Source: Candidatus Acidiferrales bacterium (GTDB taxonomy: Bacteria; Bacteroidota; Ignavibacteria; Kryptoniales; JAKASW01). From it: a stretch of 64,000 nt of DNA. The notes under the pieces were generated by a model that worked only from the letters and a program-made list of their open reading frames with translations, had not been told where the DNA came from and did no database searches. Shown here one piece after another: positions 1 to 64,000 of the stretch. The position numbers were made by a program, and so were the translations under genes. The stretch lies in NCBI GenBank assembly GCA_035515795.1, contig DATJAY010000027.1:1-64000 (forward strand), read 5' to 3'. Position 1 is the first letter of the stretch, and every line of letters starts with the position of its first letter.

Positions 1-2277
1 GCGGTTATCGCAATGACATTTCTAACGGTAGGCTCACTTCTCGCGCAGGTGCATATACGAGAGAGCGCAACGATTACGCCGGGGCAGGCGAAGAAAGTAG
101 AGGTGGTAGGAATCAACCATCACCTCAGATATGAATTCAACTGGAGCGGAGAGGACTCAGCGACTCTTGATTATGTGAACTTGGAATGTGACGAGCCAGC
201 GGTAACTATCCGGTCGGCAAACAGCCCGATCATAGTGGATCTGAACTCTGCCGGCTCCGGGGTGTATGTTTTCGAGCCATTGATGCTCATCCAGAGTTCA
301 CCTAACCCGCCGCAATATCGGGTCGGGTTCAGTCTATACTTCGACGATTCGTTGATTGATGAAGGCTCGGATGGCGCATCTTATGGTGATTGGTATGCTG
401 AATCAGGGACATCAGAGGCGGGCTACGTGTACGGACGCTGTTGTGCTGAACCGTGGCCGGTCTTTTATACAGACTTTTCAAACTTTTCACTTTCGCTGTC
501 TCCATTGTTTAATGGAATGCCGCTTTACCATGGAGGGACAGCCTCAATTGCCGTAAATGGCGGCTACGACTGCAGTGGACCCTGGAGTCCATGGTACTCG
601 AGTGATCCGCTTAAATTGACTATCATTTCAGGGAATCAATACGCATCCTTTCACACATTCGACCCAGTAACTGGAAACGACGTAAAGTTGGACTCTGTTG
701 TAAACACAGTGGGAGACAGCCTCTACTGCTTTACTCTCGTTGCGGACAGCGTTCAACCGGATTCAATAGGCGAATGGGTTACGGTACGAGGGGAGAGTGA
801 CGGCAGGGTTAACACAGATTCGATAGAGGTTATGCCGCCGCCGATTGTGGTCACCTTCAATCCGCCGAAGGTTTCGCCCGGCGACACAGCCGATATTATT
901 CTGAAGCAGCGGAATCCGGATGGCACGATAACAGATTTTCTGCCGGATCAGCATTTTGAAGTTCAAATAGACAGCGGAGGGAGTTATGGGACAATTCTGT
1001 CGCAGGGTGATACCTCACAATATTTTGCTTCCAGGCCTCAGCCGCTCAAGTTTATAGCAGTTGACAGCATACAGGCAGACTCCGAGATGATAAGCGTACA
1101 GGTCGGACCGGAAGCTTCTTTACCTACTGCAACAGTGCCGGGCATAAAGGAGTCGGGTAAAGAAAGCAGTGCTTTATCCAAATTCCCTCAGCTGCAATTG
1201 AGACAAAACAAATCTGCTAATATAAAGAGCAAGAGTTCTCCGGTGAAATCATCGTCGTCGATAGCAAATACTGGTAATCGCAAGAAGGTTTCCTTTTATG
1301 AGGGCGACTATGGCATCGGCTGGGTGGAGATTTCCCAGAAATATATTTTGAAAATTGTGCACCATGATCCATGGTCTATATGGCCTGATCTGCCGCCGGT
1401 TCATGTGCTGATTCCAAACTCGGCCGGGACAGCGGACTCAATTGTGACTGAGGTTTATCCACCAGATTACAATTATAAACGCGGATTCATCATATCAGTT
1501 ACCGATGAAAATGGAAAGCCTCCGAGGAAGCCTATGGCGGTGGAAATAAGGCATGACTACCAGCAAGGTACCGGCGGCCATCTGCATGGGTATCATGACG
1601 GAAACAGCCTGACCCCTCCACAGAAGTTGCAAGGAATATTTTACGGTCAGGGGAAGAGTGACTCTTTGCTTGAATTAACAACTGATGCAAATGGGATAGC
1701 TGTCATCGATTCGCTCGTGGCTTCACAAGTCTCGGGTATGTATCTTATAACTGCATATTTAGCATCCGACCCGTCTATCAAGGATACCGTGAATCTGGCC
1801 GTGCAGGTGCCGAGACTTGTTAAATTCGATGAATTATTTCCAGGAGGTGAGAAACGATTTAGCTTTTCTCAATCCGACACCGGAAGAGCAAATCATCCCG
1901 ACAACGACTATTGTACCACTGCCATGGGCGACAGTTTGTTTCTCGGCATTCTTGATTTTTACAGCTGGTCCTCATCTGATTCGGCTGGCAATGGTGTTAT
2001 TCCGATAATCGTGAGTCTAAACGATATGAGTCTGCACTGGGGTGGCGTGTTCGATATTTATGATACGTGGCAGCCTGATCATAAATGGCACCGTATTGGA
2101 CGAAGTGTTGACATCAATAACCCCGGCAGAATTTTTCAGTATCCCGATCCGAACGATTCTAGGCGTGCTATCTCGACTGAGCTGGGAGGTTGGCTAAAAT
2201 ATTGGATGAATCATCACCATGGATATAGGGTTGATGAAGGCAAATCAGTTCATTATGAATTTTACAATGCATATTAA
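1..2277 (+). CDS. Cassette protein A, copy 1: secreted Ig-like protein with metallopeptidase-like C-terminus (5' end outside window)
   Basis: The reading frame is open from base 1, so the start lies just upstream. The paralogue at 54084-56285 begins with four extra residues (MKSA) before the shared AVIA(M/I)TFLTV signal peptide, which ends in LLAQ. The middle part (about residues 275-370 counted from the ATG at base 13) is an Ig-like segment containing SPGDTADIILKQ and RPQPLKFIAVDS, closely matched in the paralogue. The last 130 residues hold a block with NHPDN, LGILDFY, LSLNDMS-like and WGG motifs, followed by HRIGRSVDI and a terminal VHYEF. His693, Asp700 and His747 have the spacing seen in LAS-type (M15/M74-like) zinc peptidases; this is inference from motif shape only. 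It has no T9SS sorting domain. The stop overlaps the start of gene B by one base. Confidence 0.75.
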   Translation, partial: AVIAMTFLTVGSLLAQVHIRESATITPGQAKKVEVVGINHHLRYEFNWSGEDSATLDYVNLECDEPAVTIRSANSPIIVDLNSAGSGVYVFEPLMLIQSSPNPPQYRVGFSLYFDDSLIDEGSDGASYGDWYAESGTSEAGYVYGRCCAEPWPVFYTDFSNFSLSLSPLFNGMPLYHGGTASIAVNGGYDCSGPWSPWYSSDPLKLTIISGNQYASFHTFDPVTGNDVKLDSVVNTVGDSLYCFTLVADSVQPDSIGEWVTVRGESDGRVNTDSIEVMPPPIVVTFNPPKVSPGDTADIILKQRNPDGTITDFLPDQHFEVQIDSGGSYGTILSQGDTSQYFASRPQPLKFIAVDSIQADSEMISVQVGPEASLPTATVPGIKESGKESSALSKFPQLQLRQNKSANIKSKSSPVKSSSSIANTGNRKKVSFYEGDYGIGWVEISQKYILKIVHHDPWSIWPDLPPVHVLIPNSAGTADSIVTEVYPPDYNYKRGFIISVTDENGKPPRKPMAVEIRHDYQQGTGGHLHGYHDGNSLTPPQKLQGIFYGQGKSDSLLELTTDANGIAVIDSLVASQVSGMYLITAYLASDPSIKDTVNLAVQVPRLVKFDELFPGGEKRFSFSQSDTGRANHPDNDYCTTAMGDSLFLGILDFYSWSSSDSAGNGVIPIIVSLNDMSLHWGGVFDIYDTWQPDHKWHRIGRSVDINNPGRIFQYPDPNDSRRAISTELGGWLKYWMNHHHGYRVDEGKSVHYEFYNAY

Positions 2278-3422
2278 TGAGGATGCTCATGCGACATTTA
2301 AATTTAACTTTGTTTCTTTCGATTCTTCTATTAGGGCTGGAGACGCACGCCCAGAATGATATAAGGACATGGATTACTCAACACGGTTTGAGTACAGACT
2401 ACCCTATCCTTTCTAATGTAGTTTTGGTAAACAGTGTATCTTACGCGCCCGAGAGTGAATTTTACTATTATGACTATGTTCTCACAAATAGCAACGGGAA
2501 TAGGGGAAACATCTGGTATTTTGAAATTGACATCAGGCGCCGTCCTGGTTCAATTATTTATGATACCGTGGGACTGAAGTTTGCGAGCAGGTTTGAACAA
2601 GGTGATTTCCAGCGTTACTATCCAGCCGGGACAAAAGCTATCGAGGCTGTTGGATTTCCTTCTTTACCAAGTTTTAAATGGGTTGGAGTCATAGCACATA
2701 ACTCCGTGGCGAGTTTTGCCACAGGTATAACGCAAATGCCACCCGGTACTATAGTGTCTGGTTTCACTATGATGAGCAAAGCTCTGCCGGGGATAAGGGA
2801 GTTCACAGTTCATCCCGATTTCGATGAGGGTAAGTACACGCCGGATATTGATGGAGATACTACCGCAGCTTTGGATTCGATTTACGTTGCCGTTTACAAC
2901 TACATAGATTCGGCGACCAGAAATATGAATTACCATGGCTGGACGATTGGCCCGACAGCTCCACCATTGGATTTCTCCGCATCATCATGGATCGACACCC
3001 TCATCTCCTACAAGCACCAATCCGTCGCACTTGGCTGGCTCAAGGAGGACAAAACTCACAAACAGGACTGTGACGAAATGATGAACGGCAGGGACTGGTA
3101 CAAGAAAGGGGACTTCGAAAAGCTTGGCAAATGGAATCCAACTAACGACTGGGACTTCGACCGCGATTGGAATAACGGAATAGTCGAAGTATTGGATAGA
3201 AGATTGGACAGAGCAAAGACAGAACTTTCGAAGCGAGATTCTGTGGGTGCAAGGAGAGATTTGCAGATATTTGTGATGGAAGTAGAACTGTTGAATAGTC
3301 TGAGCAAGAAGCTGGAAGATAGGAAACAGGCTCCGATCATGACAAGCGAGGCTTATGCGCTGTTGAAATATAATGCGGAGTATTTGATAGAGAAGTTACC
3401 AGAGGGAAGAGGTAAGAATTAG
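2277..3422 (+). CDS. Cassette protein B, copy 1: secreted protein with FIMAH-like helical C-terminus
   Basis: This 381-residue protein starts at an ATG overlapping the stop of gene A (TAATG), which suggests translational coupling; ATGs at 2283 and 2289 are alternatives. A hydrophobic signal peptide ends near THAQ. Residues 30-220 form a beta-rich domain of unknown family. From the GPTAPPLDF motif onward the protein is charged and helical, with DRRLDRAK and LLKYNAEYLIEKLP resembling the FIMAH domain of secreted bacterial proteins (family recognition is tentative). The paralogue at 56287-57357 differs at only four residues over this tail but is strongly diverged before it. There is no T9SS sorting domain and the function is unknown. 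Confidence 0.72.
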   Translation: MRMLMRHLNLTLFLSILLLGLETHAQNDIRTWITQHGLSTDYPILSNVVLVNSVSYAPESEFYYYDYVLTNSNGNRGNIWYFEIDIRRRPGSIIYDTVGLKFASRFEQGDFQRYYPAGTKAIEAVGFPSLPSFKWVGVIAHNSVASFATGITQMPPGTIVSGFTMMSKALPGIREFTVHPDFDEGKYTPDIDGDTTAALDSIYVAVYNYIDSATRNMNYHGWTIGPTAPPLDFSASSWIDTLISYKHQSVALGWLKEDKTHKQDCDEMMNGRDWYKKGDFEKLGKWNPTNDWDFDRDWNNGIVEVLDRRLDRAKTELSKRDSVGARRDLQIFVMEVELLNSLSKKLEDRKQAPIMTSEAYALLKYNAEYLIEKLPEGRGKN

Positions 3423-4140
3423 GAGCCAAAAGAAAGGGAGGAAGATGTTAGATGAAATGCATTTTAATCTTTCTATCGCTGATCGTAGGAGGTGCCTTTG
3501 CCCAACCGGCAAAGCCTGGCAAAACGGATGCCGCCAGCCAGACATGGCAAATCCCATTCGCTTCATCGGACAACACGATCTCACTTAGCATCCAAAACAA
3601 TTCCAGCACTGAGGCGAAGAACGTGTCCGTCGCGTTCAACAAAATTCCTTCTTGGCTGAAATTCAAAGAGAGCATCGCAACTATAAAGAGCATTTCGGCA
3701 AATGCTTCTGGGGATGCTGTGTTTACATTCTCCGTCGATAAGAAAGCTCCTGTAGGGAAGGACACGACTTTGTCCGCGACAATAACTACAACAGATGGTC
3801 AGTCATGGACGAAGGAGATAAAAATTTCCGTTGGTGCACCGAAAGACTACAAGCTTTACAATAATTTTCCCAATCCATTCAACCCGTCGACAAAGATTGC
3901 ATTTGAGCTTCCGAAAGCATCGCATGTAAAGCTCATCATCTATGATGTGGTTGGAAGGGAAGTCGTAGAGGTGGCAGATGCAGATTATCCTGCCGGTTAT
4001 ACCGAGCTGACATGGAACGGAACAAGCAAGAATGGACCTATGGTGTCATCCGGTGTTTATTTCTACCGCATCAGCGCTGACAAGTGGAGCAAGGTGAAGA
4101 AGATGATGATGGTTAAATAATTCAGAGAGATATTAGCCGA
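2949..4140 (+). repeat. Long dispersed direct repeat, copy 1 (3' part of B plus all of C)
   Basis: About 1.2 kb is nearly identical at DNA level to 56884-58100. Similarity runs from the codons for GPTAPPLDF in gene B through gene C to shortly after its stop. Copy 2 carries a 24-bp insertion after the signal peptide of C. Upstream of this boundary the two cassettes are much less similar. Confidence 0.85.
3452..4120 (+). CDS. Cassette protein C, copy 1: small T9SS type A cargo
   Basis: This 222-residue exported protein has a signal peptide ending in GGAFAQ. A roughly 100-residue Ig-like domain (PSWLKFKES, APVGKDTTL) follows, and the C-terminus is a T9SS type A sorting domain: YNNFPNPFNPSTKIAFELP, then IIYDVVGREV, and a final GVYFYRISADKWSKVKK. 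The sorting domain is normally removed when the protein is attached to or released from the outer surface. A purine-rich ribosome site (GGGAGGAAG near 3437) precedes the ATG. The gene lies 29 bp after gene B, so A, B and C probably form one transcript. It is the only cassette member with a T9SS signal. Apart from the sorting domain no function is recognised. Confidence 0.85.
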   Translation: MKCILIFLSLIVGGAFAQPAKPGKTDAASQTWQIPFASSDNTISLSIQNNSSTEAKNVSVAFNKIPSWLKFKESIATIKSISANASGDAVFTFSVDKKAPVGKDTTLSATITTTDGQSWTKEIKISVGAPKDYKLYNNFPNPFNPSTKIAFELPKASHVKLIIYDVVGREVVEVADADYPAGYTELTWNGTSKNGPMVSSGVYFYRISADKWSKVKKMMMVK

Positions 4141-4363
4141 AAGAGATCCCGCGTTATGGAAAAACTCTTATCCTTTTGGGGGCGATGGTGCCGAACAACA
4201 TTCACATGCTACAACTGAACCGCCCAGCTGAACCACAGAAAGCAAAGTACTCGGATTCATCTTCGCATTGCTGAACTCGTTCGCTATTGCAGCGGCTGTT
4301 TTGGGAATACAGACCGCCACTAGTTCGGCTTCACCGGTCCATTAAGACATAAATCGGCGACTT

Positions 4364-4423
4364 ATCTTTTGAAAAGCGTTCTTTCTTTTCTCTTGATAGA
4401 AAAGAAAGAACCAAAGAAAAGAT
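4364..4423. repeat. Long inverted repeat (two nested stems)
   Basis: A perfect 14-bp inverted repeat, GTTCTTTCTTTTCT at 4378-4391 and its complement at 4398-4411, is separated by a 6-nt loop. Outside it, ATCTTTT at 4364-4370 pairs with AAAAGAT at 4417-4423. It lies about 250 bp after gene C. It could act as a bidirectional terminator or be a mobile palindromic repeat; no U-run clearly favours termination. Confidence 0.65.
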
Positions 4424-4993
4424 CAAGACTTATGAAAAAAATGACGGGAAATTTCTTTGCGCCGCTAAAACAAATAAAATGTCATGAATAGTATCCTCTT
4501 TTTTACCTTTCCAGATCGTAATCCTCTGCTCGAATTGTCTCCTTTGCGAAAATGAAGTCCCGTCTCCCTCCACGAATCTATCAAGACTCCTCTAAAGGCG
4601 ATTTTGGGAATCTCCTCTGTTATATATTAACCGCCGTGTATTAAAATCGCCTCACCTGTCAAGAGGCGGGACGATCCGCCTGTGGCGGACTTTTGGTTCG
4701 CTTAACCGTTGTCGTGCAGGAAGATTGGAATCTCCTCATCTCCAGACATGTATTTATACGATTCCGAATCTTTTGGGCGAGCAAAAGAAAGTAGACAGAC
4801 AACAAGCCTGAACCATATCCGAAGAAAACTATGTTCTTTCTCTTGTCTTGCCATCCCGATTTTCATCGGGACAGGCTCCCGAAAGAACCCAATGAGCGCC
4901 CTTGGCGCCATCCCGCAAGGCGGTGACTTAACGCCATTTTTTCTCAATGCCGGTTACGGAAAGCAGGAATTGAGGACAACCCGGCATCGAGAG

Positions 4994-5033
4994 GAGAAAT
5001 CTTCTCTGGCCATCGTGAATGCCGTTTGGGTGG
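4994..5033 (+). repeat. Degenerate copy of GAGAAATCTT interspersed repeat
   Basis: This 40-bp stretch matches 6955-6994 at about 34 of 40 positions, beginning GAGAAATCTTCT and containing ATCGTGAAT. It appears to be a truncated copy of the palindromic element at 6897-7061. Confidence 0.55.
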
Positions 5034-5224
5034 TACGATGCACGGCATCGGTTGGAAACCGACGCCTTGAGAAGGCGCAAATCCGCCTCTGGCGGATTTC
5101 GAGATTTTTGAAGCCGTCTGTTTTAACAGATCGCGATAAAAACGTTTTGTCACGGCATCGATTAGAAGCCTCTCAGGGGATGCCTTTGTGTCAATGACAG
5201 GAGGAATGGACGGAAAAGTTGTTC

Positions 5225-6322
5225 CTATTTCTTAGACCAGAAGTCGTTCCATCGTTCGGTTTCCTGCTGAAGATCTACGCTTCTCATTATCAGCGGAAAA
5301 TAATCACCGAATGCCATGGTCGATCCTTCATACTTTTCAAGGGAATTGTAAATTGTCGGGCAGAGTATGAAGCCGTATTTGTACTCGGTCTGCAGCGACG
5401 AATCGACTGTGGAACTGTCCAGGTCGTAGAGCTTCTTCTCGAGTCTTATGTCCATGGCTTCCGCAAAACATTCCGCGACGAGTGTATTCCAGTTCCCGTG
5501 CTTCAGGCCGACTTTTGATTTGACTGTATCGTAGAGTCCTTCAATCCGTGCCATGTCCGACGAGTCGCTTCGTGCGAGAGGGAGGGCAATCCGGGTAAGA
5601 AGGTGGTAATAAAAAATCGATTTGTCGGGTTTATCTTCCTGCGGTCCGACGATCACATATATGTCACCGTTCACCCAGGCCGTCAGCGAAGCGTAATAGG
5701 GAAGTAAAGGCATGAATTGGAAATGGATATGCCTGCTGCTGTGCGAAAAGTAATTACTGTCGAGGCGGCAATATGCTTCGACATCCTGCATTGCCTTTTC
5801 CGCGAACCGCTTATACCTGTCGTTCTTCGCCTGTATCAGCGGACGATACTCCGCCCAGAGATCCGCGATGCCGGCTTTCCGGTAAAACTCGGCGAGGAGC
5901 GCGGGGAGACCGGAGTCCGACTCGACGGTTTCACTTATGTCACCGGTCATCTTCGGGTTAAAGCTCCAATGGAAATCCGGCGGCCCGTCCGTCAGAAGCG
6001 CAGCTTCATAAGCTTCTAATATTCTTCCATGGCTTTCGTCAAAGTTCGTTATCTTCCGCTGAAGGGTTGAATCGATTCTGCCGGCAAGGTCGTCGCGGAG
6101 CTCGGTCCTTATCGGATTCATTCCTGCGTGGCGCCATTCACCACCGCCTCCCGCTGCATTCATCATCGCATAAGCGGTAAAGACTCTGGCATCTGCAGAA
6201 AAATCAAAAAGAGAGTCGCTTCCTTGTCCAAAAATTTTTCCCGCCGGCGCTAAGATGATAAGAGGCAGGAAGATCATGGCCGGGAACCATATCGACCTTA
6301 TGCTTTTGTCGTGTAAACTCAT
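5225..6322 (-). CDS. Conserved secreted protein of unknown function (possibly DUF4932-like)
   Basis: This 365-residue protein has an N-terminal hydrophobic segment (residues 10-32, ending FGQG) consistent with export. The start is well supported by AGGAGG about 6 nt upstream on the minus strand. The body is soluble and mixed alpha/beta, with motifs such as YYHLLTRIALPL and GFILCPTIYNSLEKYE. The late part (ECFAEAMDIR, then GF...L..YE) reminds me of DUF4932 proteins, which have a peptidase-like HExxH. No HExxH is present here, so if the relationship is real this member is probably inactive. The gene is 59 bp downstream of the lipoprotein gene on the same strand and may be co-transcribed. The family assignment is weak. 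Confidence 0.6.
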   Translation of the reverse strand: MSLHDKSIRSIWFPAMIFLPLIILAPAGKIFGQGSDSLFDFSADARVFTAYAMMNAAGGGGEWRHAGMNPIRTELRDDLAGRIDSTLQRKITNFDESHGRILEAYEAALLTDGPPDFHWSFNPKMTGDISETVESDSGLPALLAEFYRKAGIADLWAEYRPLIQAKNDRYKRFAEKAMQDVEAYCRLDSNYFSHSSRHIHFQFMPLLPYYASLTAWVNGDIYVIVGPQEDKPDKSIFYYHLLTRIALPLARSDSSDMARIEGLYDTVKSKVGLKHGNWNTLVAECFAEAMDIRLEKKLYDLDSSTVDSSLQTEYKYGFILCPTIYNSLEKYEGSTMAFGDYFPLIMRSVDLQQETERWNDFWSKK

Positions 6323-6381
6323 TGTATCCTCCTGTTTCTGGATAAATTCATATTATGGCTGCCGCGATCGGAAGTGATATT

Positions 6382-6759
6382 TCAATGTCTGACCCTTGGC
6401 GGCGGAGGCGGGGCAGGCGGCTTGTTTGGCGTTGGTTCGCGAACCGGCGGCTTCTGAGGCGGGGGCGGATTAGGATTTGGCCGCGGAGGCGGCACATTGC
6501 TCGGTACCCTCTCTCTCACAACGGGTGGTGGATTGGGTGCCGGGGTATAGTTCGGTGGAGGTGCCGGGGTGTTGCCTGGAACCCAGTTGTGTGGTCGATG
6601 GTGTTCATGATAATACGGCGGCGGCGGGTTATAGTTTTCATCATACGGCGGCGGCGGGGTGGTATTCGTTTCATCACCGGTTTCCACCACCGTGTAACAA
6701 CCCGATAAGCCGAGGGCGAAGAGCAACGAAGCTATCAGGGCAATTGATTTTGTTTTCAT
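6382..6759 (-). CDS. Proline-rich lipoprotein
   Basis: This is a 125-residue protein with a lysine-containing N-terminus, a hydrophobic stretch and the lipobox LSGC (Cys21), so it is predicted to be lipid-anchored after signal peptidase II cleavage. Almost all the rest is low-complexity proline-rich sequence (PPPPYDENYNPPPPYY, then PNPPPP and PPAPPPPP) with Tyr, His, Asn and Arg. It probably forms an extended periplasmic or surface spacer; no catalytic domain is seen. The opposite strand carries an Arg-rich open frame that is only a composition shadow. Confidence 0.7.
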   Translation of the reverse strand: MKTKSIALIASLLFALGLSGCYTVVETGDETNTTPPPPYDENYNPPPPYYHEHHRPHNWVPGNTPAPPPNYTPAPNPPPVVRERVPSNVPPPRPNPNPPPPQKPPVREPTPNKPPAPPPPPRVRH

Positions 6760-7314
6760 CGTAAGGATTTCTTCTCAGTTAGACGCCTAGTCTTGCTGGA
6801 AAGTTCAGTCTGGAACGTGATATTGATCCTCCCAAGGAACCCGTCGTGTCTTAGGGACGACGACGTGAAGCGTGAGGGATTGTAACACTACAGGTTTGTC
6901 ATTTCGACGAGCGCTCCTTGCGAGTCGGCCAAAGGCTGATCCGCCTTCGGCGGAGAGAAATCTTCTGTGACGATCGTGAATTCCGGTTGAGTGGAAGTTA
7001 ATGCAAGATTTCTCCACACACTCGTCAAGCTTTAGGCGTGCCTCGTTTGGTTGGAATGACAGTCATAGTGGAGGTAGTCTCGAAGGTGAGCAAATGTGAA
7101 CCTGGTCATTTCTGTGACGCCAATCTGCCATACGTGGATGGCAATGACGGAAGGCGCCGGATCACCATCCCATCTTAAGTTGTAATAAGCAGATCGTCAG
7201 CTCCTGCTGTGACGGAAGAAAATAAGATTTGCTACGAAGAGGCGTCGAACGTAATTTTCAAAATACGTCTTAAAGCAGAACAGCGACAAGAACTATCGTA
7301 TACAGGAAATAACA
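6760..7314. other. Intergenic region containing an interspersed repeat
   Basis: No gene is recognised between the minus-strand lipoprotein and the GNAT gene. Most of the interpretable content is the palindromic repeat at 6897-7061. The remainder has short phrases resembling the same repeat family (for example a second TGGCAATGACGG near 7137), perhaps older decayed copies. Confidence 0.6.
6897..7061. repeat. Palindromic interspersed (MITE-like) repeat, about 165 bp
   Basis: The outer ends are inverted: TGTCATT at 6897-6903 and AATGACA at 7055-7061. A second, internal perfect inverted pair is GAGAAATCTT at 6955-6964 and AAGATTTCTC at 7005-7014. A small stem TCCGCC-TTC-GGCGGA sits at 6940-6954. 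This layout, with TGTCATTTCGAC-type ends and AGAAATCTT arms, resembles non-coding repeats I have seen repeatedly in Bacteroidota-group genomes. No transposase is present. Confidence 0.65.
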
Positions 7315-7944
7315 ATGAAGATAGAAAGTCTTAAGTTGAAAGGTAATTATATTCGTCTGGAGCAGCTCTCGCATCGACACATCGATGGATTGGTTGCTGC
7401 TGCAGCTATTGATCCAGCTCTTTACAAATGGAGTCCTGTTCCACAGGGCAGAGACGAAGTCACGAAGTATGTTGACCTCGCAGTATCGTGGAGCAATACA
7501 GGAAGTGCGGTTCCGTTTGCAACTGTCCGCATGGATGATGGAGTAGTCATAGGCTCCAGCCGATTCTTCAACCTGGAGTATTGGCCATGGCCGGAAGGCC
7601 ATCCTTCATATGGACGCAGCGAACCCGATGCTTGCGAGATCGGTTATACATGGCTGTCCCGCCCGGCGATAAGAACGGGCGCAAATACTGAAGCAAAGCT
7701 TCTCATGCTGACACACGCCTTCGAAGTGTGGCATGTGCTCCGCGTCTGTCTGCATACGGATGTTCGTAACGAGCGTTCGCGTGCTGCAATCGAGCGCGTC
7801 GGCGGGAAATTCGAAGGGGTGCTCCGATCTCACCGTATGGCTGCCGATTACACGGCGAGAGACTCTGCACGCTACTCAATCATCGCGTCAGAGTGGCCGG
7901 AAGTGAGGGAACGACTGATCCGCTTGAGGGATCGAATCCGATAA
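7315..7944 (+). CDS. GNAT family N-acetyltransferase (RimJ/RimL-like)
   Basis: This 209-residue protein matches the acetyltransferase_3 type of GNAT enzymes, which transfer an acetyl group from acetyl-CoA to protein N-termini or small amines. It begins GNYIRLEQLSHRHIDGL, as RimL-like proteins do. The acetyl-CoA-binding part is represented by TWLSRPAIRTGANTEAKLLML, in place of the usual R/Q-x-x-G-x-A pyrophosphate loop. It is followed by LHTDVRNERSRAAIERVGGKFEG and ends with DSARYSIIASEW, both highly typical. The substrate cannot be inferred. The gene stands alone between repeat-rich DNA and the dnaK upstream region. Confidence 0.85.
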   Translation: MKIESLKLKGNYIRLEQLSHRHIDGLVAAAAIDPALYKWSPVPQGRDEVTKYVDLAVSWSNTGSAVPFATVRMDDGVVIGSSRFFNLEYWPWPEGHPSYGRSEPDACEIGYTWLSRPAIRTGANTEAKLLMLTHAFEVWHVLRVCLHTDVRNERSRAAIERVGGKFEGVLRSHRMAADYTARDSARYSIIASEWPEVRERLIRLRDRIR

Positions 7945-8439
7945 GGATGAAACTTGGCGGCGGGTAATGGTGTGTAAAAGGAGTGCTGCTGCTATCTCCC
8001 ATCCCTCCAGATGAAAAAATGCTCGAAAATTACTGTCGAAGGGTGTACCAGCAAGCTTTCAATCCCACTTTTTCCCATTGCAGTACTCCGCCTTTGTTGT
8101 ATTCATTTCCCAACGACATACGCCAATTCACACAAGAAGTCTTTCCCTCGAAATCATCTTTGGCTTCGCCGATATACTCAACTCGACATATTTCGTCAAA
8201 GCCACTCCTCTTCTCCAAGTCCGGGTCGAACAGAATGTTGAAGAATATTATGATAGAAATGAAGTATCACTCCTTTGTAAACTTCTTCCTCTTTTGTCAG
8301 AGTGGCAGACTCTTTCCTGGAAATGTCAAAGTGTCATCTTATGGTCCTTGCAAAATGGATCAAAAACGAAGATTTTTAACGGCACAATGCTTGACCTATT
8401 CTTCGTAAAATTCACTCAAGCAAAGGAGAGATATTTAAA
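7945..8439. other. Non-coding region upstream of dnaK
   Basis: About 495 bp has several short overlapping open frames in different frames (for example 7983-8408), none with a ribosome site or recognisable protein, so it is taken as non-coding. It should contain the dnaK promoter. I could not find a CIRCE element or a convincing sigma-70 or sigma-32 site. A weak hairpin AGAGT-GGCAG-ACTCT lies at 8299-8313, and TGTCA recurs nearby. The dnaK ribosome site AAAGGAG is at about 8420-8426. Confidence 0.5.
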
Positions 8440-10377
8440 ATGGCAAAAATAATAGGTATCGATCTCGGAACCACGAATTCATGTGTTGCCGTGATGGAAG
8501 GTAATAATCCGGCTGTAATAGCGAACTCCGAAGGAGCGAGAACTACACCGTCGGTTGTGGCGCAATCGAAGACGGGCGAGTGGCTTGTCGGCGCGCCCGC
8601 CAAGCGTCAGGCAATAACAAATCCGCAGAACACGGTTTTCTCGATCAAGCGGTTCATGGGGAGATTCTTTAATGAAGTCACCGAAGAAATGTCCCGCGTG
8701 CCTTATAAAGTGGTACACGGCCCGAACGATTCCGCGCGTGTAGAGATCGGCGGGAGACAATATTCTCCGCCTGAAATAAGTGCGATGATTTTGCAGAAGA
8801 TGAAACAGACCGCAGAAGATTATCTCGGTGAAAAGATCACGGAAGCCGTAATAACGGTACCGGCTTATTTCAATGATGCTCAAAGGCAGGCAACAAAGGA
8901 AGCCGGCGAGATTGCAGGACTAAATGTTCGCAGAATCATAAACGAGCCGACGGCTGCCGCTTTAGCGTACGGACTGGACAAGAAAAACAAGAACGTGAAA
9001 GTTGCGGTCTACGATCTTGGTGGCGGCACTTTCGATATTTCCATTCTCGAGCTGGGAGAAGGCGTGTTCGAAGTGAAATCCACGAACGGCGATACACACC
9101 TCGGCGGCGACGATTTCGATATGAAGATTATGGATTATATAGCAGATGAGTTCAGGAAGACGGAGAGCATCGACCTTCGCAAGGATCCGATGGCGCTCCA
9201 GAGATTGAAGGAAGCTGCCGAGAAGGCAAAGATGGAGCTTTCGTCGCAATTGCAGACTGAAGTGAACCTTCCTTTCATCACTGCAACCGCCGATGGTCCG
9301 AAGCATCTCAACATGACAATTACTCGCGCGAAGCTTGAGCAGCTTGTCGGCGATCTCGTTGAAAGAACTATAAATCCCGTCAAGAAAGCTCTCGAAGATG
9401 CGAAGCTAACGCCTGCAGGTATCGAAGAAGTAATTCTCGTCGGTGGAATGACGAGGATGCCGAAGGTGCAGGAGATCGTGAAGAATTTCTTCAACCGTGA
9501 GCCTCACAAGGGAGTGAACCCGGATGAAGTCGTCGCAGTCGGCGCCAGCATCCAGGGCGCGGTATTGACCGGAGAAATAAAAGACGTTCTCCTTCTCGAC
9601 GTAACTCCGCTTTCTTTGGGAATCGAGACTCTTGGCGGTGTGATGACCCCATTGATCAAGTCGAACACCACGATCCCGACGCGGAAGAGCGAAATATTTT
9701 CCACTGCAGCGGACAATCAGACATCCGTCGAAATACATGTCCTGCAGGGCGAGCGACCGATGGCGCTTGACAACAGGACTCTCGGCAGATTTATTCTCGA
9801 TGGACTACCGCCTGCTCCCAGGGGAATTCCACAGATCGAAGTCGCGTTCGACATCGACGCTAACGGGATTCTCCATGTTACGGCAAAAGATAAGGCAACG
9901 AACAAGGAACAAAGCATACGGATCACTTCTTCAAGCGGTTTGAGCAAAGAAGAAGTGGAAAAAATGAAAAAGGCCGCGGAGGAACATGCCTCCGAAGATA
10001 AGACCCGCAAGGAAGAAGTAGAGACAAGGAACCAGGCGGACAATCTTATTTTCCAGAGCAAGAAGCAGCTGCAGGAATTCGGAGATAAAATTCCGGCCGA
10101 TAAGAAAAAGGCATTGGAAGACGCCATCCAGAAACTGGAAAGCGCTGCCAAGACCGCTGCGGTCGGGCAGCTGAAACCGGAGATCGAGAATCTGAGTAAA
10201 GTGTGGAGTGAAGCTGCAACATACATGTACCAGCAAGCTCAAGCTCAGCAGCAGCCCGGTCAGCAAAGCCAGGGTACGCAAGATTCGGCTCAGTCCGGTC
10301 AGAGCCAGAACACCGGCGGACAGAAGGCTGCCGAGAATGCCGACTACGAAATAATCGACGATAAGGATAAGAAGTAA
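8440..10377 (+). CDS. dnaK: Molecular chaperone DnaK (Hsp70)
   Basis: This 645-residue full-length Hsp70 is an ATP-driven cytoplasmic chaperone working with DnaJ and GrpE. The ATPase domain shows [17 protein letters not shown] at the N-terminus, [29 protein letters not shown] and [13 protein letters not shown]. The linker is [19 protein letters not shown] and the substrate-binding domain follows. The tail is Gln/Gly-rich and ends in a charged DDKDKK. AAAGGAG precedes the ATG. clpB follows after 86 bp on the same strand, making a disaggregase pair; dnaJ and grpE are not in the window. Confidence 0.98.
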
Positions 10378-10386
10378 TTAATCGAT

Positions 10387-10411
10387 GGTGCAGGAGTTGA
10401 ACTCCTGCACC
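10387..10411 (+). terminator. Perfect inverted repeat between dnaK and clpB
   Basis: A 12-bp arm (GGTGCAGGAGTT) is followed by one base and its exact complement, giving a strong hairpin 9 bp after the dnaK stop. There is no T-run, so it may be an mRNA stability or attenuation element instead of a full terminator. A partial echo, CAGTTCAACTG, follows near 10425. Confidence 0.5.
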
Positions 10412-10463
10412 GGTCTCTCCGCGGCAGTTCAACTGTCGTAGAGCTTTTTGCAGGAAGAATTTT

Positions 10464-13106
10464 ATGAACCCAAATAAACTAACGGTAAAATCTCAGGAAG
10501 CCTTGGAAGCCGCAAGATCGATTGCGGAGGAAAATGGCAACCAGGCGATAGAGCCCGAACATCTTTTGATGGCTCTACTGCGCGACGACGAAGGGATCCC
10601 GGCATCTGTCCTGAAGAAGGCCGGTGCCAACGTCGATTATCTCCGCTCAAAGGCAAACGAATCGATCAAGAAATTCCCGAAGATCTCGGGCGGCGGAATA
10701 GCAAACCAATACCTCTCGCAGCCGCTGGCAAAAACTCTCGATGCAGCCGAAAAGGAAGCGGCTCAAATGCGAGACGAGTTTGTCAGCACCGAGCACATTT
10801 TGCTTGCCCTTATCAGCGAAAAGGGGACGGACTCATATAAGATTCTGACAGCACAGGGACTCAATCGTGATCTGGTTTTGAAGGCGCTTCGTGAAATTCG
10901 CGGCACTCAAAAAGTGACGGATCAAAATCCGGAAGAGAAATACCAATCCCTGCAGAAGTTTGGACGGGACCTGACCGACCTTGCAAGGAAAGGAAAACTC
11001 GATCCGGTGATCGGCCGTGACGATGAGATAAGAAGGGTGCTGCAGGTCCTGGCGAGGAGGACAAAAAACAATCCTGTCCTGATCGGCGATCCCGGTGTCG
11101 GGAAGACGGCGGTCGTCGAGGGAATTGCAAGAAGAATTGCAAGCGGCGACGTTCCTGATGGACTTAAGTCGAAACGAATCGTAGAACTCGACATGGGAAG
11201 CTTGGTTGCAGGCACCGGATATCGCGGACAGTTTGAAGACAGATTAAAATCGATCATCAAAGAAGTAGTGGAATCCGACGGCGAGATTATTCTCTTCATG
11301 GACGAGCTGCACACACTTGTCGGAGCGGGAGCCGCTCAGGGCTCCGTCGACGCTTCGAACATGTTGAAGCCCGCACTGGCACGCGGCGAGCTCAGAGCCA
11401 TCGGTGCCACTACAATTAACGAGTACCGGAAGTATATCGAGAAGGACCCGGCACTCGAAAGGAGATTCCAGCCGATCTTCGTCGATGAACCTTCCATTGA
11501 AGACACCATTTCCATCCTCCGCGGTTTGAAGGAAAGATACGAAGTGCACCATGGTGTTCGTATTACCGACGGAGCGATAGTTGCGGCCGCTCAGCTGAGC
11601 AACCGTTACATCACGGACAGATTCCTCCCCGACAAGGCGATAGACTTGATCGACGAAGCCGCTTCAAAACTCCGGATTGAAATGGATTCTCTGCCCGAAG
11701 AGCTAGACGAAGTCGAAAGGAAGATCAAGCAGCTTGAGATCGAAAAACAGGCGGTACGGAGAGAGAAGGACGAGGAATCCCAAAAGCGTTTGCTGATAAT
11801 CGAGCGGGAGCTTGCCGACCTGCGAGAACAAAGCGGACAGCTGAAAGTCCATTGGCAAAACGAGAAGGATCTCATCCAGTCGATTCAGAAATCTAAAGAG
11901 GAGATAGAGAAACTTAAAGTCGAGGCGGATACCGCCGAGCGGCGAGGCGACCTCGGAAAAGTGGCGGAGATCAGATACGGAAAGATCGTCGAGCAGGGAA
12001 AAAAGATGATGGAGTCGACGAAGAAACTTGCCGAAGTACAGAAAAACAGCAAGATGCTCAAGGAGGAAGTCGATTCCGAAGACGTTGCAGAGATCGTTTC
12101 ACGCTGGACAGGAATTCCGGTTTCCCGCATGCTTGAAAGCGAACGCAGCAAACTTCTTCACATCGAAGCGAAAATCCATGAAAGGCTGGTAGACCAGGAA
12201 GAAGCGGTCTCGGCAGTTGGAAACGCTGTCCGCCGCGCGAGAGCAGGGCTCCAGGACGAGAAGCGCCCCATAGGATCTTTTATATTTATCGGCTCAACCG
12301 GTGTCGGAAAGACCGAACTGGCTCACGCACTCGCGGAAGCTCTCTTCGACGATGAAGATGCCATGGTACGCATCGATATGTCGGAGTACACGGAGAAATT
12401 CTCGGTCTCCCGTTTGATGGGAGCCCCTCCTGGATATGTCGGCTACGAAGAAGGAGGACAGTTGACCGAAGCCGTTCGCAGAAAACCATATTCGGTAGTC
12501 CTCCTTGACGAAATTGAAAAGGCACACCCGGAGGTCTTCAACGTGCTGCTCCAGGTTCTCGACGAAGGAAGACTCACCGACAGCAAGGGAAGGACCGTCA
12601 ATTTTAAGAATACGATAATAATTATGACTTCCAACCTCGGCTCGCAGCTGGTCCAGCAGAAAATCGAAACGACTAAGGAACGAGACCGTGCCGAGATGAT
12701 GGAGACATTACGCAATGATTTGTTCAACCTTCTTAAACAGACGATCCGACCCGAGTTCCTCAACAGGATAGACGAGATAATCGTATTCAAGCCGCTGACA
12801 AGAAATGAGATAAGGAGCATCGTCGACCGTCAGCTTGAAAGGATAATCTCAAGGGTCAATGTCAACAACAATATCAAGCTGGCTGTCAGCGATAGAACGA
12901 AGCTGTTTTTGGCTGATGCCGGATATGATCCGACGTTCGGAGCAAGACCACTGAAAAGAACTATACAGAGATACATTTCCAACCCACTTGCGGAGAAGGT
13001 TCTTGCCGGGGAATTCATGCCGGGCGATTCGATAGAGATCGACATCCCGGAATCGGGGAAATTGGAATTCGTGAAGGTTACCGAAAAAGCGGAAGCGGTG
13101 AAATAA
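10464..13106 (+). CDS. clpB: ATP-dependent chaperone ClpB (Hsp100 disaggregase)
   Basis: This 880-residue protein is a full-length Hsp104/ClpB, which extracts polypeptides from aggregates together with DnaK. In order it has the Clp N-domain (about 1-145), AAA+ module 1 with Walker A GDPGVGKT at 208-215 and Walker B LFMDELH, and the coiled-coil middle domain (about 400-530, rich in Glu/Lys heptads) that distinguishes ClpB from ClpA/ClpC. AAA+ module 2 follows, with Walker A GSTGVGKT at 610-617 and Walker [11 protein letters not shown], and then the D2-small domain ending near LEFVKV. No ClpP-binding loop is expected. Terminated by a clear hairpin after the stop. Confidence 0.98.
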
Positions 13107-13124
13107 TATTTAGTATCTCTCCAG

Positions 13125-13164
13125 AAGCCCGTCAAGCGTAACACCGACGGGCTTTTGCTTTTTT
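13125..13164 (+). terminator. Rho-independent terminator after clpB
   Basis: Stem AAGCCCGTC (13125-13133) pairs with GACGGGCTT (13146-13154) and is followed by a T-rich run. It separates the dnaK-clpB unit from the biosynthetic operon. Confidence 0.85.
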
Positions 13165-13272
13165 GCAGGCCGAAGTTGGACATACCACTTGTGAGCAACC
13201 TTTTCATGTTTGGGAGTCATCCCGGCAGGATTCTTGCATTTCTGCCAAAAAATACGCATTTTTAATTAAAAA

Positions 13273-13860
13273 GTGGCAAGAAAAGCATCCCTCAACCGCG
13301 ATACCAAAGAGACAAAAATTTCCTGTTCCTTAAATCTGGATGGAAAAGGAAAGTATGAAGTCTCGACCGGCATCAAATTTCTCGATCACATGCTCGAGCT
13401 TTTTTCAAAGCACAGCCTCATCGACGTCCAACTGAAAGCGAAAGGCGACGTTCGTGTGGACGATCACCACACCATCGAAGACGTCGCCATCGTGCTGGGA
13501 AAATGCATCGAGAAAGCGCTCGTCGATAAGGCAGGAATAAATCGATACGGCACCGCGTACGTCCCGATGGACGAATCATTGGCGAGATGCGTTCTCGATC
13601 TTTCGGGCCGCGGCTACTGCATCTACAATGCAGAATTTTCGCGCGCAAAGATAAATGATCTTTCGACGGAGATGATTGAGCATTTCTTCAAGTCCATTTC
13701 GGAAAACATGAAGGCAAATGTTCACATCGATCTCCTTTACGGAAAAAACAACCACCATCGCAGTGAAGCGATCTTCAAATCTTTTGCGCTTGCCCTGCGC
13801 GAAGCGGTGAAAATGAACCCGCGAATTTCAGGTGTGCAGTCAACAAAAGGAAAACTATAA
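13273..13860 (+). CDS. hisB: Imidazoleglycerol-phosphate dehydratase HisB
   Basis: This 195-residue enzyme performs step six of histidine synthesis, dehydrating imidazole glycerol phosphate to imidazole acetol phosphate. It is the monofunctional form without a phosphatase domain. Two metal-binding repeats are visible: DHHTIEDVAIVLG in the first half and NNHHRSEAIFKSFALALREA in the second, with FLDHMLELFSKH and MDESLARC between conserved strands. The start is a GTG immediately after an AT-rich palindrome, TTTAATTAAA. It is the first gene of a compact operon; the next start abuts its stop codon. Confidence 0.96.
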   Translation: MARKASLNRDTKETKISCSLNLDGKGKYEVSTGIKFLDHMLELFSKHSLIDVQLKAKGDVRVDDHHTIEDVAIVLGKCIEKALVDKAGINRYGTAYVPMDESLARCVLDLSGRGYCIYNAEFSRAKINDLSTEMIEHFFKSISENMKANVHIDLLYGKNNHHRSEAIFKSFALALREAVKMNPRISGVQSTKGKL

Positions 13861-14697
13861 ATGCTAACGAACAAGACAATCGGTATAATCGGGGCGGGAC
13901 ACATCGGCGCTGCAGTCATCGGCGGACTCATCAAGGCGAAATTAACGTCTCCCAAAAATATTATCGCGTCGAGACGGAGTGAAGATAATCTTGCTGAGCT
14001 TGCCAAGATTTTTGGAATCCACACGACAACGGACAACAAGAAAGTCGCCAAATCTTCCGACATCATAGTGCTCGCAATCAAGCCGATGAACTCAAGAGAT
14101 GTCCTGAACGAAATCAAAGAACTCATCACGCCGTCGCAGGTCATCATCAGCGTTATGGCCGGTATCAGAACTTCATTCATTAATTCGATACTCGGAGTTG
14201 AATGCCCCGTGATTAGAACGATGCCGAACACGCCCGTACTGGTCGACAGCGGCGCCACCGCAATAAGCAAAGGAAAGTTCGCCGGCGAGGAGCATCTCAA
14301 AATTGCACATGCGATTTTCAAATCTATCGGTACGGTCGAAGTTGTTCCGGAAAACTTACTCGACGCCGTGACCGGCCTGAGCGGAAGCGGTCCGGCCTAT
14401 ATATACATGGTGATCGAAGCGATGACAGACGGCGGCGTTAAGATGGGTATACCCAGGCAGATCGCTTTCAAGCTCGCTGCACAGACCGTCTTCGGCGCTG
14501 CGAAACTCGTGATCGAAACAGGAAAGCACCCGGCGATCCTCAAAGACGAGGTTACTACACCCGGCGGAACTGCGATAGCGGCAGTGCATGAACTTGAAAC
14601 TCACGGATTGAGAACGATGTTAATAAACGCCGTGTCGACGGCAACGATAAGAAGCAAAGAGTTGAGCAAGATAATAGAGGAGAACGACAACGCATAA
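13861..14697 (+). CDS. proC: Pyrroline-5-carboxylate reductase ProC
   Basis: This 278-residue enzyme reduces 1-pyrroline-5-carboxylate to proline with NAD(P)H, the last step of proline synthesis. The N-terminal Rossmann motif is IGIIGAGHIGAAVIGG, followed by VLAIKPMNSRDVL and RTMPNTPVLVDSGATA. The dimerisation domain has TGLSGSGPAYIYM and the signature DEVTTPGGTAIAAVHELE. Its ATG directly follows the hisB stop, so it is embedded in the histidine operon even though it serves proline synthesis. Confidence 0.96.
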   Translation: MLTNKTIGIIGAGHIGAAVIGGLIKAKLTSPKNIIASRRSEDNLAELAKIFGIHTTTDNKKVAKSSDIIVLAIKPMNSRDVLNEIKELITPSQVIISVMAGIRTSFINSILGVECPVIRTMPNTPVLVDSGATAISKGKFAGEEHLKIAHAIFKSIGTVEVVPENLLDAVTGLSGSGPAYIYMVIEAMTDGGVKMGIPRQIAFKLAAQTVFGAAKLVIETGKHPAILKDEVTTPGGTAIAAVHELETHGLRTMLINAVSTATIRSKELSKIIEENDNA

Positions 14698-14698
14698 A

Positions 14699-15292
14699 GT
14701 GACTGTGATTGATTATCGCACGAGCAACCTGCTATCGATAACCAAGGCGTTGCAGGAAGTAGGGGCGATTGTCGAGCTGACAAACAAGCCGGACGAGATC
14801 GCCACGGCCGAAAAACTTGTTTTGCCGGGCGTCGGCGCCTTCGGTGCCGCGGTTAGAAACATGGAGTCGTTAGGAATCAAGCAGGCTATCGTGGAGTTTG
14901 GAAAAAGCGGGAAGCCTCTGATAGGTATATGTCTCGGGATGCAGCTGCTCTTCTCGGTAAGCTTCGAACTCGGGATCAACAATGGACTCAATCTGATGCC
15001 TGGAGAAGTTGTCGCATTCAATTCATCGATGAAAGTCCCCCACATGGGATGGAACAAAGTGGAGTTCATGAAGCCTTCGAGGCTGTTTCGTGACTTAGGA
15101 GGCGGCCAGTATGCGTACTTCGTCCATTCGTACTATGCCAAGGTCGATGATAATTATGTTTCCGGAATGACTGAGTACGGGATCCATTTTCCCGCAATCG
15201 TAGAAAATGGAAATGTTTTCGGGATCCAATTCCATCCCGAGAAAAGTCAGAGTTTCGGTTTGAAAATCTTAGACAATTTTCTGAAAGCGTAA
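14699..15292 (+). CDS. hisH: Imidazole glycerol phosphate synthase, glutaminase subunit HisH
   Basis: This 197-residue class I glutamine amidotransferase supplies ammonia to HisF. The nucleophile Cys is in GICLGMQLLF, and the His-x-Glu part of the triad is in FGIQFHPEKSQ. The oxyanion-strand region LVLPGVGAFG and the characteristic VPHMGWNKV are also present. The start is a GTG one base after the proC stop; a second GTG two codons later (before IDYRTSN) fits the usual HisH N-terminus equally well. Confidence 0.96.
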   Translation: MTVIDYRTSNLLSITKALQEVGAIVELTNKPDEIATAEKLVLPGVGAFGAAVRNMESLGIKQAIVEFGKSGKPLIGICLGMQLLFSVSFELGINNGLNLMPGEVVAFNSSMKVPHMGWNKVEFMKPSRLFRDLGGGQYAYFVHSYYAKVDDNYVSGMTEYGIHFPAIVENGNVFGIQFHPEKSQSFGLKILDNFLKA

Positions 15293-15301
15293 GGAGCCGT
15301 A

Positions 15302-15379
15302 ATGCAGGCGATGAGAAAAAGACTGGAAACTAATATGTGGAACTGTGGAATGCATTGCGAGAAAAAGAAGGCGGGATAG
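15302..15379 (+). CDS. Possible 25-residue ORF between hisH and hisA
   Basis: A strong ribosome site AAGGAG at 15291-15296, overlapping the hisH stop, is placed 5 nt before an ATG that opens 25 codons. The peptide is basic and has two Cys in NCGMHCEKKK. Its stop is 7 nt before the probable hisA ATG, whose own ribosome site is weak and distant. It may couple hisA translation to hisH or be a small protein; it may also be chance. No homologue is recognised. Confidence 0.35.
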   Translation: MQAMRKRLETNMWNCGMHCEKKKAG

Positions 15380-15386
15380 TTTTAAG

Positions 15387-16148
15387 ATGATTCTAGTAAT
15401 TCCCGCAATAGATTTGCGGAACGGTAAGTGTGTGCGCTTGATACGCGGTGAGGAAGGGACAGAAAAAATTTATTCCGACGACCCGGTAAAAATGGCAATA
15501 ATATGGAGAGGTGAGAATTTCAAGACGCTGCATCTCATCGATCTCGACGGGGCATTCGAAGGGAAACTTTCAAACTTCGACACCGTGAAATGCATTGTCG
15601 AAGCGGTCGACATTCCGGTGGAATACGGAGGAGGAATAAGAACCTATGAGGATGCCAAAAAGATGATCGATGTCGGCGTTTACCGTATTATTATCGGCAC
15701 CGCTGCTGTAAATGATGAAGATTTGCTTTTGAACCTGCTCAGAGACTTTGGGCCGAGGAGAATTGCGGTCGGAATCGACATGAAAGACGGTATCGTTCAG
15801 ATAAAAGGATGGAAAGATTCAAGCGGAATCTCTGCCGTCGCACTCGGGAAGAAATTGAAAGGCAACGGAGTCGTCCGAGTTGTTTATACGGACATCACCC
15901 GCGATGGTACATTAAAAGGACCGAACTTCGATGCGATGAAAGAATTCGGAAAGGAAACCGGACTCCGCGTAACCGCATCGGGCGGAGTGTCATCATATCA
16001 GGATTTGTTAAGATTCCAGGAGCTGGAACAGTATGGAGTTGACTCTGTGATTGTCGGAAAGGCACTCTACGAAAACCGTTTCCCATGTGTCGAGCTCTGG
16101 AGGATGAACGAAAAAGTACTCGACGATCTGGGGCCGACGAGACGATAG
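15387..16148 (+). CDS. hisA: Phosphoribosylformimino-5-aminoimidazole carboxamide ribotide isomerase HisA
   Basis: The gene encodes a (beta/alpha)8-barrel Amadori isomerase of about 253 residues, the step before HisF/HisH. I choose the ATG at 15387 because the protein then begins MILVIPAIDLRNGKCVRL, the family N-terminus; the frame stays open 14 codons upstream. Catalytic Asp residues are in IPAIDLR and VYTDITRDGT. Phosphate-binding motifs include EYGGGIR in the first half and TASGGVSS in the second, as expected for the two-fold repeated barrel. hisF begins on the base after its stop. Confidence 0.95.
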   Translation: MILVIPAIDLRNGKCVRLIRGEEGTEKIYSDDPVKMAIIWRGENFKTLHLIDLDGAFEGKLSNFDTVKCIVEAVDIPVEYGGGIRTYEDAKKMIDVGVYRIIIGTAAVNDEDLLLNLLRDFGPRRIAVGIDMKDGIVQIKGWKDSSGISAVALGKKLKGNGVVRVVYTDITRDGTLKGPNFDAMKEFGKETGLRVTASGGVSSYQDLLRFQELEQYGVDSVIVGKALYENRFPCVELWRMNEKVLDDLGPTRR

Positions 16149-16979
16149 ATGCTGGCCAAACGTATTATACCCTGCCTCGATGTAAACGCCGGCAGGGTAG
16201 TAAAAGGAGTAAACTTCGTCAATCTCACCGATGCGGGCGACCCGGTTGAATCCGCAAAGTTTTACGAGCGGGAGGGTGCCGACGAAATAGTTTTCCTCGA
16301 TATAACCGCGAGCTCCGATAACAGAGCAACGATGCTGAATGTGGTTCGAAAAACCGCCGAAACCGTATTCCTCCCGTTCAGCGTCGGAGGCGGAATAAGA
16401 TCGGTGGATGATATAAGAAGCATACTTTCAAACGGCGCGGACAAAATCAGCCTGAACACGGCGGCAGTGTTGAAGCCGGAACTCATTTCTGAAGGCGCTG
16501 AAGAGTTCGGAGCCCAGTGCATTGTCGTCGCAATTGACGCAACCAGGAACGATTCGCAGCAGAATGCGAAGAGTACCACATTGCCATCTTCACTCGAACA
16601 CCTTACTATGCCGAATGTCGAAGAGTCTTCCGGCTACGAAGTCTATATAAATGGCGGCAGAACATCTACAAAAATAGATGCCGTCGAATGGGCAAAGTAC
16701 GTTGTTTCCTGCGGCGCAGGAGAAATTCTATTGACGAGCATCGATAGAGACGGAACAAATAGCGGCTACGACATGGAAATTCTGAAGAAGGTCACGACAG
16801 CGGTGAACGTTCCGGTCATAGCAAGCGGCGGTGCCGGAACCCTGGACCATTTTTATGACGCAATAAATCGCGGAGGTGCAGATGCGGTTCTCGCTGCATC
16901 TGTGTTTCATTTTGGTAAATTCAAGATAAGGGAAGTAAAAGACTACTTATCAGAGAAAGGCGTTCCGGTAAGAATATGA
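16149..16979 (+). CDS. hisF: Imidazole glycerol phosphate synthase cyclase subunit HisF
   Basis: This 276-residue barrel condenses PRFAR with ammonia from HisH to give imidazole glycerol phosphate and AICAR. The catalytic Asp pair is seen in [19 protein letters not shown] and [13 protein letters not shown]. Phosphate loops are SVGGGIRS and ASGGAGT. It is longer than typical HisF (about 253). About 25 extra polar residues are inserted from residue 134 on, between VVAIDATR and YEVYINGGR, where other enzymes have a short hairpin. hisI overlaps its stop by four bases (ATGA). Confidence 0.96.
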
Positions 16980-17380
16980 ATAACATGGATGAGATCATTG
17001 CCAAGCTAAAATTTGATGACAGAGGTTTAATCACGGCCGTGACTCAGGATTATGAGACCGGTGAAATCCTCATGCTTGCACACATGAATTCAGAAAGTTT
17101 CAGGAAAACGGTCGAGACAGGGCAGGCAGTTTATTGGAGCAGGGCGAGGAACAGACTCTGGCACAAAGGCGAAGAATCCGGCAACTTTCAAAATGTCAAA
17201 GCCATTCTCATCGACTGCGATGGGGACGCGGTAGTGTTGAAGGTGGAACAAATCGGTGGCGCGGCCTGCCATACGGGAAACCGATCGTGTTTTTCGACTA
17301 AAATTGAAAATGGGAAAGTTGTCGATATCGGAGTGAAAATATTCGATCCGGAAAAAGTCTATAAACATAAGGGAGAATGA
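16976..17380 (+). CDS. hisI: Phosphoribosyl-AMP cyclohydrolase HisI
   Basis: This 134-residue enzyme opens the adenine ring of phosphoribosyl-AMP, the third step of histidine synthesis. Recognised by [28 protein letters not shown] and the zinc/magnesium region [13 protein letters not shown] followed by [10 protein letters not shown]. It lacks the HisE pyrophosphohydrolase domain, so a separate hisE is expected elsewhere. The start overlaps hisF; an internal ATG at codon 4 is an alternative. purE overlaps its stop in the same way. Confidence 0.95.
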
Positions 17381-17844
17381 TGGCAAAACCGAAGGTTGCA
17401 ATTCTTATTGGAAGCAAGTCGGATGAGGCAGCGATATCCGAAGCCGTTGCGTATCTCGATTTTTTCGGAATAGATCATGAACTTCAAGTCTTGAGCGCCC
17501 ACCGAAATCCTAAAGAGACGGCGGACTTTGCATCGAACGCGGAAAGAAACGGTTACAGCCTTATTATCGCGGGTGCCGGCATGGCGGCACATCTTCCCGG
17601 CGTTGTGGCAAGCCTCACGATTCTGCCGGTCATTGGTGTACCACTAAGCGGATCGGAACTCTCAGGAGTCGATGCATTGTATTCCATTGTCCAGATGCCG
17701 CCGGGGATTCCCGTCGCGACGGTTGCGATTGGAAAGGCGGGCGCAAAAAATGCGGGCGTCCTTGCTGCGGAAATCATCGGACTATCCAGCAGTGACGTGA
17801 AACAAAAACTCATTGAATTTAGATCGAAAGGCTCCAAACTGTGA
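17377..17844 (+). CDS. purE: N5-carboxyaminoimidazole ribonucleotide mutase PurE
   Basis: This 155-residue class I PurE converts N5-CAIR to CAIR in purine synthesis. The diagnostic motifs are GSKSDEAA for the substrate phosphate, [11 protein letters not shown] with the catalytic His, and [15 protein letters not shown], followed by [17 protein letters not shown] and [17 protein letters not shown]. The start overlaps hisI (ATGA). No purK is adjacent. Its place behind hisI makes sense metabolically because the histidine pathway releases AICAR, a purine intermediate. Confidence 0.95.
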
Positions 17845-18752
17845 GAGCTCTCGTCACCGGCGCCAACGGATTGCTCGGGCAGAAAATTGTCGAAGTATTT
17901 AAAAGAGAGTCCGAGTATGAGCTTCTTTCATGCGATCTGGTTGGAAACAATAATGATGGACAGACCCTCGATATTACCGATCATCAAAAAGTCATGGATG
18001 TCGTAGGCTCTTATAAGCCTTCTTTGATAATCAACGCTGCCGCTTTTACAAACGTCGATCTGGCCGAAACGGAAAAGGAAACGGCATATAAGATCAACGC
18101 AACGGCCGTGGGCTATTTGGCGGATGCCGCGAATGTCTTCAATGCAAAATTAGTTCATATTTCCACGGACTATGTCTTCGACGGCAAGAAAGGCGAGTAC
18201 TCGGAAGAGTCACTTCCTGAGCCGATCAGCTATTACGGGAAGACAAAGCTCGCCGGAGAAAATCTCGTCAAATCTAAACTGACAGATTATGCTATCATCA
18301 GGACTCAGGTTCTTTACGGCTTTGGGAGAAACGTTAAGAAGAACTTCGTCATATGGGTAGTCGAGCAGCTCACGCGCCGTGAGAAAATTCGCGTCGTTGA
18401 CGATCAAGTCGGAAATCCGACACTCGCAGATGAGCTGGCGTTTGCGATCCTAAAAGTCTGCGAGAAAAAGGCGACCGGGTTGTACCATGTTTCAGGTTTT
18501 GAGACTATCTCGCGGTACGAATTTGCCAGCAAAATCGCGGATGTGTTCGGCCTGGATTTCTCGCTCGTAAAAAAAGTAAAATCGGACGAGCTTGCACAGC
18601 CGGCAAAGCGGCCACAGAATTCCAGTTTTATCTGCTTGAAAGCTCAGACCGAACTCGGCATCAACATGCCTCCCGTTAGCGATTCGCTTTATCAAATGAA
18701 GCAACAGATGAAACTCGTCCAGAATGGATCCCTCAGGGACCGGCATGCGTGA
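17841..18752 (+). CDS. SDR family NAD(P)-dependent sugar reductase (dTDP-4-dehydrorhamnose reductase-like)
   Basis: This 303-residue RfbD-type extended short-chain dehydrogenase probably makes a deoxysugar precursor for surface polysaccharide. The nucleotide-binding motif is LVTGANGLLGQKIVEVF. NAAAFTNVDLAETE, STDYVFDGKKGEY and the catalytic Tyr-x3-Lys in YYGKTKLAGE follow. The later QVGNPTLADELA and GLYHVSG motifs are typical of RfbD. The start is a GTG overlapping the purE stop. Other dTDP-rhamnose genes (rfbA, B, C) are absent here, so the exact substrate is uncertain. Confidence 0.82.
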   Translation: MRALVTGANGLLGQKIVEVFKRESEYELLSCDLVGNNNDGQTLDITDHQKVMDVVGSYKPSLIINAAAFTNVDLAETEKETAYKINATAVGYLADAANVFNAKLVHISTDYVFDGKKGEYSEESLPEPISYYGKTKLAGENLVKSKLTDYAIIRTQVLYGFGRNVKKNFVIWVVEQLTRREKIRVVDDQVGNPTLADELAFAILKVCEKKATGLYHVSGFETISRYEFASKIADVFGLDFSLVKKVKSDELAQPAKRPQNSSFICLKAQTELGINMPPVSDSLYQMKQQMKLVQNGSLRDRHA

Positions 18753-18781
18753 GACATTGAATCACAACTAAGCGAGAACAA

Positions 18782-20062
18782 ATGCTTGATTTAAAATATA
18801 TCCGGGAAAATACTGACCTAGTTAGAGAAGCGATTAAAAAGAAGCATGAAAAGGACCGACTCGACGAGATAATTGAACTCGATGGGAAGAGACGGGAGCT
18901 TCTTCAAAAATCCGAAGCTATTAAAAGCGAGCGAAACAGGATAGCTGATGAAGTTGCGAAGTTGAAGCGTCAGGGCAAGGACGCTTCCGATTTCATCGCT
19001 TCAGGAAAAGGAAAAGGGGATCAACTAAAAACATTTGAGGACAACCTGCGAGAAATTGAACAAAAACTCGACGACCTCGTCCTGTATGTTCCCAACGTAC
19101 CGCATCAATCCGTTCCCGCGGGAGACGATTCGAACGACAACGTGGAAGTCAGAAAATGGGGAGAGGCGGCGAAGAATTTCGACTTCAAGCTCCTCGATCA
19201 TTTAAGCCTCGGCGAGAAGCTGGGGATTCTCGATTTCACCAGGGGCAGCAAGGTTACCGGCGCCGGATTTCCTGTTTACATCGGAAAAGGGGCCGCACTT
19301 GAGCGTGCTTTGATAAACTTTATGATCGATTTGCATGTTAGTAAACATGGATATACGGAGGTATTCCCGCCGTTTGTCGTGAACCAAGCGTCGATGCGCG
19401 GAACCGGCCAGCTTCCGAAACTCGCCGATGACATGTACCACTGTGAAATCGACGATCTGTATTTGGTTCCGACAGCGGAAGTTCCGGTAACGAATTTGCA
19501 CCGCGATGAAATATTGGCCGTCGATCAGCTGCCGGTTAGATATGTTGCGTACTCGGCTTGTTTCCGAAGAGAAGCAGGAAGCTGGGGAAAAGAGTCACGC
19601 GGCTTTTTGAGAGTACACCAATTTAATAAGGTTGAACTTGTGAAATTTGTCAGGCCGGAAGAATCGTATGATGAGCTTGAGAAGCTAGTTGTGGATGTCG
19701 AAGAGGTGTTGCAGTTGTTGAACATACCTTATCGAGTGATGCTCTTATGCGCGGGAGATTTAAGTTTTTCGGCTGCAAAGTGTTATGACATTGAAGTCTT
19801 CGCTCCTGCGACGGAAGCGAGGAGCGGCTGGCTCGAGGCCTCGAGTTGTTCCAACTTCGAGAGTTTTCAAGCGAGACGCGCGAATATCAGGTTTAAAAGG
19901 GATCCTAAGTCGAAGCCGGAGTTTGTGCATACGCTGAACGGATCCGGACTTGCGACATCGCGGCTGATGGTCGCGCTTCTAGAGAATTATCAAACGCCGG
20001 AAGGAAAAGTTGTTGTGCCTAAGGCACTCCATGAATATACAGGATTTGCAGTTATCGGTTGA
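18782..20062 (+). CDS. serS: Serine-tRNA ligase
   Basis: This 426-residue class II aminoacyl-tRNA synthetase charges tRNA-Ser. The N-terminal 100 residues form the long antiparallel coiled coil that grips tRNA ([21 protein letters not shown], then [17 protein letters not shown]). Core motifs include [14 protein letters not shown], motif 2 [21 protein letters not shown] and motif 3 [20 protein letters not shown]. It follows the rfbD-like gene by 29 bp, and the ABC transporter gene starts 3 bp after its stop, so it shares the transcript. Confidence 0.98.
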
Positions 20063-20065
20063 ACC

Positions 20066-21811
20066 ATGAAATCACTTCTTCGCCTTTTTCCTTACCTGAA
20101 AAAGTATAAGACGACGTTGATCCTCGGCTTGTTGACGGTGGTACTGTCGAACATCTTCGGCAACTTCGTCCCGTTGATTGTGGGAGGTGCAATCGACCAG
20201 TTGAGATCCGGGCCGAGTTCATTGAAACTTATCGAATACGCAGCGCTGATTATCAGCCTGATATGCCTCAGCGGATTTTTCACGTTCCTGACCCGACAAA
20301 CAATCATCGTTACGTCAAGAAAGATAGAATTCGATCTTGTCAATAATTTTTATTCGCATGTGCAGAAACTTTCATATTCTTTTTTTCTGAATACACCGAC
20401 CGGAGACGTGATGGCACACGCGACGAACGACATTTCTGCGGTACGCAACGTCCTCGGCCCAGGTATTATGTACACTTCAGATACGATCACCGGCTTCATC
20501 ATGGTCATCGCGATAATGTTCTCGATCAATGTGAGACTCACTCTCTATTCTTTGATTCCGCTGCCGTTCGTCTCCGCGGCGGTATATTACATCGGGAAGC
20601 TCGTCAATCGCCATTTTGAAGACGTGCAGGCCCAATACAGCAGTCTGACCGCGAGAGCACAGGAAACCATTTCCGGAGTGCGAATCGTGCGCTCATATGT
20701 CAGGGAAGATTACGAGACCGAACGATTTAAATCACTGAGCCGTGATTACCTGAAGAAAAACCTGATACTGGCACAGGTTCAATCGATTCTCTGGCCGCTC
20801 ATGGGTATGCTGACGGGGGCCGCCGGAGTTATAGTTATTTGGCGGGGCGGGTTGGACGTCATCTTCAACACACTCACGCTCGGCACCATGGTTGCGTTTT
20901 TGGTTTACCTCGGTCTGCTGACCTGGCCGCTCATCGCATTCGGATGGGTCATAAATATTTTCCAGCGTGGCGCCGCCTCGATGGGAAGGCTCAATAAGAT
21001 CTTCGACATTCTTCCGGAAATTAAAGATACTGCGGAGACCGATCATTCGATTAACGAAATTGAAGGAACAATAACTTTCAAGAATGTCTCTTTTCGATTT
21101 CCATCGAAAGAAGACTACGCGCTGCGCAACATAAATATCGAGATCGAGAGAGGTACTACACTCGCAATCGTAGGCAGAACGGGAAACGGAAAAACTACGA
21201 TGGTCAACCTTATCCCGCGGCTTCTCGATTGCACTTCAGGAGAAATCCTGATCGACGGAATTCCGATCAGGAAAATTCCAATAGATGCTTTAAGAAGAAG
21301 CATCGGCTACGTTCAGCAGGAGACCTTCCTTTTCTCCGATACGATCGCGAACAATATTGCGTATGGAGTGGAGATCGCGACCAATGAAGATATCGAATGG
21401 GCTGCCAGAGTTTCGCAGATTCAAAAAGACATTGACATGTTTCCCCACAAATATGATACACTTGTCGGTGAAAGAGGAATCACGCTATCCGGCGGCCAGA
21501 AACAAAGAGTCGGAATCGCGAGGGCTATTATGAGAAAGCCCAGCATATTGATATTGGACGACGCACTTTCTGCGGTCGATACCTATACCGAAGAGGAGAT
21601 TTTGTCTCAATTGAAACAGGTGATGAAGGAAAGAACGAGCATCATCATCAGTCACCGGATATCGACGGTGAAAGACGCGGACGTGATTATCGTGCTCGAC
21701 GACGGTGCGATAGCAGAGACGGGAACTCACGAAGAACTCGTTTTGAAGAACGGAATATATGCCGATCTTTACAACCGCCAGCTTCTCGAAGAAGAGCTGC
21801 AGCGTATGTAA
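20066..21811 (+). CDS. ABC exporter half-transporter with degenerate catalytic site (BmrC/YheI-like)
   Basis: This 581-residue half-transporter has an N-terminal six-helix type I exporter domain (about 1-310) and a nucleotide-binding domain. Walker A is GRTGNGKTT and the signature is LSGGQKQRVGIARA. Walker B is ILILDDALSAVD, where the usual catalytic Glu is replaced by Asp. An Asp there together with a canonical LSGGQ signature is the hallmark of the degenerate half in heterodimeric exporters such as BmrC/BmrD and TM287/288. The matching canonical half is probably the gene at 23065-24924. The substrate is unknown (lipid or drug). Confidence 0.9.
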   Translation: MKSLLRLFPYLKKYKTTLILGLLTVVLSNIFGNFVPLIVGGAIDQLRSGPSSLKLIEYAALIISLICLSGFFTFLTRQTIIVTSRKIEFDLVNNFYSHVQKLSYSFFLNTPTGDVMAHATNDISAVRNVLGPGIMYTSDTITGFIMVIAIMFSINVRLTLYSLIPLPFVSAAVYYIGKLVNRHFEDVQAQYSSLTARAQETISGVRIVRSYVREDYETERFKSLSRDYLKKNLILAQVQSILWPLMGMLTGAAGVIVIWRGGLDVIFNTLTLGTMVAFLVYLGLLTWPLIAFGWVINIFQRGAASMGRLNKIFDILPEIKDTAETDHSINEIEGTITFKNVSFRFPSKEDYALRNINIEIERGTTLAIVGRTGNGKTTMVNLIPRLLDCTSGEILIDGIPIRKIPIDALRRSIGYVQQETFLFSDTIANNIAYGVEIATNEDIEWAARVSQIQKDIDMFPHKYDTLVGERGITLSGGQKQRVGIARAIMRKPSILILDDALSAVDTYTEEEILSQLKQVMKERTSIIISHRISTVKDADVIIVLDDGAIAETGTHEELVLKNGIYADLYNRQLLEEELQRM

Positions 21812-21878
21812 GCAAAACTGAAGAGCTAAGAGCCGGGGAAAATGAGTCCACAACCACACGTGAGCACCGAAGACTAAC

Positions 21879-22889
21879 ATGTTGAAGATCAATTTCTATG
21901 AAGTAGACAAAGACGACAAGCGGTTCATCAAGAAGTCCTTGAAGGGGAAGTTTACTCTCTCTTTCTTTGCCGAACCGCTTACAGAATCGAACATCTACAC
22001 CGCAAAGGATGCAGATGTCGTGTCCGTCTTCATATATTCGGTCCTGGACAAGAAAAACATTTCTGCACTGCCGAAGCTGAAACTCATTGTCACGAGGAGC
22101 ACCGGCTTCAACCACATAGATTTGAAAACCGCTTCGAGCAGAAGCATCCCCGTTTGTAATGTCCCTTATTATGGCGAGAACACGGTTGCCGAGCATACTT
22201 TCGGATTGATACTCGCACTCTCCCGCAACATCCACAAAGCCTATGTCCGGACAAGCAGGAATAACTTTTCCATCGAAGGACTCGAGGGGTGGGACATCAA
22301 AGGCAAGACTCTCGGGGTCGTCGGGGCAGGAAGCATCGGCTCTCACGTTATAAAAATCGCAAAAGGATTCGGGATGAATGTCGTAGCCTACGACCTTCAC
22401 AAAAACCATTTCATGGAAGAGGTCCTCGGTTTCAAATACGCTTCGCTTGACGAACTCCTAAAAGATTCCGATATCATCACTCTTCACTGTCCTTACAATA
22501 AGGCGACACATCATCTCATAAACATGAAGAACATTGAACTTGTAAAGCGAGGAGCGTTGTTTATAAATACGGCCCGCGCAAGTATCATCGAGCCGGCTGC
22601 ACTTCACTATGCTTTGGAGACCGGGATCTTCGGCGGCGCCGGATTGGACGTTTTTGAAGGCGAAGATTTGGTCAAGGAGGAAAACCAGATGCTGACGAGG
22701 AACGTCTCGGTGGAACACCTTCGAGCAGTGCTCGAAAAAAATATTCTCCTAAATCGTGAGAACGTGATAATAACTCCTCACATAGCGTTCGACAGTGTCG
22801 AAGCGGTGGAGAGGATCCTCGAAACAACGGTGAACAACATTGAATCGTTTGTCGCGAGGAATCCGACGAATGTAGTGAATCCGGACTAA
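21879..22889 (+). CDS. D-isomer-specific 2-hydroxyacid dehydrogenase family protein
   Basis: This 336-residue NAD-dependent enzyme of the D-lactate/phosphoglycerate dehydrogenase family interconverts a 2-oxoacid and a D-2-hydroxyacid. The NAD-binding motif is GVVGAGSIGSHVIKIAKGFGM. The catalytic Arg is in INTARASII, the Glu in GLDVFEGED and the His in ITPHIAFDS. The order and DVFEGED-like tail resemble D-lactate dehydrogenases more than SerA, and no regulatory ACT domain is present. It lies between the two ABC half-transporter genes, 67 bp after the first. The substrate is not determined. Confidence 0.85.
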   Translation: MLKINFYEVDKDDKRFIKKSLKGKFTLSFFAEPLTESNIYTAKDADVVSVFIYSVLDKKNISALPKLKLIVTRSTGFNHIDLKTASSRSIPVCNVPYYGENTVAEHTFGLILALSRNIHKAYVRTSRNNFSIEGLEGWDIKGKTLGVVGAGSIGSHVIKIAKGFGMNVVAYDLHKNHFMEEVLGFKYASLDELLKDSDIITLHCPYNKATHHLINMKNIELVKRGALFINTARASIIEPAALHYALETGIFGGAGLDVFEGEDLVKEENQMLTRNVSVEHLRAVLEKNILLNRENVIITPHIAFDSVEAVERILETTVNNIESFVARNPTNVVNPD

Positions 22890-23064
22890 GAAACTACTAA
22901 GCAATCGTTTCTAAATCCTGAACAATATCATATGAGAAAAGCATCAAGCGGGAAAAGGTCAATTACGAAAGAGAAATCCTCGTCCCTTGAAATCTATGAT
23001 TTCGAAATTCGAGCTTTGTATTTGTTTAAACTTCAGGGATTAAAAATTAGAATTTGAAAAAGTT

Positions 23065-24924
23065 ATGGCGGTAGAGATACACGAAGAGGAAATACTAGGG
23101 AAAGCATACGATGCAAGGTTGATGCGGAGACTCCTGCATTACCTGAAGCCCTACTGGTGGCAGGTGGCGGTGGCGATAGTAATCACGATCGTTTATTCGT
23201 GGATGGGGCCGGTGCGCCCTTATCTGACACAGATCGCCATCGACAAGTATATTCGCCGCGGAGATGGTGCCGGCCTTTTCAAGATTATCGAATTGTTGTT
23301 TGCGGTGACCATGGCGCAAGCGTTGCTGCGATATGGCTCAGCGTATCTGACCCAGTGGATTGGACAGAAAACGATATTTGACATACGCATGGAGATATAC
23401 AAACACCTCCATAACCTCGGGATCAAGTACTTCGACAGAAATCCCGTCGGAAGATTAGTGACGAGAGTGACCAACGACGTCGAAGCCCTGAACGATCTGT
23501 TCTCTTCCGGCATAGTGATGGCGTTCGGGGACGTCTTTACGATTATCTGGATTCTCATTTACATGTTCGGGCTCAGCGCCTCGCTTGCTGTGGTGACGCT
23601 GCTGGTTCTGCCGATCCTTGCATACATCACGATGCTTTTCAGGAAGAAAGTGCGTGCGGCGTACCGCCAGGTCCGTCTGCACATCGCAAGGATGAACGCG
23701 TTTCTTCAGGAGCACATATCAGGGGTCATCGTAGATCAGATTCATAACCGGGAGAGAAGGGCCCTCCACAGCTTTGAAGAAGTCAGCGGGAAGCTGAAAG
23801 ATGCGAACGTAAAATCCGTCTTCTACTACGCGCTCTTTTATCCCGGCGTGGAGGCAACCCAGGCCATCGCCGTCGGCCTCATCATCTGGTATGGTGGAAC
23901 ACATTTGGTTCCCGAATCCGTTCTTCAATCCAACGGCCTCACCATCGGTGTTTTAATTGCATTTCTTCAATTCACCGAACAGTTCTTCATGCCGATAAGA
24001 GATCTCTCGGAAAAGTACAACATTCTTCAAACCGCCATGGCGTCATCGGAAAGAATTTTCAAAGTCATCGATGACAAAACAATCGTACCCGAACCTGACG
24101 TGCCGTTGCCGTTGGAAAATGTGGAAGGCAAAATTGAATTTAAGAACGTCACCTTTGCTTACGATGATCAGAATTACGTTTTGAAGAATGTATCCTTCAC
24201 AGCAAACCCCGGTGAAACGATTGCGATCGTCGGTGCCACGGGTGCGGGGAAGACTTCTATAGTGAATCTTCTGATGAGATTTTATGACGTGAATAATGGC
24301 GGCGTTTTTATCGATGGAGTTAACGTCAAAGATATTTCGACGGCAGAGCTTCGAAAGAACATTGCCATCGTAATGCAGGATGTCTTTCTATTTTCAGGCA
24401 GCGTGCGCGACAACATCTCCCTCGGTAATAATAAGATCGGATTTGAGAAAATTGAAAAAGCGTCGGCGCTGGTCGGGGCGGACGACTTCATAAAACGGCT
24501 TCCAAAGAAATACGACGACGATGTGAAAGAACGCGGTGCCGCACTTTCCGTCGGGCAGAAGCAGCTCATTTCATTTGCACGAGCTTTGGCTTATGATCCG
24601 AGGATTTTGATCCTTGATGAGGCGACTGCGAATATCGACACGGAAACCGAGCAGCTGATTCAGGAGGCTACGGAAAACCTGTTGAGGGGAAGAACAAGCA
24701 TAGTTATCGCTCACAGGCTCTCCACAATTCAACATTCGTCGAAGATCATTGTCCTTCACAAAGGTGAGATCAGAGAGCAGGGTACACATCAGGAATTAAT
24801 TGCACTCGGCGGAATCTATTACCGCCTGTACCAGCTTCAGTACAAAGAGCAGGAACGTCTTGGCCAGTCCCGTGTCCCGCCGGAGTCCCTTAAGCGCCTT
24901 GCGCCATCACGAGTCATGAAATAG
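23065..24924 (+). CDS. ABC exporter half-transporter with canonical catalytic Glu (BmrD/YheH-like)
   Basis: This 619-residue half-transporter has six predicted membrane helices in the first 340 residues. Walker A is GATGAGKTS, the signature is the altered LSVGQKQLISFARA, and Walker B is ILILDEATANIDTETEQ with the catalytic Glu. LSVGQ-type signatures and DEATANIDTETE are typical of the canonical subunit in heterodimeric type I exporters (BmrD/YheH). This complements the degenerate half at 20066-21811. The ORF begins after a 175-bp gap from the dehydrogenase, which holds no recognisable gene. Confidence 0.9.
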   Translation: MAVEIHEEEILGKAYDARLMRRLLHYLKPYWWQVAVAIVITIVYSWMGPVRPYLTQIAIDKYIRRGDGAGLFKIIELLFAVTMAQALLRYGSAYLTQWIGQKTIFDIRMEIYKHLHNLGIKYFDRNPVGRLVTRVTNDVEALNDLFSSGIVMAFGDVFTIIWILIYMFGLSASLAVVTLLVLPILAYITMLFRKKVRAAYRQVRLHIARMNAFLQEHISGVIVDQIHNRERRALHSFEEVSGKLKDANVKSVFYYALFYPGVEATQAIAVGLIIWYGGTHLVPESVLQSNGLTIGVLIAFLQFTEQFFMPIRDLSEKYNILQTAMASSERIFKVIDDKTIVPEPDVPLPLENVEGKIEFKNVTFAYDDQNYVLKNVSFTANPGETIAIVGATGAGKTSIVNLLMRFYDVNNGGVFIDGVNVKDISTAELRKNIAIVMQDVFLFSGSVRDNISLGNNKIGFEKIEKASALVGADDFIKRLPKKYDDDVKERGAALSVGQKQLISFARALAYDPRILILDEATANIDTETEQLIQEATENLLRGRTSIVIAHRLSTIQHSSKIIVLHKGEIREQGTHQELIALGGIYYRLYQLQYKEQERLGQSRVPPESLKRLAPSRVMK

Positions 24925-25123
24925 TTTTGACAGGATAGAAGCGTTTCAAAAAAGCTGATCGAGAAATGTCCGTTCTGTTACCGCAAATTAGTCGGTTCCA
25001 CGAACGGGACCAATTCCTGATCGGTCTAATCTCTGAAATTCGTTGCGACAAACTCGTAACGAAACAGCACCCGGTTTTGACTGAAAACATCAGAATTGCC
25101 GGCAAAATAAAACGGAGGGATAT

Positions 25124-26161
25124 ATGTCTTCGGTAGAACGTTACAGGCGCGCCCCAGAGAGGAATCCTCTCATGACCCTCGGACGCCATATCGATGAAGG
25201 GGAACGAAAACATCCGGAAGCAACCGGAGATTTCAGCGGATTGCTGAGCGACCTTGCGATCGCCGTCAAACTCATCTGGCGTGAAGTCAGTAAAGCCGGT
25301 TTGATAGATATTCTCGGCACAACCAATAAACATAATGCGAGCGGCGACGAAGTAAAAAAGCTTGACGAATTTGCCGACGAGACAATTTACAAAGCCATGA
25401 ACCATGGCGGTCACCTCTGTGCCATGGCTTCAGAGGAGAGCGACAGTCTCCTGAATATTCCCGCCGATTATCCGATTGGCAAGTATGTGTTAATCTATGA
25501 TCCGCTCGACGGCTCATCGAACATCGACGCAGATGTGTCGATCGGGAGCATCTTCGGAATTTACCGCCGTGTCACTTCATCCGGTCCCGGTACTCTTGCA
25601 GATTGCCTGCAGCCGGGTTATAAACAGGTGGCCGCAGCGTACACTATTTACGGGTCGAGCACAATTTTCGTTTATTGTACCGGCAACGGGGTCCACGGAT
25701 TCACGCTGGATCCATCCGTCGGAGAATTTTTGCTTTCACACGAGAATATGCGAATCCCAACGCGGAGTAAGACTTACAGCATAAACGAAGGCAACTACTT
25801 AAGGTGGGATAATGGCGTGAGAACGTATGTCGACTATTTGAAAGAAAATGATCCGCCTTCGCAAAGGCCGTACAGCTCCCGCTATGTCGGTTCACTCGTC
25901 GCAGACTTCCATCGGAACATGTTATACGGTGGAATATTTATGTATCCAAAAGACACGGTGCACCCCGAAGGTAAACTCAGGCTCTTATACGAATGTTCGC
26001 CGTTGGCATTCATCGCAGAGCACGCAGGCGGAAGGGCAAGCGACGGATGCAGAAGGATTCTCGACATCGTTCCAGCATCGCTGCATCAAAGGACACCTTT
26101 CTTTGTCGGATCGGAGAACGATGTGAAGGAAGTTGAAGAGTTTTTGTCAAAATCAGTTTAG
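25124..26161 (+). CDS. fbp: Fructose-1,6-bisphosphatase, class I
   Basis: This 345-residue class I enzyme hydrolyses fructose 1,6-bisphosphate in gluconeogenesis. Metal and catalytic motifs are ASEES near residue 105 and DPLDGSSNIDADVSIGSIFG from Asp126, followed by GYSLYVGS-like substrate loops (SRYVGSLVADFHR) and LRLLYECSPLAFIAEHAGG. GGAGGG lies 6 nt before the ATG. The 199-bp region upstream has no gene. No neighbour belongs to the same pathway. Confidence 0.96.
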   Translation: MSSVERYRRAPERNPLMTLGRHIDEGERKHPEATGDFSGLLSDLAIAVKLIWREVSKAGLIDILGTTNKHNASGDEVKKLDEFADETIYKAMNHGGHLCAMASEESDSLLNIPADYPIGKYVLIYDPLDGSSNIDADVSIGSIFGIYRRVTSSGPGTLADCLQPGYKQVAAAYTIYGSSTIFVYCTGNGVHGFTLDPSVGEFLLSHENMRIPTRSKTYSINEGNYLRWDNGVRTYVDYLKENDPPSQRPYSSRYVGSLVADFHRNMLYGGIFMYPKDTVHPEGKLRLLYECSPLAFIAEHAGGRASDGCRRILDIVPASLHQRTPFFVGSENDVKEVEEFLSKSV

Positions 26162-26579
26162 GGGATTCGTGGGGCTGTCGGGGTAATCGGGAAATTCGCT
26201 TGCGTCGACGACCATGGCTCTATCAAATAAGGCGGAAAGATGTCTGTCGACTTGCATTTCAAAAATGAAGAAAGTAGATTTGACCATGAAATGGGCAAGG
26301 GATAAAGATGGAGGATCAAATTCTTCATTTATTTCTGCTGGTACGGTGTTTACAGGACGGGAACCGACAAATCAAGAAGAGGCATAGATTTCCCTTGCCA
26401 CCTTTTTCATATGAATCCCTCGATGGAGGGACTTTCTCATTGTCCTTATCTTAAACGATAGATCAGGAAGTCGGGCAAAGTTGCTGGCGAAGGCTTGACA
26501 GACAAGCCTCACGGAGAAATTGTAGCCAGCCATTAACCCCGATTAGATAAATTAACTTTCATCTAACGAGGAGGTTCAT
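26162..26579 (+). other. Non-coding region upstream of the YCF48-like gene
   Basis: About 418 bp without a recognisable gene. Its second half contains several stems: TCCCTC/GAGGGA at 26414-26429, the two-stem element at 26483-26530, and TTAGAT/ATCTAA just before the ribosome site. It is probably a structured 5' untranslated region. Confidence 0.5.
26483..26530 (+). promoter_or_regulatory. Two-stem RNA element in the leader of the YCF48-like gene
   Basis: GCTGGC (26483-26488) pairs with GCCAGC (26525-26530), enclosing a perfect 7-bp hairpin AGGCTTG/CAAGCCT (26491-26509) and an unpaired purine-rich stretch. It ends 50 bp before the start codon. Short pieces such as GGGCAAAG and GTAGCCAGCC recall the GEMM c-di-GMP-I aptamer, but the order and spacing do not fit well enough to assign it. 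Confidence 0.4.
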
Positions 26580-28718
26580 ATGAAAAGAGTCATTTACCTG
26601 TTCACGATAATGACACTTATGGTTCCCATTTCCTCAGCTCAATGGAACTGGACCTGGCGTAATCCTACGCCCACGGGGTCCTGGATTAACAACGTCTGGC
26701 GATTCTCTGCTAACGAACTCATGGCGGTCACCGACGAAGCGTTAATGCACACGACTAACGGCGGTGCCACATGGACTCTGTCTCCCGGAGGGGGTTACGA
26801 AATCTTCTTCGCTGATGCTAATCACGGATGGATCTGCTCTGGAGATAGCGTCGGATACACCACAGATCATGGTACAACATGGGTGTGGGTCAACACAGGC
26901 TGGGTGACCTCTCCCGATTACCTTACCGCGATGTGCTTCGTGAGCACAACTACAGGCTGGGTTTGCGGTACGTCCGGGATCATTCTGAAAACCACCGACG
27001 GCGGAATTACATGGCAGTCGGAAAACAGCACGACCGGCGAGAGTTTGTGGGGTATATGTTTTACCAGCGCGTTGGTAGGATGCGCCGTGGGCACTAACGG
27101 GGTCATTCTCAAGACATCTACTGGCGGGTCAGGTTGGAGCTCAAAAGTCTCGCATACGACAGAAAATCTGTTCTACGTTTGCACCGCCGGTTCGTCGGTT
27201 TTCGCCTTCGGAAATAACGGAACAGCCCTCAAGAGCACCGACAACGGTGGAACCTGGTCATCCTCTAACAGCGGCCTCTCAGGATGGATAAATTCTGCTT
27301 GTGCATTGGACGCGAATAACATCTGGGCGGCTGGGACAGGTAATGCCGTTTATAAGACGACCGACGGCGGGGCAACATGGAACAGCAAGAATCCATATAT
27401 TGGCGGGAACATTGACAATGGCCTAACGATAACCGGAGACTTCTGCTGCGCCAGTTTTTCGTCAGCAACCTCAGGAATTGTGTGCGGCGGGAATGGAGTC
27501 ATGTACAAGACGACTGACGACGGTGCCACCTGGACATCGCTGTCTAATTCGTTCACAACCAAAGATACAAAGTGCATTACTTTTTCAGATGCGCAGCACG
27601 GATTTCTCTGCGTGAGTCTTCCCTACGGTGATAATACTTCCAACGCCCTCTACCGCACGACGGACGGCGGAACTTCCTGGACGGCGGTGTCAAGCAGCAA
27701 TTCCATCACCTTCATTCAGATGTTCCCGGATGGATCGGGAATACGATATGCAGGTAGCACCACAGGTTGGCAGACTACAACCGATAATGGTTCCTCTTGG
27801 ACAACTAAAGGCGGGAGCAATCCGGCGCTCATATTGGTAGGCTTTGAATTCCTAAGCGCCACGACGGGATTCGCATTCGATGAGGGAACTAACCTATACA
27901 AGACAACGAATTCGGGAGTCAACTGGACCACATTAACCCACCCCTATGTGGACATAGTTGGTGGTTACTCTCTCCCGAATGCAAACACAATCTGGATTGC
28001 GGAATGGTCCGACGGCGTCAACGTAATTCTCAGCACCGATGGAGGCACTACCTGGACGAATCCCGGAGGCGGTTCAATTATCGGCAACCGAACGGCAGTG
28101 TTCGCATTCGATACTAAGAAGGCGTGGGTCGGAAATTCGCTCGGCGATCTCTTTAAAACCACTGACGGCGGCGCTTCATTTACTGAAGTGTCCGGGGTTT
28201 TTAATGGTGTTCAAGTCAATGCGATTGAATTTCTTAGTTCCGACACCGGCATCGTAATCACGGCAAACGGTGTTTTTAGTATGACATTTGACGGCGGCGC
28301 ATCATGGCACCCGAATGTCATCGGAAGCTCGGATTGGACTGCGATCGGTGTCGCTTCACACAAGAGCATATTCCTTGCCGGCAAAGGCGGACAACTTTTG
28401 CAGGGAATCAACGGACCGGTCGTCTCAGTGAAAGATCTTGCCGGAGAAAAACCGAGAAACTTCTCGCTTGCGCAGAATTATCCGAACCCGTTCAACCCGA
28501 CAACGAATATTTCGTTCACGCTCCCCGTGAGATCATTCGTATCGTTGAAAGTGTTTGACATCTTGGGCAGGGAAGTCGCGACCTTGTTGCATGGCGAGCT
28601 CGCTGCAGGAAGCCATGTGGAACAGTGGAATGCAGCTGGCATGCCAAGCGGGGTCTACTTCTATCGATTGCAAGCAGGATCGTTTACGGATACGAAGAAG
28701 GTTATCCTGCTCAAGTGA
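26580..28718 (+). CDS. Secreted YCF48/BNR-repeat beta-propeller protein with T9SS type A sorting domain
   Basis: This 712-residue protein has a signal peptide ending SSAQ. About a dozen copies of a TTDGG-A-TW motif (for example TTNGGATWTL, KTTDGGITWQS, STDGGTTWT) follow, the signature of photosystem II stability factor (YCF48)-like and BNR propellers. The C-terminal 85 residues begin LAQNYPNPFNPTTNISFTLP and continue FDILGREVATL and GVYFYRLQAG, a T9SS type A sorting domain. It is therefore an outer-surface or released protein, perhaps an adhesin or carbohydrate-binding structure; no catalytic residues are known for this arrangement. GAGGAGG precedes the ATG. Confidence 0.88.
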   Translation: MKRVIYLFTIMTLMVPISSAQWNWTWRNPTPTGSWINNVWRFSANELMAVTDEALMHTTNGGATWTLSPGGGYEIFFADANHGWICSGDSVGYTTDHGTTWVWVNTGWVTSPDYLTAMCFVSTTTGWVCGTSGIILKTTDGGITWQSENSTTGESLWGICFTSALVGCAVGTNGVILKTSTGGSGWSSKVSHTTENLFYVCTAGSSVFAFGNNGTALKSTDNGGTWSSSNSGLSGWINSACALDANNIWAAGTGNAVYKTTDGGATWNSKNPYIGGNIDNGLTITGDFCCASFSSATSGIVCGGNGVMYKTTDDGATWTSLSNSFTTKDTKCITFSDAQHGFLCVSLPYGDNTSNALYRTTDGGTSWTAVSSSNSITFIQMFPDGSGIRYAGSTTGWQTTTDNGSSWTTKGGSNPALILVGFEFLSATTGFAFDEGTNLYKTTNSGVNWTTLTHPYVDIVGGYSLPNANTIWIAEWSDGVNVILSTDGGTTWTNPGGGSIIGNRTAVFAFDTKKAWVGNSLGDLFKTTDGGASFTEVSGVFNGVQVNAIEFLSSDTGIVITANGVFSMTFDGGASWHPNVIGSSDWTAIGVASHKSIFLAGKGGQLLQGINGPVVSVKDLAGEKPRNFSLAQNYPNPFNPTTNISFTLPVRSFVSLKVFDILGREVATLLHGELAAGSHVEQWNAAGMPSGVYFYRLQAGSFTDTKKVILLK

Positions 28719-28752
28719 TCGGCAATAATTCGTTTGGGGTATGATTTGGCCG

Positions 28753-28794
28753 AATGGGGGCTTGATTGGTCAGGCCCCCATTTCCATACTTTTT
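28753..28794. terminator. Terminator between convergent genes
   Basis: AATGGGGGC at 28753-28761 pairs with GCCCCCATT at 28774-28782, extended inward by TTGA/TCAG, and is followed by ACTTTTTG. It lies 35 bp after the YCF48-like gene and 60 bp from the end of lptG on the opposite strand. Confidence 0.8.
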
Positions 28795-28852
28795 GCCTGA
28801 TATCTCCGTAATGGATTTTTCAATACCTAAATGACGGCAAGAACGACCCGAT

Positions 28853-29938
28853 TTACCTCTCCACCTTTGCAGTATTGTAAAGTCCCGCAGCAAAGAAAAC
28901 AATATTCGCGAGCCACGCCGTCAGCAGAGGGCTGACTATCCCGTCATATCCGAGCACCTGACTTATCTTTATCAAAAGAATATAGACAAAAGAAATAAGT
29001 ATGCTTATTCCGAATTCGAGCGCAAGTCCGCTTCGCTTCTTTCGCGCGGACAGTGGTACACCAAAAAAAATTACGACGATCGCCGCGAACGGAAATGAAA
29101 CCTTCGAATAGTAATCGACTTTGTAGCGATTGACGTCATTACCGCTGTTTTCCTGAAGCTGTATGAAACGCTTGAGCTGAGTGTAATCCATATCGTTCGG
29201 ATTAAGCGCCTTTTGCTGGAGATCGATGGGCTTGAACGAAATTCTTTTCAGAGGAAGAGTGGGGTAAGTCTTGAAACTCTCTTTCGGTCCCTCAAAATCA
29301 CGCTCGATGACATTTCTAAGAATCCAAACATTCGATGCGGTATCATAAACCATCGTCTGGGCATCGAAGCGCTGAGTCAGATATGTCTGGTTGGTGTCCG
29401 AAAACTCCTGGACGGAGACTTTTGAAGCCGTGTTCGTAACGTCATCAAAATAACCGATCGTCACAATTCTGTTGCGGCTGTCCAGCATGAAAATATTGTA
29501 TTTCCACCAGCCTTCATTGTGTTGTTGAAGATATACCTTCTCAAGCCTGAACTTCTCGTGGTTTGCTTTAGGTACTATCCACTCATTGAAGTAAACCATC
29601 ATTACGCATATTACTGTCGACACAATCAAGAAAGGCATCATAATTCTGTAAATATCAATACCTGAACTTTTTATGACGATAATCTCATTCCCATTCGACA
29701 TCCTTCCGGTAACGAACAAACATGCTAACAGTACAGCCACCGGCGTAATCAGCTTCAGGATCTCAGGCGTAAAGACGAGGTAATACCTCGCAACCAGAAG
29801 TATACCCATGCCATTGTCAAGGAAATCCTCCAGGTGGTCCATCAAATCGACCAGGACAAAAATCACCGCGAAGGCGAGCGTCGCAAACAGGATAACGCCG
29901 ATGAACTGTCTGATTATGTAGATATCTATCTTTTTCAC
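28853..29938 (-). CDS. lptG: Lipopolysaccharide export permease, LptG-type (YjgP/YjgQ family)
   Basis: This 361-residue inner-membrane protein has three helices before and three after a large periplasmic region (about 95-265), as in the YjgP/YjgQ family. With LptF and the LptB ATPase, such proteins extract LPS from the inner membrane. It begins MKKIDIYIIRQFIGVILFAT, and the last helices contain FAAIVVIFFGVPLSARKKRSG, a strongly conserved family segment. Its start overlaps the stop of the upstream partner (ATGA). Which of the two is functionally LptF or LptG is assigned by order only. Confidence 0.88.
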   Translation of the reverse strand: MKKIDIYIIRQFIGVILFATLAFAVIFVLVDLMDHLEDFLDNGMGILLVARYYLVFTPEILKLITPVAVLLACLFVTGRMSNGNEIIVIKSSGIDIYRIMMPFLIVSTVICVMMVYFNEWIVPKANHEKFRLEKVYLQQHNEGWWKYNIFMLDSRNRIVTIGYFDDVTNTASKVSVQEFSDTNQTYLTQRFDAQTMVYDTASNVWILRNVIERDFEGPKESFKTYPTLPLKRISFKPIDLQQKALNPNDMDYTQLKRFIQLQENSGNDVNRYKVDYYSKVSFPFAAIVVIFFGVPLSARKKRSGLALEFGISILISFVYILLIKISQVLGYDGIVSPLLTAWLANIVFFAAGLYNTAKVER

Positions 29939-31326
29939 CGCTCTTTCCTTGCAAGTTCATCGAGTGTTCCTTCAGAGACCCACCTTTTCGGAACAAACCT
30001 CAAGAATACGTCCCAGTTGATGATCACCGTCTCTTTGGATGTTTTATAAGTCAGCAATAATCCGATGCCGCCCAGTACGATATTTGCCAGCCACATGGCC
30101 ATGAACGGACTCAGCATTTCGCGGTCTGCCAGCTTTTCTCCCGCTATGAGGAATGCCCAATAGACGACGAAGAATAGCAGACTCATTCCCGCAGAGACTC
30201 CGAAGTTTCCCCGTCGTGACATCATTCCAAGAGGCGCTCCAAGAAAAACAAAAACAATCGCAGCAAAAGGGATGGAATACTTTTTTTGAATCTCCACATC
30301 GTATGCATAAATCTGCCGTTCGGTATTGTCAATGCTTGCAAGCAAACCCCTTGCGAGTCCTGCACTCGAATTTATCTTGGACTCTGATTGAAGATAGACC
30401 GAAGGTGAATCCACAACGATCGGCATGACATTACGGCTGGTAGAAGGCGAAGTGAGCTTTCTGAACTCCGCTTTCATATAAGAGTTCAACTGAGACCAGA
30501 GGACATCCTCATCCCTTTGATATCCCGCCACAATGGTACTCATCGAATCAGCGCTTAACTCACGGTCTCCTCTCCCAAATGCGTTTTGAGATGATTCCTC
30601 GAATGCGAATCCTTCCGCTTTCATAACCACCTGCTGGTGCTGATAGCGAATCCTTTGATATGCGCCAACCTGGGTGTTGTCATATTCGTCGACCTCGCCG
30701 TTATAGAGAAGCATTATGATTTTCTTCATGTCGGGCGAAAAGCCAACTTTTCCTTTTTCGGCGGTTATAGTCGTGAACTTTTCAGGATTCGAAAAATCGA
30801 AGATCGTAATGCCGTACAAATCTGTGGAATTAGGAACAGTTTTGCGTACCATGATGGCGTGACTTTCAATCTCCTGAGAGAATTGTCCGGGCTCTATGGT
30901 GAAAGTCGGTTTCTTCCTTTGAATATCGATCATAAGTGTCTTGGCTCTGTGGTTCGCATCGGGAAGGACGTCGTTGTCGAAAAGCAGCAAAAGATAGAAC
31001 ACACCCACCGATGCGATGACGACCGGAAACATCATCTTGACGAGCCCGACGCCCGAGCCTTTTATTGCGGTAACTTCGTTGTTTGACGACAACCCGCCGA
31101 ACGCCATGAGCACGGCAACGAGAACTGACATCGGCACGGCGAGCACAACTATCCATGCAAGGTTAAAAACGATAAGCTGAATCATGACGAAGAGCGTGAG
31201 ACCCTTTCCGATGATCTGGTCCATCGATTGCATGAGGAACTGCAGCAGGAATACAAAAGTTATCACGACCATGGAGAATAGAAAAGGTCCGATGTGCCGC
31301 TTCAATATGTAGAAGGCAAGTTTCAC
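29935..31326 (-). CDS. lptF: Lipopolysaccharide export permease, LptF-type (YjgP/YjgQ family)
   Basis: About 463 residues. The frame is open to a TTG at 31398, but I prefer the GTG at 31326 because the protein then begins KLAFYILKRHIGPFLFS after the initiator, the usual start of the family. Six membrane helices surround a periplasmic domain that is longer than in lptG, with an extra segment around residues 230-330. The conserved FAAIVFVFLGAPLGMMSRRGN precedes the final helices. It forms a two-gene operon with lptG, divergent from the symporter gene at 31545. Confidence 0.85.
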   Translation of the reverse strand: MKLAFYILKRHIGPFLFSMVVITFVFLLQFLMQSMDQIIGKGLTLFVMIQLIVFNLAWIVVLAVPMSVLVAVLMAFGGLSSNNEVTAIKGSGVGLVKMMFPVVIASVGVFYLLLLFDNDVLPDANHRAKTLMIDIQRKKPTFTIEPGQFSQEIESHAIMVRKTVPNSTDLYGITIFDFSNPEKFTTITAEKGKVGFSPDMKKIIMLLYNGEVDEYDNTQVGAYQRIRYQHQQVVMKAEGFAFEESSQNAFGRGDRELSADSMSTIVAGYQRDEDVLWSQLNSYMKAEFRKLTSPSTSRNVMPIVVDSPSVYLQSESKINSSAGLARGLLASIDNTERQIYAYDVEIQKKYSIPFAAIVFVFLGAPLGMMSRRGNFGVSAGMSLLFFVVYWAFLIAGEKLADREMLSPFMAMWLANIVLGGIGLLLTYKTSKETVIINWDVFLRFVPKRWVSEGTLDELARKER

Positions 31327-31544
31327 TGTGAAAATATAGCAATCTACCTCAATGCACTCAATGAGAGACGTGTTCCGGCTCTGAATTTGACCCTTCAAAA
31401 ATTGTTATTATATTTAGCTGAAATGGAAACAGCTCTTTCTGCAACATTAGTGGATGCTGATGTCGTTTAGCTTCAACCTGCCTGTGATATCCTTCGTAAA
31501 TGATGACCCCGATTCAATGCTCATAATCAAAGCCTGAGGGTAAA

Positions 31545-33173
31545 GTGAATCCGATAATCAACATGAATTTCATCGATTATGCAATCTTAGCTGCCTATGT
31601 GCTGGTGACAATCGTAGTGGGCTATTCACTGAGGAAGTATATGAGGACAAGCGAAGACTTTTTCTTGTCCGGCCGCTCTCTCCCAAGCTGGATAACAAGC
31701 CTCGCTTTTTTGTCGGCGAACCTGGGAGCACTCGAGGTGATCGGCATGGTTGCCAACTCGGCGAAATATGGAATCTTGACTGTCCATTTTTACTGGATAG
31801 GCGCGGTCCCCGCAATGATCTTTCTCGGCATTTTCATGATGCCGTTTTACTATGGAAGCAAAGTCAGAAGCGTCCCCGAATATTTGAAACTGAGATACAA
31901 CGAAGCTACCCGCGGATTGAACGCCATCTCGTTTGCCATAATGACTCTTCTCATGAGCGGGATCAGCATGTACGCTATGGCTCTTCTGTTTGAGTCGACG
32001 CTCGGCTGGTCTCTCACATCCAGCATTTTTATTTCGGCTTTAGTGGTTCTTATTTACGTTTTCTTCGGCGGGCTCTCATCTTCCATTTACAACGAAGTGA
32101 TTCAGTTTTTCCTGATCTGGCTTGGGCTCCTACCGGTTGTATATATCGGACTTCATGCAGTCGGCGGATTCCAGGGACTTGTTCAAAAAATTCCGCCGTC
32201 GTTCCTCGAAGCATGGCGGCACATGGGGTCGGCATCGGAAAATCCGATGGGAGTCGATTGGTTGGGCGTAGTGCTGGGTCTTGGTTTTGTCCTGTCGTTC
32301 GGATATTGGACAACCGATTTTCTTGTTGTCCAGCGTGCCATGGCGTCGGAAAACCTTTCCGCTTCCAGACGAACTCCTCTCGTCGCATCGTTTCCAAAGA
32401 TGCTCGTGCCGATCATCGTGGTTATTCCCGGGCTTCTTGCTGTCGCACTTCTGCCTGAATTCAAGGTGGTACAAGGTGGACCGACTCCGAATTACAATTC
32501 GGCCCTAATTCTTCTGTTTGCAGATTATTTGCCAAATGGAGTCCTCGGGCTTGCGATCACCGGGCTGCTCGCGAGTTTCATGTCCGGGATGGCGGGGAAT
32601 GTCACGGCTTTCAACACGGTATGGACATACGACATTTACGGAAGCTACATCAAGAAGGGAATGCCGGACGAGCATTATCTGAAAATGGGAAAGTACACGA
32701 CAATTTTCGGAGTTCTGTTCAGCATCGGCACTGCGTATATCGTCCGGTCCTTTCCAAATCTGATGGATTATATGCAGCTTCTCTTCTCGTTCTTCAATGC
32801 CCCGTTGTTTGCGACATTTCTTCTGGGAATGTTTTGGAAGAAGGCGACACCATGGGGCGGCTTTTTCGGACTACTGGCGGGGATTTTCGCGGCCGCGTTC
32901 CACTATTTCGTCTTGTACCAACATGGGATCGTGCATTATTCAAGCGACATGGCTGCAAACTTCTATCAGGCATGGTGGGCGTGGTGCACTGATTTTGTGG
33001 TAACAATAGTAGTGAGTCTGTTCACGGCGAGAAGAGACGAAAGCACCCTCGTCGGTTTGGTTTATGGGCTGACGCCGAGACCGCATTCGGGGGATCGCCT
33101 TTTTCGCAAACCGGAATTTTGGGGAGTGCTTTCGCTGGTCGTGATGATAATTCTAAATATTATATTTTGGTAA
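31545..33173 (+). CDS. Sodium:solute symporter family transporter (SGLT-like)
   Basis: This 542-residue inner-membrane protein has about 13-14 hydrophobic helices. SSS-family motifs include DYAILAAYVLVTIVVGYSLR at the N-terminus, SEDFFLSGRSLPSWITSLAF, NLGALEVIGM and FGGLSSSIYNEVIQFFL. The late helices end VVMIILNIIFW. It probably couples Na+ entry to uptake of a sugar or similar solute; the substrate cannot be read from sequence. The start is a GTG preceded by GAGGG, with an ATG six codons later as alternative. A small two-helix protein gene follows directly. Confidence 0.88.
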   Translation: MNPIINMNFIDYAILAAYVLVTIVVGYSLRKYMRTSEDFFLSGRSLPSWITSLAFLSANLGALEVIGMVANSAKYGILTVHFYWIGAVPAMIFLGIFMMPFYYGSKVRSVPEYLKLRYNEATRGLNAISFAIMTLLMSGISMYAMALLFESTLGWSLTSSIFISALVVLIYVFFGGLSSSIYNEVIQFFLIWLGLLPVVYIGLHAVGGFQGLVQKIPPSFLEAWRHMGSASENPMGVDWLGVVLGLGFVLSFGYWTTDFLVVQRAMASENLSASRRTPLVASFPKMLVPIIVVIPGLLAVALLPEFKVVQGGPTPNYNSALILLFADYLPNGVLGLAITGLLASFMSGMAGNVTAFNTVWTYDIYGSYIKKGMPDEHYLKMGKYTTIFGVLFSIGTAYIVRSFPNLMDYMQLLFSFFNAPLFATFLLGMFWKKATPWGGFFGLLAGIFAAAFHYFVLYQHGIVHYSSDMAANFYQAWWAWCTDFVVTIVVSLFTARRDESTLVGLVYGLTPRPHSGDRLFRKPEFWGVLSLVVMIILNIIFW

Positions 33174-33191
33174 AGGAAGTTGGAGATAGAA

Positions 33192-33440
33192 ATGGAGACA
33201 TCTCAAAACCGCCGTCATTTTTTTGACCTGAAAATTCCCCTGGGCTATCTGTTGGGATTTTACGGTATACTGCTCCTTTTGTACGGGATCTTCGGACCTG
33301 CTGACATCTACAGGAAATCACTGTACTTAAACATAAATCTGTTCTGGGGAATTCTGATGATCATTGTTTCGGGAGCTTTTCTCCTATCGGTCTACTTGCG
33401 AAAGAAGAACCAGCCGGAACAAATCAATAATGGCAATTGA
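33192..33440 (+). CDS. Small two-helix membrane protein, probable symporter partner
   Basis: About 82 residues with two hydrophobic helices, YLLGFYGILLLLYGIFG and NLFWGILMIIVSGAFLLSV, joined by a short loop containing DIYRKSLY, and a charged C-terminal tail. I prefer the ATG at 33192 (GGAG about 7 nt upstream) to the TTG at 33180. It lies 18 bp behind the sodium:solute symporter, and several SSS transporters have such a small accessory protein, so a shared function is inferred. No catalytic motif. Confidence 0.65.
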   Translation: METSQNRRHFFDLKIPLGYLLGFYGILLLLYGIFGPADIYRKSLYLNINLFWGILMIIVSGAFLLSVYLRKKNQPEQINNGN

Positions 33441-33510
33441 GAGACAGGCGAACAAGGGTGCGGACGATTTGCCATTCATCATTCAAATTTTGTTTTTGCG
33501 TGAGAAGTAG

Positions 33511-35319
33511 ATGGGCGCAGCCGTAGAGTTTACGACATTGACCGAGATGTTCGAGCGCCTCTCGAAGAAATATGCCGGCACCGGCAGGGAAGTTTATAGA
33601 TATAAATTGGATGGACGGTATGTCGGCATAACTTACGATGAATTCTACGAAAAGGTAGAACTCTTTGCCCACGGACTCAAGGCAGTCGGAATAAAACGCG
33701 GCGATAGGATATCTATTCTATCCGAAAACAGACCCGAATGGCCGATCACCGATCTCGCGTCCCTGTCACTCGGCGCAATTGACGTTCCTATTTTCCCCAC
33801 GCTGACGGCAAAACAGATTGAATACATACTTCTTCATGGAGACGTTTCCGTCCTTGTAGTTTCAAATTCCTTCCAAATGAACAAGATTCTTCGCATTCGA
33901 AAAAGTCTCAAGGCGATCCGAAAAATCATATCGATGAGCGGCAAAGAAAATTCGGATGATAATTCGTTCCTCGACTTTGCTGATGTTTATGAACTCGGAA
34001 GGGTCGAAAGAGAAAAACATCGCGGCGCGTTTAGAATGTGGCTGCTACAAGCCAAGCCTTCGGACTTAGCCACCATAATTTACACGAGCGGCACGACAGG
34101 TGAACCTAAAGGCGTAATGCTGACCCACGGCAATTTCGTCTCAAACATAAAAGCAGCGCTCGATCACATAATAATAAACCAGGACGATACTCTTCTTTCG
34201 TTCTTGCCGATCTCACATAGCTTCGAAAGGATGGGCGGATATTACAGTGCGCTCACAGCCGGTGCGACGGTTTCTTATGCCGAGAGCATTGAGACCGTAG
34301 CACAGAATCTTCTTGAGGAAAGGCCCACGATCGTTACGACTGTACCACGATTGTTCGAGCGAATCCACGCCCAGGTCATCAAGAGTGTCGAGACGGGCTC
34401 TGCGGTAAAGCGCGAAATCTTTTACTGGGCAGTGAATGTGGGAAAGCGCTATGCGGCCGCAAATAAGAAGGGAGGCCCGGGTCCGCTCCTGCGGGCCAAG
34501 CGTGTTTTAGCGGACAGGTTGGTTTTTTCAAAGTTGAAGGCCCGAACGGGAGGCAAAATAAAATTTTTTGTAAGTGGAGGGGCGGCCCTTTCCCGCGAGC
34601 TGGGCGAATTTTTTGAGGCGATGGGCATTTTTATAATCGAGGGATACGGAATGACGGAGTGTTCGCCCGTCATCAGTGCAAACAGGCTCGATGACTACAA
34701 GTTTGGCACGGTGGGCAAACCGATTATTAACGTTCAGGTAAAGATCGCCGATGATGGCGAGATTTTGACCCGCGGTCCGCATGTCATGGCCGGTTACTAT
34801 AAGGATAAAGCGGGAACGCAAGAAGCCATAGATAGGGACGGCTGGCTCCACACCGGCGATGTCGGCCACTTTGACAGCGATGGATTTTTGGTAATCACCG
34901 ACAGAAAGAAGCATCTTTTTGTAAACTCCGGCGGAAAAAATATTGCCCCCCAGCCGATTGAAAGTTTGCTGCAGCAGAGTAAATTTATAGACCAAATAGT
35001 TTTGATCGGAGATAAGAGGAGATTCAATTCCGCGCTGATAGTTCCTGACTTCGATGCTCTCAAAGAACTTGCGAAGGAAGAAAGCATATTTTTTCCGGAT
35101 ATCAACGGGCTGATCAATAACGAAAAGATCTGTACCGTAATACAAAAAGATATCAACGAATTGCAGAAGGATTTGGCAAAATACGAACAAGTTCGGCGCT
35201 TCAAATTGCTCCCCAATCCGTTCACGATCGAAAACGGGGAGCTTACCCCGACTCTGAAAGTCAAGAGAAAAATCGTCGAGCAGAAATATTCTGATGTAAT
35301 AGAATCTATGTATAAATAG
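33511..35319 (+). CDS. Long-chain acyl-CoA synthetase (AMP-binding, FadD/FAA1-like)
   Basis: This 602-residue adenylate-forming enzyme activates fatty acids to acyl-CoA through an acyl-AMP intermediate. The P-loop-like motif is IIYTSGTTGEPKGVMLTHGN, followed by FLPISHSFERMGGYY, EGYGMTECSPVISAN and DGWLHTGDVGHFDSDGFLVI with the hinge DRKKHLFVNSGGKNIAPQPIE. These match the long-chain type associated with membranes. The gene starts 70 bp after the small membrane protein, and the aminotransferase follows after 22 bp. Confidence 0.92.
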   Translation: MGAAVEFTTLTEMFERLSKKYAGTGREVYRYKLDGRYVGITYDEFYEKVELFAHGLKAVGIKRGDRISILSENRPEWPITDLASLSLGAIDVPIFPTLTAKQIEYILLHGDVSVLVVSNSFQMNKILRIRKSLKAIRKIISMSGKENSDDNSFLDFADVYELGRVEREKHRGAFRMWLLQAKPSDLATIIYTSGTTGEPKGVMLTHGNFVSNIKAALDHIIINQDDTLLSFLPISHSFERMGGYYSALTAGATVSYAESIETVAQNLLEERPTIVTTVPRLFERIHAQVIKSVETGSAVKREIFYWAVNVGKRYAAANKKGGPGPLLRAKRVLADRLVFSKLKARTGGKIKFFVSGGAALSRELGEFFEAMGIFIIEGYGMTECSPVISANRLDDYKFGTVGKPIINVQVKIADDGEILTRGPHVMAGYYKDKAGTQEAIDRDGWLHTGDVGHFDSDGFLVITDRKKHLFVNSGGKNIAPQPIESLLQQSKFIDQIVLIGDKRRFNSALIVPDFDALKELAKEESIFFPDINGLINNEKICTVIQKDINELQKDLAKYEQVRRFKLLPNPFTIENGELTPTLKVKRKIVEQKYSDVIESMYK

Positions 35320-35341
35320 CACCTTAGGAAGTGTAACGAAG

Positions 35342-36550
35342 ATGGAACTGAAAGAAAAAGAAAAACAATACATCCTGCAAACGTATAAACGACTTCCCAT
35401 CGAGGTCGATCATGCCGATGGGGTTTACGTTTATGCTAAAGATGGAAGAAAATATCTGGATTTCTTCGGCGGAATCGCCGTTAATGCACTTGGCTACGAC
35501 AATTCGAGAGTGAAATCGGCAATATTAAATCAAATCAATCGGTACATGCACATGTCTAATCTGTTTTACATGGACGTGCAGGTTGATCTGGCAGAGTTGA
35601 TCTGCGAACTCTCCGGTTATGCGAAAATCTTCTTCACAAATTCCGGGACGGAAGCGGTCGAAGCGGCAATAAAGGTGTCGAGGAAATGGGGAAGCAAGGA
35701 AAATAAATCTAAACTCCTCGCCCTGACAAATTCGTTCCATGGCAGAACGATGGGGGCGCTTTCACTGACTGACAGGCCGAAGTATCGACAAGGTTTTGAG
35801 CCGTTTCTTCCGGATGTCGAGCATGTAGAGTTCAATGATGTAACTGATCTGGCAGCGAAAGTCGATTCGACGACAGCGGCTGTGTTTATTGAGTTTATCC
35901 AGGGAGAAGGGGGAATAAATGTCGCCTCGGGTCGGTTTGTAGAGCAACTGTTCGCATTGAAACAAAAACATGGCTTTCTTGTCGTGGCCGACGAAATTCA
36001 GACAGGCATTTACCGGACCGGCAAACTTTTTTCTTTCGAGTATCATGGGGTGCATCCCGATATGGTTACACTTGCTAAACCGCTCGGAGGAAGCCTCCCG
36101 CTGGGGGGCCTCTTGGTGGACCCGCACCTGGTGGATGTTCTTGGATATGGTGGACATGGTACAACTTTCGGCGGGAACCCCGTCTCATGTGCAGCAGGTC
36201 TGGCAACCTTGCAGGAATTATCGGAGAGGAGAATTGCTTCTCACGTTTCAAAAGTCGGCGGCCATTTGAAGCAAAGACTTCTGGAATTCAAGTCGAGACA
36301 TCCGCAATTTGTCTCGGAAGTCCGTGGTCTTGGATTAATGCTTGGTGTCGAATGCACAGTCGATTGTTCTGAGTTCGTAAGCAATCTCTTATCGAATGGC
36401 GTGCTGGTTAATTGCACGAACGGGAACGTCATCAGGATTTTGCCCCCGCTGGTCATTGAAGAAGCGCATGCGGACAATTTCATGTCAATACTCGAAGAGA
36501 CTTACGATGCACACGTCTCGCGCTTCAACTTTAAAGAAGTTACGGCATGA
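35342..36550 (+). CDS. Class III PLP aminotransferase (acetylornithine aminotransferase-like)
   Basis: This 402-residue enzyme is of the ArgD/ornithine aminotransferase group. It shows FFGGIAVNALGYDN near the N-terminus, FFTNSGTEAVEAAIKVSRKW for PLP phosphate binding, VADEIQTGIYRTGK with the ring-stacking Asp, and the PLP-binding Lys in VTLAKPLGGSLPLGG. FGGNPVSCAAG follows. The length and N-terminus resemble acetylornithine or succinylornithine aminotransferases, but no arginine genes are adjacent, so the substrate is uncertain. It probably belongs to the same transcript as the acyl-CoA synthetase. Confidence 0.88.
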   Translation: MELKEKEKQYILQTYKRLPIEVDHADGVYVYAKDGRKYLDFFGGIAVNALGYDNSRVKSAILNQINRYMHMSNLFYMDVQVDLAELICELSGYAKIFFTNSGTEAVEAAIKVSRKWGSKENKSKLLALTNSFHGRTMGALSLTDRPKYRQGFEPFLPDVEHVEFNDVTDLAAKVDSTTAAVFIEFIQGEGGINVASGRFVEQLFALKQKHGFLVVADEIQTGIYRTGKLFSFEYHGVHPDMVTLAKPLGGSLPLGGLLVDPHLVDVLGYGGHGTTFGGNPVSCAAGLATLQELSERRIASHVSKVGGHLKQRLLEFKSRHPQFVSEVRGLGLMLGVECTVDCSEFVSNLLSNGVLVNCTNGNVIRILPPLVIEEAHADNFMSILEETYDAHVSRFNFKEVTA

Positions 36551-36632
36551 ATCTGTGGAAGGAAACTGAGAGCGTCCGGATGAAAACGTAGTGAACATCA
36601 ATTTTTCAAATCGGCGTTCACGGAGTTCATAG

Positions 36633-37007
36633 ATGGGAACGCAACAGATCCTGCTCCTGGTACTCGGGACATTCATCGTCGGTGTCGCTGTAGTTCTCGC
36701 CATCATCTACTTCAGATCGAATCAGCAACAAACCGAGATCGACGAAGTCATCAACGAGCTTAATCACATTTCGTCGACCGCTCAGGGATGGTACCGCAAG
36801 CCGACACAACTCGGAGGAGGGGACGGATCCTTTACGGGTTTTACATTGATGACAGTCGCGCAGCCCGATACGACCGGGCTTGCCATATACCACGTCGTCT
36901 CAGCAAAGGGAGATTCACTCTCTTTGGAGGCGGTTGGTTTTTCACATTTCACGATCAACGTCGTAGTGTCTCCGAGTTCTATTGGAGCGTACACCGTGAT
37001 CAAGTGA
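36633..37007 (+). CDS. MGTQQ-type pilin-like membrane protein, copy 1
   Basis: This 124-residue protein has an extreme N-terminal hydrophobic helix, MGTQQILLLVLGTFIVGVAV, then a coiled region QQTEIDEVINELNHIS. A conserved block WYRKP, LGGGDGSFTGF and a beta-rich end follow. The overall shape (single N-terminal helix continuing into a small globular domain) recalls type IV pilins or pseudopilins, but a normal prepilin leader with Glu at position +5 is missing. It is paralogous to the gene at 37572-38084, including the leader DNA. Function unknown. Confidence 0.65.
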   Translation: MGTQQILLLVLGTFIVGVAVVLAIIYFRSNQQQTEIDEVINELNHISSTAQGWYRKPTQLGGGDGSFTGFTLMTVAQPDTTGLAIYHVVSAKGDSLSLEAVGFSHFTINVVVSPSSIGAYTVIK

Positions 37008-37571
37008 AGAACAAAACCAGTGATCAATTTAAAATCAATCAGGTGATCCTGTTCAGCCCACAAGTGAGGTTCAGGCGGGAATTAACCGGGGGGAGGGGGA
37101 TCGGAAACTGAGGTTCGAATAGGGCGCAATTTTTTGAAGGATTTGAGCACAAGTATAAGGTCTCCTGAACTCGTTGCCGCCAATTTGAACAAGCAAATGA
37201 TTTCATCCTTCAGAAACGCTCAAAAAATGAGGCTTTTCATACTCCCGATTGCCTCATTAGCCAATTCATACGATTTTCTCCGATGGCTATTGCTTTTCAA
37301 TACAAATCGTTATTAACTTACGGTTGAAGTCCTAGGGCTTGGTTTTAGGATTGGTACTGAAGGCGTCCCCAGCGATTGCAGGAATGACAGTATTTTCAGA
37401 GTATTGTTAGTTTTAGTTGTTAACGAGATGCACAATCACAAGTCAAAGTTGACACAGTAACCGTTTAAGATTCAAGCCTCGACAAGAAATTGGTGGAAGA
37501 AAACTGAGAACGTCCAAACGAAACCAACGAGAGAATTAATTCTCTCAGCTTGGCGTCCAAGGAGATCTTAG
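37008..37571. other. Intergenic region between the two MGTQQ genes
   Basis: About 564 bp without a convincing gene. An inverted repeat AATGAGGC (37226-37233) / GCCTCATT (37251-37258) could mark the end of the first transcript. The last 80 bp resemble the region before the first gene (shared AACTGAGA-CGTCC and GGCGT-CA motifs) and contain a perfect 18-bp palindrome at 37529-37546. Confidence 0.55.
37529..37546. promoter_or_regulatory. Perfect 18-bp palindrome upstream of the second MGTQQ gene
   Basis: GAGAGAATTAATTCTCTC reads the same on both strands and lies 25 bp before the start codon at 37572. It could be an operator or an mRNA hairpin near the ribosome site. It is absent at the equivalent place before copy 1. 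Confidence 0.5.
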
Positions 37572-38084
37572 ATGGGAACGCAACAGCTTCTTCTGCTGGT
37601 CCTGGTTGCAGTTGTTGTAATTATCGCGGTGGTAATCGCTATCAACTACTTCATATCGAACAAACAGGACACCGAGATCGATGAAGTCATCAACGAGCTG
37701 GGCAACATTACGTCTTCCGCTCAGATCTGGTACCGCAAGCCGATGGAACTAGGGGGGGGCAATGGTTCATTCACGGGCTTTAGTCTGCATGCAATTTCTC
37801 AACCGGATTCCACTGAACTCGCTTCCTTTACAGTTGTATATGCAGACAAAGATTCTTTATTCATCGAAGCGGCCAGCCTCGACGAATCGAATTCCTCTGC
37901 CTTCACGGTAGATGTAGGCGTTAATCCTCAATCCGAAAGTCAATATCATGTAAACAAGGGAAAGGCAAAGGGCATACCCACTGCGGTTAGCACTGGTAAC
38001 GGCAACGGAAATGGTAACGCAGGTGGTAACGGAAATGGCAACGGAGGTGGTAATGGAAATGGCAATGGAAAGGGCGGAGGATGA
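37572..38084 (+). CDS. MGTQQ-type pilin-like membrane protein, copy 2, with Gly/Asn-rich tail
   Basis: This 170-residue paralogue of the gene at 36633 shares MGTQQ, the hydrophobic helix (LLLLVLVAVVVIIAVVIAI), DTEIDEVINELGNI, WYRKPMELGGG and GSFTGFS. It adds a 40-residue low-complexity tail built of GNGN and GGNGNGN units ending GKGGG. The tail coding DNA is itself a short tandem repeat. The N-terminal helix suggests membrane anchoring or filament assembly. The gene is 24 bp before tryptophanase on the same strand. Function unknown. Confidence 0.65.
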   Translation: MGTQQLLLLVLVAVVVIIAVVIAINYFISNKQDTEIDEVINELGNITSSAQIWYRKPMELGGGNGSFTGFSLHAISQPDSTELASFTVVYADKDSLFIEAASLDESNSSAFTVDVGVNPQSESQYHVNKGKAKGIPTAVSTGNGNGNGNAGGNGNGNGGGNGNGNGKGGG

Positions 38085-38108
38085 TCTCCATATGATTAGT
38101 CGCGCTGG

Positions 38109-39491
38109 ATGACAAAGACTATCATTGAGCCGTTCAAGATCAAATCGGTCGAGCCGATCAACTTTACAACTCGGGGATACAGGGAGAAAATACTCAGGGA
38201 GGCATATTACAACCTCTTTTCGGTAAAAGCGGAAGATGTACTGATAGATTTGTTGACGGATTCAGGGACGGCAGCAATGAGTTCAAAACAGTGGGCGGCT
38301 ATCATGGACGGTGACGAATCTTACGCCGGCTCGCGAAGTTTTTATAAGTTTGAAGAAGCAGTAAAAGGACTTACGGGGTTTAAACATATAATACCGACTC
38401 ATCAGGGAAGAGCTGCAGAAAAGATTCTGTTCACAGTTGTCGGCGGCAAGGGGAAAATTATTCCTAACAATACACATTTCGATACGACGCGGGCAAATGT
38501 GGAGTTCTCGGGGGCGGAAGCAATCGACCTTCCATTACCTATCGCCCTTGAGACGGACAAGTACGCCGATTTCAAAGGCGACATTGAGTTGAACAGGCTG
38601 GAGCATCTCATCAAGAAAGCCGGCGCTAGCGACATCCCGATTTGCATGTTGACCTTGACTAATAATTCCGTGGGAGGCCAGCCGGTCAGCATGAAAAATA
38701 TAAAAGAGACAAAAGCACTGCTCCAAAAATATGATATCCCATTATTTCTCGACGCATGCCGGTTCGCCGAGAACGCTTATTTCATAAAACTTCGGGAGCA
38801 GGGTTACAAGGATAAGAGCGTCAGAGAAATTGCTCAGGAAATGTTCAGTCATGCAGACGGCTGCACGATGAGCGCTAAGAAAGATGCTCTCGTGAACATC
38901 GGAGGATTCCTTGCACTGAATGACGAAAAAGTCGCGGAAAAAGCGAGAAGCCTCTTAATTATGACTGAAGGATTCCCAACGTATGGTGGTCTGGCAGGAC
39001 GCGATCTAGACGCCATGGCACAAGGGCTGATGGAAGTATTGGACGAGGATTATTTGAAATATAGGATACGATCCATCGAATACTTCGGAGAACAATTGCG
39101 GAATGAAAATGTGCCGATCATTATCCCGACAGGAGGTCATGCGGTTTTTATCGATGCAAAAAAATTTGTCCCGCATATTCCACCTCACGAATATCCCGGA
39201 CAGGCGATCGCCGCAGAGCTTTATCTTGAAGGAGGAATAAGAAGTGTCGAGATAGGTTCGGTCATGTTCGGCAAAACAATAGACGGGAAGTTCATTCCTT
39301 CGAATTTGGAGTTGGTGCGCCTTGCGATTCCACGGAGAGTCTACACACAAAGTCACATTGATTACGCATCCGAAATCATAATCGATCTATTCAAGCGAAG
39401 AAACACGATGCCCGGATACAGTATCACCTATGAGCCGCCTTATCTTCGCCATTTCACCGCCCACTTTAAGCCAAATGCTCCGAAGCAATGA
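38109..39491 (+). CDS. tnaA: Tryptophanase (beta-eliminating lyase)
   Basis: This 460-residue PLP enzyme is of the tryptophanase/tyrosine phenol-lyase family. The N-terminal PFKIKSVEPINFTTRGYRE, DLLTDSGTAAMS, IPTHQGRAAE and the PLP-lysine motif TMSAKKDALVNIGGF are clear. Two places separate the enzymes: tyrosine phenol-lyase has an Arg in its MERG motif and a Phe in LRFFTA. This protein has SVEIG and LRHFTA, the tryptophanase forms. It therefore probably degrades tryptophan to indole, pyruvate and ammonia. No tnaC leader peptide or tnaB permease is recognised nearby. Confidence 0.88.
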   Translation: MTKTIIEPFKIKSVEPINFTTRGYREKILREAYYNLFSVKAEDVLIDLLTDSGTAAMSSKQWAAIMDGDESYAGSRSFYKFEEAVKGLTGFKHIIPTHQGRAAEKILFTVVGGKGKIIPNNTHFDTTRANVEFSGAEAIDLPLPIALETDKYADFKGDIELNRLEHLIKKAGASDIPICMLTLTNNSVGGQPVSMKNIKETKALLQKYDIPLFLDACRFAENAYFIKLREQGYKDKSVREIAQEMFSHADGCTMSAKKDALVNIGGFLALNDEKVAEKARSLLIMTEGFPTYGGLAGRDLDAMAQGLMEVLDEDYLKYRIRSIEYFGEQLRNENVPIIIPTGGHAVFIDAKKFVPHIPPHEYPGQAIAAELYLEGGIRSVEIGSVMFGKTIDGKFIPSNLELVRLAIPRRVYTQSHIDYASEIIIDLFKRRNTMPGYSITYEPPYLRHFTAHFKPNAPKQ

Positions 39492-39642
39492 AATCTTAAA
39501 TTCGAAGCACTATATTATGAAGAAGCATGACCGGAGCCATGGGCAATAAGACATCGCCGTCTTTCGAACTAAAGAAGTGGTATTCCATTTTGCCAGGGGT
39601 TTCCAGTTTTCGAGAGGTTATGGATGAAAATGGATCACAAGG

Positions 39643-40362
39643 TTGCCCGATTTGTCCTTGAATAACTGTTCCATCTGCAACACGGTCAATCCTGACTTCG
39701 CGCTCAGGTGTATTTCATGCGGTGGCATCCTCCAGCAGAACGTTAAAGCCCTCGATTTATTTTCGACGATATACAATCTGTGGCGCTATCCGGATTTCAC
39801 ATTCAGAAAGATTATACTTGCAGAACACAGAAACCATACGATATTGATGGGAGTATTGGAGGCGGTGGGCCTGAGTTTCCTTTCCTTTTTCATATTGAAA
39901 GCAGGCGATATTTATTCTATCGATCTGGTGCAGCTTTTTTCTGCGGGAATCGGATTGGCTATTGTGGTTTATTTGCCGTTTCTTTATCTGTATTCAATTT
40001 TAAGTTATATGGCGGGGCGTGTGTCGCGAACGGGTGCTTCTCTAAAAGGATTCATTGCAGGCATGATATACGCGCTGCATCCGATCGGGTTAGGCGCAAT
40101 AATCATTCTGCCGTCCGAAGCGGCGGTATTTGGCTCGTACGTTTTTTCAAATAACCCATCGCCTCAAACTATTAATCCTGCTCCATTTTATCTCTTCGGA
40201 TTTCTCGAATGCCTCATGGGAACGGCGGCAATTTTCTTAGTATTCAGATTAACCAGACTATTTTTTGGAAACGGGAAAAAGACAGCAATCTTTGCGGGAA
40301 TTTTCTTTATATTATTGTTCACGGCGATGGAAATTACAAAGCAAACCTTAACCAAGCGCTGA
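39643..40362 (+). CDS. Zinc-ribbon plus YIP1-like integral membrane protein
   Basis: About 239 residues with an N-terminal zinc ribbon (CSICNTVNPDF and CISCGG, two Cys pairs) followed by five hydrophobic helices in a YIP1-like arrangement. No ATG lies in frame before the ribbon, so the start must be a TTG: 39643, or 39652, which has AAGG nine bases upstream. A separate frame at 39527-39661 ends in CPICP just before it; I regard that as coincidence but a frameshift cannot be excluded. Similar zinc-ribbon/YIP1 proteins occur in related bacteria; function unknown. Confidence 0.72.
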   Translation: MPDLSLNNCSICNTVNPDFALRCISCGGILQQNVKALDLFSTIYNLWRYPDFTFRKIILAEHRNHTILMGVLEAVGLSFLSFFILKAGDIYSIDLVQLFSAGIGLAIVVYLPFLYLYSILSYMAGRVSRTGASLKGFIAGMIYALHPIGLGAIIILPSEAAVFGSYVFSNNPSPQTINPAPFYLFGFLECLMGTAAIFLVFRLTRLFFGNGKKTAIFAGIFFILLFTAMEITKQTLTKR

Positions 40363-40399
40363 GCCGATTTTTGATAACCAAAACAAGTAGGAACAGTAG

Positions 40400-41122
40400 A
40401 TGGAATATCTGAACTCCGTGGCAAATGTGAAGAACGGATTGATTGTTTCGTGCCAGTTTGATGCCGACGACCCCTTCAACAAACCTGAGTACGTTTCACT
40501 TTTTGCATTGTCCTGCCAGAGGGGCGGAGCAGCCGGGATCCGAACCGAGGGAAATGAAAACATCAAAGCCGTGAAATCGAAAGTCGCACTGCCAATAATC
40601 GGGCTCGTCCAGACCGCTTATCCGGACGGCTCCGTTCTGATAACCGGGGATTTCAAGGAAGTGAAGGACATAATAGAAGCCGGCGCCGATATCGTTGCAC
40701 TCGATGTCACCGAGCGAGTACGTCCGAACGGCCTGACGGGGTTTGAGTTTCTCAAACGGGTCAGAACAAATCATCCCGGGACGCTCCTCCTCGCCGACGT
40801 TTCCACTTTTGAGGAAGGGGTACAGGCAGCGGAACTTGGAGCAGACATCGTTTCAACGACACTCTCGGGTTATACCCCTGCGACTGCACAGAAGGGAAGA
40901 GAAGGTGTTGACTTTGATCTCATCGAACGGCTCTCCGACGCACTTGTCGTTCCGGTCATCGCAGAGGGAAGGATTCTTCTCCCATCCGAGGCTGCACACG
41001 CGATTGAGTTAGGGGCGTATGCCGTAGTTGTCGGCGCGGCAATCACAAGGCCGACTGTTATCACTCAAATGTTTGTCCACGAAATTCAGATGGGAAACAA
41101 GAGAGAGGAGAAGGCGGATTGA
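40400..41122 (+). CDS. nanE: N-acetylmannosamine-6-phosphate 2-epimerase NanE
   Basis: This 240-residue barrel enzyme interconverts N-acetylmannosamine 6-phosphate and N-acetylglucosamine 6-phosphate in sialic acid and amino-sugar use. Matches include GLIVSCQ near the N-terminus, GIRTEG, PIIGLVQTAYPDG, ADIVALDVTERVRP, LLADVSTFEEGVQAAELGAD and the late VIAEGRILLPSEA and VVVGAAITRP. No nanA, nanK or sialidase genes are adjacent. It starts 37 bp after the YIP1-like gene. Confidence 0.92.
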   Translation: MEYLNSVANVKNGLIVSCQFDADDPFNKPEYVSLFALSCQRGGAAGIRTEGNENIKAVKSKVALPIIGLVQTAYPDGSVLITGDFKEVKDIIEAGADIVALDVTERVRPNGLTGFEFLKRVRTNHPGTLLLADVSTFEEGVQAAELGADIVSTTLSGYTPATAQKGREGVDFDLIERLSDALVVPVIAEGRILLPSEAAHAIELGAYAVVVGAAITRPTVITQMFVHEIQMGNKREEKAD

Positions 41123-41265
41123 CGGATAGACGGATTCCTAAATATTGAAATAATGGAATCTTGAAATTAGGCAACAACTCAACTTGCTAGATTCGCGAAT
41201 CCCATTGTCCTTCGCCTTCTCATTTCAACATCACAACCGCACTTCAAGTCATTACCTGTGATTCC

Positions 41266-42516
41266 ATGAAATCACGCTACGGCTATTTTTTTCTCTTCCT
41301 CTCCTTGTATACCGCAGTCGTTTCCTTGTGGCTTCGTATTTTCGAATCGCACTTCGTCAGCGTTGTAGCGATTTTGTGTTTCAGTGCCGTTATAACTTCT
41401 GCGTTGCTCATAGGCTGGGCCGCTGAAGCGGCGGAGTTCAGCATAAGTCAGGGACTGGCGGTTGCTATCGTTGCACTCCTTCAGGTCGTTCCGGAGTTCA
41501 TGGTCGAAGCAGTCATTGCATGGCACAAAGACGTAGATTTGATGCTCGCGAATGTAACCGGTGCCAACAGGCTTCTCATGGGAATCGGTTGGCCAATGAT
41601 CTTTGTCGCATCGAATATCTATTCACGAATCAGGCACAAGAAGGGGAGCCAGGCCATCCACCTTCGTCCGGAAAACATTGTCGAAGTGATTGCATTGTTT
41701 ATGGCATCACTGTACTTCGTGGTGGTCCTTCTTAAGCGAACCTTGCAGATATACGACGGAATTTTCCTCGGTGTCCTCTATGTGAGTTATCTGTTTATCC
41801 TTCGGTTTTTGCCGGAAGAGGAAGAAGAAAAAAAGGAAGACCTGTTGTCGATGCCGCGTTATCTTGTTTCAATTAGGGAGGGTAAGCGCGGGCTGCTCCT
41901 CATTGCATTATTCTTAATTGGGGGCGGTACAATGTGGGCTGTCGCAGATCCTTTTCTCATGAGCACGAAAGAGGTCGCTACGGCTGCAGGAATAAGTGTG
42001 TTCTTGTTCGTTCAATGGGTCGCCCCATTCCTATCCGAGTTTCCGGAAGGAGTTACAGCTTTCTACTGGGCAAGAACCGTCCGGCTCGCGCCGATGGCTC
42101 TGCTCAACTTGATCAGCAGCAAAGTGAGCCAGTGGACGCTTTTGGTCTCCATGGTACCTATCGTTTATTCGTTTTCGATGGGCCGAGTCTCAACTATTCC
42201 TCTCGATATGCATCATCGCGAAGAAATTCTTCTCTCGATGATGATGACTTTCTATGGCTGTGCCGCGCTGGCAAAATTGCGGTTCACGAGGTGGAACGCG
42301 ATATTCATGCTCGTGCTCTGGCTTGCTCAATTCATGTATCCATCGCATTTTACTTTCATGCCGGATATTCCGATCATCGGGAACAATTCAAGGATCGTCG
42401 TTGCGACTATTTTCGGATTATTGAGCGTCTATGAAATTATCCGTCACAGGAAGGAAATTCAAATCTCTAACGGGATAAAGGAGACAATCCGGCTGGCAAA
42501 GAGATCACCTAAATGA
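41266..42516 (+). CDS. Sodium/calcium exchanger (CaCA) family membrane protein
   Basis: This 416-residue protein has about ten to eleven hydrophobic helices. The two halves each hold an alpha-repeat-like helix with acidic residues: VALLQVVPEFMVEAVIAW followed by NVTGANRLLMG in the first, and VAPFLSEFPEGVTAFYWA followed by NLISSKVSQWTLL in the second. This antiparallel duplication is the core of cation/Ca2+ exchangers. A Glu/Lys-rich loop (EEEEEKKED) separates them. The ion specificity is unknown. The lipid kinase gene overlaps its stop by four bases. Confidence 0.8.
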   Translation: MKSRYGYFFLFLSLYTAVVSLWLRIFESHFVSVVAILCFSAVITSALLIGWAAEAAEFSISQGLAVAIVALLQVVPEFMVEAVIAWHKDVDLMLANVTGANRLLMGIGWPMIFVASNIYSRIRHKKGSQAIHLRPENIVEVIALFMASLYFVVVLLKRTLQIYDGIFLGVLYVSYLFILRFLPEEEEEKKEDLLSMPRYLVSIREGKRGLLLIALFLIGGGTMWAVADPFLMSTKEVATAAGISVFLFVQWVAPFLSEFPEGVTAFYWARTVRLAPMALLNLISSKVSQWTLLVSMVPIVYSFSMGRVSTIPLDMHHREEILLSMMMTFYGCAALAKLRFTRWNAIFMLVLWLAQFMYPSHFTFMPDIPIIGNNSRIVVATIFGLLSVYEIIRHRKEIQISNGIKETIRLAKRSPK

Positions 42517-43415
42517 CCGACACTTCGTTCAGGCATACGGTAAAGTTCATTGTGAACCCGGTTTCCGGAAACGGCAGAACTGGAAAGATACTTCCTCATC
42601 TCCTCGGTATAGCGAAGAGGCTTGGCGTGAATTTTGACCTTCAGTTGACGAAGGCGCCGGAGCACGCAACGGAATTAGCAAGCGACCGTTCGGATCAGTT
42701 TGACGTCATGGTCGCGGTCGGAGGAGATGGTACGGTAAACGAAGTTGCCGCAGGTGCTTTCAAGTCCCAGAAAATCATGGGCGTCATTCCGACCGGCACC
42801 GGCAATGATTTCGCGCGGGCGCTGGGCAAGCTGAAGAGCCTGCATGATTATGTCCACAGACTTGTAAGCGGAAAGATTAAATCCATCGACATCGGTTCAG
42901 TTCAGATGGACGGCAGAGAAGCACTTTTTGTAAACGGGGTCGGCGTCGGGTTTGATGCGGAGGTTGCGAAAGAAAGTCTGAGCATCCACGGGCTCAAGGG
43001 AATTTCAAAATATCTTCTTGCAGTCGCAAAGACACTCAGGAATTATAAATCCTCTTTTATGAAGATTGAACTCGACGACCGGCTCATCGAACAAAGGACT
43101 TTCCTAGTGGCGATAGGAAATGGTATTTCCGCCGGCGGCGGATTTCTTCTCACTCCGCACGCGCTGCTTGACGACGGAATCCTCGACGTCTGCATGGCGT
43201 GTGAACTTTCAATTCCGAAAGTAATGCGAATATTGCCGCGAGCAATAAACGGGACGCTCGAAAAGCGACGTGAGGTTTTAATGACGAGGACAACGCACAT
43301 CAGAATACAGAGCGAAACGCCGGTTTCAATTCACAGAGACGGGGAAGTATCAAACTTGAAAGTAGGTGAGATTGCGGTGCAAATTATTCCAGGGAGTCTG
43401 AAGGTAATCGCATAG
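42513..43415 (+). CDS. Diacylglycerol kinase family lipid kinase (DgkB/YegS-like)
   Basis: This 300-residue enzyme has the diacylglycerol kinase catalytic domain: VNPVSGNGRTGKILP at the start, VAVGGDGTVNEVAAG as the nucleotide loop, and GVIPTGTGNDFARALG. The C-terminal beta-sandwich domain follows (GNGISAGGGFLLTPHALLDDGILDV). It probably phosphorylates diacylglycerol or a related lipid at the membrane. It overlaps the exchanger gene by ATGA, so the two are likely translationally coupled. Confidence 0.9.
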   Translation: MTDTSFRHTVKFIVNPVSGNGRTGKILPHLLGIAKRLGVNFDLQLTKAPEHATELASDRSDQFDVMVAVGGDGTVNEVAAGAFKSQKIMGVIPTGTGNDFARALGKLKSLHDYVHRLVSGKIKSIDIGSVQMDGREALFVNGVGVGFDAEVAKESLSIHGLKGISKYLLAVAKTLRNYKSSFMKIELDDRLIEQRTFLVAIGNGISAGGGFLLTPHALLDDGILDVCMACELSIPKVMRILPRAINGTLEKRREVLMTRTTHIRIQSETPVSIHRDGEVSNLKVGEIAVQIIPGSLKVIA

Positions 43416-43598
43416 CTTTGGCATTCGCAGGAACGGGGGGATTGGTTTGATCGCAGTCATGAATGCTCGCTTGTTTGAAGCGAGCCGGATAAGAAATGAA
43501 ATTTCGGCGTGTATTATTACAGCTGCCCGCCAATGCATTGCTGCCGCCGTACGCTACATGCAATTATTCGCAGCAAAAAATTTGATCAAGGTACAGAA

Positions 43599-44009
43599 AT
43601 GGCAGAGGGGGACATGATCTATCACATTGTCACTCTTGATGAGCTTAAGTCGCACACCAATGATGGTTACTACAGACCAAGTAGCTTTGAGAAAGATCAT
43701 TTTATACACTGTACGGCCGGAAAATCTACATCCTTAGTTGTGTTGGATGATTATTTTCTCGAAATACCTGGGGGCAATACAATTCTGATACTCGAAATTG
43801 ATCCCACTAAATTGAAATCGGAGATCAAATACGAAGCTCCGGCGCCAATTCAAGGATCTGGAACGAGTCACCTCATAGATGGGATATTATTTCCGCATGT
43901 CTATGGAGGATTAAATATTGACGCGGTTGTAGGTGTTGGGAAAGTGGAGCGAGTCGAAAAAACTCTTGTGTGGCCAGCAGCTTTTGATGGAATAGAAAAG
44001 TACTTATGA
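43599..44009 (+). CDS. DUF952 family protein
   Basis: About 136 residues. The frame is open from 43509, but the family N-terminus is MIYHIVT, so I take the ATG at 43599 (AAGG upstream) or the ATG at 43614 (GAGGGG upstream). DUF952 hallmarks are the SSFEKDHFIHCT motif, LILEIDPTKLKSEIKYE and the late HLIDGILFPHVYGGLN. DUF952 proteins resemble glutathione-S-transferase-associated or RNA 2'-phosphotransferase-like folds; the function is not established. It converges with the methyltransferase gene 15 bp away. Confidence 0.82.
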   Translation: MAEGDMIYHIVTLDELKSHTNDGYYRPSSFEKDHFIHCTAGKSTSLVVLDDYFLEIPGGNTILILEIDPTKLKSEIKYEAPAPIQGSGTSHLIDGILFPHVYGGLNIDAVVGVGKVERVEKTLVWPAAFDGIEKYL

Positions 44010-44024
44010 GGAGAATAGAAATTA

Positions 44025-44846
44025 TCATCCCGAGAATTTAACGTGCACCAAATACTGTATCTTCAAGCGGTCTGAGATGCAACCGATAACCCTGGCCCTG
44101 AGACTGATTCTGTCCTTAAGTTCTCTGAAATAGAAATATTCGTCAGTCACTTTGATCCTGCGGTCCCAGGTTTCCAATTCCGACGCATTGGACAACCCCC
44201 ATTTGAGAAACGATTTTTCATCCAAGCCGGCATTTTCAATTACTAATTTGTTCGCGACCCTGACTCCGCGCGGGGAAGATGCGTCGAAGACCATTTCACT
44301 TCCGGGAAAAGCATCTGCAACTTTTAAGAAAAATTTCCTTATCTGACTCTTTTCAAAGTAATAATACACGCCTGCAGCAATAAACAATATATGCTCTTCC
44401 TTTTCCAATCGCTTGAACCAGTCGGCATCAAGAAAAGAGGAGGCAATAAATTTTCTTCTCTCGCTTTCGGGAATAAATTTTCTTCTTAAATCAATAACGT
44501 CCGCCAGGTCGAGGTCGTACCACCGTATGCTTCCGTTGTCAATTCTATCGAATGTGGTATCAAGGCCGCAGCCGATGTTGACAATTGACGCCCCTGGGTA
44601 CTTATTCAGAAAACTTGAGACAAGCCTGTCGATCAACAAGGAGCGTGCTATCCAGGCAAGTTGCGTTATGTCGCTAATGTTTTTTGTCAGAGTTGAAAAA
44701 TCGTAGTCGATTTTGTCGATAATTCCGGTCGCCGTCCTGTCAACCAGCAGCGGTCTTACTTTCATCGCTTCAACCGCACGTCCCCATAATGGAAGGAGAA
44801 GTGTCTTTTGAACGTCGCCGAGTCTGACAGATGTTTTCTCGGTCAT
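44025..44846 (-). CDS. Class I SAM-dependent methyltransferase (leucine carboxyl methyltransferase/Tcmp-like)
   Basis: About 273 residues, taken from the ATG at 44846, which overlaps the upstream SnoaL-like stop (ATGA). The SAM-binding motif is ASIVNIGCGLDTTFDRI, followed by WYDLDLADVIDLRRKF and SSFLDADWFKRL and the later AAGVYYYFEKSQIRKFF. These are characteristic of the LCM/Tcmp methyltransferases often labelled as involved in polyketide biosynthesis. No polyketide genes are present here. The overlap with the NTF2-like gene suggests they act together. Confidence 0.85.
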   Translation of the reverse strand: MTEKTSVRLGDVQKTLLLPLWGRAVEAMKVRPLLVDRTATGIIDKIDYDFSTLTKNISDITQLAWIARSLLIDRLVSSFLNKYPGASIVNIGCGLDTTFDRIDNGSIRWYDLDLADVIDLRRKFIPESERRKFIASSFLDADWFKRLEKEEHILFIAAGVYYYFEKSQIRKFFLKVADAFPGSEMVFDASSPRGVRVANKLVIENAGLDEKSFLKWGLSNASELETWDRRIKVTDEYFYFRELKDRISLRARVIGCISDRLKIQYLVHVKFSG

Positions 44847-45253
44847 CTTCGTTGTTCGCGCGACTCTTCCAATTCGATCATGGTACGCCAGACGGCGAGC
44901 CACTTTTCACCGATGTTCTCGAATACCCAGAGGTCCCTTCCTGATGATCTCGCGCGGTATGTTGCGCGGTCGTAAACCATATTAAACTTAATACTTGCAA
45001 CAGCAACCTTATCGATCACGTTTATGGTTTCGTTGGTCTCTGAATATTGCACGACCTGGGCATTTGTGCAAAATTCTACGAAGCTGGCCAGAAACGTATG
45101 ACGCCCGACTACTCTTTCTTTAAAATTGGGGAGTGCCATGGTTATATCAGGGTGAAGGTATTCGTACATTTCCATCGGCTGTCCGTTGCGCCACGCCTTG
45201 TTGATGGCCGCCAATGCGTTATGTACCTGTACTTCAGGAATGTCGCCTGCCAT
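44843..45253 (-). CDS. SnoaL/NTF2-like protein
   Basis: About 136 residues, from the ATG at 45253, which has a perfect AGGAGGT seven bases upstream on the minus strand; the open frame continues to 45310. The sequence (ALAAINKAWRNGQPMEMYEYLHPDITMALP, abbreviated here, then a central beta-region with RDLWVFENIGEKWLAVWRT at the end) is typical of the cone-shaped NTF2/SnoaL or DUF4440 fold. Members bind small ligands or act as isomerases or cyclases. The partner is probably the coupled methyltransferase. The specific role is unknown. Confidence 0.78.
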   Translation of the reverse strand: MAGDIPEVQVHNALAAINKAWRNGQPMEMYEYLHPDITMALPNFKERVVGRHTFLASFVEFCTNAQVVQYSETNETINVIDKVAVASIKFNMVYDRATYRARSSGRDLWVFENIGEKWLAVWRTMIELEESREQRR

Positions 45254-45406
45254 GATGATACCTCCTAACTTTAAACTTGCCGCTGAACTTCTATTACTTT
45301 TCCCTATCATGAATTATTAAGGTGACGGGAACTAACTATCATGGACGCGGTCCGAAGCACGCAGATATTTCCGGCATTTTGTTGTGCCTACTCGTGAAAT
45401 ATAACT

Positions 45407-47404
45407 CTATTTCCCCTCTTCAAACAACATACCGGCGGGAATGACCTCTTTTGCCAGGCCCGGCCCTTCAATGCTTACCTCCAAAGTCATTCCTCCTCCA
45501 GCCTGGAAAAAGCCGACTTTTATGTTGTGATAACCGGCTTTCAAGAAGACATTCCCCGATTGCTCTTCGGGAGCATGAAGGCCGTCGTTCGAAACCACCA
45601 GGTTGTCGTCAATGTATAGGCTTGAGCCATCGTCGGAATTCAAGTAAAAAGCATATGACCCATCTTTGGGAATCTTTATGTAACCGTCATACTCCACTGC
45701 AAAATTCTCGCCGGAATTTTCATTCGGAATCGCGAAGTTTGCCATTGATCCCTTCCTTACCGGAGCCATAGTGTTGAAATTCGGCAGATCCTCCCATCTT
45801 CCTTCGTAATAAGAGTAATTGATTCCCATAATTGGATTTTTAATTTCGATCGCAGGCGGCATTTCGATAGTTCCGGTAGCTTCAAGCACAACCACCGACA
45901 TCGGCGGCATGTCGACGACGAGATCATTTCCTTCAAAAGTGAAATCTGAAAAAGTTTTGGGCATAATTTGATCAGGATTCTCGAAAGTATTTTCTGCGTT
46001 CATCCTGGCTGCGGTCAATATCTTTCCGGATATTTTGTCTCCGTCGAATTTCAGGAACCGTATAGAAATCTTTTCGGACGCATCAGGATCGACGTTGCAC
46101 AACGATATATGCACCCTTCCATCATTATCGAGCGAGGCGGATGCGTTGACAGCTGGGAGTGTGTCTCCTTTAAAAATATATTTGGCAGAGTTCAACTTAA
46201 TCGGAATCATCTCGGCATCCTGGTGCACTTTGAAGAGATCAAAAACGTAATAAGTCGGTGTTAAAACCATTTTACTGCTGTCGGTAAGGATCATCGCTTG
46301 AAGAACATTTACCATCTGAGCGATGTTTGCCATCCTGACGCGGTCGCAATGATTGTTAAAAATGTTCAAGTTGCAGGCAGCGGCGATGGCGTCGCGCATC
46401 GTATTCTGCTGGTAAAGAAATGCCGGGTTGGTTCCGGGTTCGACCGCGTACCATGTTCCATATTCGTCGACTACCAAAGCCACTCTTTTTCCGGGGTCGT
46501 ATTTATCCATGATCGCGCAATTCCTGTCTATCAACTCGTCCATCTTGAGAGTACCTTTGATCGTGTTGAACCAGCCGCTCTCGTCGAAATCGGCCGCCGG
46601 CTTTCTGTTCTCGAATGTGTAGTAATGAAGTGACAACCCGTCGAAGCCGTTCTTCGCCTTCTTCATCAGGACTTCGGTCCAATTGTAATCGCTGCCGCCC
46701 GGACCGCAGGCTATCTTGAAAATTTTGTTCTTCCCATAATTTTTCAGAAATGTCCCGTATCTTCTGACTTGATCTGCATAATATTCAGGAGTCATGGTGC
46801 CGCCGCAACCCCAGCTCTCGTTCCCGAGCCCCCAATATTTTACTCCCCATGAATTTTCTCGGCCGTTCTTCTTGCGAAGATCGGTCATGGGACTCACATT
46901 ATCCGAGTTGACATACTCGACCCACTGCGAAAATTCCTGGACGGTTCCGCTTCCGACGTTTCCGGTTATGTACGGGTCGCAGCCGATCAGCTTGCAGAAT
47001 TCCAGGTACTCGTGAGTTCCGAAGCTGTTATCTTCCGTGACGTCGCCCCAGTTGGTGTTTATCATTTTCGGGCGAAGATCACGTGGACCTACGCCGTTCA
47101 TCCAATGATATTCGTCGGCAAAACACCCGCCGGGCCAGCGAAGAACAGGAACATGGATTTCCCTCAATGCATCGATAACATCCTTTCTCATGCCGTCAAT
47201 GTTGGGAATGGATGAATTTTCTCCGACCCAGATTCCGCCGTAGATACAGTGACCGAGATGCTCGCTGAACTGACCATAGATATTTTTATTTATCTTGTAT
47301 CGAATATTCGAAGCATCTAGAGCAGCGGTACTTTCCTTTACCTGTGCATGCACGGGCAGCACCACGGAAAGAAGCAAAGAGAGAAACATTTCAGGACGTT
47401 TCAT
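45407..47404 (-). CDS. GH51 alpha-L-arabinofuranosidase with C-terminal PA14 domain
   Basis: This 665-residue exported enzyme has a signal peptide ending VHAQ. The GH51 barrel has the acid/base Glu196 in [12 protein letters not shown] and the nucleophile Glu314 in [14 protein letters not shown], plus [14 protein letters not shown]. Substrate side chains with terminal alpha-L-arabinofuranose are expected. Residues about 535-660 form a PA14-like domain ([20 protein letters not shown] and [10 protein letters not shown]). No T9SS tag is present, so it is probably periplasmic. It is 54 bp after the GH31 gene and likely co-transcribed. Confidence 0.9.
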
Positions 47405-47458
47405 GATAGACCCTTTCCAAATAAGAGATCAACGTGCTAAGGCTAAAACAATTTCTAA

Positions 47459-50293
47459 CTATTTACTTCTTGTTACCTCGATCAACTCGTTCTTATAAGT
47501 AACAGCTTGAACTTTAACATTCTCGGACAGGAAAGACTCCGGATTTTCTTTTCCCATCCAGACAATTCCGAAATTCCGTTCCTTGGGCATCCCAGGGTAC
47601 GAGCCCTTTGTCGGACCGATCGATAATTTCCCGCTTTGATTGTCGTATCTGATCGGTATCATGGCACAGATTCCTTTCTCATAGTCGTTATTCTCATTCT
47701 CGTCTTCATAAAGAGTGAACTCTGCGTCTTTCCCGGTGTAAACGTAAAGAGTTACCTCAGTTTCTTGCTCAGCGTATTGGATCTCACCGCCGACCGGAAT
47801 TATTGAACCTTCGCGGATAAACAGCGGGATTTTATCCAGAGGCGCTTCGGCTGTCATAGTTCTACCGCCATCGAAATATTTGCCGGTATATAAATCATAC
47901 CAACCGCATCCGGTCGGGAGATAAACTACCTTCGCTCGTTCCCTGTAAGTCGTAACCGGAGCGACAAGCAGCGAAGGGCCGAACATGTATTCGTTCGAGA
48001 GATTCACGACATTCTGGTCATGAGGGAAATCCATTTCCAGAGCGCGCATCATCGTATAATTATTCCAATAGACCATTCCGGCCAATGAATAAATGTAAGG
48101 CATCAGTCTGTAGCGGAGGGTAGTCACGCCGACCATGGCGTCGTATTCGGGGCTTCCCTCCGGAGCGACGTTGAAAATCTCTCTGAACGGATACTGACCG
48201 TGCGAACGATAGAGAGGACAGAATGCACCAAACTCGTACCATCTTGTCAAGAGTTCACGCCATTCGTCGAGAGCTTCTCCTTTCGCGTTGATGAATTTGT
48301 TGGGGACGGCAAAGCCGCCGATATCAAAAGTCCAGTAGGGAAGACCCGACATCGAGTAGTTCAGCCCGGCAGGAAGCTGCCCTTTCAAATCTTCCCATGT
48401 GGAACCGATGTCGCCGCTCCAGACGGAAACTCCATAACGCTGTGAACCGGCGTAGGCAGAGCGGCTGAGGATGAATACCCGTTTATCCGGATTTGCCGAC
48501 ATCAGGCCATCATATACACCCCGGCAATGTTCCAAAGCATATGCGTTGAAGTATTCTGCCCCCGGGCCGAGGTAGGTTGGATCCATGATATATTTTCTTC
48601 CATCCATCGACAAATTCGAATTCATATCCGGTTCGTCCGAATCGATCCACCATGCATCGATGCCGAGCGGATAGAGTTTTTCGTCTATCATCTGCCAGAA
48701 CAATTTGCGCGCACCGGGATTGAATGCATCGTAGAATGTCGAAAGGTATCCTTTGCCGACCCAGTCTCTGTTCCCTAAATTTAGATTGCCTAGGTAAAGG
48801 TAGCCCTTGTCCATCATCCTGTCGAAGTTCGTGATGCTTTTGTAGAATTTTGCCCAAACGGAAATCATGATGTGCTCATGGAGTTTATGCACTTCATCGA
48901 CCATGGCCTTCGGATTCGGATAACGCGTGCTGTCAAATTCCATGCTGCCCCACTGATCTTCCTTCCAGTAAAACCAGTCCTGCACGATATTGTCGAACGG
49001 TATTTTGAGTCTGCGGTATTCATTTGCGACCTGTAGTAGTTGATCCTGTGTCGCATATCGTTCACGGCTCTGCCAGAAACCGAACGCCCACTTCGGCGGG
49101 ATCATAGCCTTCCCGGTCAATTGTCGATAACCGCTGATAACGTCATCGAAATTCTGGCCGGAGATGAAGTAATAATCGATCTGATTTGCATATTCGGAAT
49201 ACAAAGACAGATTATTCTGTTCTTCCGGGCTGAGCGGCGTTTTTATCTTCAACGAAATGTATGCTTCTCCGCCATCAGGGATCCATTCAATCCTGATCGG
49301 ATAGCTTTCTCTTTTTTCAAGCTGCAGATTGAAAAGATAGACGAAAGCGTTCCACGATTGTCTCCATCTGTCGACAATCAGCCTACCGCCGATCCACATC
49401 TTGCAATGACCGGAAGAATAAAGACGGAATTTAAACAGCCCTGTGGAATCCGGCTCGAAAGAACCATTCCAAGAAACAATTCCAGTCGCCAAAGAATAGC
49501 CCGTAGGGAATTTCTTCAGGTCGGAAAGGAATTCGTAGTTTATTTCTGATTCATCACGGACAACCGCGACTTTCGATGTGTCGAGCGAATTGCAGTAAGC
49601 TGCTGTTAGCCCGCCTTCTTTCCCGTTTGCATCATAGAGTTTCAGATCCGATAGAGAGCCATAATCTCTTGGGTCGCCAAACTTGGTCCTTGAATAATTG
49701 TCCCATAATATTCCGTAGTTCTTGTTTGAGATCACGAACGGAATAGAAATCTTAGTATTATACTGGTACAGATCGACATCCTGGCCTTTATAGTCAAACA
49801 ATCCTTCCTGCTGCTGACCGAGCCCGTAGAACGCCTCATCTGATGTAGATTCAAACTGCTGGCGGATCGTGAAAAGATCTTTGTTCTCAATTGTGACAGG
49901 CTCGATTGTTTTGCCGCCGTCTTTGATTTCATTTAGAATTGGTTTCCCTATAGAATCGCAGAAAACCAGGGCGCCGGTCTTGGTGGAAATTCTCACCTGT
50001 AATGAAGCCGTCTTTAGTACCAGGGTGTCGCCCGATTCTTGTGTCTCATATTTTACGGCAGGGAACTCCTGCGGTTCGACCATTAAACTTTGCACGGCGG
50101 GAAAGGAATCCGAATTCACTGCACTTACACGAATTATTCTGTCAGTGACGGGTACGACACGAATCAGCTTCGCGCCGTTCTTGACAGTATCTGTTACCGG
50201 AACAATAATTCCGTTTTTGGTCGGGCTATACTGTTTTTGGGCATATGCCGTCAAAAAGGTCATACTCAGTAAGAAAACCACAGACATTTTCAT
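47459..50293 (-). CDS. GH31 glycosidase with inserted PA14 domain (alpha-xylosidase-like)
   Basis: This 944-residue exported enzyme has a signal peptide ending AYAQ. An N-terminal beta-domain is interrupted by a PA14-like insertion (about 225-370, with GSFEPDSTGLFKFRLYSSG). The GH31 barrel carries the nucleophile Asp551 in WWIDSDEPD and the acid/base Asp628 in WSGDIGSTWEDLKGQ. The C-terminal beta-domains include YTGKDAEFTLYEDENENNDYEKG. A PA14 insert in GH31 is known for Bacteroides alpha-xylosidases of xyloglucan loci, so alpha-xylosidase is more likely than alpha-glucosidase. It heads the operon with GH51. Confidence 0.9.
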   Translation of the reverse strand: MKMSVVFLLSMTFLTAYAQKQYSPTKNGIIVPVTDTVKNGAKLIRVVPVTDRIIRVSAVNSDSFPAVQSLMVEPQEFPAVKYETQESGDTLVLKTASLQVRISTKTGALVFCDSIGKPILNEIKDGGKTIEPVTIENKDLFTIRQQFESTSDEAFYGLGQQQEGLFDYKGQDVDLYQYNTKISIPFVISNKNYGILWDNYSRTKFGDPRDYGSLSDLKLYDANGKEGGLTAAYCNSLDTSKVAVVRDESEINYEFLSDLKKFPTGYSLATGIVSWNGSFEPDSTGLFKFRLYSSGHCKMWIGGRLIVDRWRQSWNAFVYLFNLQLEKRESYPIRIEWIPDGGEAYISLKIKTPLSPEEQNNLSLYSEYANQIDYYFISGQNFDDVISGYRQLTGKAMIPPKWAFGFWQSRERYATQDQLLQVANEYRRLKIPFDNIVQDWFYWKEDQWGSMEFDSTRYPNPKAMVDEVHKLHEHIMISVWAKFYKSITNFDRMMDKGYLYLGNLNLGNRDWVGKGYLSTFYDAFNPGARKLFWQMIDEKLYPLGIDAWWIDSDEPDMNSNLSMDGRKYIMDPTYLGPGAEYFNAYALEHCRGVYDGLMSANPDKRVFILSRSAYAGSQRYGVSVWSGDIGSTWEDLKGQLPAGLNYSMSGLPYWTFDIGGFAVPNKFINAKGEALDEWRELLTRWYEFGAFCPLYRSHGQYPFREIFNVAPEGSPEYDAMVGVTTLRYRLMPYIYSLAGMVYWNNYTMMRALEMDFPHDQNVVNLSNEYMFGPSLLVAPVTTYRERAKVVYLPTGCGWYDLYTGKYFDGGRTMTAEAPLDKIPLFIREGSIIPVGGEIQYAEQETEVTLYVYTGKDAEFTLYEDENENNDYEKGICAMIPIRYDNQSGKLSIGPTKGSYPGMPKERNFGIVWMGKENPESFLSENVKVQAVTYKNELIEVTRSK

Positions 50294-50603
50294 TTTATTC
50301 TACCTTTGCTCTTGGAGTTGAAAAAAATCGGACGAAACGATTTTGAAAGAATGTAGCAGTAGCTGCGCGACTCCTCATGAATTCAATTTACGCAATTCGA
50401 GTAAGAAATTAATGAGTTTGCAAATCAAACAAAATGATTCAAATGCATCCGTTCACAAAAGATTGACCTCAATATTATGGCCAGTACGAATCTTATCTTA
50501 TTACTTCTCGACAAATTCCCGTTGATCCGCCTTATCTCCGAATTCTTAATGAAACAACTTTTTGTTCATTGTGCGGGCACGGTGGTGAGTTTATATTGAT
50601 GCC
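50294..50603. other. Divergent promoter region between GH31 and the TPR gene
   Basis: About 310 bp between two divergently transcribed genes, AT-rich near the TPR gene. It must hold promoters in both directions, but I found no clear operator, hairpin or sigma-factor site. Confidence 0.5.
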
Positions 50604-52448
50604 ATGAGAAGAACACTGACGGCAATTCTCCTTCTAACACTTGCATCTTTTACTTACTCGCAGAGTCTGCCCGTGCCTTCGGCAAGTACTGAAGAGCTTA
50701 ACAAGCTCAGAATTGCCCAGGCTCTCGAGCAGGCAGGTGAATACGAAAAAGCCCTCGACTTTTATCTGCAGCTGCATCAATCGTCGCCGGACAACTTTGT
50801 CTACTTCGACGGACTCCGGCGAGTTTATATGAACTTGAAAAGGTACGAGAGCGCCAAGGAATTGCTGAATGATAGATTGCAGAGTGATCCGTCCAATGTT
50901 GTCATGTTGTGCCAGCTTGGCGATGCGTACTTCAAGAATGGCCAGCAGGACTCGGCATTGGTGATATGGAACAAAGCGCTGACAATTGATCCGAAAAATC
51001 CCAATGTTTATAAAGCAGTCGCAAACACGATGGCGGAGAATAGACTTTTTGACAAGGCGATAGATGTTTACCGAAACGGCGAGGTTAATTCCAATCAGAC
51101 GTTTACGAATGAAATAGCGCGGCTTTATTTTCTTAACGCGAATTACGCCGGCTCATTACGCGAGCTCCTGAAGCAGCTAAAAACACAGCAAACCACCTAT
51201 ATCTTGTCAAACATAGAGGTGCAAATAGCATCGTACGGTTCGAGCAAGGAGGCTCTCAATCAGTTCACAGGCGAGATGGAAAAACAGGTTGTAGAAAACC
51301 CCGACAATAGAGACTACAGACGGCTGCTCAGCTTTATATATATGGAGAAAAAAAATTACGCCGCAGCTTATACGGCATACAAATGGCTCGACAACCATTC
51401 CAGTGCGCCCGGATCGGAGCTCCTCCAGTTTGCCGTCAGGGCATATAACGACGAGGCGTATGAAGTGGCATCGAACGCATATAAGGAAGTTTCTACTCTA
51501 TCCAAAAACAATTCCATTGTCGTCCAGGGTTTGTACGGATATGCGAACTCGCTTCAGGAGCTCGGGGAGAATAAATATACCGAAGGCGACGGCCCATGTT
51601 CCACAACGGACACTTTAGCCGAACTTGATCAAGCCCTGTCGACATACGAAACAATCATAGAGCAATATCCGAATACGCAATTCTTGAGCTCCGCGGTTCT
51701 GAATTCTGTCGGCTTGAAGATGAAATATTTTCATGATTTCGCCGGCGCGGGAAAATTACTGTCCGACCACAGAGATCGCGCTGGCACCGATGATTGGACC
51801 ATGGCACGTATCCGCTTGTGCATGATGGAAGGAAAATTTCAAGATGCCTTCAACACATCGTTAGGAGTCATCCAGTCGAGCCCAGCGGCGGACGAAAGCG
51901 TGCGTGATAAAATAAAATTTCAAGCTGCACTTGCCCTTTATTACCTGGGCAACTACGACAGCTCCGCTTTTTATTTAAGCGAGATAAGTTCCAATCCAAT
52001 GTCCGACGCCGCTAATGATGCTATTCAGCTTTTGAATACGATTACAAACAACCGCGGCAACCCGGCGGCGCTGCGGGAATTCGCTTCTGCCTCGGCAATG
52101 GAAGAATCGGACAAAATTCCTGAAGCCGCTTCTGCCCTTGAGAAAATTCTGAACGAATATCCGAATGTTCCATTGGCGGACAACGCGCGATTTGATTTAG
52201 CGTCCGATTATTGCAGGATGGGAAACGTAGACGCAGCTTTGAAAAACTATTCATTGCTTGCGGAGGACAGCACCGGGATATTTGCGGACAGAGCGGACTT
52301 AAGGATCTGCAGGATTTATCAGACGACGCTGCGTCAAAATGAAAAGGCAATTTCAGAATACGAAGACTTCTTGGTCCGATTCCCGAATTCAATTTATCAG
52401 AATCGAGTCCGGGAAATCCTGAGAAATCTGCTAGGGGAAGATTCATAG
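50604..52448 (+). CDS. Secreted tetratricopeptide-repeat protein
   Basis: This 614-residue protein has a signal peptide ending FTYSQS. It is composed mostly of TPR-like helical hairpins: QALEQAGEYEKALDFYLQL, CQLGDAYFKNGQQDSALVIW, FDKAIDVYRNG and, near the end, DYCRMGNVDAALKNYSLLAE. TPR arrays mediate protein contacts. The gene belongs to the same strand as the next conserved secreted protein, 82 bp away. Similar TPR plus conserved protein pairs occur in Bacteroidota, but no partner function is known. Confidence 0.85.
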   Translation: MRRTLTAILLLTLASFTYSQSLPVPSASTEELNKLRIAQALEQAGEYEKALDFYLQLHQSSPDNFVYFDGLRRVYMNLKRYESAKELLNDRLQSDPSNVVMLCQLGDAYFKNGQQDSALVIWNKALTIDPKNPNVYKAVANTMAENRLFDKAIDVYRNGEVNSNQTFTNEIARLYFLNANYAGSLRELLKQLKTQQTTYILSNIEVQIASYGSSKEALNQFTGEMEKQVVENPDNRDYRRLLSFIYMEKKNYAAAYTAYKWLDNHSSAPGSELLQFAVRAYNDEAYEVASNAYKEVSTLSKNNSIVVQGLYGYANSLQELGENKYTEGDGPCSTTDTLAELDQALSTYETIIEQYPNTQFLSSAVLNSVGLKMKYFHDFAGAGKLLSDHRDRAGTDDWTMARIRLCMMEGKFQDAFNTSLGVIQSSPAADESVRDKIKFQAALALYYLGNYDSSAFYLSEISSNPMSDAANDAIQLLNTITNNRGNPAALREFASASAMEESDKIPEAASALEKILNEYPNVPLADNARFDLASDYCRMGNVDAALKNYSLLAEDSTGIFADRADLRICRIYQTTLRQNEKAISEYEDFLVRFPNSIYQNRVREILRNLLGEDS

Positions 52449-52530
52449 CTGCAGTGTATACGAATCAACATTTACGGATTATGTGTCATCGTTCAAGAGA
52501 TGGCGAATAATTGCAATCGCAGGTGATAAA

Positions 52531-53796
52531 ATGAAAAGATTTGCTTTTTTGTTCTTGATCTTTTCGGCAACGGCCGTTTTCGGCCAATCGAAACTTCTTA
52601 TTTACATGGATCTCAAGCAAACCGACGATTTGAAGGCTTACGGCGTGGCATACTATGCACTCCAGCATGGCATCGAAGTCGACTGGTTGCTGAACTACCG
52701 CGGCGGTTCGTTTATGATGGACGACAACGATGTCATTGCAAATGAATGCAGAATACGCGGCGTCGCGTTCGACGAGCTGACTGCCGTGGAGTCATCTCAA
52801 ATTTACGCCATCGTCCAGGATGTGAACAATAATATGGACGTTGTGCGTCTCGAGAAAGCCCCAAAAATCGCCGTTTATATTCCGCCGAACTACAAGCCAT
52901 GGGACGATGCAGTGACTCTTGCGCTGAATTACGCTCAAATCCCATTCACGCAGGTTTGGGATGAGGAGGTGCTCGACGGCAAACTTTCACAATACGACTG
53001 GCTCCACCTTCACCACGAAGATTTCACGGGGCAGTACGGGAAATTCTATGCTTCATACAGCAATGCGCCATGGTATGTCGAGGAGCAAGCAACTTATGAA
53101 AAAGAAGCTCGTAGGCTCGGATTCAAAAAGGTCTCCGATGAAAAGAAAGCGGTTGCGCTCGCAATAAGAAACTATGTGGGGCAGGGCGGCTTTCTGTTCG
53201 CAATGTGTTCGGCGACAGAGACGCTCGACATCGCGCTCGCCGCCCAGCACACGGATATCTGCGACGTTATGTTCGACGGCGATCCGCCCGATCCCGATGC
53301 GCAGGACAAACTCGATTATTTGCAGTGTCTGGCATTCCAGAATTTCAAGCTGGTGATGAATCCGTATGAGTACGCCTTCTCGGATATCAACGATCCTCCG
53401 AACAACATGGTACAGTTCCGCGACCCGACCACGGACTACTTCACGCTGTTCCAGTTCTCCGCAAAATATGATCCGGTACCGACAATGTTGACTCAGGATC
53501 ACGTTAACGTGATAAAGAATTTCATGGGGCAGACTTCGTCATTCAAGAAAAGCTTGATCAAACCTAATGTCGTGATCATGGGGGAAAAGGAAGGCACCGG
53601 GGAAGTGAAGTACATCCATGGCGATTACGGAAAGGGGACCTGGACATTTCTCGGCGGTCACGATCCTGAAGCGTACACTCATCTGGTCGGCGATCCACCT
53701 ACCGATTTGTCTCTGCACAAAGACTCGCCGGGATACAGATTGATTTTGAATAATATCTTGTTCCCGGCAGCAGAGAGGAAACCGCAGAAGACATAA
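52531..53796 (+). CDS. Conserved secreted protein often mislabelled asparagine synthetase B
   Basis: This 421-residue protein is counted from the ATG at 52531 (AGGTG nearby) because it then begins with a signal peptide, MKRFAFLFLIFSATAVFGQ. It contains no glutamine amidotransferase or AsnB catalytic motifs. The sequence has QTDDLKAYGVAYYALQHGIEVDWLLNYRGG, abbreviated here as LKAYGVAYYAL and WLLNYRGGSF, then LHHEDFTGQYGKFYASY and GGFLFAMCSATET. These match a Bacteroidota/Ignavibacteria family that databases call asparagine synthetase B without biochemical basis. The function is unknown and periplasmic or outer location is expected. Confidence 0.78.
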   Translation: MKRFAFLFLIFSATAVFGQSKLLIYMDLKQTDDLKAYGVAYYALQHGIEVDWLLNYRGGSFMMDDNDVIANECRIRGVAFDELTAVESSQIYAIVQDVNNNMDVVRLEKAPKIAVYIPPNYKPWDDAVTLALNYAQIPFTQVWDEEVLDGKLSQYDWLHLHHEDFTGQYGKFYASYSNAPWYVEEQATYEKEARRLGFKKVSDEKKAVALAIRNYVGQGGFLFAMCSATETLDIALAAQHTDICDVMFDGDPPDPDAQDKLDYLQCLAFQNFKLVMNPYEYAFSDINDPPNNMVQFRDPTTDYFTLFQFSAKYDPVPTMLTQDHVNVIKNFMGQTSSFKKSLIKPNVVIMGEKEGTGEVKYIHGDYGKGTWTFLGGHDPEAYTHLVGDPPTDLSLHKDSPGYRLILNNILFPAAERKPQKT

Positions 53797-53891
53797 GAAG
53801 CCATTGGCTCATCCTGCTTTCGACAAGTCCAAGCAGACTTTCAGCCAGCAGGTGGCTCCTTATGATTTTTGCCCGAGCTACTTGAGCAGGT

Positions 53892-53908
53892 TTATTTAGA
53901 CTAAATAA
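53892..53908. promoter_or_regulatory. Inverted repeat upstream of cassette copy 2
   Basis: TTATTTAG and its exact complement CTAAATAA flank a single A. It lies 96 bp after the preceding gene and 176 bp before gene A copy 2. It could be an operator, or with the following TTTTCC a weak terminator. Confidence 0.4.
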
Positions 53909-54083
53909 GTTTTCCGGTTTTCTTCTTGATATTTACACCATGGCTTGTTAAAATTTAGGCATAGATATTGCCAGAGGGCAAATGAAGTCAGGGAGCCCGA
54001 AGCACGAAGATTCACCTTACGATTGTTTCAACTTGAAGCTGAGTAGTTTTGAAACATTACTTGGCATCAAAGGAGTCTTTGAG

Positions 54084-56285
54084 ATGAAGAGTGCAGCGGT
54101 TATTGCGATTACATTTCTAACGGTAAGTTCACTTCTTGCGCAGGTGCATATAAGAGAGAGCGCAACGATTATACCGGGGCAGGCGAAGAGGGTGCAGATA
54201 TCGGAAAACAAACACAAGATATGCTTTACATTTGTCTGGAACACAGATTGTGAAGGCTGCACGCAGACTGAGATTGGCCGTATACATGTCTACGGTCCAT
54301 GCGGTCTTGATACCACATGTGAAGACACAGATCGCCGTCCGATTATGGTCATAAATCCTGCAAGGGCAGGCGACTACTGGTTTAGCCTCTCGCTATTCAA
54401 GACTACAACAGATTCTTCAATTGGCGAGTGCTCCATCTATCAAGATGACTCACTTATCTATGAAGAGACCAGGTGGTCATGGGCGACAAGGAATGTTGTT
54501 CCCAATGCGTGGAATTATCTCCACCAGGGTTATAATCCGGAAGGCGACACCCTCAAATATTACTCAACTCCTTACTATTCAACATTTCAGCTTCAATTGG
54601 TGCCCACCGGCTTTTCTTACGGTCAGGAGTCAGGCTTCTTCTACGGGGATGAATCCATAGTAAGATTGCAGGGTTCGGATAGCTGCACGAATACTGCGTG
54701 GTCTTTCGATGATCCTGATCCTATAACATTTACTATATTATCCGGCCATCGATACGCTTCGTTCCATACTTTTGGACCCGATGGTGAAGACGTAAAGCTT
54801 GACTCGACCTTTACCACGACCGCGATGGAGATTTGGATGGATCAGTTTTTTCTTGCTGCAGACAGTGTTCGACCGGATTCAGCTGGCGAGTGGGTGGTAG
54901 TCGAAGCAGAGAGCAAAGGGGTGAAAAGCATAGATTCGATACGAATCTTTCCATCACCGGTAGTCGTCGGTCTTGTTCCGTCCGAGATTTCACCGGGTGA
55001 TACTGCGATGATAGTCGTAAAGAATCAGAACCCCGACGGTACGATAACGGATTTCACGCCGGATCAATTCTTTGAAGTCGGGATAGACAGCGGGAACGCA
55101 TATGGAACGATTCTGTCGCAGGGTGATACGGCTCAATACTTCGCGCGAAGACCTCAGCCGTTGCAGTTCATAGCAGTCGACAGCATAAGTGCAGACTCAG
55201 AGATAGTCGGGATTAGAGTGGGCTGGGAGCAGGAGGTACCTTGCTCAACGGTGCCGGGTGTAAAAGAGAATTCCGGGCAAAACAGGAAAGCGGGAGGCAC
55301 AACGGTTGATGCAAATCTAAAGAACACGGCGATCAACCCTCCGGCAAGGAAGGTGAATATATTACCAGTTCACCGCAAGTCGGTCTCCGATGCGCCTAAC
55401 TTTTCATCGGGTTACTATGGTATCGGCTGGGTTGAGATAGAAAAGACTAAGATCACAATCAATATCCCAACACCAAAGCAGGAATGGCCAAATTTGCCAC
55501 CACATTCTGGAGGAAATCCCAATGCAAGGGACGAGAAGAAATTCACGGTCACAGTGACACGTGGAGGCAAACCCTTGCCCAATTATGGTGTAACTACAAC
55601 AGCATCCATGATACTGCCATCCGGGGGACACGCTCATCTAAATCAGCCACCGCAGGCTGAAATGGGAGAACTCGAGGACTATGTGCACCATGTTGATGGG
55701 AACGGAACGATAACGACCTTGACAGACGGTGATGGAAATATCTTTATAGATTTCACAGCGCCGGAATTTAGCGGAAATGTATTGATGACTGCTTCGTCAA
55801 CTACCGAAAATGTAAGTGCACACGATACCATTTCAGTGATGGTCCCGGGTTTTGTTAATTTCAGAGATTTGATATTCCTGCCAAATAGAGCCCGACCTTA
55901 CGCATTCCAACAAACGACTCAAACCGCCATTGACAATCATCCTGACAACAACTGGTGTACACCGGAAGCGGGCGACCAATTCTTCCTTGGAATACTTGAT
56001 TTCTATTTCTTGTCCGGTTCAGCAGATGGCGGCGGAACGTACTTGAGCATTAACGACATGAGCCTGCCGTGGGGCGGGTTGTTCGATGCACTATATTCGA
56101 ATTGGCAACCTCCTCATAGTGCTCACAGGATAGGCCTGAGTATAGACATAAACCCGAATGATGCAAATGATATCCCGTTGACCTTAGATCAGATCCGCCA
56201 ACTTAATTTTTGGATGGCAAAGCACCAATGTTATCGGAACAGCGAAAGACAAATACACTATGGATATTTAAATGGGAGAAACTAA
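54084..56285 (+). CDS. Cassette protein A, copy 2: secreted Ig-like protein with metallopeptidase-like C-terminus
   Basis: This 733-residue protein is taken from the ATG at 54084, which has AAAGGAG about 9 nt upstream; an open frame continues 34 codons further. The signal peptide ends SLLAQ. It is paralogous to gene A copy 1 but diverged in the N-terminal half. The Ig-like segment (SPGDTAMIVVKNQNPDGTI) and the C-terminal block are conserved. His681, Asp688 (HRIGLSIDI) and His725 (IHYGY) keep the LAS-like metal-ligand pattern, as do DNHPDNNWC, LGILDFY and WQPPH. No T9SS tag. Peptidase activity is inferred, not shown. Confidence 0.75.
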   Translation: MKSAAVIAITFLTVSSLLAQVHIRESATIIPGQAKRVQISENKHKICFTFVWNTDCEGCTQTEIGRIHVYGPCGLDTTCEDTDRRPIMVINPARAGDYWFSLSLFKTTTDSSIGECSIYQDDSLIYEETRWSWATRNVVPNAWNYLHQGYNPEGDTLKYYSTPYYSTFQLQLVPTGFSYGQESGFFYGDESIVRLQGSDSCTNTAWSFDDPDPITFTILSGHRYASFHTFGPDGEDVKLDSTFTTTAMEIWMDQFFLAADSVRPDSAGEWVVVEAESKGVKSIDSIRIFPSPVVVGLVPSEISPGDTAMIVVKNQNPDGTITDFTPDQFFEVGIDSGNAYGTILSQGDTAQYFARRPQPLQFIAVDSISADSEIVGIRVGWEQEVPCSTVPGVKENSGQNRKAGGTTVDANLKNTAINPPARKVNILPVHRKSVSDAPNFSSGYYGIGWVEIEKTKITINIPTPKQEWPNLPPHSGGNPNARDEKKFTVTVTRGGKPLPNYGVTTTASMILPSGGHAHLNQPPQAEMGELEDYVHHVDGNGTITTLTDGDGNIFIDFTAPEFSGNVLMTASSTTENVSAHDTISVMVPGFVNFRDLIFLPNRARPYAFQQTTQTAIDNHPDNNWCTPEAGDQFFLGILDFYFLSGSADGGGTYLSINDMSLPWGGLFDALYSNWQPPHSAHRIGLSIDINPNDANDIPLTLDQIRQLNFWMAKHQCYRNSERQIHYGYLNGRN

Positions 56286-56286
56286 G

Positions 56287-57357
56287 ATGAATAAAAAGAA
56301 TTTAGCTATTTTGGTGTTGCTTGCGTGCGGATCGCTATGCTCACAAGGGCAAGAATTACCCCTTCTAAAAGAAGTCCAAGTAAAGTGTGCCGTTTCATTT
56401 CAGCAACAGAATGGAATGTACTACTTTACCTACGATGTACGGAACGATCTCAGCAGCGTTGGAAACATTATCATGTTTAACATTGACATCTCTACGAGCC
56501 AAAACTCGATTCAGTATGATACCAGCGGTTTGCGCTACAGGGACGATGGGTTCACTGAGAAGATCTTTCAAAATGACTACCCAGTGATTAAGGGTAAGAT
56601 CGTTCCTGTTGGATTTCCTTCGATGCCCCTTCATTGGTTCGCGGGAGTTGGAACAGACCTCGCGGCTGGCTTTGGCGGAGATTCTCGCAATTGGATCAAG
56701 CCAGGAAGTGCACTGGGGGGATTTGTCATCATGAGTAAAGGGTTGCCAGGAATACGATCATTCGTGGCAATCCCGGATTATGACCCCACAAAATATTTCC
56801 CCGATCCTGATGAGTACCCGGAATCAGACACCGTGAACATTGATTCCGTAAGGGAGTCACTAAATTATTATGGCAAAACACTCGGCCCCACCGCTCCGCC
56901 ATTAGACTTCTCTGCGTCATCATGGATAGACACCCTCATTTCCTACAAGCACCAATCCGTTACGCTCGGCTGGCTCAAGGAGGACAAAACTCACAAACAG
57001 GATTGCGACGAAATAATGAACGGCAGGGACTGGTATAAGAAAGGTGACTTCGAAAAGTTTGGCAAATGGAATCCGACTAATGACTGGGACTTCGACCGCG
57101 ATTGGAATAATGGAATAGTCGAAGTATTGGATAGAAGATTGGACAGGGCAAAGACAGAACTTTCCAAGCGGGATTCTGTGGGTGCAAGGAGAGATTTGCA
57201 GATATTTGTGATGGAAGTAGAACTGTTGAATAATCTGAGCAAGAAGCTGGAGGATAGAAAACAGGCTCCGATCATGACAAGCGAAGCTTATGCGCTGCTG
57301 AAATATAATGCGGAGTATTTGATAGAGAAGTTACCAGAGGGAAGAGGTAAGAATTAG
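56287..57357 (+). CDS. Cassette protein B, copy 2: secreted protein with FIMAH-like C-terminus
   Basis: About 356 residues from the ATG at 56287, one base after the gene A stop, with GGGAGA upstream; the frame is open five codons earlier. A signal peptide, NLAILVLLACGSLCSQG, is followed by a diverged beta-domain, then the tail from GPTAPPLDF that is almost identical to copy 1 (four differences in about 156 residues). The near-identity extends to synonymous sites, unlike the front half, pointing to gene conversion or recent duplication of the tail. Function unknown. Confidence 0.75.
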   Translation: MNKKNLAILVLLACGSLCSQGQELPLLKEVQVKCAVSFQQQNGMYYFTYDVRNDLSSVGNIIMFNIDISTSQNSIQYDTSGLRYRDDGFTEKIFQNDYPVIKGKIVPVGFPSMPLHWFAGVGTDLAAGFGGDSRNWIKPGSALGGFVIMSKGLPGIRSFVAIPDYDPTKYFPDPDEYPESDTVNIDSVRESLNYYGKTLGPTAPPLDFSASSWIDTLISYKHQSVTLGWLKEDKTHKQDCDEIMNGRDWYKKGDFEKFGKWNPTNDWDFDRDWNNGIVEVLDRRLDRAKTELSKRDSVGARRDLQIFVMEVELLNNLSKKLEDRKQAPIMTSEAYALLKYNAEYLIEKLPEGRGKN

Positions 57358-58100
57358 GAGCCAAAAGAAAGGGAGGAAGAAGTTAGATGAAATGCATTTT
57401 AATCTTTCTATCGCTGATCGTAGGAGGTGCCTTTGCCCAACCGGCAAAGGTTGGCAAAACGGATGCCGTGGGACAGATCCCTCAACAAAGTTCGGGACAG
57501 GTCTGGCAAGTCCCATTCGCCTCATCGGACAACACAATCTCTCTGAGTGTTCAAAACAATTCCGGCACTGAGACGAAGAATGTGTCCGTCGCGTTCAACA
57601 AAATTCCATCATGGCTGAAGTTTAAAGAGAACGCTGCAACCATAAAGAGCATTTCGGCAAATGCTTCTGGGGATGCCGGGTTTACATTCTCTGTTGATAA
57701 GAAAGCTCCTGTTGGAAAGGACACGACCTTGACGGCAACGATAAGTACAACAAATGGTCAGTCATGGACTAAGGAAATAAAGATCTCTGTCGGAGCGCCG
57801 AAAGATTACAAGCTTTACAATAACTTTTCCAATCCATTCAACCCGTCGACAAAAATTGCATTTGAGCTTCCGAAAGCATCGCATGTAGAACTCATCATCT
57901 ATGACGTCGTCGGGAGAGAAGTCACGCAAGCTGCAGACGCAGATTATCCTGCCGGTTATACCGAGCTGACATGGAACGGAACAAACAAAAATGGAACACT
58001 TGTTTCATCCGGAGTTTACTTTTATCGGATAAGCGCTGACAAGTGGAGCAAGGTGAAGAAGATGATGATGGTTAAATAATTCAAAGAGATGTTCAGTAAT
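56884..58100 (+). repeat. Long dispersed direct repeat, copy 2 (3' part of B plus all of C)
   Basis: Partner of 2949-4140. The match begins within the GPTAPPLDF codons of gene B and continues through gene C to about 20 bp past its stop, with one 24-bp insertion. Confidence 0.85.
57387..58079 (+). CDS. Cassette protein C, copy 2: small T9SS type A cargo
   Basis: This 230-residue protein is nearly identical to copy 1 with an eight-residue insertion after the signal peptide (GQIPQQSSGQ region). The T9SS domain is intact except that the first motif reads NFSNPFNPSTK instead of NFPNPFNPSTK, a change next to the conserved core. The C-terminus GVYFYRISADKWSKVKK is unchanged. It is 29 bp after gene B, preceded by GGGAGGAAG. 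The last gene of the second cassette. Confidence 0.85.
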   Translation: MKCILIFLSLIVGGAFAQPAKVGKTDAVGQIPQQSSGQVWQVPFASSDNTISLSVQNNSGTETKNVSVAFNKIPSWLKFKENAATIKSISANASGDAGFTFSVDKKAPVGKDTTLTATISTTNGQSWTKEIKISVGAPKDYKLYNNFSNPFNPSTKIAFELPKASHVELIIYDVVGREVTQAADADYPAGYTELTWNGTNKNGTLVSSGVYFYRISADKWSKVKKMMMVK

Positions 58101-58105
58101 CTCGC

Positions 58106-58119
58106 CGTTATTTAACGGG
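58106..58119. terminator. Small hairpin between convergent genes
   Basis: CCGTTA-TT-TAACGG follows gene C copy 2 by 27 bp, between it and the converging CoA-binding protein gene. The stem is short and no T-run follows, so termination is only possible. Confidence 0.3.
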
Positions 58120-58158
58120 AATGGTATTGAAGTAGATCCGAAGTTAAAGATTCACACT

Positions 58159-58575
58159 TCAAAATGTCGGCGAGAGTCTTCTGTATTCCACCATGATGCA
58201 CCTATTCATAACCACCTTCATACCATCGTCTGTGGCGTATCGGGCGGCATCCTCATTTATAACCCCTAACTGCATCCATAACACTTTCGCATTTGCCTTC
58301 ACCGCATCCCTCGCGACTTCGCCGACGAACTCGCTTCGTCGAAACACATCAACAATATCGACCGGCTTGCCGATGCTTGCCACATACGGGAAACATTTTC
58401 GGTCTAAGACGCTTTGGTAGTTCGGATTTACCGGGATCACATCATACCCCACTTTGATGAGATACTCCATAATCCTGTTGCTGTCGCGATTCGGATCTAT
58501 AGAAGCTCCAACCACGGCAATCGTCTTGGCACTCTTTAAAATATCCCTGAGTTGGTTGTCGTCTCCGTCTGTCAT
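58159..58575 (-). CDS. CoA-binding domain protein (YccU-like)
   Basis: This 138-residue protein corresponds to a stand-alone CoA-binding domain. It has a Rossmann-like start, IAVVGASIDPNRDSNRIMEYL, then VIPVNPNYQSVL, IVDVFRRSEFV and VLWMQLGVINEDA, with NRCIMVEYRRL at the end, all typical of the YccU group. Members bind CoA thioesters; their physiological role is poorly defined. It is 29 bp downstream of gcvPB on the same strand and could be co-transcribed. Confidence 0.88.
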   Translation of the reverse strand: MTDGDDNQLRDILKSAKTIAVVGASIDPNRDSNRIMEYLIKVGYDVIPVNPNYQSVLDRKCFPYVASIGKPVDIVDVFRRSEFVGEVARDAVKANAKVLWMQLGVINEDAARYATDDGMKVVMNRCIMVEYRRLSPTF

Positions 58576-58604
58576 TCAGACTTTAGCACCTTGCAAAAAT
58601 AATT

Positions 58605-60041
58605 TTACTCTTTGAAGCATACGTTAACATTCCGTGCTGCGTAAGCGTCGTCCAACCGACGAACCGGAGTCGTCATCGGCGCATCTCTCAAAGTCTCGGG
58701 AGAAATTCTCGATTCCTGATCGATCATCAGGAGCGCATCTGCAAATGAGTCAAGAGTTTCCTTTGTCTCCGTTTCAGTCGGCTCGATCATCAATGCTTCA
58801 TGGACGATCAAGGGGAAGTAAATCGTCGGCGCATGATAACCGTAATCGAGCAGCCGCTTCGCAACATCCAAGGTCCTGACGCCTCGCGCTTTCTGCGTAT
58901 CGGTCGACAGAACGAATTCATGCATCGGTCTCGCATTGAAGGGAAGTACGAAAGAATTACAGAGCTTGCTGAGCAGGTAATTCGCGTTGATCACGGCGTT
59001 GATGCTGTTGTTTCTGAGCCCATCCGGTCCGTGAGAAAGAATGTAAGTGTAGGCGCGCACAAGCATGCCGAAATTTCCGAAAAACGAGTGAATTTTCCCG
59101 ATGCTGTCCGGCTTGTTGAAATTCAGGGAAAACTTTTCTCCATGTTTCTCGATCAACGGTACCGGAAGGAAATCTTTCAGCTTGTCATTTACAGCCACAG
59201 GGCCGGAACCGGGGCCCCCGCCGCCGTGCGGAGTCGAAAATGTCTTGTGCAAATTTATGTGAACGACGTCGAAACCCATATCGCCGGGCCGGACGAGTCC
59301 CACGATTGCATTTAGATTGGCCCCATCCATATACATTAACCCGCCAACATAGTGTACCATCTTGCTTATCGTCAGAATGTCGGATTCAAAAATCCCGAGA
59401 GTATTCGGATTTGTCAGCATCATGCCGGCTACCTCGTCGTCGAGATTTTTTTTCAGATCTTCGAGGTCAACTCTTCCGTCTCGATTCGACTTAATGCTGA
59501 CCGCTTTGTAGCCGCTGATCGCTACGCTTGCCGGGTTCGTGCCGTGAGCGGAGTCGGGCACCAGAATTTTGCTTCTCACTTCACCTTTTGACTCGTGATA
59601 TTTTCTTATGAGCATGATGCCCGTCAATTCGCCCTGTGCGCCGGCTGCAGGCTGAAGGGAAACTGCGGACATCCCGGCTATTTCACGAAGCATTCCGGAG
59701 AGATTATACATCAACTCCAGCGCACCCTGGACCGCTTCCTCCGGTTCCAAAGGATGAATGTCCGCATTGCCCGGCATCGATGAAGTCTTCTCATTCACCT
59801 TAGGATTGTATTTCATGGTACAGGAGCCGAGCGGATAAAAGCCTTTGTCAATGTGATAATTGAGCGTTGAAAGCCTCACGAAATGGCGGACCACTTCGTT
59901 TTCGCTCACCTCGGGCAAATCCGCAAAATTGGAACGCAAATAAATTTTCGGGACATCCAAATTGAAAGGAACATCGCGCTTGGATAGAGTGTAACCTTTT
60001 CTTCCTTTGTGCGATAGTTCAAATATGAGTTTCTCAGGCAT
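58605..60041 (-). CDS. gcvPB: Glycine dehydrogenase (decarboxylating) subunit 2 GcvPB
   Basis: About 478 residues, from the ATG at 60041; the frame stays open 56 codons upstream, but family members start [10 protein letters not shown]. This is the PLP-binding subunit of the two-subunit glycine decarboxylase (P-protein) of the glycine cleavage system. Matches are [50 protein letters not shown] and the PLP-binding Lys in [18 protein letters not shown]. The gcvPA partner and gcvT/gcvH are not in the window. Confidence 0.94.
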
Positions 60042-60147
60042 AGACACTCTCTTTTTAAACAAATTAAAATTCAATGTAGAATTAAACAAGAAGTAAGAAG
60101 TCCTGTAAAAATTATCCCGACCAATCATCTTATATGAGGTGTGCGGG

Positions 60148-60164
60148 ATGCCGCAAAGCGGCAT
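60148..60164. other. Hairpin in the gcvPB/lemA divergent region
   Basis: ATGCCGC and GCGGCAT flank AAA, a perfect 7-bp stem in the 275 bp between the divergent gcvPB and lemA genes. CCGCCA/TGGCGG further along may form another stem. It looks like a short palindromic intergenic repeat; no regulatory role is established. Confidence 0.4.
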
Positions 60165-60316
60165 TTGTTTCTCGGAGAGATGAAGTCCGCCACCGGTAGC
60201 CGACAACAACTCGCTGGCGGTTAGCGTACCATCGCGTCACGTGAACAACTGCAGGCAGGACTGATTGCTATTCAAATTGGCCTTATCTAAATTAAACTAA
60301 ACAAAAGGAGTTAACC

Positions 60317-60922
60317 ATGTCGCGCGGAGCGATAATCGTTTTGTCAATCGTAGCTTTTCTCGTCCTTATCTGTCTCAGTATCGCCGGCTGTGGGGTCGCA
60401 AATTATAACAAACTCGTATCTTATGATGAAAACGTCAAGCAATCGTGGGGACAGGTTGAGAATCAGTACCAGCGAAGGTATGACCTGATTCCGAATCTCG
60501 TTGAGACTGTTAAAGGTTATGCGAAACATGAAGAAGAGGTTTTTGAAAAAGTGGCCGAGGCAAGGTCAAGCGTCGGCAAGTTGACGGTCACGCCTGAAAT
60601 CCTGAATGACCCTCAGGCATTCGGAAGGTTCCAGCAGGCTCAGGACGCTTTGAGCTCGGCTCTTACAAGGCTGATGGCTGTGTCGGAGAATTACCCCAAC
60701 CTCAAAGCTGATCAGAATTTCCTGGCTCTGCAGTCTCAACTTGAAGGAACCGAGAATCGCATCGCCGTGGAGAGGCAGCGTTTCAACCAGAGCGTACAGA
60801 GTTACAACACGCTTGTTCGCAGGATGCCATCTGCTATCATCGCTTCACTTTTCGGTTTTCATGAGCGGCCCTATTTTGAGGCGCAACAGGGCGCAAGCAC
60901 TGCTCCGAAGGTGCAATTCTAA
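60317..60922 (+). CDS. lemA: LemA family protein
   Basis: This 201-residue membrane-anchored protein has an N-terminal hydrophobic helix (IIVLSIVAFLVLICLSIAG) followed by the LemA helical bundle: NYNKLVSYDENVKQSWGQVENQYQRRYDLIPNLVETVKGY, abbreviated as QSWGQVENQYQRRYDLIPNL, then TRLMAVSENYPNLKADQNFL and ENRIAVERQRFN. The cellular role of LemA is unclear. It is followed with no gap by a TPM-domain protein gene, a very common LemA-TPM pairing. AGGAG precedes the ATG. Confidence 0.95.
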   Translation: MSRGAIIVLSIVAFLVLICLSIAGCGVANYNKLVSYDENVKQSWGQVENQYQRRYDLIPNLVETVKGYAKHEEEVFEKVAEARSSVGKLTVTPEILNDPQAFGRFQQAQDALSSALTRLMAVSENYPNLKADQNFLALQSQLEGTENRIAVERQRFNQSVQSYNTLVRRMPSAIIASLFGFHERPYFEAQQGASTAPKVQF

Positions 60923-61675
60923 ATGCCGCACTTGAAAACTGTAGCTCCGTTTGCTCTATTCATGTTCCTTGCTCTGCCGTACCATGGTTTTGCACAGGAA
61001 GTCCCTGCACTTAACCAATACGTCACAGATGAAAGCGGCACGCTGGATCAGGAACAAATCAGAACGCTGGAAGCTCGTCTCGAGACTTACGAGGACACTA
61101 CCTCAACCCAGATTGTCGTGCTGATGGTAAAGTCGATCCCGCAGGGGAGTATTGAATCGTACTCGATCGACGTCGTTGAGAAAAACAAGATCGGTCAGAA
61201 AGAAAAAAATAACGGCTTGCTTTTTCTAGTTGATGTCGGAGACCATAAGGTACGGTTCGAAGTTGCATACGGACTGGAGGGAGTCGTAACGGACGCTTAC
61301 TCCAGCTACATCATAAACCAAATAGTGATACCTGAGTTCAGAAACGGAGATTATTACAGCGGGATAGACAAAGGAATCACGGCGCTCGCTGCTTTGATCG
61401 GCGGAACATTTACCGTCGACATAAATCAGCGGACGCGCTCTCGGCCTGCATCTAGATCGATTCCATTCGCGTTTATTGTGATCATTGCGGCAATCTTCAG
61501 ACTGCTGTTTTGGAATAGAAGATTTTACGCCTCCTCCAGAGGAATCAGAAGAAGCGGCGTATTTTTGCCGCCGATAGGAGGATTTGGCGGCTTCCGAGGT
61601 GGTGGGTTCGGCGGCGGCGGCTTCAGCGGCGGTGGAGGTTCATTTGGCGGCGGCGGCGCGAGCGGAAGCTGGTAG
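60923..61675 (+). CDS. TPM domain protein (TLP18.3/Psb32/MOLO-1, YgcG-like)
   Basis: This 250-residue exported protein has a signal peptide ending GFAQE, then a TPM domain: VTDESGTLDQEQIRTLEARL, ETYEDTTSTQIVVLMV, GLLFLVDVGDHKVRFEVAYGLEG and YYSGIDKGITALA. A membrane helix (FAFIVIIAAIFRLLFW) and a Gly-rich tail (GGFGGFRGGGFGGGGFSGGG) follow, as in YgcG proteins. It begins at the base after the lemA stop, so the two are cotranslated and probably act together at the membrane. Confidence 0.92.
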   Translation: MPHLKTVAPFALFMFLALPYHGFAQEVPALNQYVTDESGTLDQEQIRTLEARLETYEDTTSTQIVVLMVKSIPQGSIESYSIDVVEKNKIGQKEKNNGLLFLVDVGDHKVRFEVAYGLEGVVTDAYSSYIINQIVIPEFRNGDYYSGIDKGITALAALIGGTFTVDINQRTRSRPASRSIPFAFIVIIAAIFRLLFWNRRFYASSRGIRRSGVFLPPIGGFGGFRGGGFGGGGFSGGGGSFGGGGASGSW

Positions 61676-61756
61676 AATGGAAGTGGCGGAAAGAAGAACC
61701 ACAAAAGCAAAATGATGTAAACCGTAACCTAAGACTCAAAATTTGAAATCTATTTT

Positions 61757-62776
61757 ATGCTTATTGTAATGGACACAAATGCGACTGACGAGCAAATCAC
61801 TCTAGTCGAGGATAAAATTCGCTCGCTCGGTTGGACGCCGCACGAAATTCCCGGCTCGCTACGAATCGCGATAGGAATTACAGGTAATAACGGCGCTGTC
61901 GATTCGGGTCTGTTTTTAAATTTGCCCGGTGTCGTCGAGTGCATCCCCGTGAGCAAGCCGTATAAACTTGTAAGCAGGGATGTGAAGTCGGAAAACACAG
62001 TGGTACATTTAAAAAATGTTTCCATTGGTATGAAAGAACTTGTCCTCATGGCAGGTCCATGTTCGGTTGAGAGCAGATCTCAGATCAACGAGATTGCAGA
62101 ATTCGTGAAGTCGCAAGGCGTTCAGGTGCTTCGCGGCGGCGCGTATAAGCCGCGGACCTCCCCTTACTCGTTCCAAGGTTTGAAAGAGGAAGGGCTGAAA
62201 TACCTGCGTGAAGCCGCCGACCGATATGGGCTGAGCGTTGTTACCGAAGTGAAGGATACCGAGACTCTTCCTCTGGTCAGCGATTACTCAGACCTGCTTC
62301 AAATCGGCGCCCGCAATATGCACAACTTCTCGCTGCTTGAAGCGGTGGGACGCTTGAAAAAGCCGGTTCTCCTCAAACGCGGACTTGCAGCTACAATAGA
62401 AGAGTGGATGATGGCAGCTGAGTATATTGCATCACAAGGAAACTACGACATCGTTTTATGTGAACGTGGGATCAGAACATTCGAGACTTACACGAGAAAT
62501 ACGCTCGACCTGAACGCGGTCCCGCTCGTCAAGCATCTCTCTCACCTTCCCATCGTTGTCGATCCAAGTCACGGCACGGGAAGCTGGGAGCTGGTTGAAC
62601 CTATGGCACTTGCGGCAGTCGCAGCGGGCGCAGATGGGCTGATGATCGAGGTACATCCTCATCCTGAAAAAGCTCTCTCCGACGGAAGACAGTCGCTTAG
62701 GCCCGAAAAGTTCATAGAGTTGACCGAAAAACTCAGAAAAATTTCCTCGGCATTTAATAAAGATTTTCCCAAATGA
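61757..62776 (+). CDS. aroF: 3-deoxy-7-phosphoheptulonate (DAHP) synthase, AroF/AroG type I-beta
   Basis: This 339-residue enzyme condenses phosphoenolpyruvate and erythrose 4-phosphate, the first step of aromatic amino acid synthesis. The N-terminal 70 residues form a ferredoxin-like regulatory domain ([20 protein letters not shown]). The barrel has [58 protein letters not shown] and [11 protein letters not shown]. This is the Thermotoga/Bacillus-like subfamily. Its stop overlaps the start of the next TPM gene (ATGA). Confidence 0.95.
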
Positions 62777-63216
62777 AGAAAATCCTGACAAAAGATGAGC
62801 TCCAGAATCTGGCTGAACAGATAGGAGAAATCGAGAAAAAGACCGCCGCAGAAATTCGCGTCGTGGTACACCACAAGAAGCACTGGAGCGAAAGAAAACT
62901 TTCGGCGCGCCAGGTTGCCGAGCGCGAATTTGGAGTACTCAACATGGCGAAGACCAAAAAAGGAACCGGCATCCTGGTATTCATTCTGGTGAGTGAAAGA
63001 CAATTTGAACTTCTGGCCGACCACGGGGTAATCGCCGTGCTTCCGGAGGAGTTTTGGACGAATGCGGCGCAAAAATTGTCCGGACATTTTTCGAGAAATA
63101 ATTTTTATGACGGTTTGAAAGCGGCACTGGCGGAAATCGGGGAAGTGCTCGAAACTAAATTGCCTCCAATAGCCGGGGAGCAAAGCGAGCTCCCGAACGA
63201 TGTCGTAGAGGATTGA
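62773..63216 (+). CDS. Small TPM domain protein
   Basis: This 147-residue protein is a TPM domain without signal peptide or Gly-rich tail: [22 protein letters not shown] at the start, [23 protein letters not shown] in the middle and [16 protein letters not shown] at the end. The order of strands matches the TPM domain of the gene at 60923, so the two are distant paralogues. It overlaps the DAHP synthase stop (ATGA). The role is unknown; short cytoplasmic TPM proteins often accompany LemA systems. Confidence 0.82.
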
Positions 63217-63219
63217 AAG

Positions 63220-64000
63220 TTGGAGAAATTCAGTCTCGCGATCGGACAGATCAAGCCAAAACTCGGGGATCTGAAATGTAATCTAGACCGCCATCTTGAA
63301 ATAGCCGTGCAGGCACAAGAAAAAGGCGCGGCTCTAATGCTCTTTCCGGAACTTGGATTGACCGGTTATTCAGTCCGAGATCTAAATTCCGAGCTCGCGA
63401 TGAGTGCGGACGATAAGTTCTTTCAACCCCTGCTGTCTCTAAGCAAGAAAATTTCTATCGTGGCGGGCACCATAATCCGAGATGAGAACGGCGGCATTCG
63501 CAACAGCCTGATCTATTTTGAAGATGCTACGGTCAAGCACATCCATTATAAAGTCTATTTGCCCACGTACGGACTTTTTGAAGAGCAGAGATATTTTCTT
63601 CCCGGAAGAGAGGTCAAAGCCTTCGACACGAAATTCGGGAAGATCGGTCTCTTGATTTGTGAGGATTTATGGCACATCTCCCTTCCTTACATTCTGGCAC
63701 TTCAAGGAGCAAAGCTCATTCTTTCATCTGCGGCAAGCCCAACTCGTCTCTCCGGCGACAGCGAAGAACATTCGGGCTACCAGATCAACAGTGAACAGCA
63801 CCGGAGTATTTCTCGTCTGCTGAGTATCTATCTTGCCTTTGCCCATCGAGTCGGTTTCGAAGACGGGGTGAGTTTTTGGGGAGGTTCGGAAGTCGTTTCG
63901 CCTCACGGTGCCGTCGTCGCTGCAGGAAAACTTTATGACGAAGATACCATTTTGTCTGAAATAGATTTGGCCGAGGTGGATCGCGCGAGATTGTTTTCGC
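63220..64000 (+). CDS. Nitrilase-superfamily protein, 5' part (NAD+ synthase glutaminase domain or stand-alone amidase)
   Basis: The frame is open to the window edge (260 codons). A TTG start at 63220 is preceded by GAGG and lies 3 bp after the TPM gene. The protein has the carbon-nitrogen hydrolase triad: Glu in LFPELGLTGYSVRDL, Lys in HYKVYLPTYGLFEEQRYF and Cys in IGLLICEDLWH. The N-terminus AIGQIKPKLGDLKCNLDRH and LPTYGLFEEQRYF resemble the glutaminase domain of glutamine-dependent NAD+ synthase. Whether a synthetase domain follows lies outside the window. Confidence 0.78.
   Translation, partial: MEKFSLAIGQIKPKLGDLKCNLDRHLEIAVQAQEKGAALMLFPELGLTGYSVRDLNSELAMSADDKFFQPLLSLSKKISIVAGTIIRDENGGIRNSLIYFEDATVKHIHYKVYLPTYGLFEEQRYFLPGREVKAFDTKFGKIGLLICEDLWHISLPYILALQGAKLILSSAASPTRLSGDSEEHSGYQINSEQHRSISRLLSIYLAFAHRVGFEDGVSFWGGSEVVSPHGAVVAAGKLYDEDTILSEIDLAEVDRARLFS

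Follow-up and report, generated by a model that had tools for sequence, protein, structure and literature searches.

A compact, modular gene family of Kryptoniota, Ignavibacteria and relatives is a candidate polymorphic toxin-immunity system with a separate T9SS-tagged gene

The 64,000-nucleotide stretch of DNA analyzed here (the window) carries two copies of a three-gene cassette, A-B-C, and raises the question of what three genes kept in the same order might do together. An earlier note had placed six open reading frames in these cassettes, and their positions, strand, and spacing were borne out. It had also assigned export signals to all six products; for A1 the signal is seen in part only, because the first base of the window is the first base of the contig, which leaves A1 without a start codon and without the first part of its signal. 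The features are as follows.

1..1308, + strand: A1 constant body with a partial signal, an Ig-like region, and the junction linker; truncated at its 5' end by the contig boundary
1309..2277, + strand: A1 variable tip, with an Ig/Big-type domain and an M74-like Zn-peptidase domain
2277..2927, + strand: B1 signal-like N-terminus plus variable N-half (Ig-like), the proposed immunity part
2928..3422, + strand: B1 constant C-half (FIMAH-like); start of the right homology arm
3452..4120, + strand: C1, with a NEW3/Ig-like domain and a T9SS type A sorting domain (TIGR04183, 36.5 bits; curated cut-off 23)
54084..55415, + strand: A2 constant body with a signal, an Ig-like region, and the linker as far as YGIGWVEI
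55416..56285, + strand: A2 variable tip, Big-type plus M74-like domain (AlphaFold2 model)
56287..56926, + strand: B2 signal-like N-terminus plus variable N-half (modeled as an Ig-like sandwich)
56927..57357, + strand: B2 constant FIMAH-like helical C-half
57387..58079, + strand: C2, with a NEW3/Ig-like domain and a T9SS type A sorting domain (TIGR04183, 32.6 bits; curated cut-off 23)

Three regions match between the copies at the DNA level. Positions 2928-4134 and 56863-58093, which span the second half of B together with the whole of C, are 88.3% identical over 1,231 bp (E 0). Positions 735-1088 and 54851-55204 share 70% identity, and positions 1-94 and 54096-54189 share 90%. Given E-values of 0, ~1e-34, and ~1e-30, these matches are not due to chance. 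The duplication about 50 kb apart described in the earlier note is thus real, but it is not a simple one: the copies belong to a multi-copy mosaic family with seven A-B loci in this genome, four of them with an adjoining C, and five full-length C genes. Nor does the phrase "two divergent copies" describe them fully, as divergence is uneven; the copies resemble each other in the 5' end of A, in the 3' half of B, and in C, but not in the intervening stretch. Some copies in this genome appear partly broken, with A35a lacking its N-terminus and A5 and A20b carrying in-frame stops in the N-terminal part.

Within the class, a B profile match was found in 73 of 391 genomes, and presence is patchy within the genus (B match in 8 of 13 genomes, A match in 6 of 13). 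Four genomes named for other phyla also hold A-B (three) or B (one), and no T9SS tail match was found there. The annotated set comprises 92 loci and six stretches added later, most picked by a B match; the B-profile matches were sampled as 60 stretches and a few more. Twenty-one of 29 named loci, which overlapped fetched stretches (at least 20% of probes), were left out of the counts.

Protein A is a chimera of a constant N-terminal, Ig-like body, a conserved junction, and an exchangeable tip. A27b and A35a are 97% identical over 136 aa up to the junction, after which their tips have no match at E 1; similarly, A20a and A27a are 95% identical over 41 aa up to the junction, and their tips then share 25%. 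Six main tip classes were distinguished: M74-like (class I), SLT/lysozyme-like (class II), class III, two HExxH groups, and a C39-like peptidase. Pfam and NCBIfam scans of the A bodies returned nothing useful, and scans of this type found no T9SS tail match in A1, A2, B1, or B2.

The enzyme likeness of the tips differs from class to class. In 15 class I sequences, 11 columns are invariant, including H, H, D, and H, and the motif D-M/I-S-L..GG....HxxHRxG...D with a final H is shared with MepA (M74; 1tzp/1u10), whereas here it stands at the end of a multi-Ig body. PF03411 matches seven of the 15 tips at E up to 0.5 (best 1.8e-6), and the MepA model NF006947 gives 8.8e-5 for the L096 protein and 0.21 for A2, both far under the cut-off. 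A PDB profile search with the class I tips retrieved MepA at E 0.086, in an alignment limited to the motif region; the other seven matches were DMC1 chains, which are unrelated. For the A2 tip model, the second domain matched Sonic hedgehog (Z 9.2) and the VanY-like LdcB (Z 7.9 and 7.7), values near the tool's "common" level. This peptidase part surfaced only in VIA-align, where it ranked beneath numerous Ig-type rows (Z up to 11.4) and MepA was absent among the matches listed; Foldseek gave beta-sandwich matches in its best 50 rows. Based on the model, the second domain of the A2 tip resembles a hedgehog/LAS-type fold.

For class II, PF01464 (SLT) scores 21.4 bits with the A35b tip alone (cut-off 21.3) and 16.6 bits, under the cut-off, with full-length A35b, and goose-type lysozymes were the top matches of the PDB profile search (best E 0.03). 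For class III, Pfam SLT was matched by one of 22 members and the PDB profile search yielded nothing credible; this class is perhaps SLT-like, mainly on a motif recognized by eye. HExxH is present in 14 of 14 zincin-group tips, nine of which were profile seeds, and the C39-like tip matches C39_2 at 4e-9. Any enzyme assignment for class III and for the HExxH groups is tentative. Among the tips scanned, only hydrolases were recognized, with no nuclease or deaminase. Judged by these similarities, the tips look like envelope hydrolases.

Protein B is likewise a chimera, with a variable N-half and a constant FIMAH-like C-half. A hydrophobic N-terminal stretch is found in 71 of 81 complete B proteins versus 77 of 195 other open reading frames, and some B proteins end in long repeat tails. 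With the B2 model, all Foldseek matches were weak (best E 3.6e-4, low TM-scores), and the N-half fold is therefore uninformative on function. B is also large and multidomain for an immunity protein, which counts against a toxin-immunity reading.

The order of the three genes proposed in the earlier note recurs across genomes. B is the nearest upstream gene (within 450 bp) for 48 of 54 C genes, a count enriched by design because most loci were fetched through a B match. In the genome of the window, B precedes four of the five full-length C genes, and the remaining one is located at the start of a contig. C is missing, however, after three of the seven A-B loci of this genome and in the four genomes without T9SS matches, and of 77 FIMAH-bearing B genes away from edges, 24 (among them those of the G345 array) lack a C in the genes that come next. 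C never follows a B that lacks the constant half (0 of 10, some of the ten being fragments). The idea that the trio works together is supported insofar as A-B-C is a conserved unit; variation does not act on the trio as a whole, and C is dispensable. As evidence of a T9SS, the genome of the window contains SprA and 135 places that match C2, most of them only in its C-terminal half. T6SS delivery was also considered for this genome and rejected, as VipB (PF05943) was not found; it was not found in G010 either but was found in G345.

The tip of A and the variable half of B change together. The classes of tip and B correspond in 81 of 82 pairs from 51 genomes, a count that ignores descent and draws on mostly B-chosen loci, and in 39 of 39 pairs from 13 genomes holding at least two classes. 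A four-class count that includes the A5/B5 singleton gives agreement in 65 of 66 pairs, compared with a mean of 23.7 and a maximum of 38 over 20,000 shuffles; this A5/B5 pair from the genome of the window (HExxH tip, B of its own type) stands outside the 82 pairs. Neighboring genes served as seeds for the zincin and C39 profiles, and in only three of the 17 pairs concerned (L094, L149, and L191) was neither gene a seed. The sole out-of-class pair is L134, in which the B frame starts inside A, and a frameshift is a possible cause of the mismatch.

The comparison of window copy 2 with the C35-44k copy shows DNA arms of 79-97% identity flanking a non-homologous block, ~1.5 kb long in the former and ~2.4 kb in the latter, that covers the A tip and the B N-half. 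The exchange block consequently ends inside B, the proposed immunity gene. The same two-arm pattern occurs in a genome of another family (G036, loci L081 and L094; block ~2 kb), and the arms in these two genomes are mostly 80-98% identical. In G123, a right arm alone (up to 100% identity) lies beside unrelated A and B N-parts. Moreover, a 26-kb array in G345 contains three leaders that differ by 0-2 mismatches over 96 nt and run into other tips with B genes, and one leader matches the junction inside a full-length A (96% over 103 bp). In G010, two B genes flank a tip remnant that lacks both N-terminus and junction and is broken into two open reading frames. The coupled tip/B swap, the tip-B pairing, and the cassettes without N-terminus are hallmarks of polymorphic toxin-immunity systems.

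A-B-C is thus probably a toxin-immunity system of the polymorphic kind that acts on the cell envelope, for which we infer toxicity, immunity, export route, and target. Of the roles listed in the earlier note, competition fits best. A would be a Sec-exported toxin in which a constant Ig-like body is followed by an interchangeable hydrolase at the C-terminal end, putatively an M74-like murein endopeptidase in the window copies and an SLT/lysozyme-like, HExxH, or C39-like enzyme elsewhere. B would be the exported cognate immunity protein, with a variable N-half that blocks the matching tip and a constant FIMAH-like C-half that docks to a common partner, presumably C. The small Ig-like protein C, through its T9SS type A tail, might bring the complex to the surface or hold it there in T9SS-bearing species. 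Recombination between the conserved arms in A and B would swap tip and antidote in one step, and the tip-B cassettes without N-terminus in arrays are possible donors. We propose only tentatively that the tail-less toxin is antibacterial and is exported through T9SS in complex with its antidote, the FIMAH half docking to the T9SS-tailed carrier C, so that a block swap spares the export interface. If true, a single recombination block across a gene boundary would rewrite specificity with the export interface untouched. The bipartite antidote would offer a clean test of keeping specificity apart from export. The six tip-partner classes would represent ready-made enzyme-inhibitor pairs, several perhaps directed against peptidoglycan.

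Other explanations were weighed against these data. Gene order and spacing are kept between the copies, as expected of a plain segmental duplication of one operon that later diverged without exchange of parts. However, identity changes in steps, with ends alike and the middle unrelated both in this genome and in G036, and with similarity at a single end, and none elsewhere, in G123; this step pattern contradicts plain duplication, which we regard as very improbable. A and B might instead be hydrolases for remodeling of the own envelope or nutrient scavenging, accompanied by inhibitors or folding helpers, with a diversity that reflects substrates and not conflict. Such a role agrees with recognized tips that are all hydrolases, with no nuclease or deaminase among them, and with partners that mostly look exported, and a helper would likewise be enzyme-specific. 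In contrast, patchy presence within the genus, orphan cassettes, block exchange, and broken copies are marks of conflict and not of housekeeping, and we consider remodeling or scavenging unlikely.

A further explanation is a T9SS surface-display scaffold, in which C joins the constant halves in a complex at the surface, with the variable parts serving as binding modules under diversifying selection; adhesion and prey or substrate capture were the binding roles considered. The Ig-like bodies, the T9SS tail on C, and the repeat-bearing tails of B accord with a scaffold of this kind. Binding alone, however, requires neither the active-site-type residues that are invariant in class I (15 sequences) nor the HExxH of all 14 zincin-group tips (nine of them seeds), and A-B or B occurs in four genomes without a T9SS tail match. 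Display alone therefore seems quite improbable.

The preferred toxin-immunity reading places A-B-C beside known systems. Polymorphic toxins, as outlined by Zhang et al. (2012, PMC3482391), combine a constant 5' body with a variable C-terminal domain, have standalone tip cassettes and an immunity gene directly downstream, and replace tip and immunity together by recombination. A-B has the same layout of body, tip, and immunity, with constant bodies and variable tips meeting at a junction, standalone cassettes, a tip-specific downstream partner, and joint replacement. In those systems, as described there, a cassette brings a whole new immunity gene, whereas the A-B block ends inside B and leaves its second half constant; their tips also differ from those of A-B, among which only hydrolases were recognized. 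The abstract names delivery types without T9SS, and the text examined contains no PorSS, Por secretion, or TANFOR. The statement in the earlier note that no named system has this composition may hold, yet the architecture corresponds to the one found in polymorphic toxin systems.

Among the matches listed, no description of A-B-C was found in the open-licence literature, and the TANFOR toxins of Bacteroidetes (Jana et al. 2020, PMC7073777) were the sole close relative. According to that paper, these have a Sec signal, C-terminal toxin domains including peptidoglycan hydrolases, downstream immunity genes, T9SS-tailed neighbors, and a proposed T9SS export; section 9 states the part of T9SS in inter-bacterial killing as open. 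A-B-C similarly shows a Sec signal, hydrolase-like C-terminal tips, a downstream partner, and a T9SS-tailed neighbor. In contrast, TANFOR tips as given there also include nucleases, none of which was recognized in A tips, and the T9SS neighbor of the TANFOR example carries SprB repeats, whereas here C is small and dedicated and B is bipartite. TIGR02542 (TANFOR) had no NCBIfam match in A1, A2, and six other A proteins, some N-terminally incomplete, and none was found in four genomes in a search without a positive control. PADLOC models of anti-phage defence gave 0 matches for seven proteins.

In contact-dependent inhibition (CdiA/CdiI), orphan CdiA-CT/cdiI modules start at a conserved junction and lack the N-terminus. 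The G345 cassettes are like these modules, whereas Pfam found no two-partner secretion domain in seven A proteins, some of them incomplete. Finally, "Ignavibacteria" and "polymorphic toxin" both occur in PMC12419801.

We confirmed all six open reading frames of the cassette that the earlier note had described as duplicated: A, a proposed toxin with a body and a variable tip; B, a proposed antidote with a variable N-half and a constant FIMAH-like C-half; and C, a small Ig-like protein with a T9SS type A tail. DNA comparison of the two window copies gives matches from mid-B through the end of C (88.3% identity, 1,231 bp), in the opening 94 bp of A (90%), and in part of the A body (70%), with little likeness outside the matched stretches. 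Based on searches with A2, B2, and C2 and subsequent reading of the loci, seven A-B loci occur in this genome of 39 contigs, and C lies 3' of B at four of them.

A-B loci of the genome
Window copy 1, contig C27, + strand: A1 1..2277, B1 2277..3422, C1 3452..4120; C present 3' of B
Window copy 2, contig C27, + strand: A2 54084..56285, B2 56287..57357, C2 57387..58079; C present 3' of B
C35 near 44-48 kb: C present 3' of B; A without N-terminus
C5 near 4-8 kb: C present 3' of B; A with in-frame stops, N-terminal part
C20 at contig start: B with constant half; no C
C20 near 122 kb: propeller-type B without constant half; no C; A with in-frame stops, N-terminal part
C35 near 378 kb: propeller-type B without constant half; no C

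Three A copies (C35 near 44 kb, C5, and C20 near 122 kb) look broken or truncated, and a fifth full-length C stands at the start of C16. Window base 1 is base 1 of C27, within the A1 signal region, and the 5' end of A1 is thus cut; a contig break inside a repeat arm would explain this. Two more contigs start in this family, C20 within an A gene and C16 just 5' of a C gene; the assembly may therefore have broken at repeat arms. Elsewhere in the window, a 437-aa ORF without a Pfam or NCBIfam match lies immediately 5' of A2 (52483-53796), and direct repeats of ~290 bp with 73% identity (36555-36843 and 37493-37782) lie outside the cassettes.

The A bodies are similar until a conserved junction, beyond which the tips diverge; six own copies have YGIG at this junction, and the seventh, one of the C35 copies (A35b), deviates. 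A2 and the A at 44 kb on C35 are 97% identical for 136 aa and unrelated thereafter. At the DNA level, these two loci share a left arm (82-96% identity), then a non-homologous block of ~1.5 kb in the window copy versus 2.4 kb on C35, which starts at the A junction and ends within B ahead of its constant part; the right arm (79-97%) reaches the end of C. Similarly, two loci of G036, a genome from another family of the class (L081 and L094), show a left arm of 71-98%, a block of ~2 kb, and a right arm of 81-98%. In these two cases, the tip and the N-half of B thus appear to have been swapped as a single block between conserved arms. Two adjacent units of G123 are compatible with such an exchange: the right arm, including C, is 86-100% identical, the A and B N-parts are unrelated, and a left arm was not evident in this comparison except for a short stretch. 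The best explanation for a block that ends inside the antidote gene would be that the constant B half, as well as C, has a shared role, for example in docking or export. In G123 locus L186, the C genes of adjacent units (5210-5836 and 10911-11537) are 98-100% identical in most 150-bp windows while the tips are unrelated, which suggests recent gene conversion or duplication.

Class I tips show 11 invariant columns over 15 sequences, including an H..HR.G...D motif and a last H; the invariant motif residues are presumably metal ligands, by analogy with the M74 family. PF03411 (M74) matched 7 of the 15 members at E ≤0.5 (best 1.8e-6), and the best PDB profile match was MepA (1tzp, E 0.086), with an alignment that spans the motif. 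Two domains make up the AlphaFold2 model of the A2 tip (pLDDT 81): one is of Ig type, and the second aligns with Sonic hedgehog (Z 9.2 over 115 residues) and LdcB (Z 7.9 and 7.7), scores that are middling by the tool's own scale. For class II, one of eight members matched PF01464 at 21.4 bits (cut-off 21.3), the PDB matches were goose-type lysozymes only (E 0.03-0.6), and E-S is invariant. Class III gave a weak signal, with SLT in 1 of 22 members at E 0.0024 and an invariant E plus an SY...Q pattern. HExxH is present in all 14 tips of the two HExxH groups (nine being seeds), which received no Pfam name among those scanned, and in 2/28 class I, 0/9 class II, and 0/23 class III tips. PF13529 matched two of four C39-like tips (4e-9 and 1.5e-8), and the other two more weakly. 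The tips scanned included no recognisable nuclease or deaminase, consistent with exported antidotes.

To classify pairs, profiles seeded on the own copies were iterated over 92 loci, with three groups added later.

Tip-B pairs
M74-like tip (class I) with Ig-type B: 29 pairs
Class III tip with FG-GAP-type B: 24 pairs
SLT-like tip (class II) with propeller-type B: 11 pairs
Two HExxH tip groups with two HEAT-type B groups: 8 and 5 pairs
C39-like tip with its own B type: 4 pairs
M74-like tip with unclassified B: 1 pair (L134)

Tip and B classes are concordant in 81 of 82 pairs, a count that ignores shared descent. At least two classes coexist in 13 of 51 genomes, where all 39 pairs are concordant. 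For an earlier table (four classes, including the own A5/B5 singleton), 65 of 66 pairs were concordant, against a shuffled mean of 23.7 and a maximum of 38 in 20,000 shuffles, shared descent being uncorrected. The zincin (HExxH) and C39 profiles were seeded with adjacent genes, and only 3 of their 17 pairs (L094, L149, and L191) have neither gene as a seed. Collectively, the features of a polymorphic toxin system that can be checked by sequence are all present, and the toxin activity of A is putative. Compared with the TANFOR class, the trio lacks a TANFOR domain in the proteins scanned and has a bipartite antidote and a small T9SS-tagged partner.

A hydrophobic N-terminal stretch, a crude measure taken without a signal-peptide predictor, occurs in 71 of 81 complete B proteins versus 77 of 195 other ORFs. 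The B2 model (pLDDT 82) shows an Ig-like sandwich and a helical bundle. The C-half of B matches FIMAH above the cut-off (24.8 bits) in L140 and L183; in the window copies, the scores of 19.4 and 19.7 bits fall short of it. Leaving aside B genes at contig edges, 87 remain; C is found among the genes 3' of B (gaps ≤450 bp) in 53 of the 77 that have the FIMAH half and in 0 of the 10 that lack it (Fisher p 3e-5, relatedness uncorrected, some of the ten being fragments). Since C accompanies only FIMAH-bearing B in this set, we propose, on this indirect basis, that the FIMAH half and C may interact. C is ordinary in the abundance of its matches: 135 places in the genome match C2 at E ≤0.001, most in the C-terminal half with the T9SS tail only. 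SprA was found in this genome. In some lineages, B ends in YYxGAWR...DKQQDIS-type repeats, such as the long tail at L186 5972-8155, and a repeat resembling these lies ahead of the lone C where C16 begins (L051 1-420). Moreover, a B-type protein of G222 (L153 210-3608) contains five stretches of InlB B-repeat (PF18998) and weakly matches a beta-helix.

In the class, the B profile matched 73 of 391 genomes and 49 of 190 genera, and in the window's genus it matched 8 of 13 genomes. The A2 search, run over this genome and its relatives, matched 11 of 61 genomes, including 6 of 13 in the genus. Candidatus Kryptoniota isolate Ww171 is among the relatives that have names. Furthermore, A-B (three genomes) or B (one) occurs in four bins whose record names place them in Deltaproteobacteria (two), Nitrospirae, and Nitrospinota; these had no C within the locus stretch examined, zero matches each to the T9SS tail, and no SprA found.

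Orphan cassettes and odd gene orders were also observed. The one-contig genome G345 carries an array of ~26 kb (2514944-2541259) with three full-length A, several B, and one leader in triplicate (0-2 mismatches in 96 nt), the copies of which lead into a degenerate remnant, a tip with HExxH, and a fragment of an SLT-like tip, respectively; no C was found there by profile search. One leader is 96% identical over 103 bp to the junction inside a full-length A, followed by a different tip. In G010, a genome of the window's genus, a tip remnant split into two ORFs, with neither N-terminus nor junction, lies between two same-type B genes. The order in G012 is SLT tip-B-A(class III)-B-B-C, and at L093 of G021 a fusion joins a body to a B constant half, with no tip recognised. 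Finally, the genes of G017 (L090 4637-7607) are ordered C-A-B, not A-B-C.

What the first reader, a model, noticed from the sequence alone, without database searches (positions are those of the whole stretch)
1800..2277. C-terminus of cassette protein A looks like an undescribed LAS-type metallopeptidase domain
Both copies keep HRIG-x-S-(V/I)-DI (His and Asp seven residues apart) and a terminal (V/I)HY, next to conserved WGG, W-QP and NHPDN motifs. His-x6-Asp...His is the zinc-ligand layout of M15/M74/hedgehog-like peptidases. If correct, the cassette delivers a peptidoglycan-type or protein-cleaving enzyme outside the cell.
Basis: inference. Interest (0 to 1): 0.6.

Follow-up and report, generated by a model that had tools for sequence, protein, structure and literature searches.

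The report
MepA-like zinc peptidase on swappable cassette
The end of this secreted protein is very probably a zinc enzyme of the kind that cuts bacterial cell walls, and the same genome carries copies of the gene set in which that end has been exchanged for unrelated domains together with half of the neighbouring gene, as in toxin families with interchangeable tips.

Summary
Both window copies end in a homologous ~150-aa domain (46% identical) with H-x-x-H-x6-D and a C-terminal His. In 26 relatives from several phyla N71, D72, S74, G78, G79, W87, H94, G97 and D101 are invariant; H91 and H148 are kept in 24. Profile comparison with MepA/M74 gives E 4.5e-10 (score 69; best shuffle 21). No Pfam model passes its cut-off, so this is a divergent, undescribed M74-like family, not a new fold. 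Zinc superposition could not be tested; the register of the third His is inferred.

Unforeseen: the cassette is modular. In a fourth copy the A chassis is 96.6% identical in DNA up to a YGIG motif, then an unrelated domain (probably lytic-transglycosylase-like) and an unrelated B N-terminus follow, and 90% identity resumes in B and C. The LAS domain and the B N-terminus co-vary (r 0.79); the B C-terminus does not (r 0.16). Best reading: an exported, exchangeable wall-hydrolase tip with a matched partner domain, perhaps its inhibitor. Secretion by A itself is not shown: only protein C has a type IX sorting tail.

The parts
1..2277 (+). Protein A, copy 1: signal-peptide remnant, Ig-like chassis, Ig-like domain with GGHLH, C-terminal LAS domain; first residues cut off by the contig start
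   Evidence: ORF; window = G000:C27:1-64000; 39% identical to copy 2 over 788 columns
1309..1320 (+). YGIG junction motif, left edge of the variable block in copy 1
   Evidence: DNA identity to cassette 3 (93.8%, 146 nt) stops at 1331; motif position
1816..2274 (+). LAS (M74/MepA-like) metallopeptidase domain, copy 1
   Evidence: Model pLDDT 79.6, pTM 0.79; Foldseek; hhalign
2080..2112 (+). H-x-x-H-x6-D: H91 (2080-2082), H94 predicted zinc ligand (2089-2091), D101 predicted zinc ligand (2110-2112)
   Evidence: H94 and D101 26/26, H91 24/26; aligned with MepA H110/H113/D120
2236..2253 (+). E143 (2236-2238, predicted catalytic base) and H148 (2251-2253, predicted third zinc ligand, in strand 147-151 of the model)
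   Evidence: E143 21/26, H148 24/26; secondary structure; register relative to HxH inferred
2277..3422 (+). Protein B, copy 1: exported partner with variable beta-sandwich N-terminus and constant helical FIMAH-like C-terminus (constant from DTLISYKH, nt 2994)
   Evidence: ORF, model pLDDT 83.3, FIMAH below cut-off, junction
3452..4120 (+). Protein C, copy 1: secreted protein with type IX sorting tail
   Evidence: FlgD_ig 4e-9, Por_Secre_tail 1.8e-6
53982..56285 (+). Protein A, copy 2, complete (the start at 54084, giving MKSAAVIAITFLTVSSLLAQ, is the likelier one)
   Evidence: ORF; signal peptide judged by eye
55416..55427 (+). YGIG junction motif, copy 2; 96.6% identity to cassette 4 ends at 55428
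55851..56282 (+). LAS domain, copy 2
   Evidence: 46% identical to copy 1; M15_4 0.031, VanY 0.11, M74 0.12, all below cut-off
56272..57357 (+). Protein B, copy 2 (constant C-terminus from 56929)
   Evidence: 64% identical to B1 over residues 41-381; junction
57387..58079 (+). Protein C, copy 2, type IX sorting tail
   Evidence: 87% identical to C1; FlgD_ig 8e-10

Best explanation
The last ~150 residues of protein A form a zinc peptidase of the LAS group, a divergent sister of the murein endopeptidase family M74 (MepA). Zinc is held by H94, D101 and H148; E143 is the likely base activating the zinc-bound water, and H91 the likely oxyanion helper. The likely substrate is a peptide bond of peptidoglycan. 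The domain is an exchangeable tip: in the family of cassettes a constant exported chassis (A N-terminus) carries a LAS, an SLT-like or another tip, and the variable block extends into the N-terminus of the next gene, B. B is then probably a matched exported partner, most simply an inhibitor that protects the producer's periplasm; C carries the type IX sorting tail. Shown: fold class, conserved residues, relation to M74, modular exchange, co-variation. Inferred: zinc, wall hydrolysis, role of B, route of export.
For: LAS proteins are PDB hits 1-8, best E 1.8e-3 and prob 1.00, first non-LAS hit E 1.5. hhalign to M74: E 4.5e-10, prob 96.7%, score 69.3, best of 60 column shuffles 21.0, reversed 15.7. 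Profile search of PDB sequences: best hit MepA, E 0.0076. PF03411 hits 14 of 26 members, best 6e-6, and one relative passes its cut-off at 28.6 bits. Invariant residues. Exchange: cassette 4 is 96.6% identical over 475 nt, then unrelated, then 90% over 1150 nt. B lies directly behind A in 12 of 13 A-bearing genomes of 396. B's extra N-terminal domain is in 8 of 8 SLT-like and 0 of 18 LAS cassettes. Mantel r 0.79, p 0.0002, for LAS domain against B N-terminus; 0.16 for B C-terminus.
Against: No Pfam or NCBIfam model passes its cut-off on the window copies. Foldseek TM-scores are moderate (0.42-0.51). The window copies have S/Q where MepA has the first His of HxH. The SLT-like assignment is weak (Pfam 0.004; hhalign score 27.6 against best shuffle 21.1), so the wall target leans mainly on M74 kinship. 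Co-variation of A and B can come from co-inheritance of adjacent DNA. No experiment.
Confidence: 0.7

Rival explanations
1. A secreted wall enzyme for the cell's own wall or for feeding on dead cells; the mosaic of cassettes is only gene conversion between paralogues, and B is a cell-surface or localisation partner, not an inhibitor.
For: B family members also occur without A (L061, L065, L067); B's C-terminus is constant across tip types; adjacency alone can explain co-inheritance.
Against: Abrupt shared junctions at YGIG and DTLISYKH, tips of unrelated sequence, several tips in one genome and presence in few genus-mates (3 of 13 for the chassis) are unusual for housekeeping autolysins.
Confidence: 0.33
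2. The fold is LAS but the window copies are not peptidases; they bind wall or protein, as Drosophila Hedgehog does without the zinc motif.
For: First His of HxH is S/Q in the window copies; a LAS fold without the zinc motif is known (PMC6027127, PMC4102407).
Against: H94, D101 and a C-terminal His are kept in 24-26 of 26 relatives; phage endolysin 2vo9 is active with Pro at the equivalent place (PMC4102407), so that His is not strictly needed.
Confidence: 0.12
3. The domain cleaves proteins (for example surface proteins) rather than peptidoglycan.
For: Best fold match is Sonic hedgehog; one sister cassette carries a HExxH motif (HENIH) that could be a protease.
Against: Nearest sequence family is M74, a murein endopeptidase; other tips look like lytic transglycosylases.
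Confidence: 0.12

Closest known systems
Peptidase family M74 / MepA (PF03411)
   Same: DM-x2-P-x-GG ... H-x-x-H-x-x-G-x-x-x-D-I block collinear; HxH at the C-terminus in 15 of 26 relatives; one relative even has QH-x2-H-x-H-x-R as in MepA (QHRAHMHVRL against QHPDHYHLRF)
   Different: About half the length, C-terminal His without HxH in the window copies, fused to Ig-like domains; below the Pfam cut-off
Hedgehog N-terminal domain / bacterial Hh (PMC6027127)
   Same: Fold (best Foldseek hit), H-x6-D ... His, a Glu shortly before the last His
   Different: No sequence similarity found; defining HxH absent in the window copies; calcium site not recognisable by eye
Polymorphic toxin systems, in particular TANFOR toxins of Bacteroidetes (PMC7073777) and cystatin-like chassis with VanY-like tips (PMC12419801)
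   Same: Constant exported N-terminus, exchangeable C-terminal tip, gene directly downstream, T9SS substrates nearby; a LAS (VanY-like) tip has precedent
   Different: No Pfam or NCBIfam domain found in A; downstream B is a hybrid with a variable N-terminus and a constant C-terminus; toxicity and immunity untested

Membership tests
LAS group of zinc metallopeptidases | Hedgehog/DD-peptidase fold | tested here: met
   Top eight PDB matches are LAS
LAS group of zinc metallopeptidases | H-x6-D ligand pair | tested here: met
   H94 and D101 in 26 of 26
LAS group of zinc metallopeptidases | Third ligand His in HxH or ExxH | tested here: inconclusive
   HxH in 15 of 26; window copies have E-x4-H or E-x3-H without HxH; alignment register ambiguous
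LAS group of zinc metallopeptidases | Ligands superpose and bind zinc | not testable with these tools
   No model coordinates or assay available
Peptidase M74 (PF03411) | Score above the curated cut-off (25 bits) | tested here: not met
   No hit in copy 1, 12.3 bits in copy 2; one genus-mate reaches 28.6, 14 of 26 have hits at E up to 0.1
Peptidase M74 (PF03411) | Homology to MepA at profile level | tested here: met
   E 4.5e-10 against shuffle control
Hedgehog N-domain / bacHh | HxH and calcium-binding residues identical to Shh (PMC6027127) | tested here: not met
   HxH absent in the window copies; calcium ligands were looked for by eye only
Polymorphic toxin system | Conserved N-terminus with exchangeable C-terminal domain | tested here: met
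   Cassettes 2 and 4; further tips L087, L088
Polymorphic toxin system | Cognate immunity gene downstream | tested here: inconclusive
   B is adjacent and co-varies; protection not testable
Type IX secretion substrate | C-terminal sorting domain on A | tested here: not met
   None in A or B; present in C; SprA translocon in the genome

The most novel reading that the evidence does not exclude
A new T9SS-linked polymorphic toxin system whose tips are wall hydrolases (LAS/M74-like, SLT-like, others) and whose downstream protein is a two-part immunity factor, with a tip-specific N-terminal domain on a constant C-terminal domain, exchanged as one block with the tip between fixed junctions.
Probability: 0.35. 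Interest if true: 0.75.

Novelty: new variant of a known kind. Interest (0 to 1): 0.6.

Why it matters
It adds an unnamed family to the LAS group that lies next to MepA in sequence while its best structural match is Hedgehog, a group whose origin in bacterial secreted enzymes is debated. The cassettes show catalytic tips and the N-terminal half of a neighbouring gene being exchanged together, which makes the role of B directly testable and points to wall-targeting competition in little-studied Ignavibacteria-type bacteria.

Tried and rejected
Pfam and NCBIfam on full-length A: nothing above cut-off. PDB search by single sequence: only chance hits. First genome scan with the 8-row alignment failed for lack of a conserved stretch; a tighter set of four worked. 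Alignment of the C-terminal His by an HMM of HxH members stops before that region, so the register stays open. Viral contigs, phages and plasmids: no relatives, so a phage endolysin origin is not supported. Foldseek with B: only diffuse beta-sandwich hits (adaptin mu, adhesins), no known inhibitor fold. FIMAH in the literature library: no paper. Comparison of the L088 tip with lytic transglycosylases: no significant match.

Full report
Observation. The frame 1-2277 (+) and the ORF 53982-56285 (+) encode two copies of a large exported protein A, followed by B and C. The C-terminal domains (1816-2274 and 55851-56282) are homologous, E 2e-29, 46% identical. The window starts at the contig end, so copy 1 lacks its first residues.

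Relatives. The genome holds a third LAS copy (G000:C20, L003) that carries the classical HFH ending. Searches of relatives, the phylum and the species collection gave 26 distinct domains from Bacteroidota/Ignavibacteria and from bins labelled Elusimicrobia, Nitrospirae, Bryobacterales, Lindowbacteria, Spirochaetes and Woesearchaeota. N71, D72, S74, L75, G78, G79, W87, H94, G97 and D101 are invariant; H91 and H148 are kept in 24, E143 in 21. In the 396 phylum genomes searched, 13 have the domain. No relatives were found in the phage, plasmid or viral collections.

What the domain is. AlphaFold2 on the 26-row alignment gave pLDDT 79.6, pTM 0.79. Against 350,542 PDB chains the eight best matches are all LAS proteins: Sonic hedgehog (two entries), LdcB/VanY-like (two), MepA (three chains), VanX; the next, unrelated, hit has E 1.5. 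In the viral library several of the top hits are named M15 peptidases. Profile comparison with E. coli MepA alone gave prob 92%, with six M74 proteins prob 96.7%, E 4.5e-10, score 69.3; 60 column-shuffled controls reached at most 21.0 and the reversed profile 15.7. A profile search of PDB sequences puts MepA first (E 0.0076) with VanY/LdcB entries among the weaker hits. Pfam M74 hits 14 of 26 members, best 6e-6; one genus-mate passes the cut-off. So this is a divergent sister family of M74 in the LAS group, unnamed in Pfam and NCBIfam.

Active site. H91-x-x-H94-x6-D101 aligns with MepA H110-x-x-H113-x6-D120. In 15 relatives the last His lies in HxH as in MepA; in the window copies it reads SVHYEF / QIHYGY. 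Anchoring on the conserved Glu (E-x4-H is the commonest spacing in both types) puts H148 on the second His of HxH, the ligand; MAFFT puts it on the first. I favour the former but cannot decide it without coordinates. The missing first His need not matter: an active phage LAS peptidase has Pro there (PMC4102407).

The cassette is modular. Comparing the A-B-C cassettes of the genome at DNA level: cassettes 2 and 4 (G000:C35, L060) are 96.6% identical over 475 nt of the A chassis up to YGIG; then A continues as an unrelated domain and B starts unrelated; from DTLISYKH in B to the end of C identity is 90% over 1150 nt. Cassettes 1 and 3 share 93.8% over 146 nt up to the same YGIG and 87% from the same point in B. 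The other tip carries an invariant Lys and Glu (PPQLLKxxIxxE) and SYG-x2-Q, reminiscent of lytic transglycosylases, but database support is weak (Pfam SLT E 0.004; hhalign score 27.6 against best shuffle 21.1). Two further chassis copies carry a HENIH tip (L087) and a GLMQ tip (L088). Among 13 genus genomes the chassis is in only three.

The partner B. B stands directly behind A in 12 of 13 A-bearing genomes of 396, and in loci labelled Nitrospirae and Lindowbacteria too. It has a signal-peptide-like start (by eye), a beta-sandwich and a helical FIMAH-like bundle (pLDDT 83; no specific fold match). An extra ~210-aa N-terminal domain is present in 8 of 8 B proteins behind SLT-like tips and in 0 of 18 behind LAS tips (6.4e-7 as a simple draw, not corrected for kinship). 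Within LAS cassettes, distances between LAS domains follow distances between B N-termini (Mantel r 0.79, p 0.0002) but not B C-termini (r 0.16), and in all B proteins with a typed partner a ~20-residue insert separates partners of non-HxH tips (with it) from partners of HxH tips (without). B also occurs without A, sometimes beside a different cassette (L072), as orphan immunity genes do. Co-inheritance of adjacent DNA could give the same pattern, so binding or immunity is not shown.

Export. Copy 2 starts with a clear signal peptide (by eye). A and B have no type IX tail; C has one, and the genome encodes the translocon SprA. Whether A leaves the periplasm, perhaps with help of C, is open.

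Known systems. TANFOR toxins of Bacteroidetes have exchangeable tips, a downstream immunity gene and T9SS substrates as neighbours (PMC7073777), and a VanY-like tip is known on a cystatin-like chassis (PMC12419801). The present cassettes resemble these in logic but have a chassis without a named domain and a two-part partner. Shown here: fold class, conserved residues, M74 kinship, exchange, co-variation. Inferred: zinc, wall cleavage, inhibitor role of B, secretion.

Noticed in passing
L060 (G000:C35:42500-50500), 3887-5737 minus strand: Fourth cassette in the same genome with an SLT-like instead of a LAS tip on a nearly identical chassis
   Followed up: yes
L087 (G000:C5:1500-10500), 2669-4957: Chassis copy with a HENIH (HExxH-type) tip followed by a short B-like gene and a C gene
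   Followed up: partly
L088 (G000:C20:120000-129500), 2946-5000: Chassis copy with a tip containing GYGLMQLD, reminiscent of lytic transglycosylases, followed by an unrelated gene with a TIG domain instead of B
   Followed up: partly
L072:2401-3819; L069:9338-11760; L061, L065, L067: B genes without an A gene in front, some beside a cassette of the other tip type
   Followed up: partly
window 1570-1590 and equivalent in relatives: Ig-like domain directly before the LAS tip carries GGH-x-H (SGGHDH in many relatives); possible latency element or metal site
   Followed up: no
L069:1291-3534, L031:1734-2724: A genes broken by a stop or frame change (L069 in two ORFs, L031 ends early)
   Followed up: no
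L034 (JACOVN010000133.1): LAS relative on a 12-kb contig binned as Woesearchaeota; archaeal gene or misbinned contig
   Followed up: no
window 26580-28718: Secreted BNR-type repeat protein that appears by eye to end in a T9SS sorting tail
   Followed up: no
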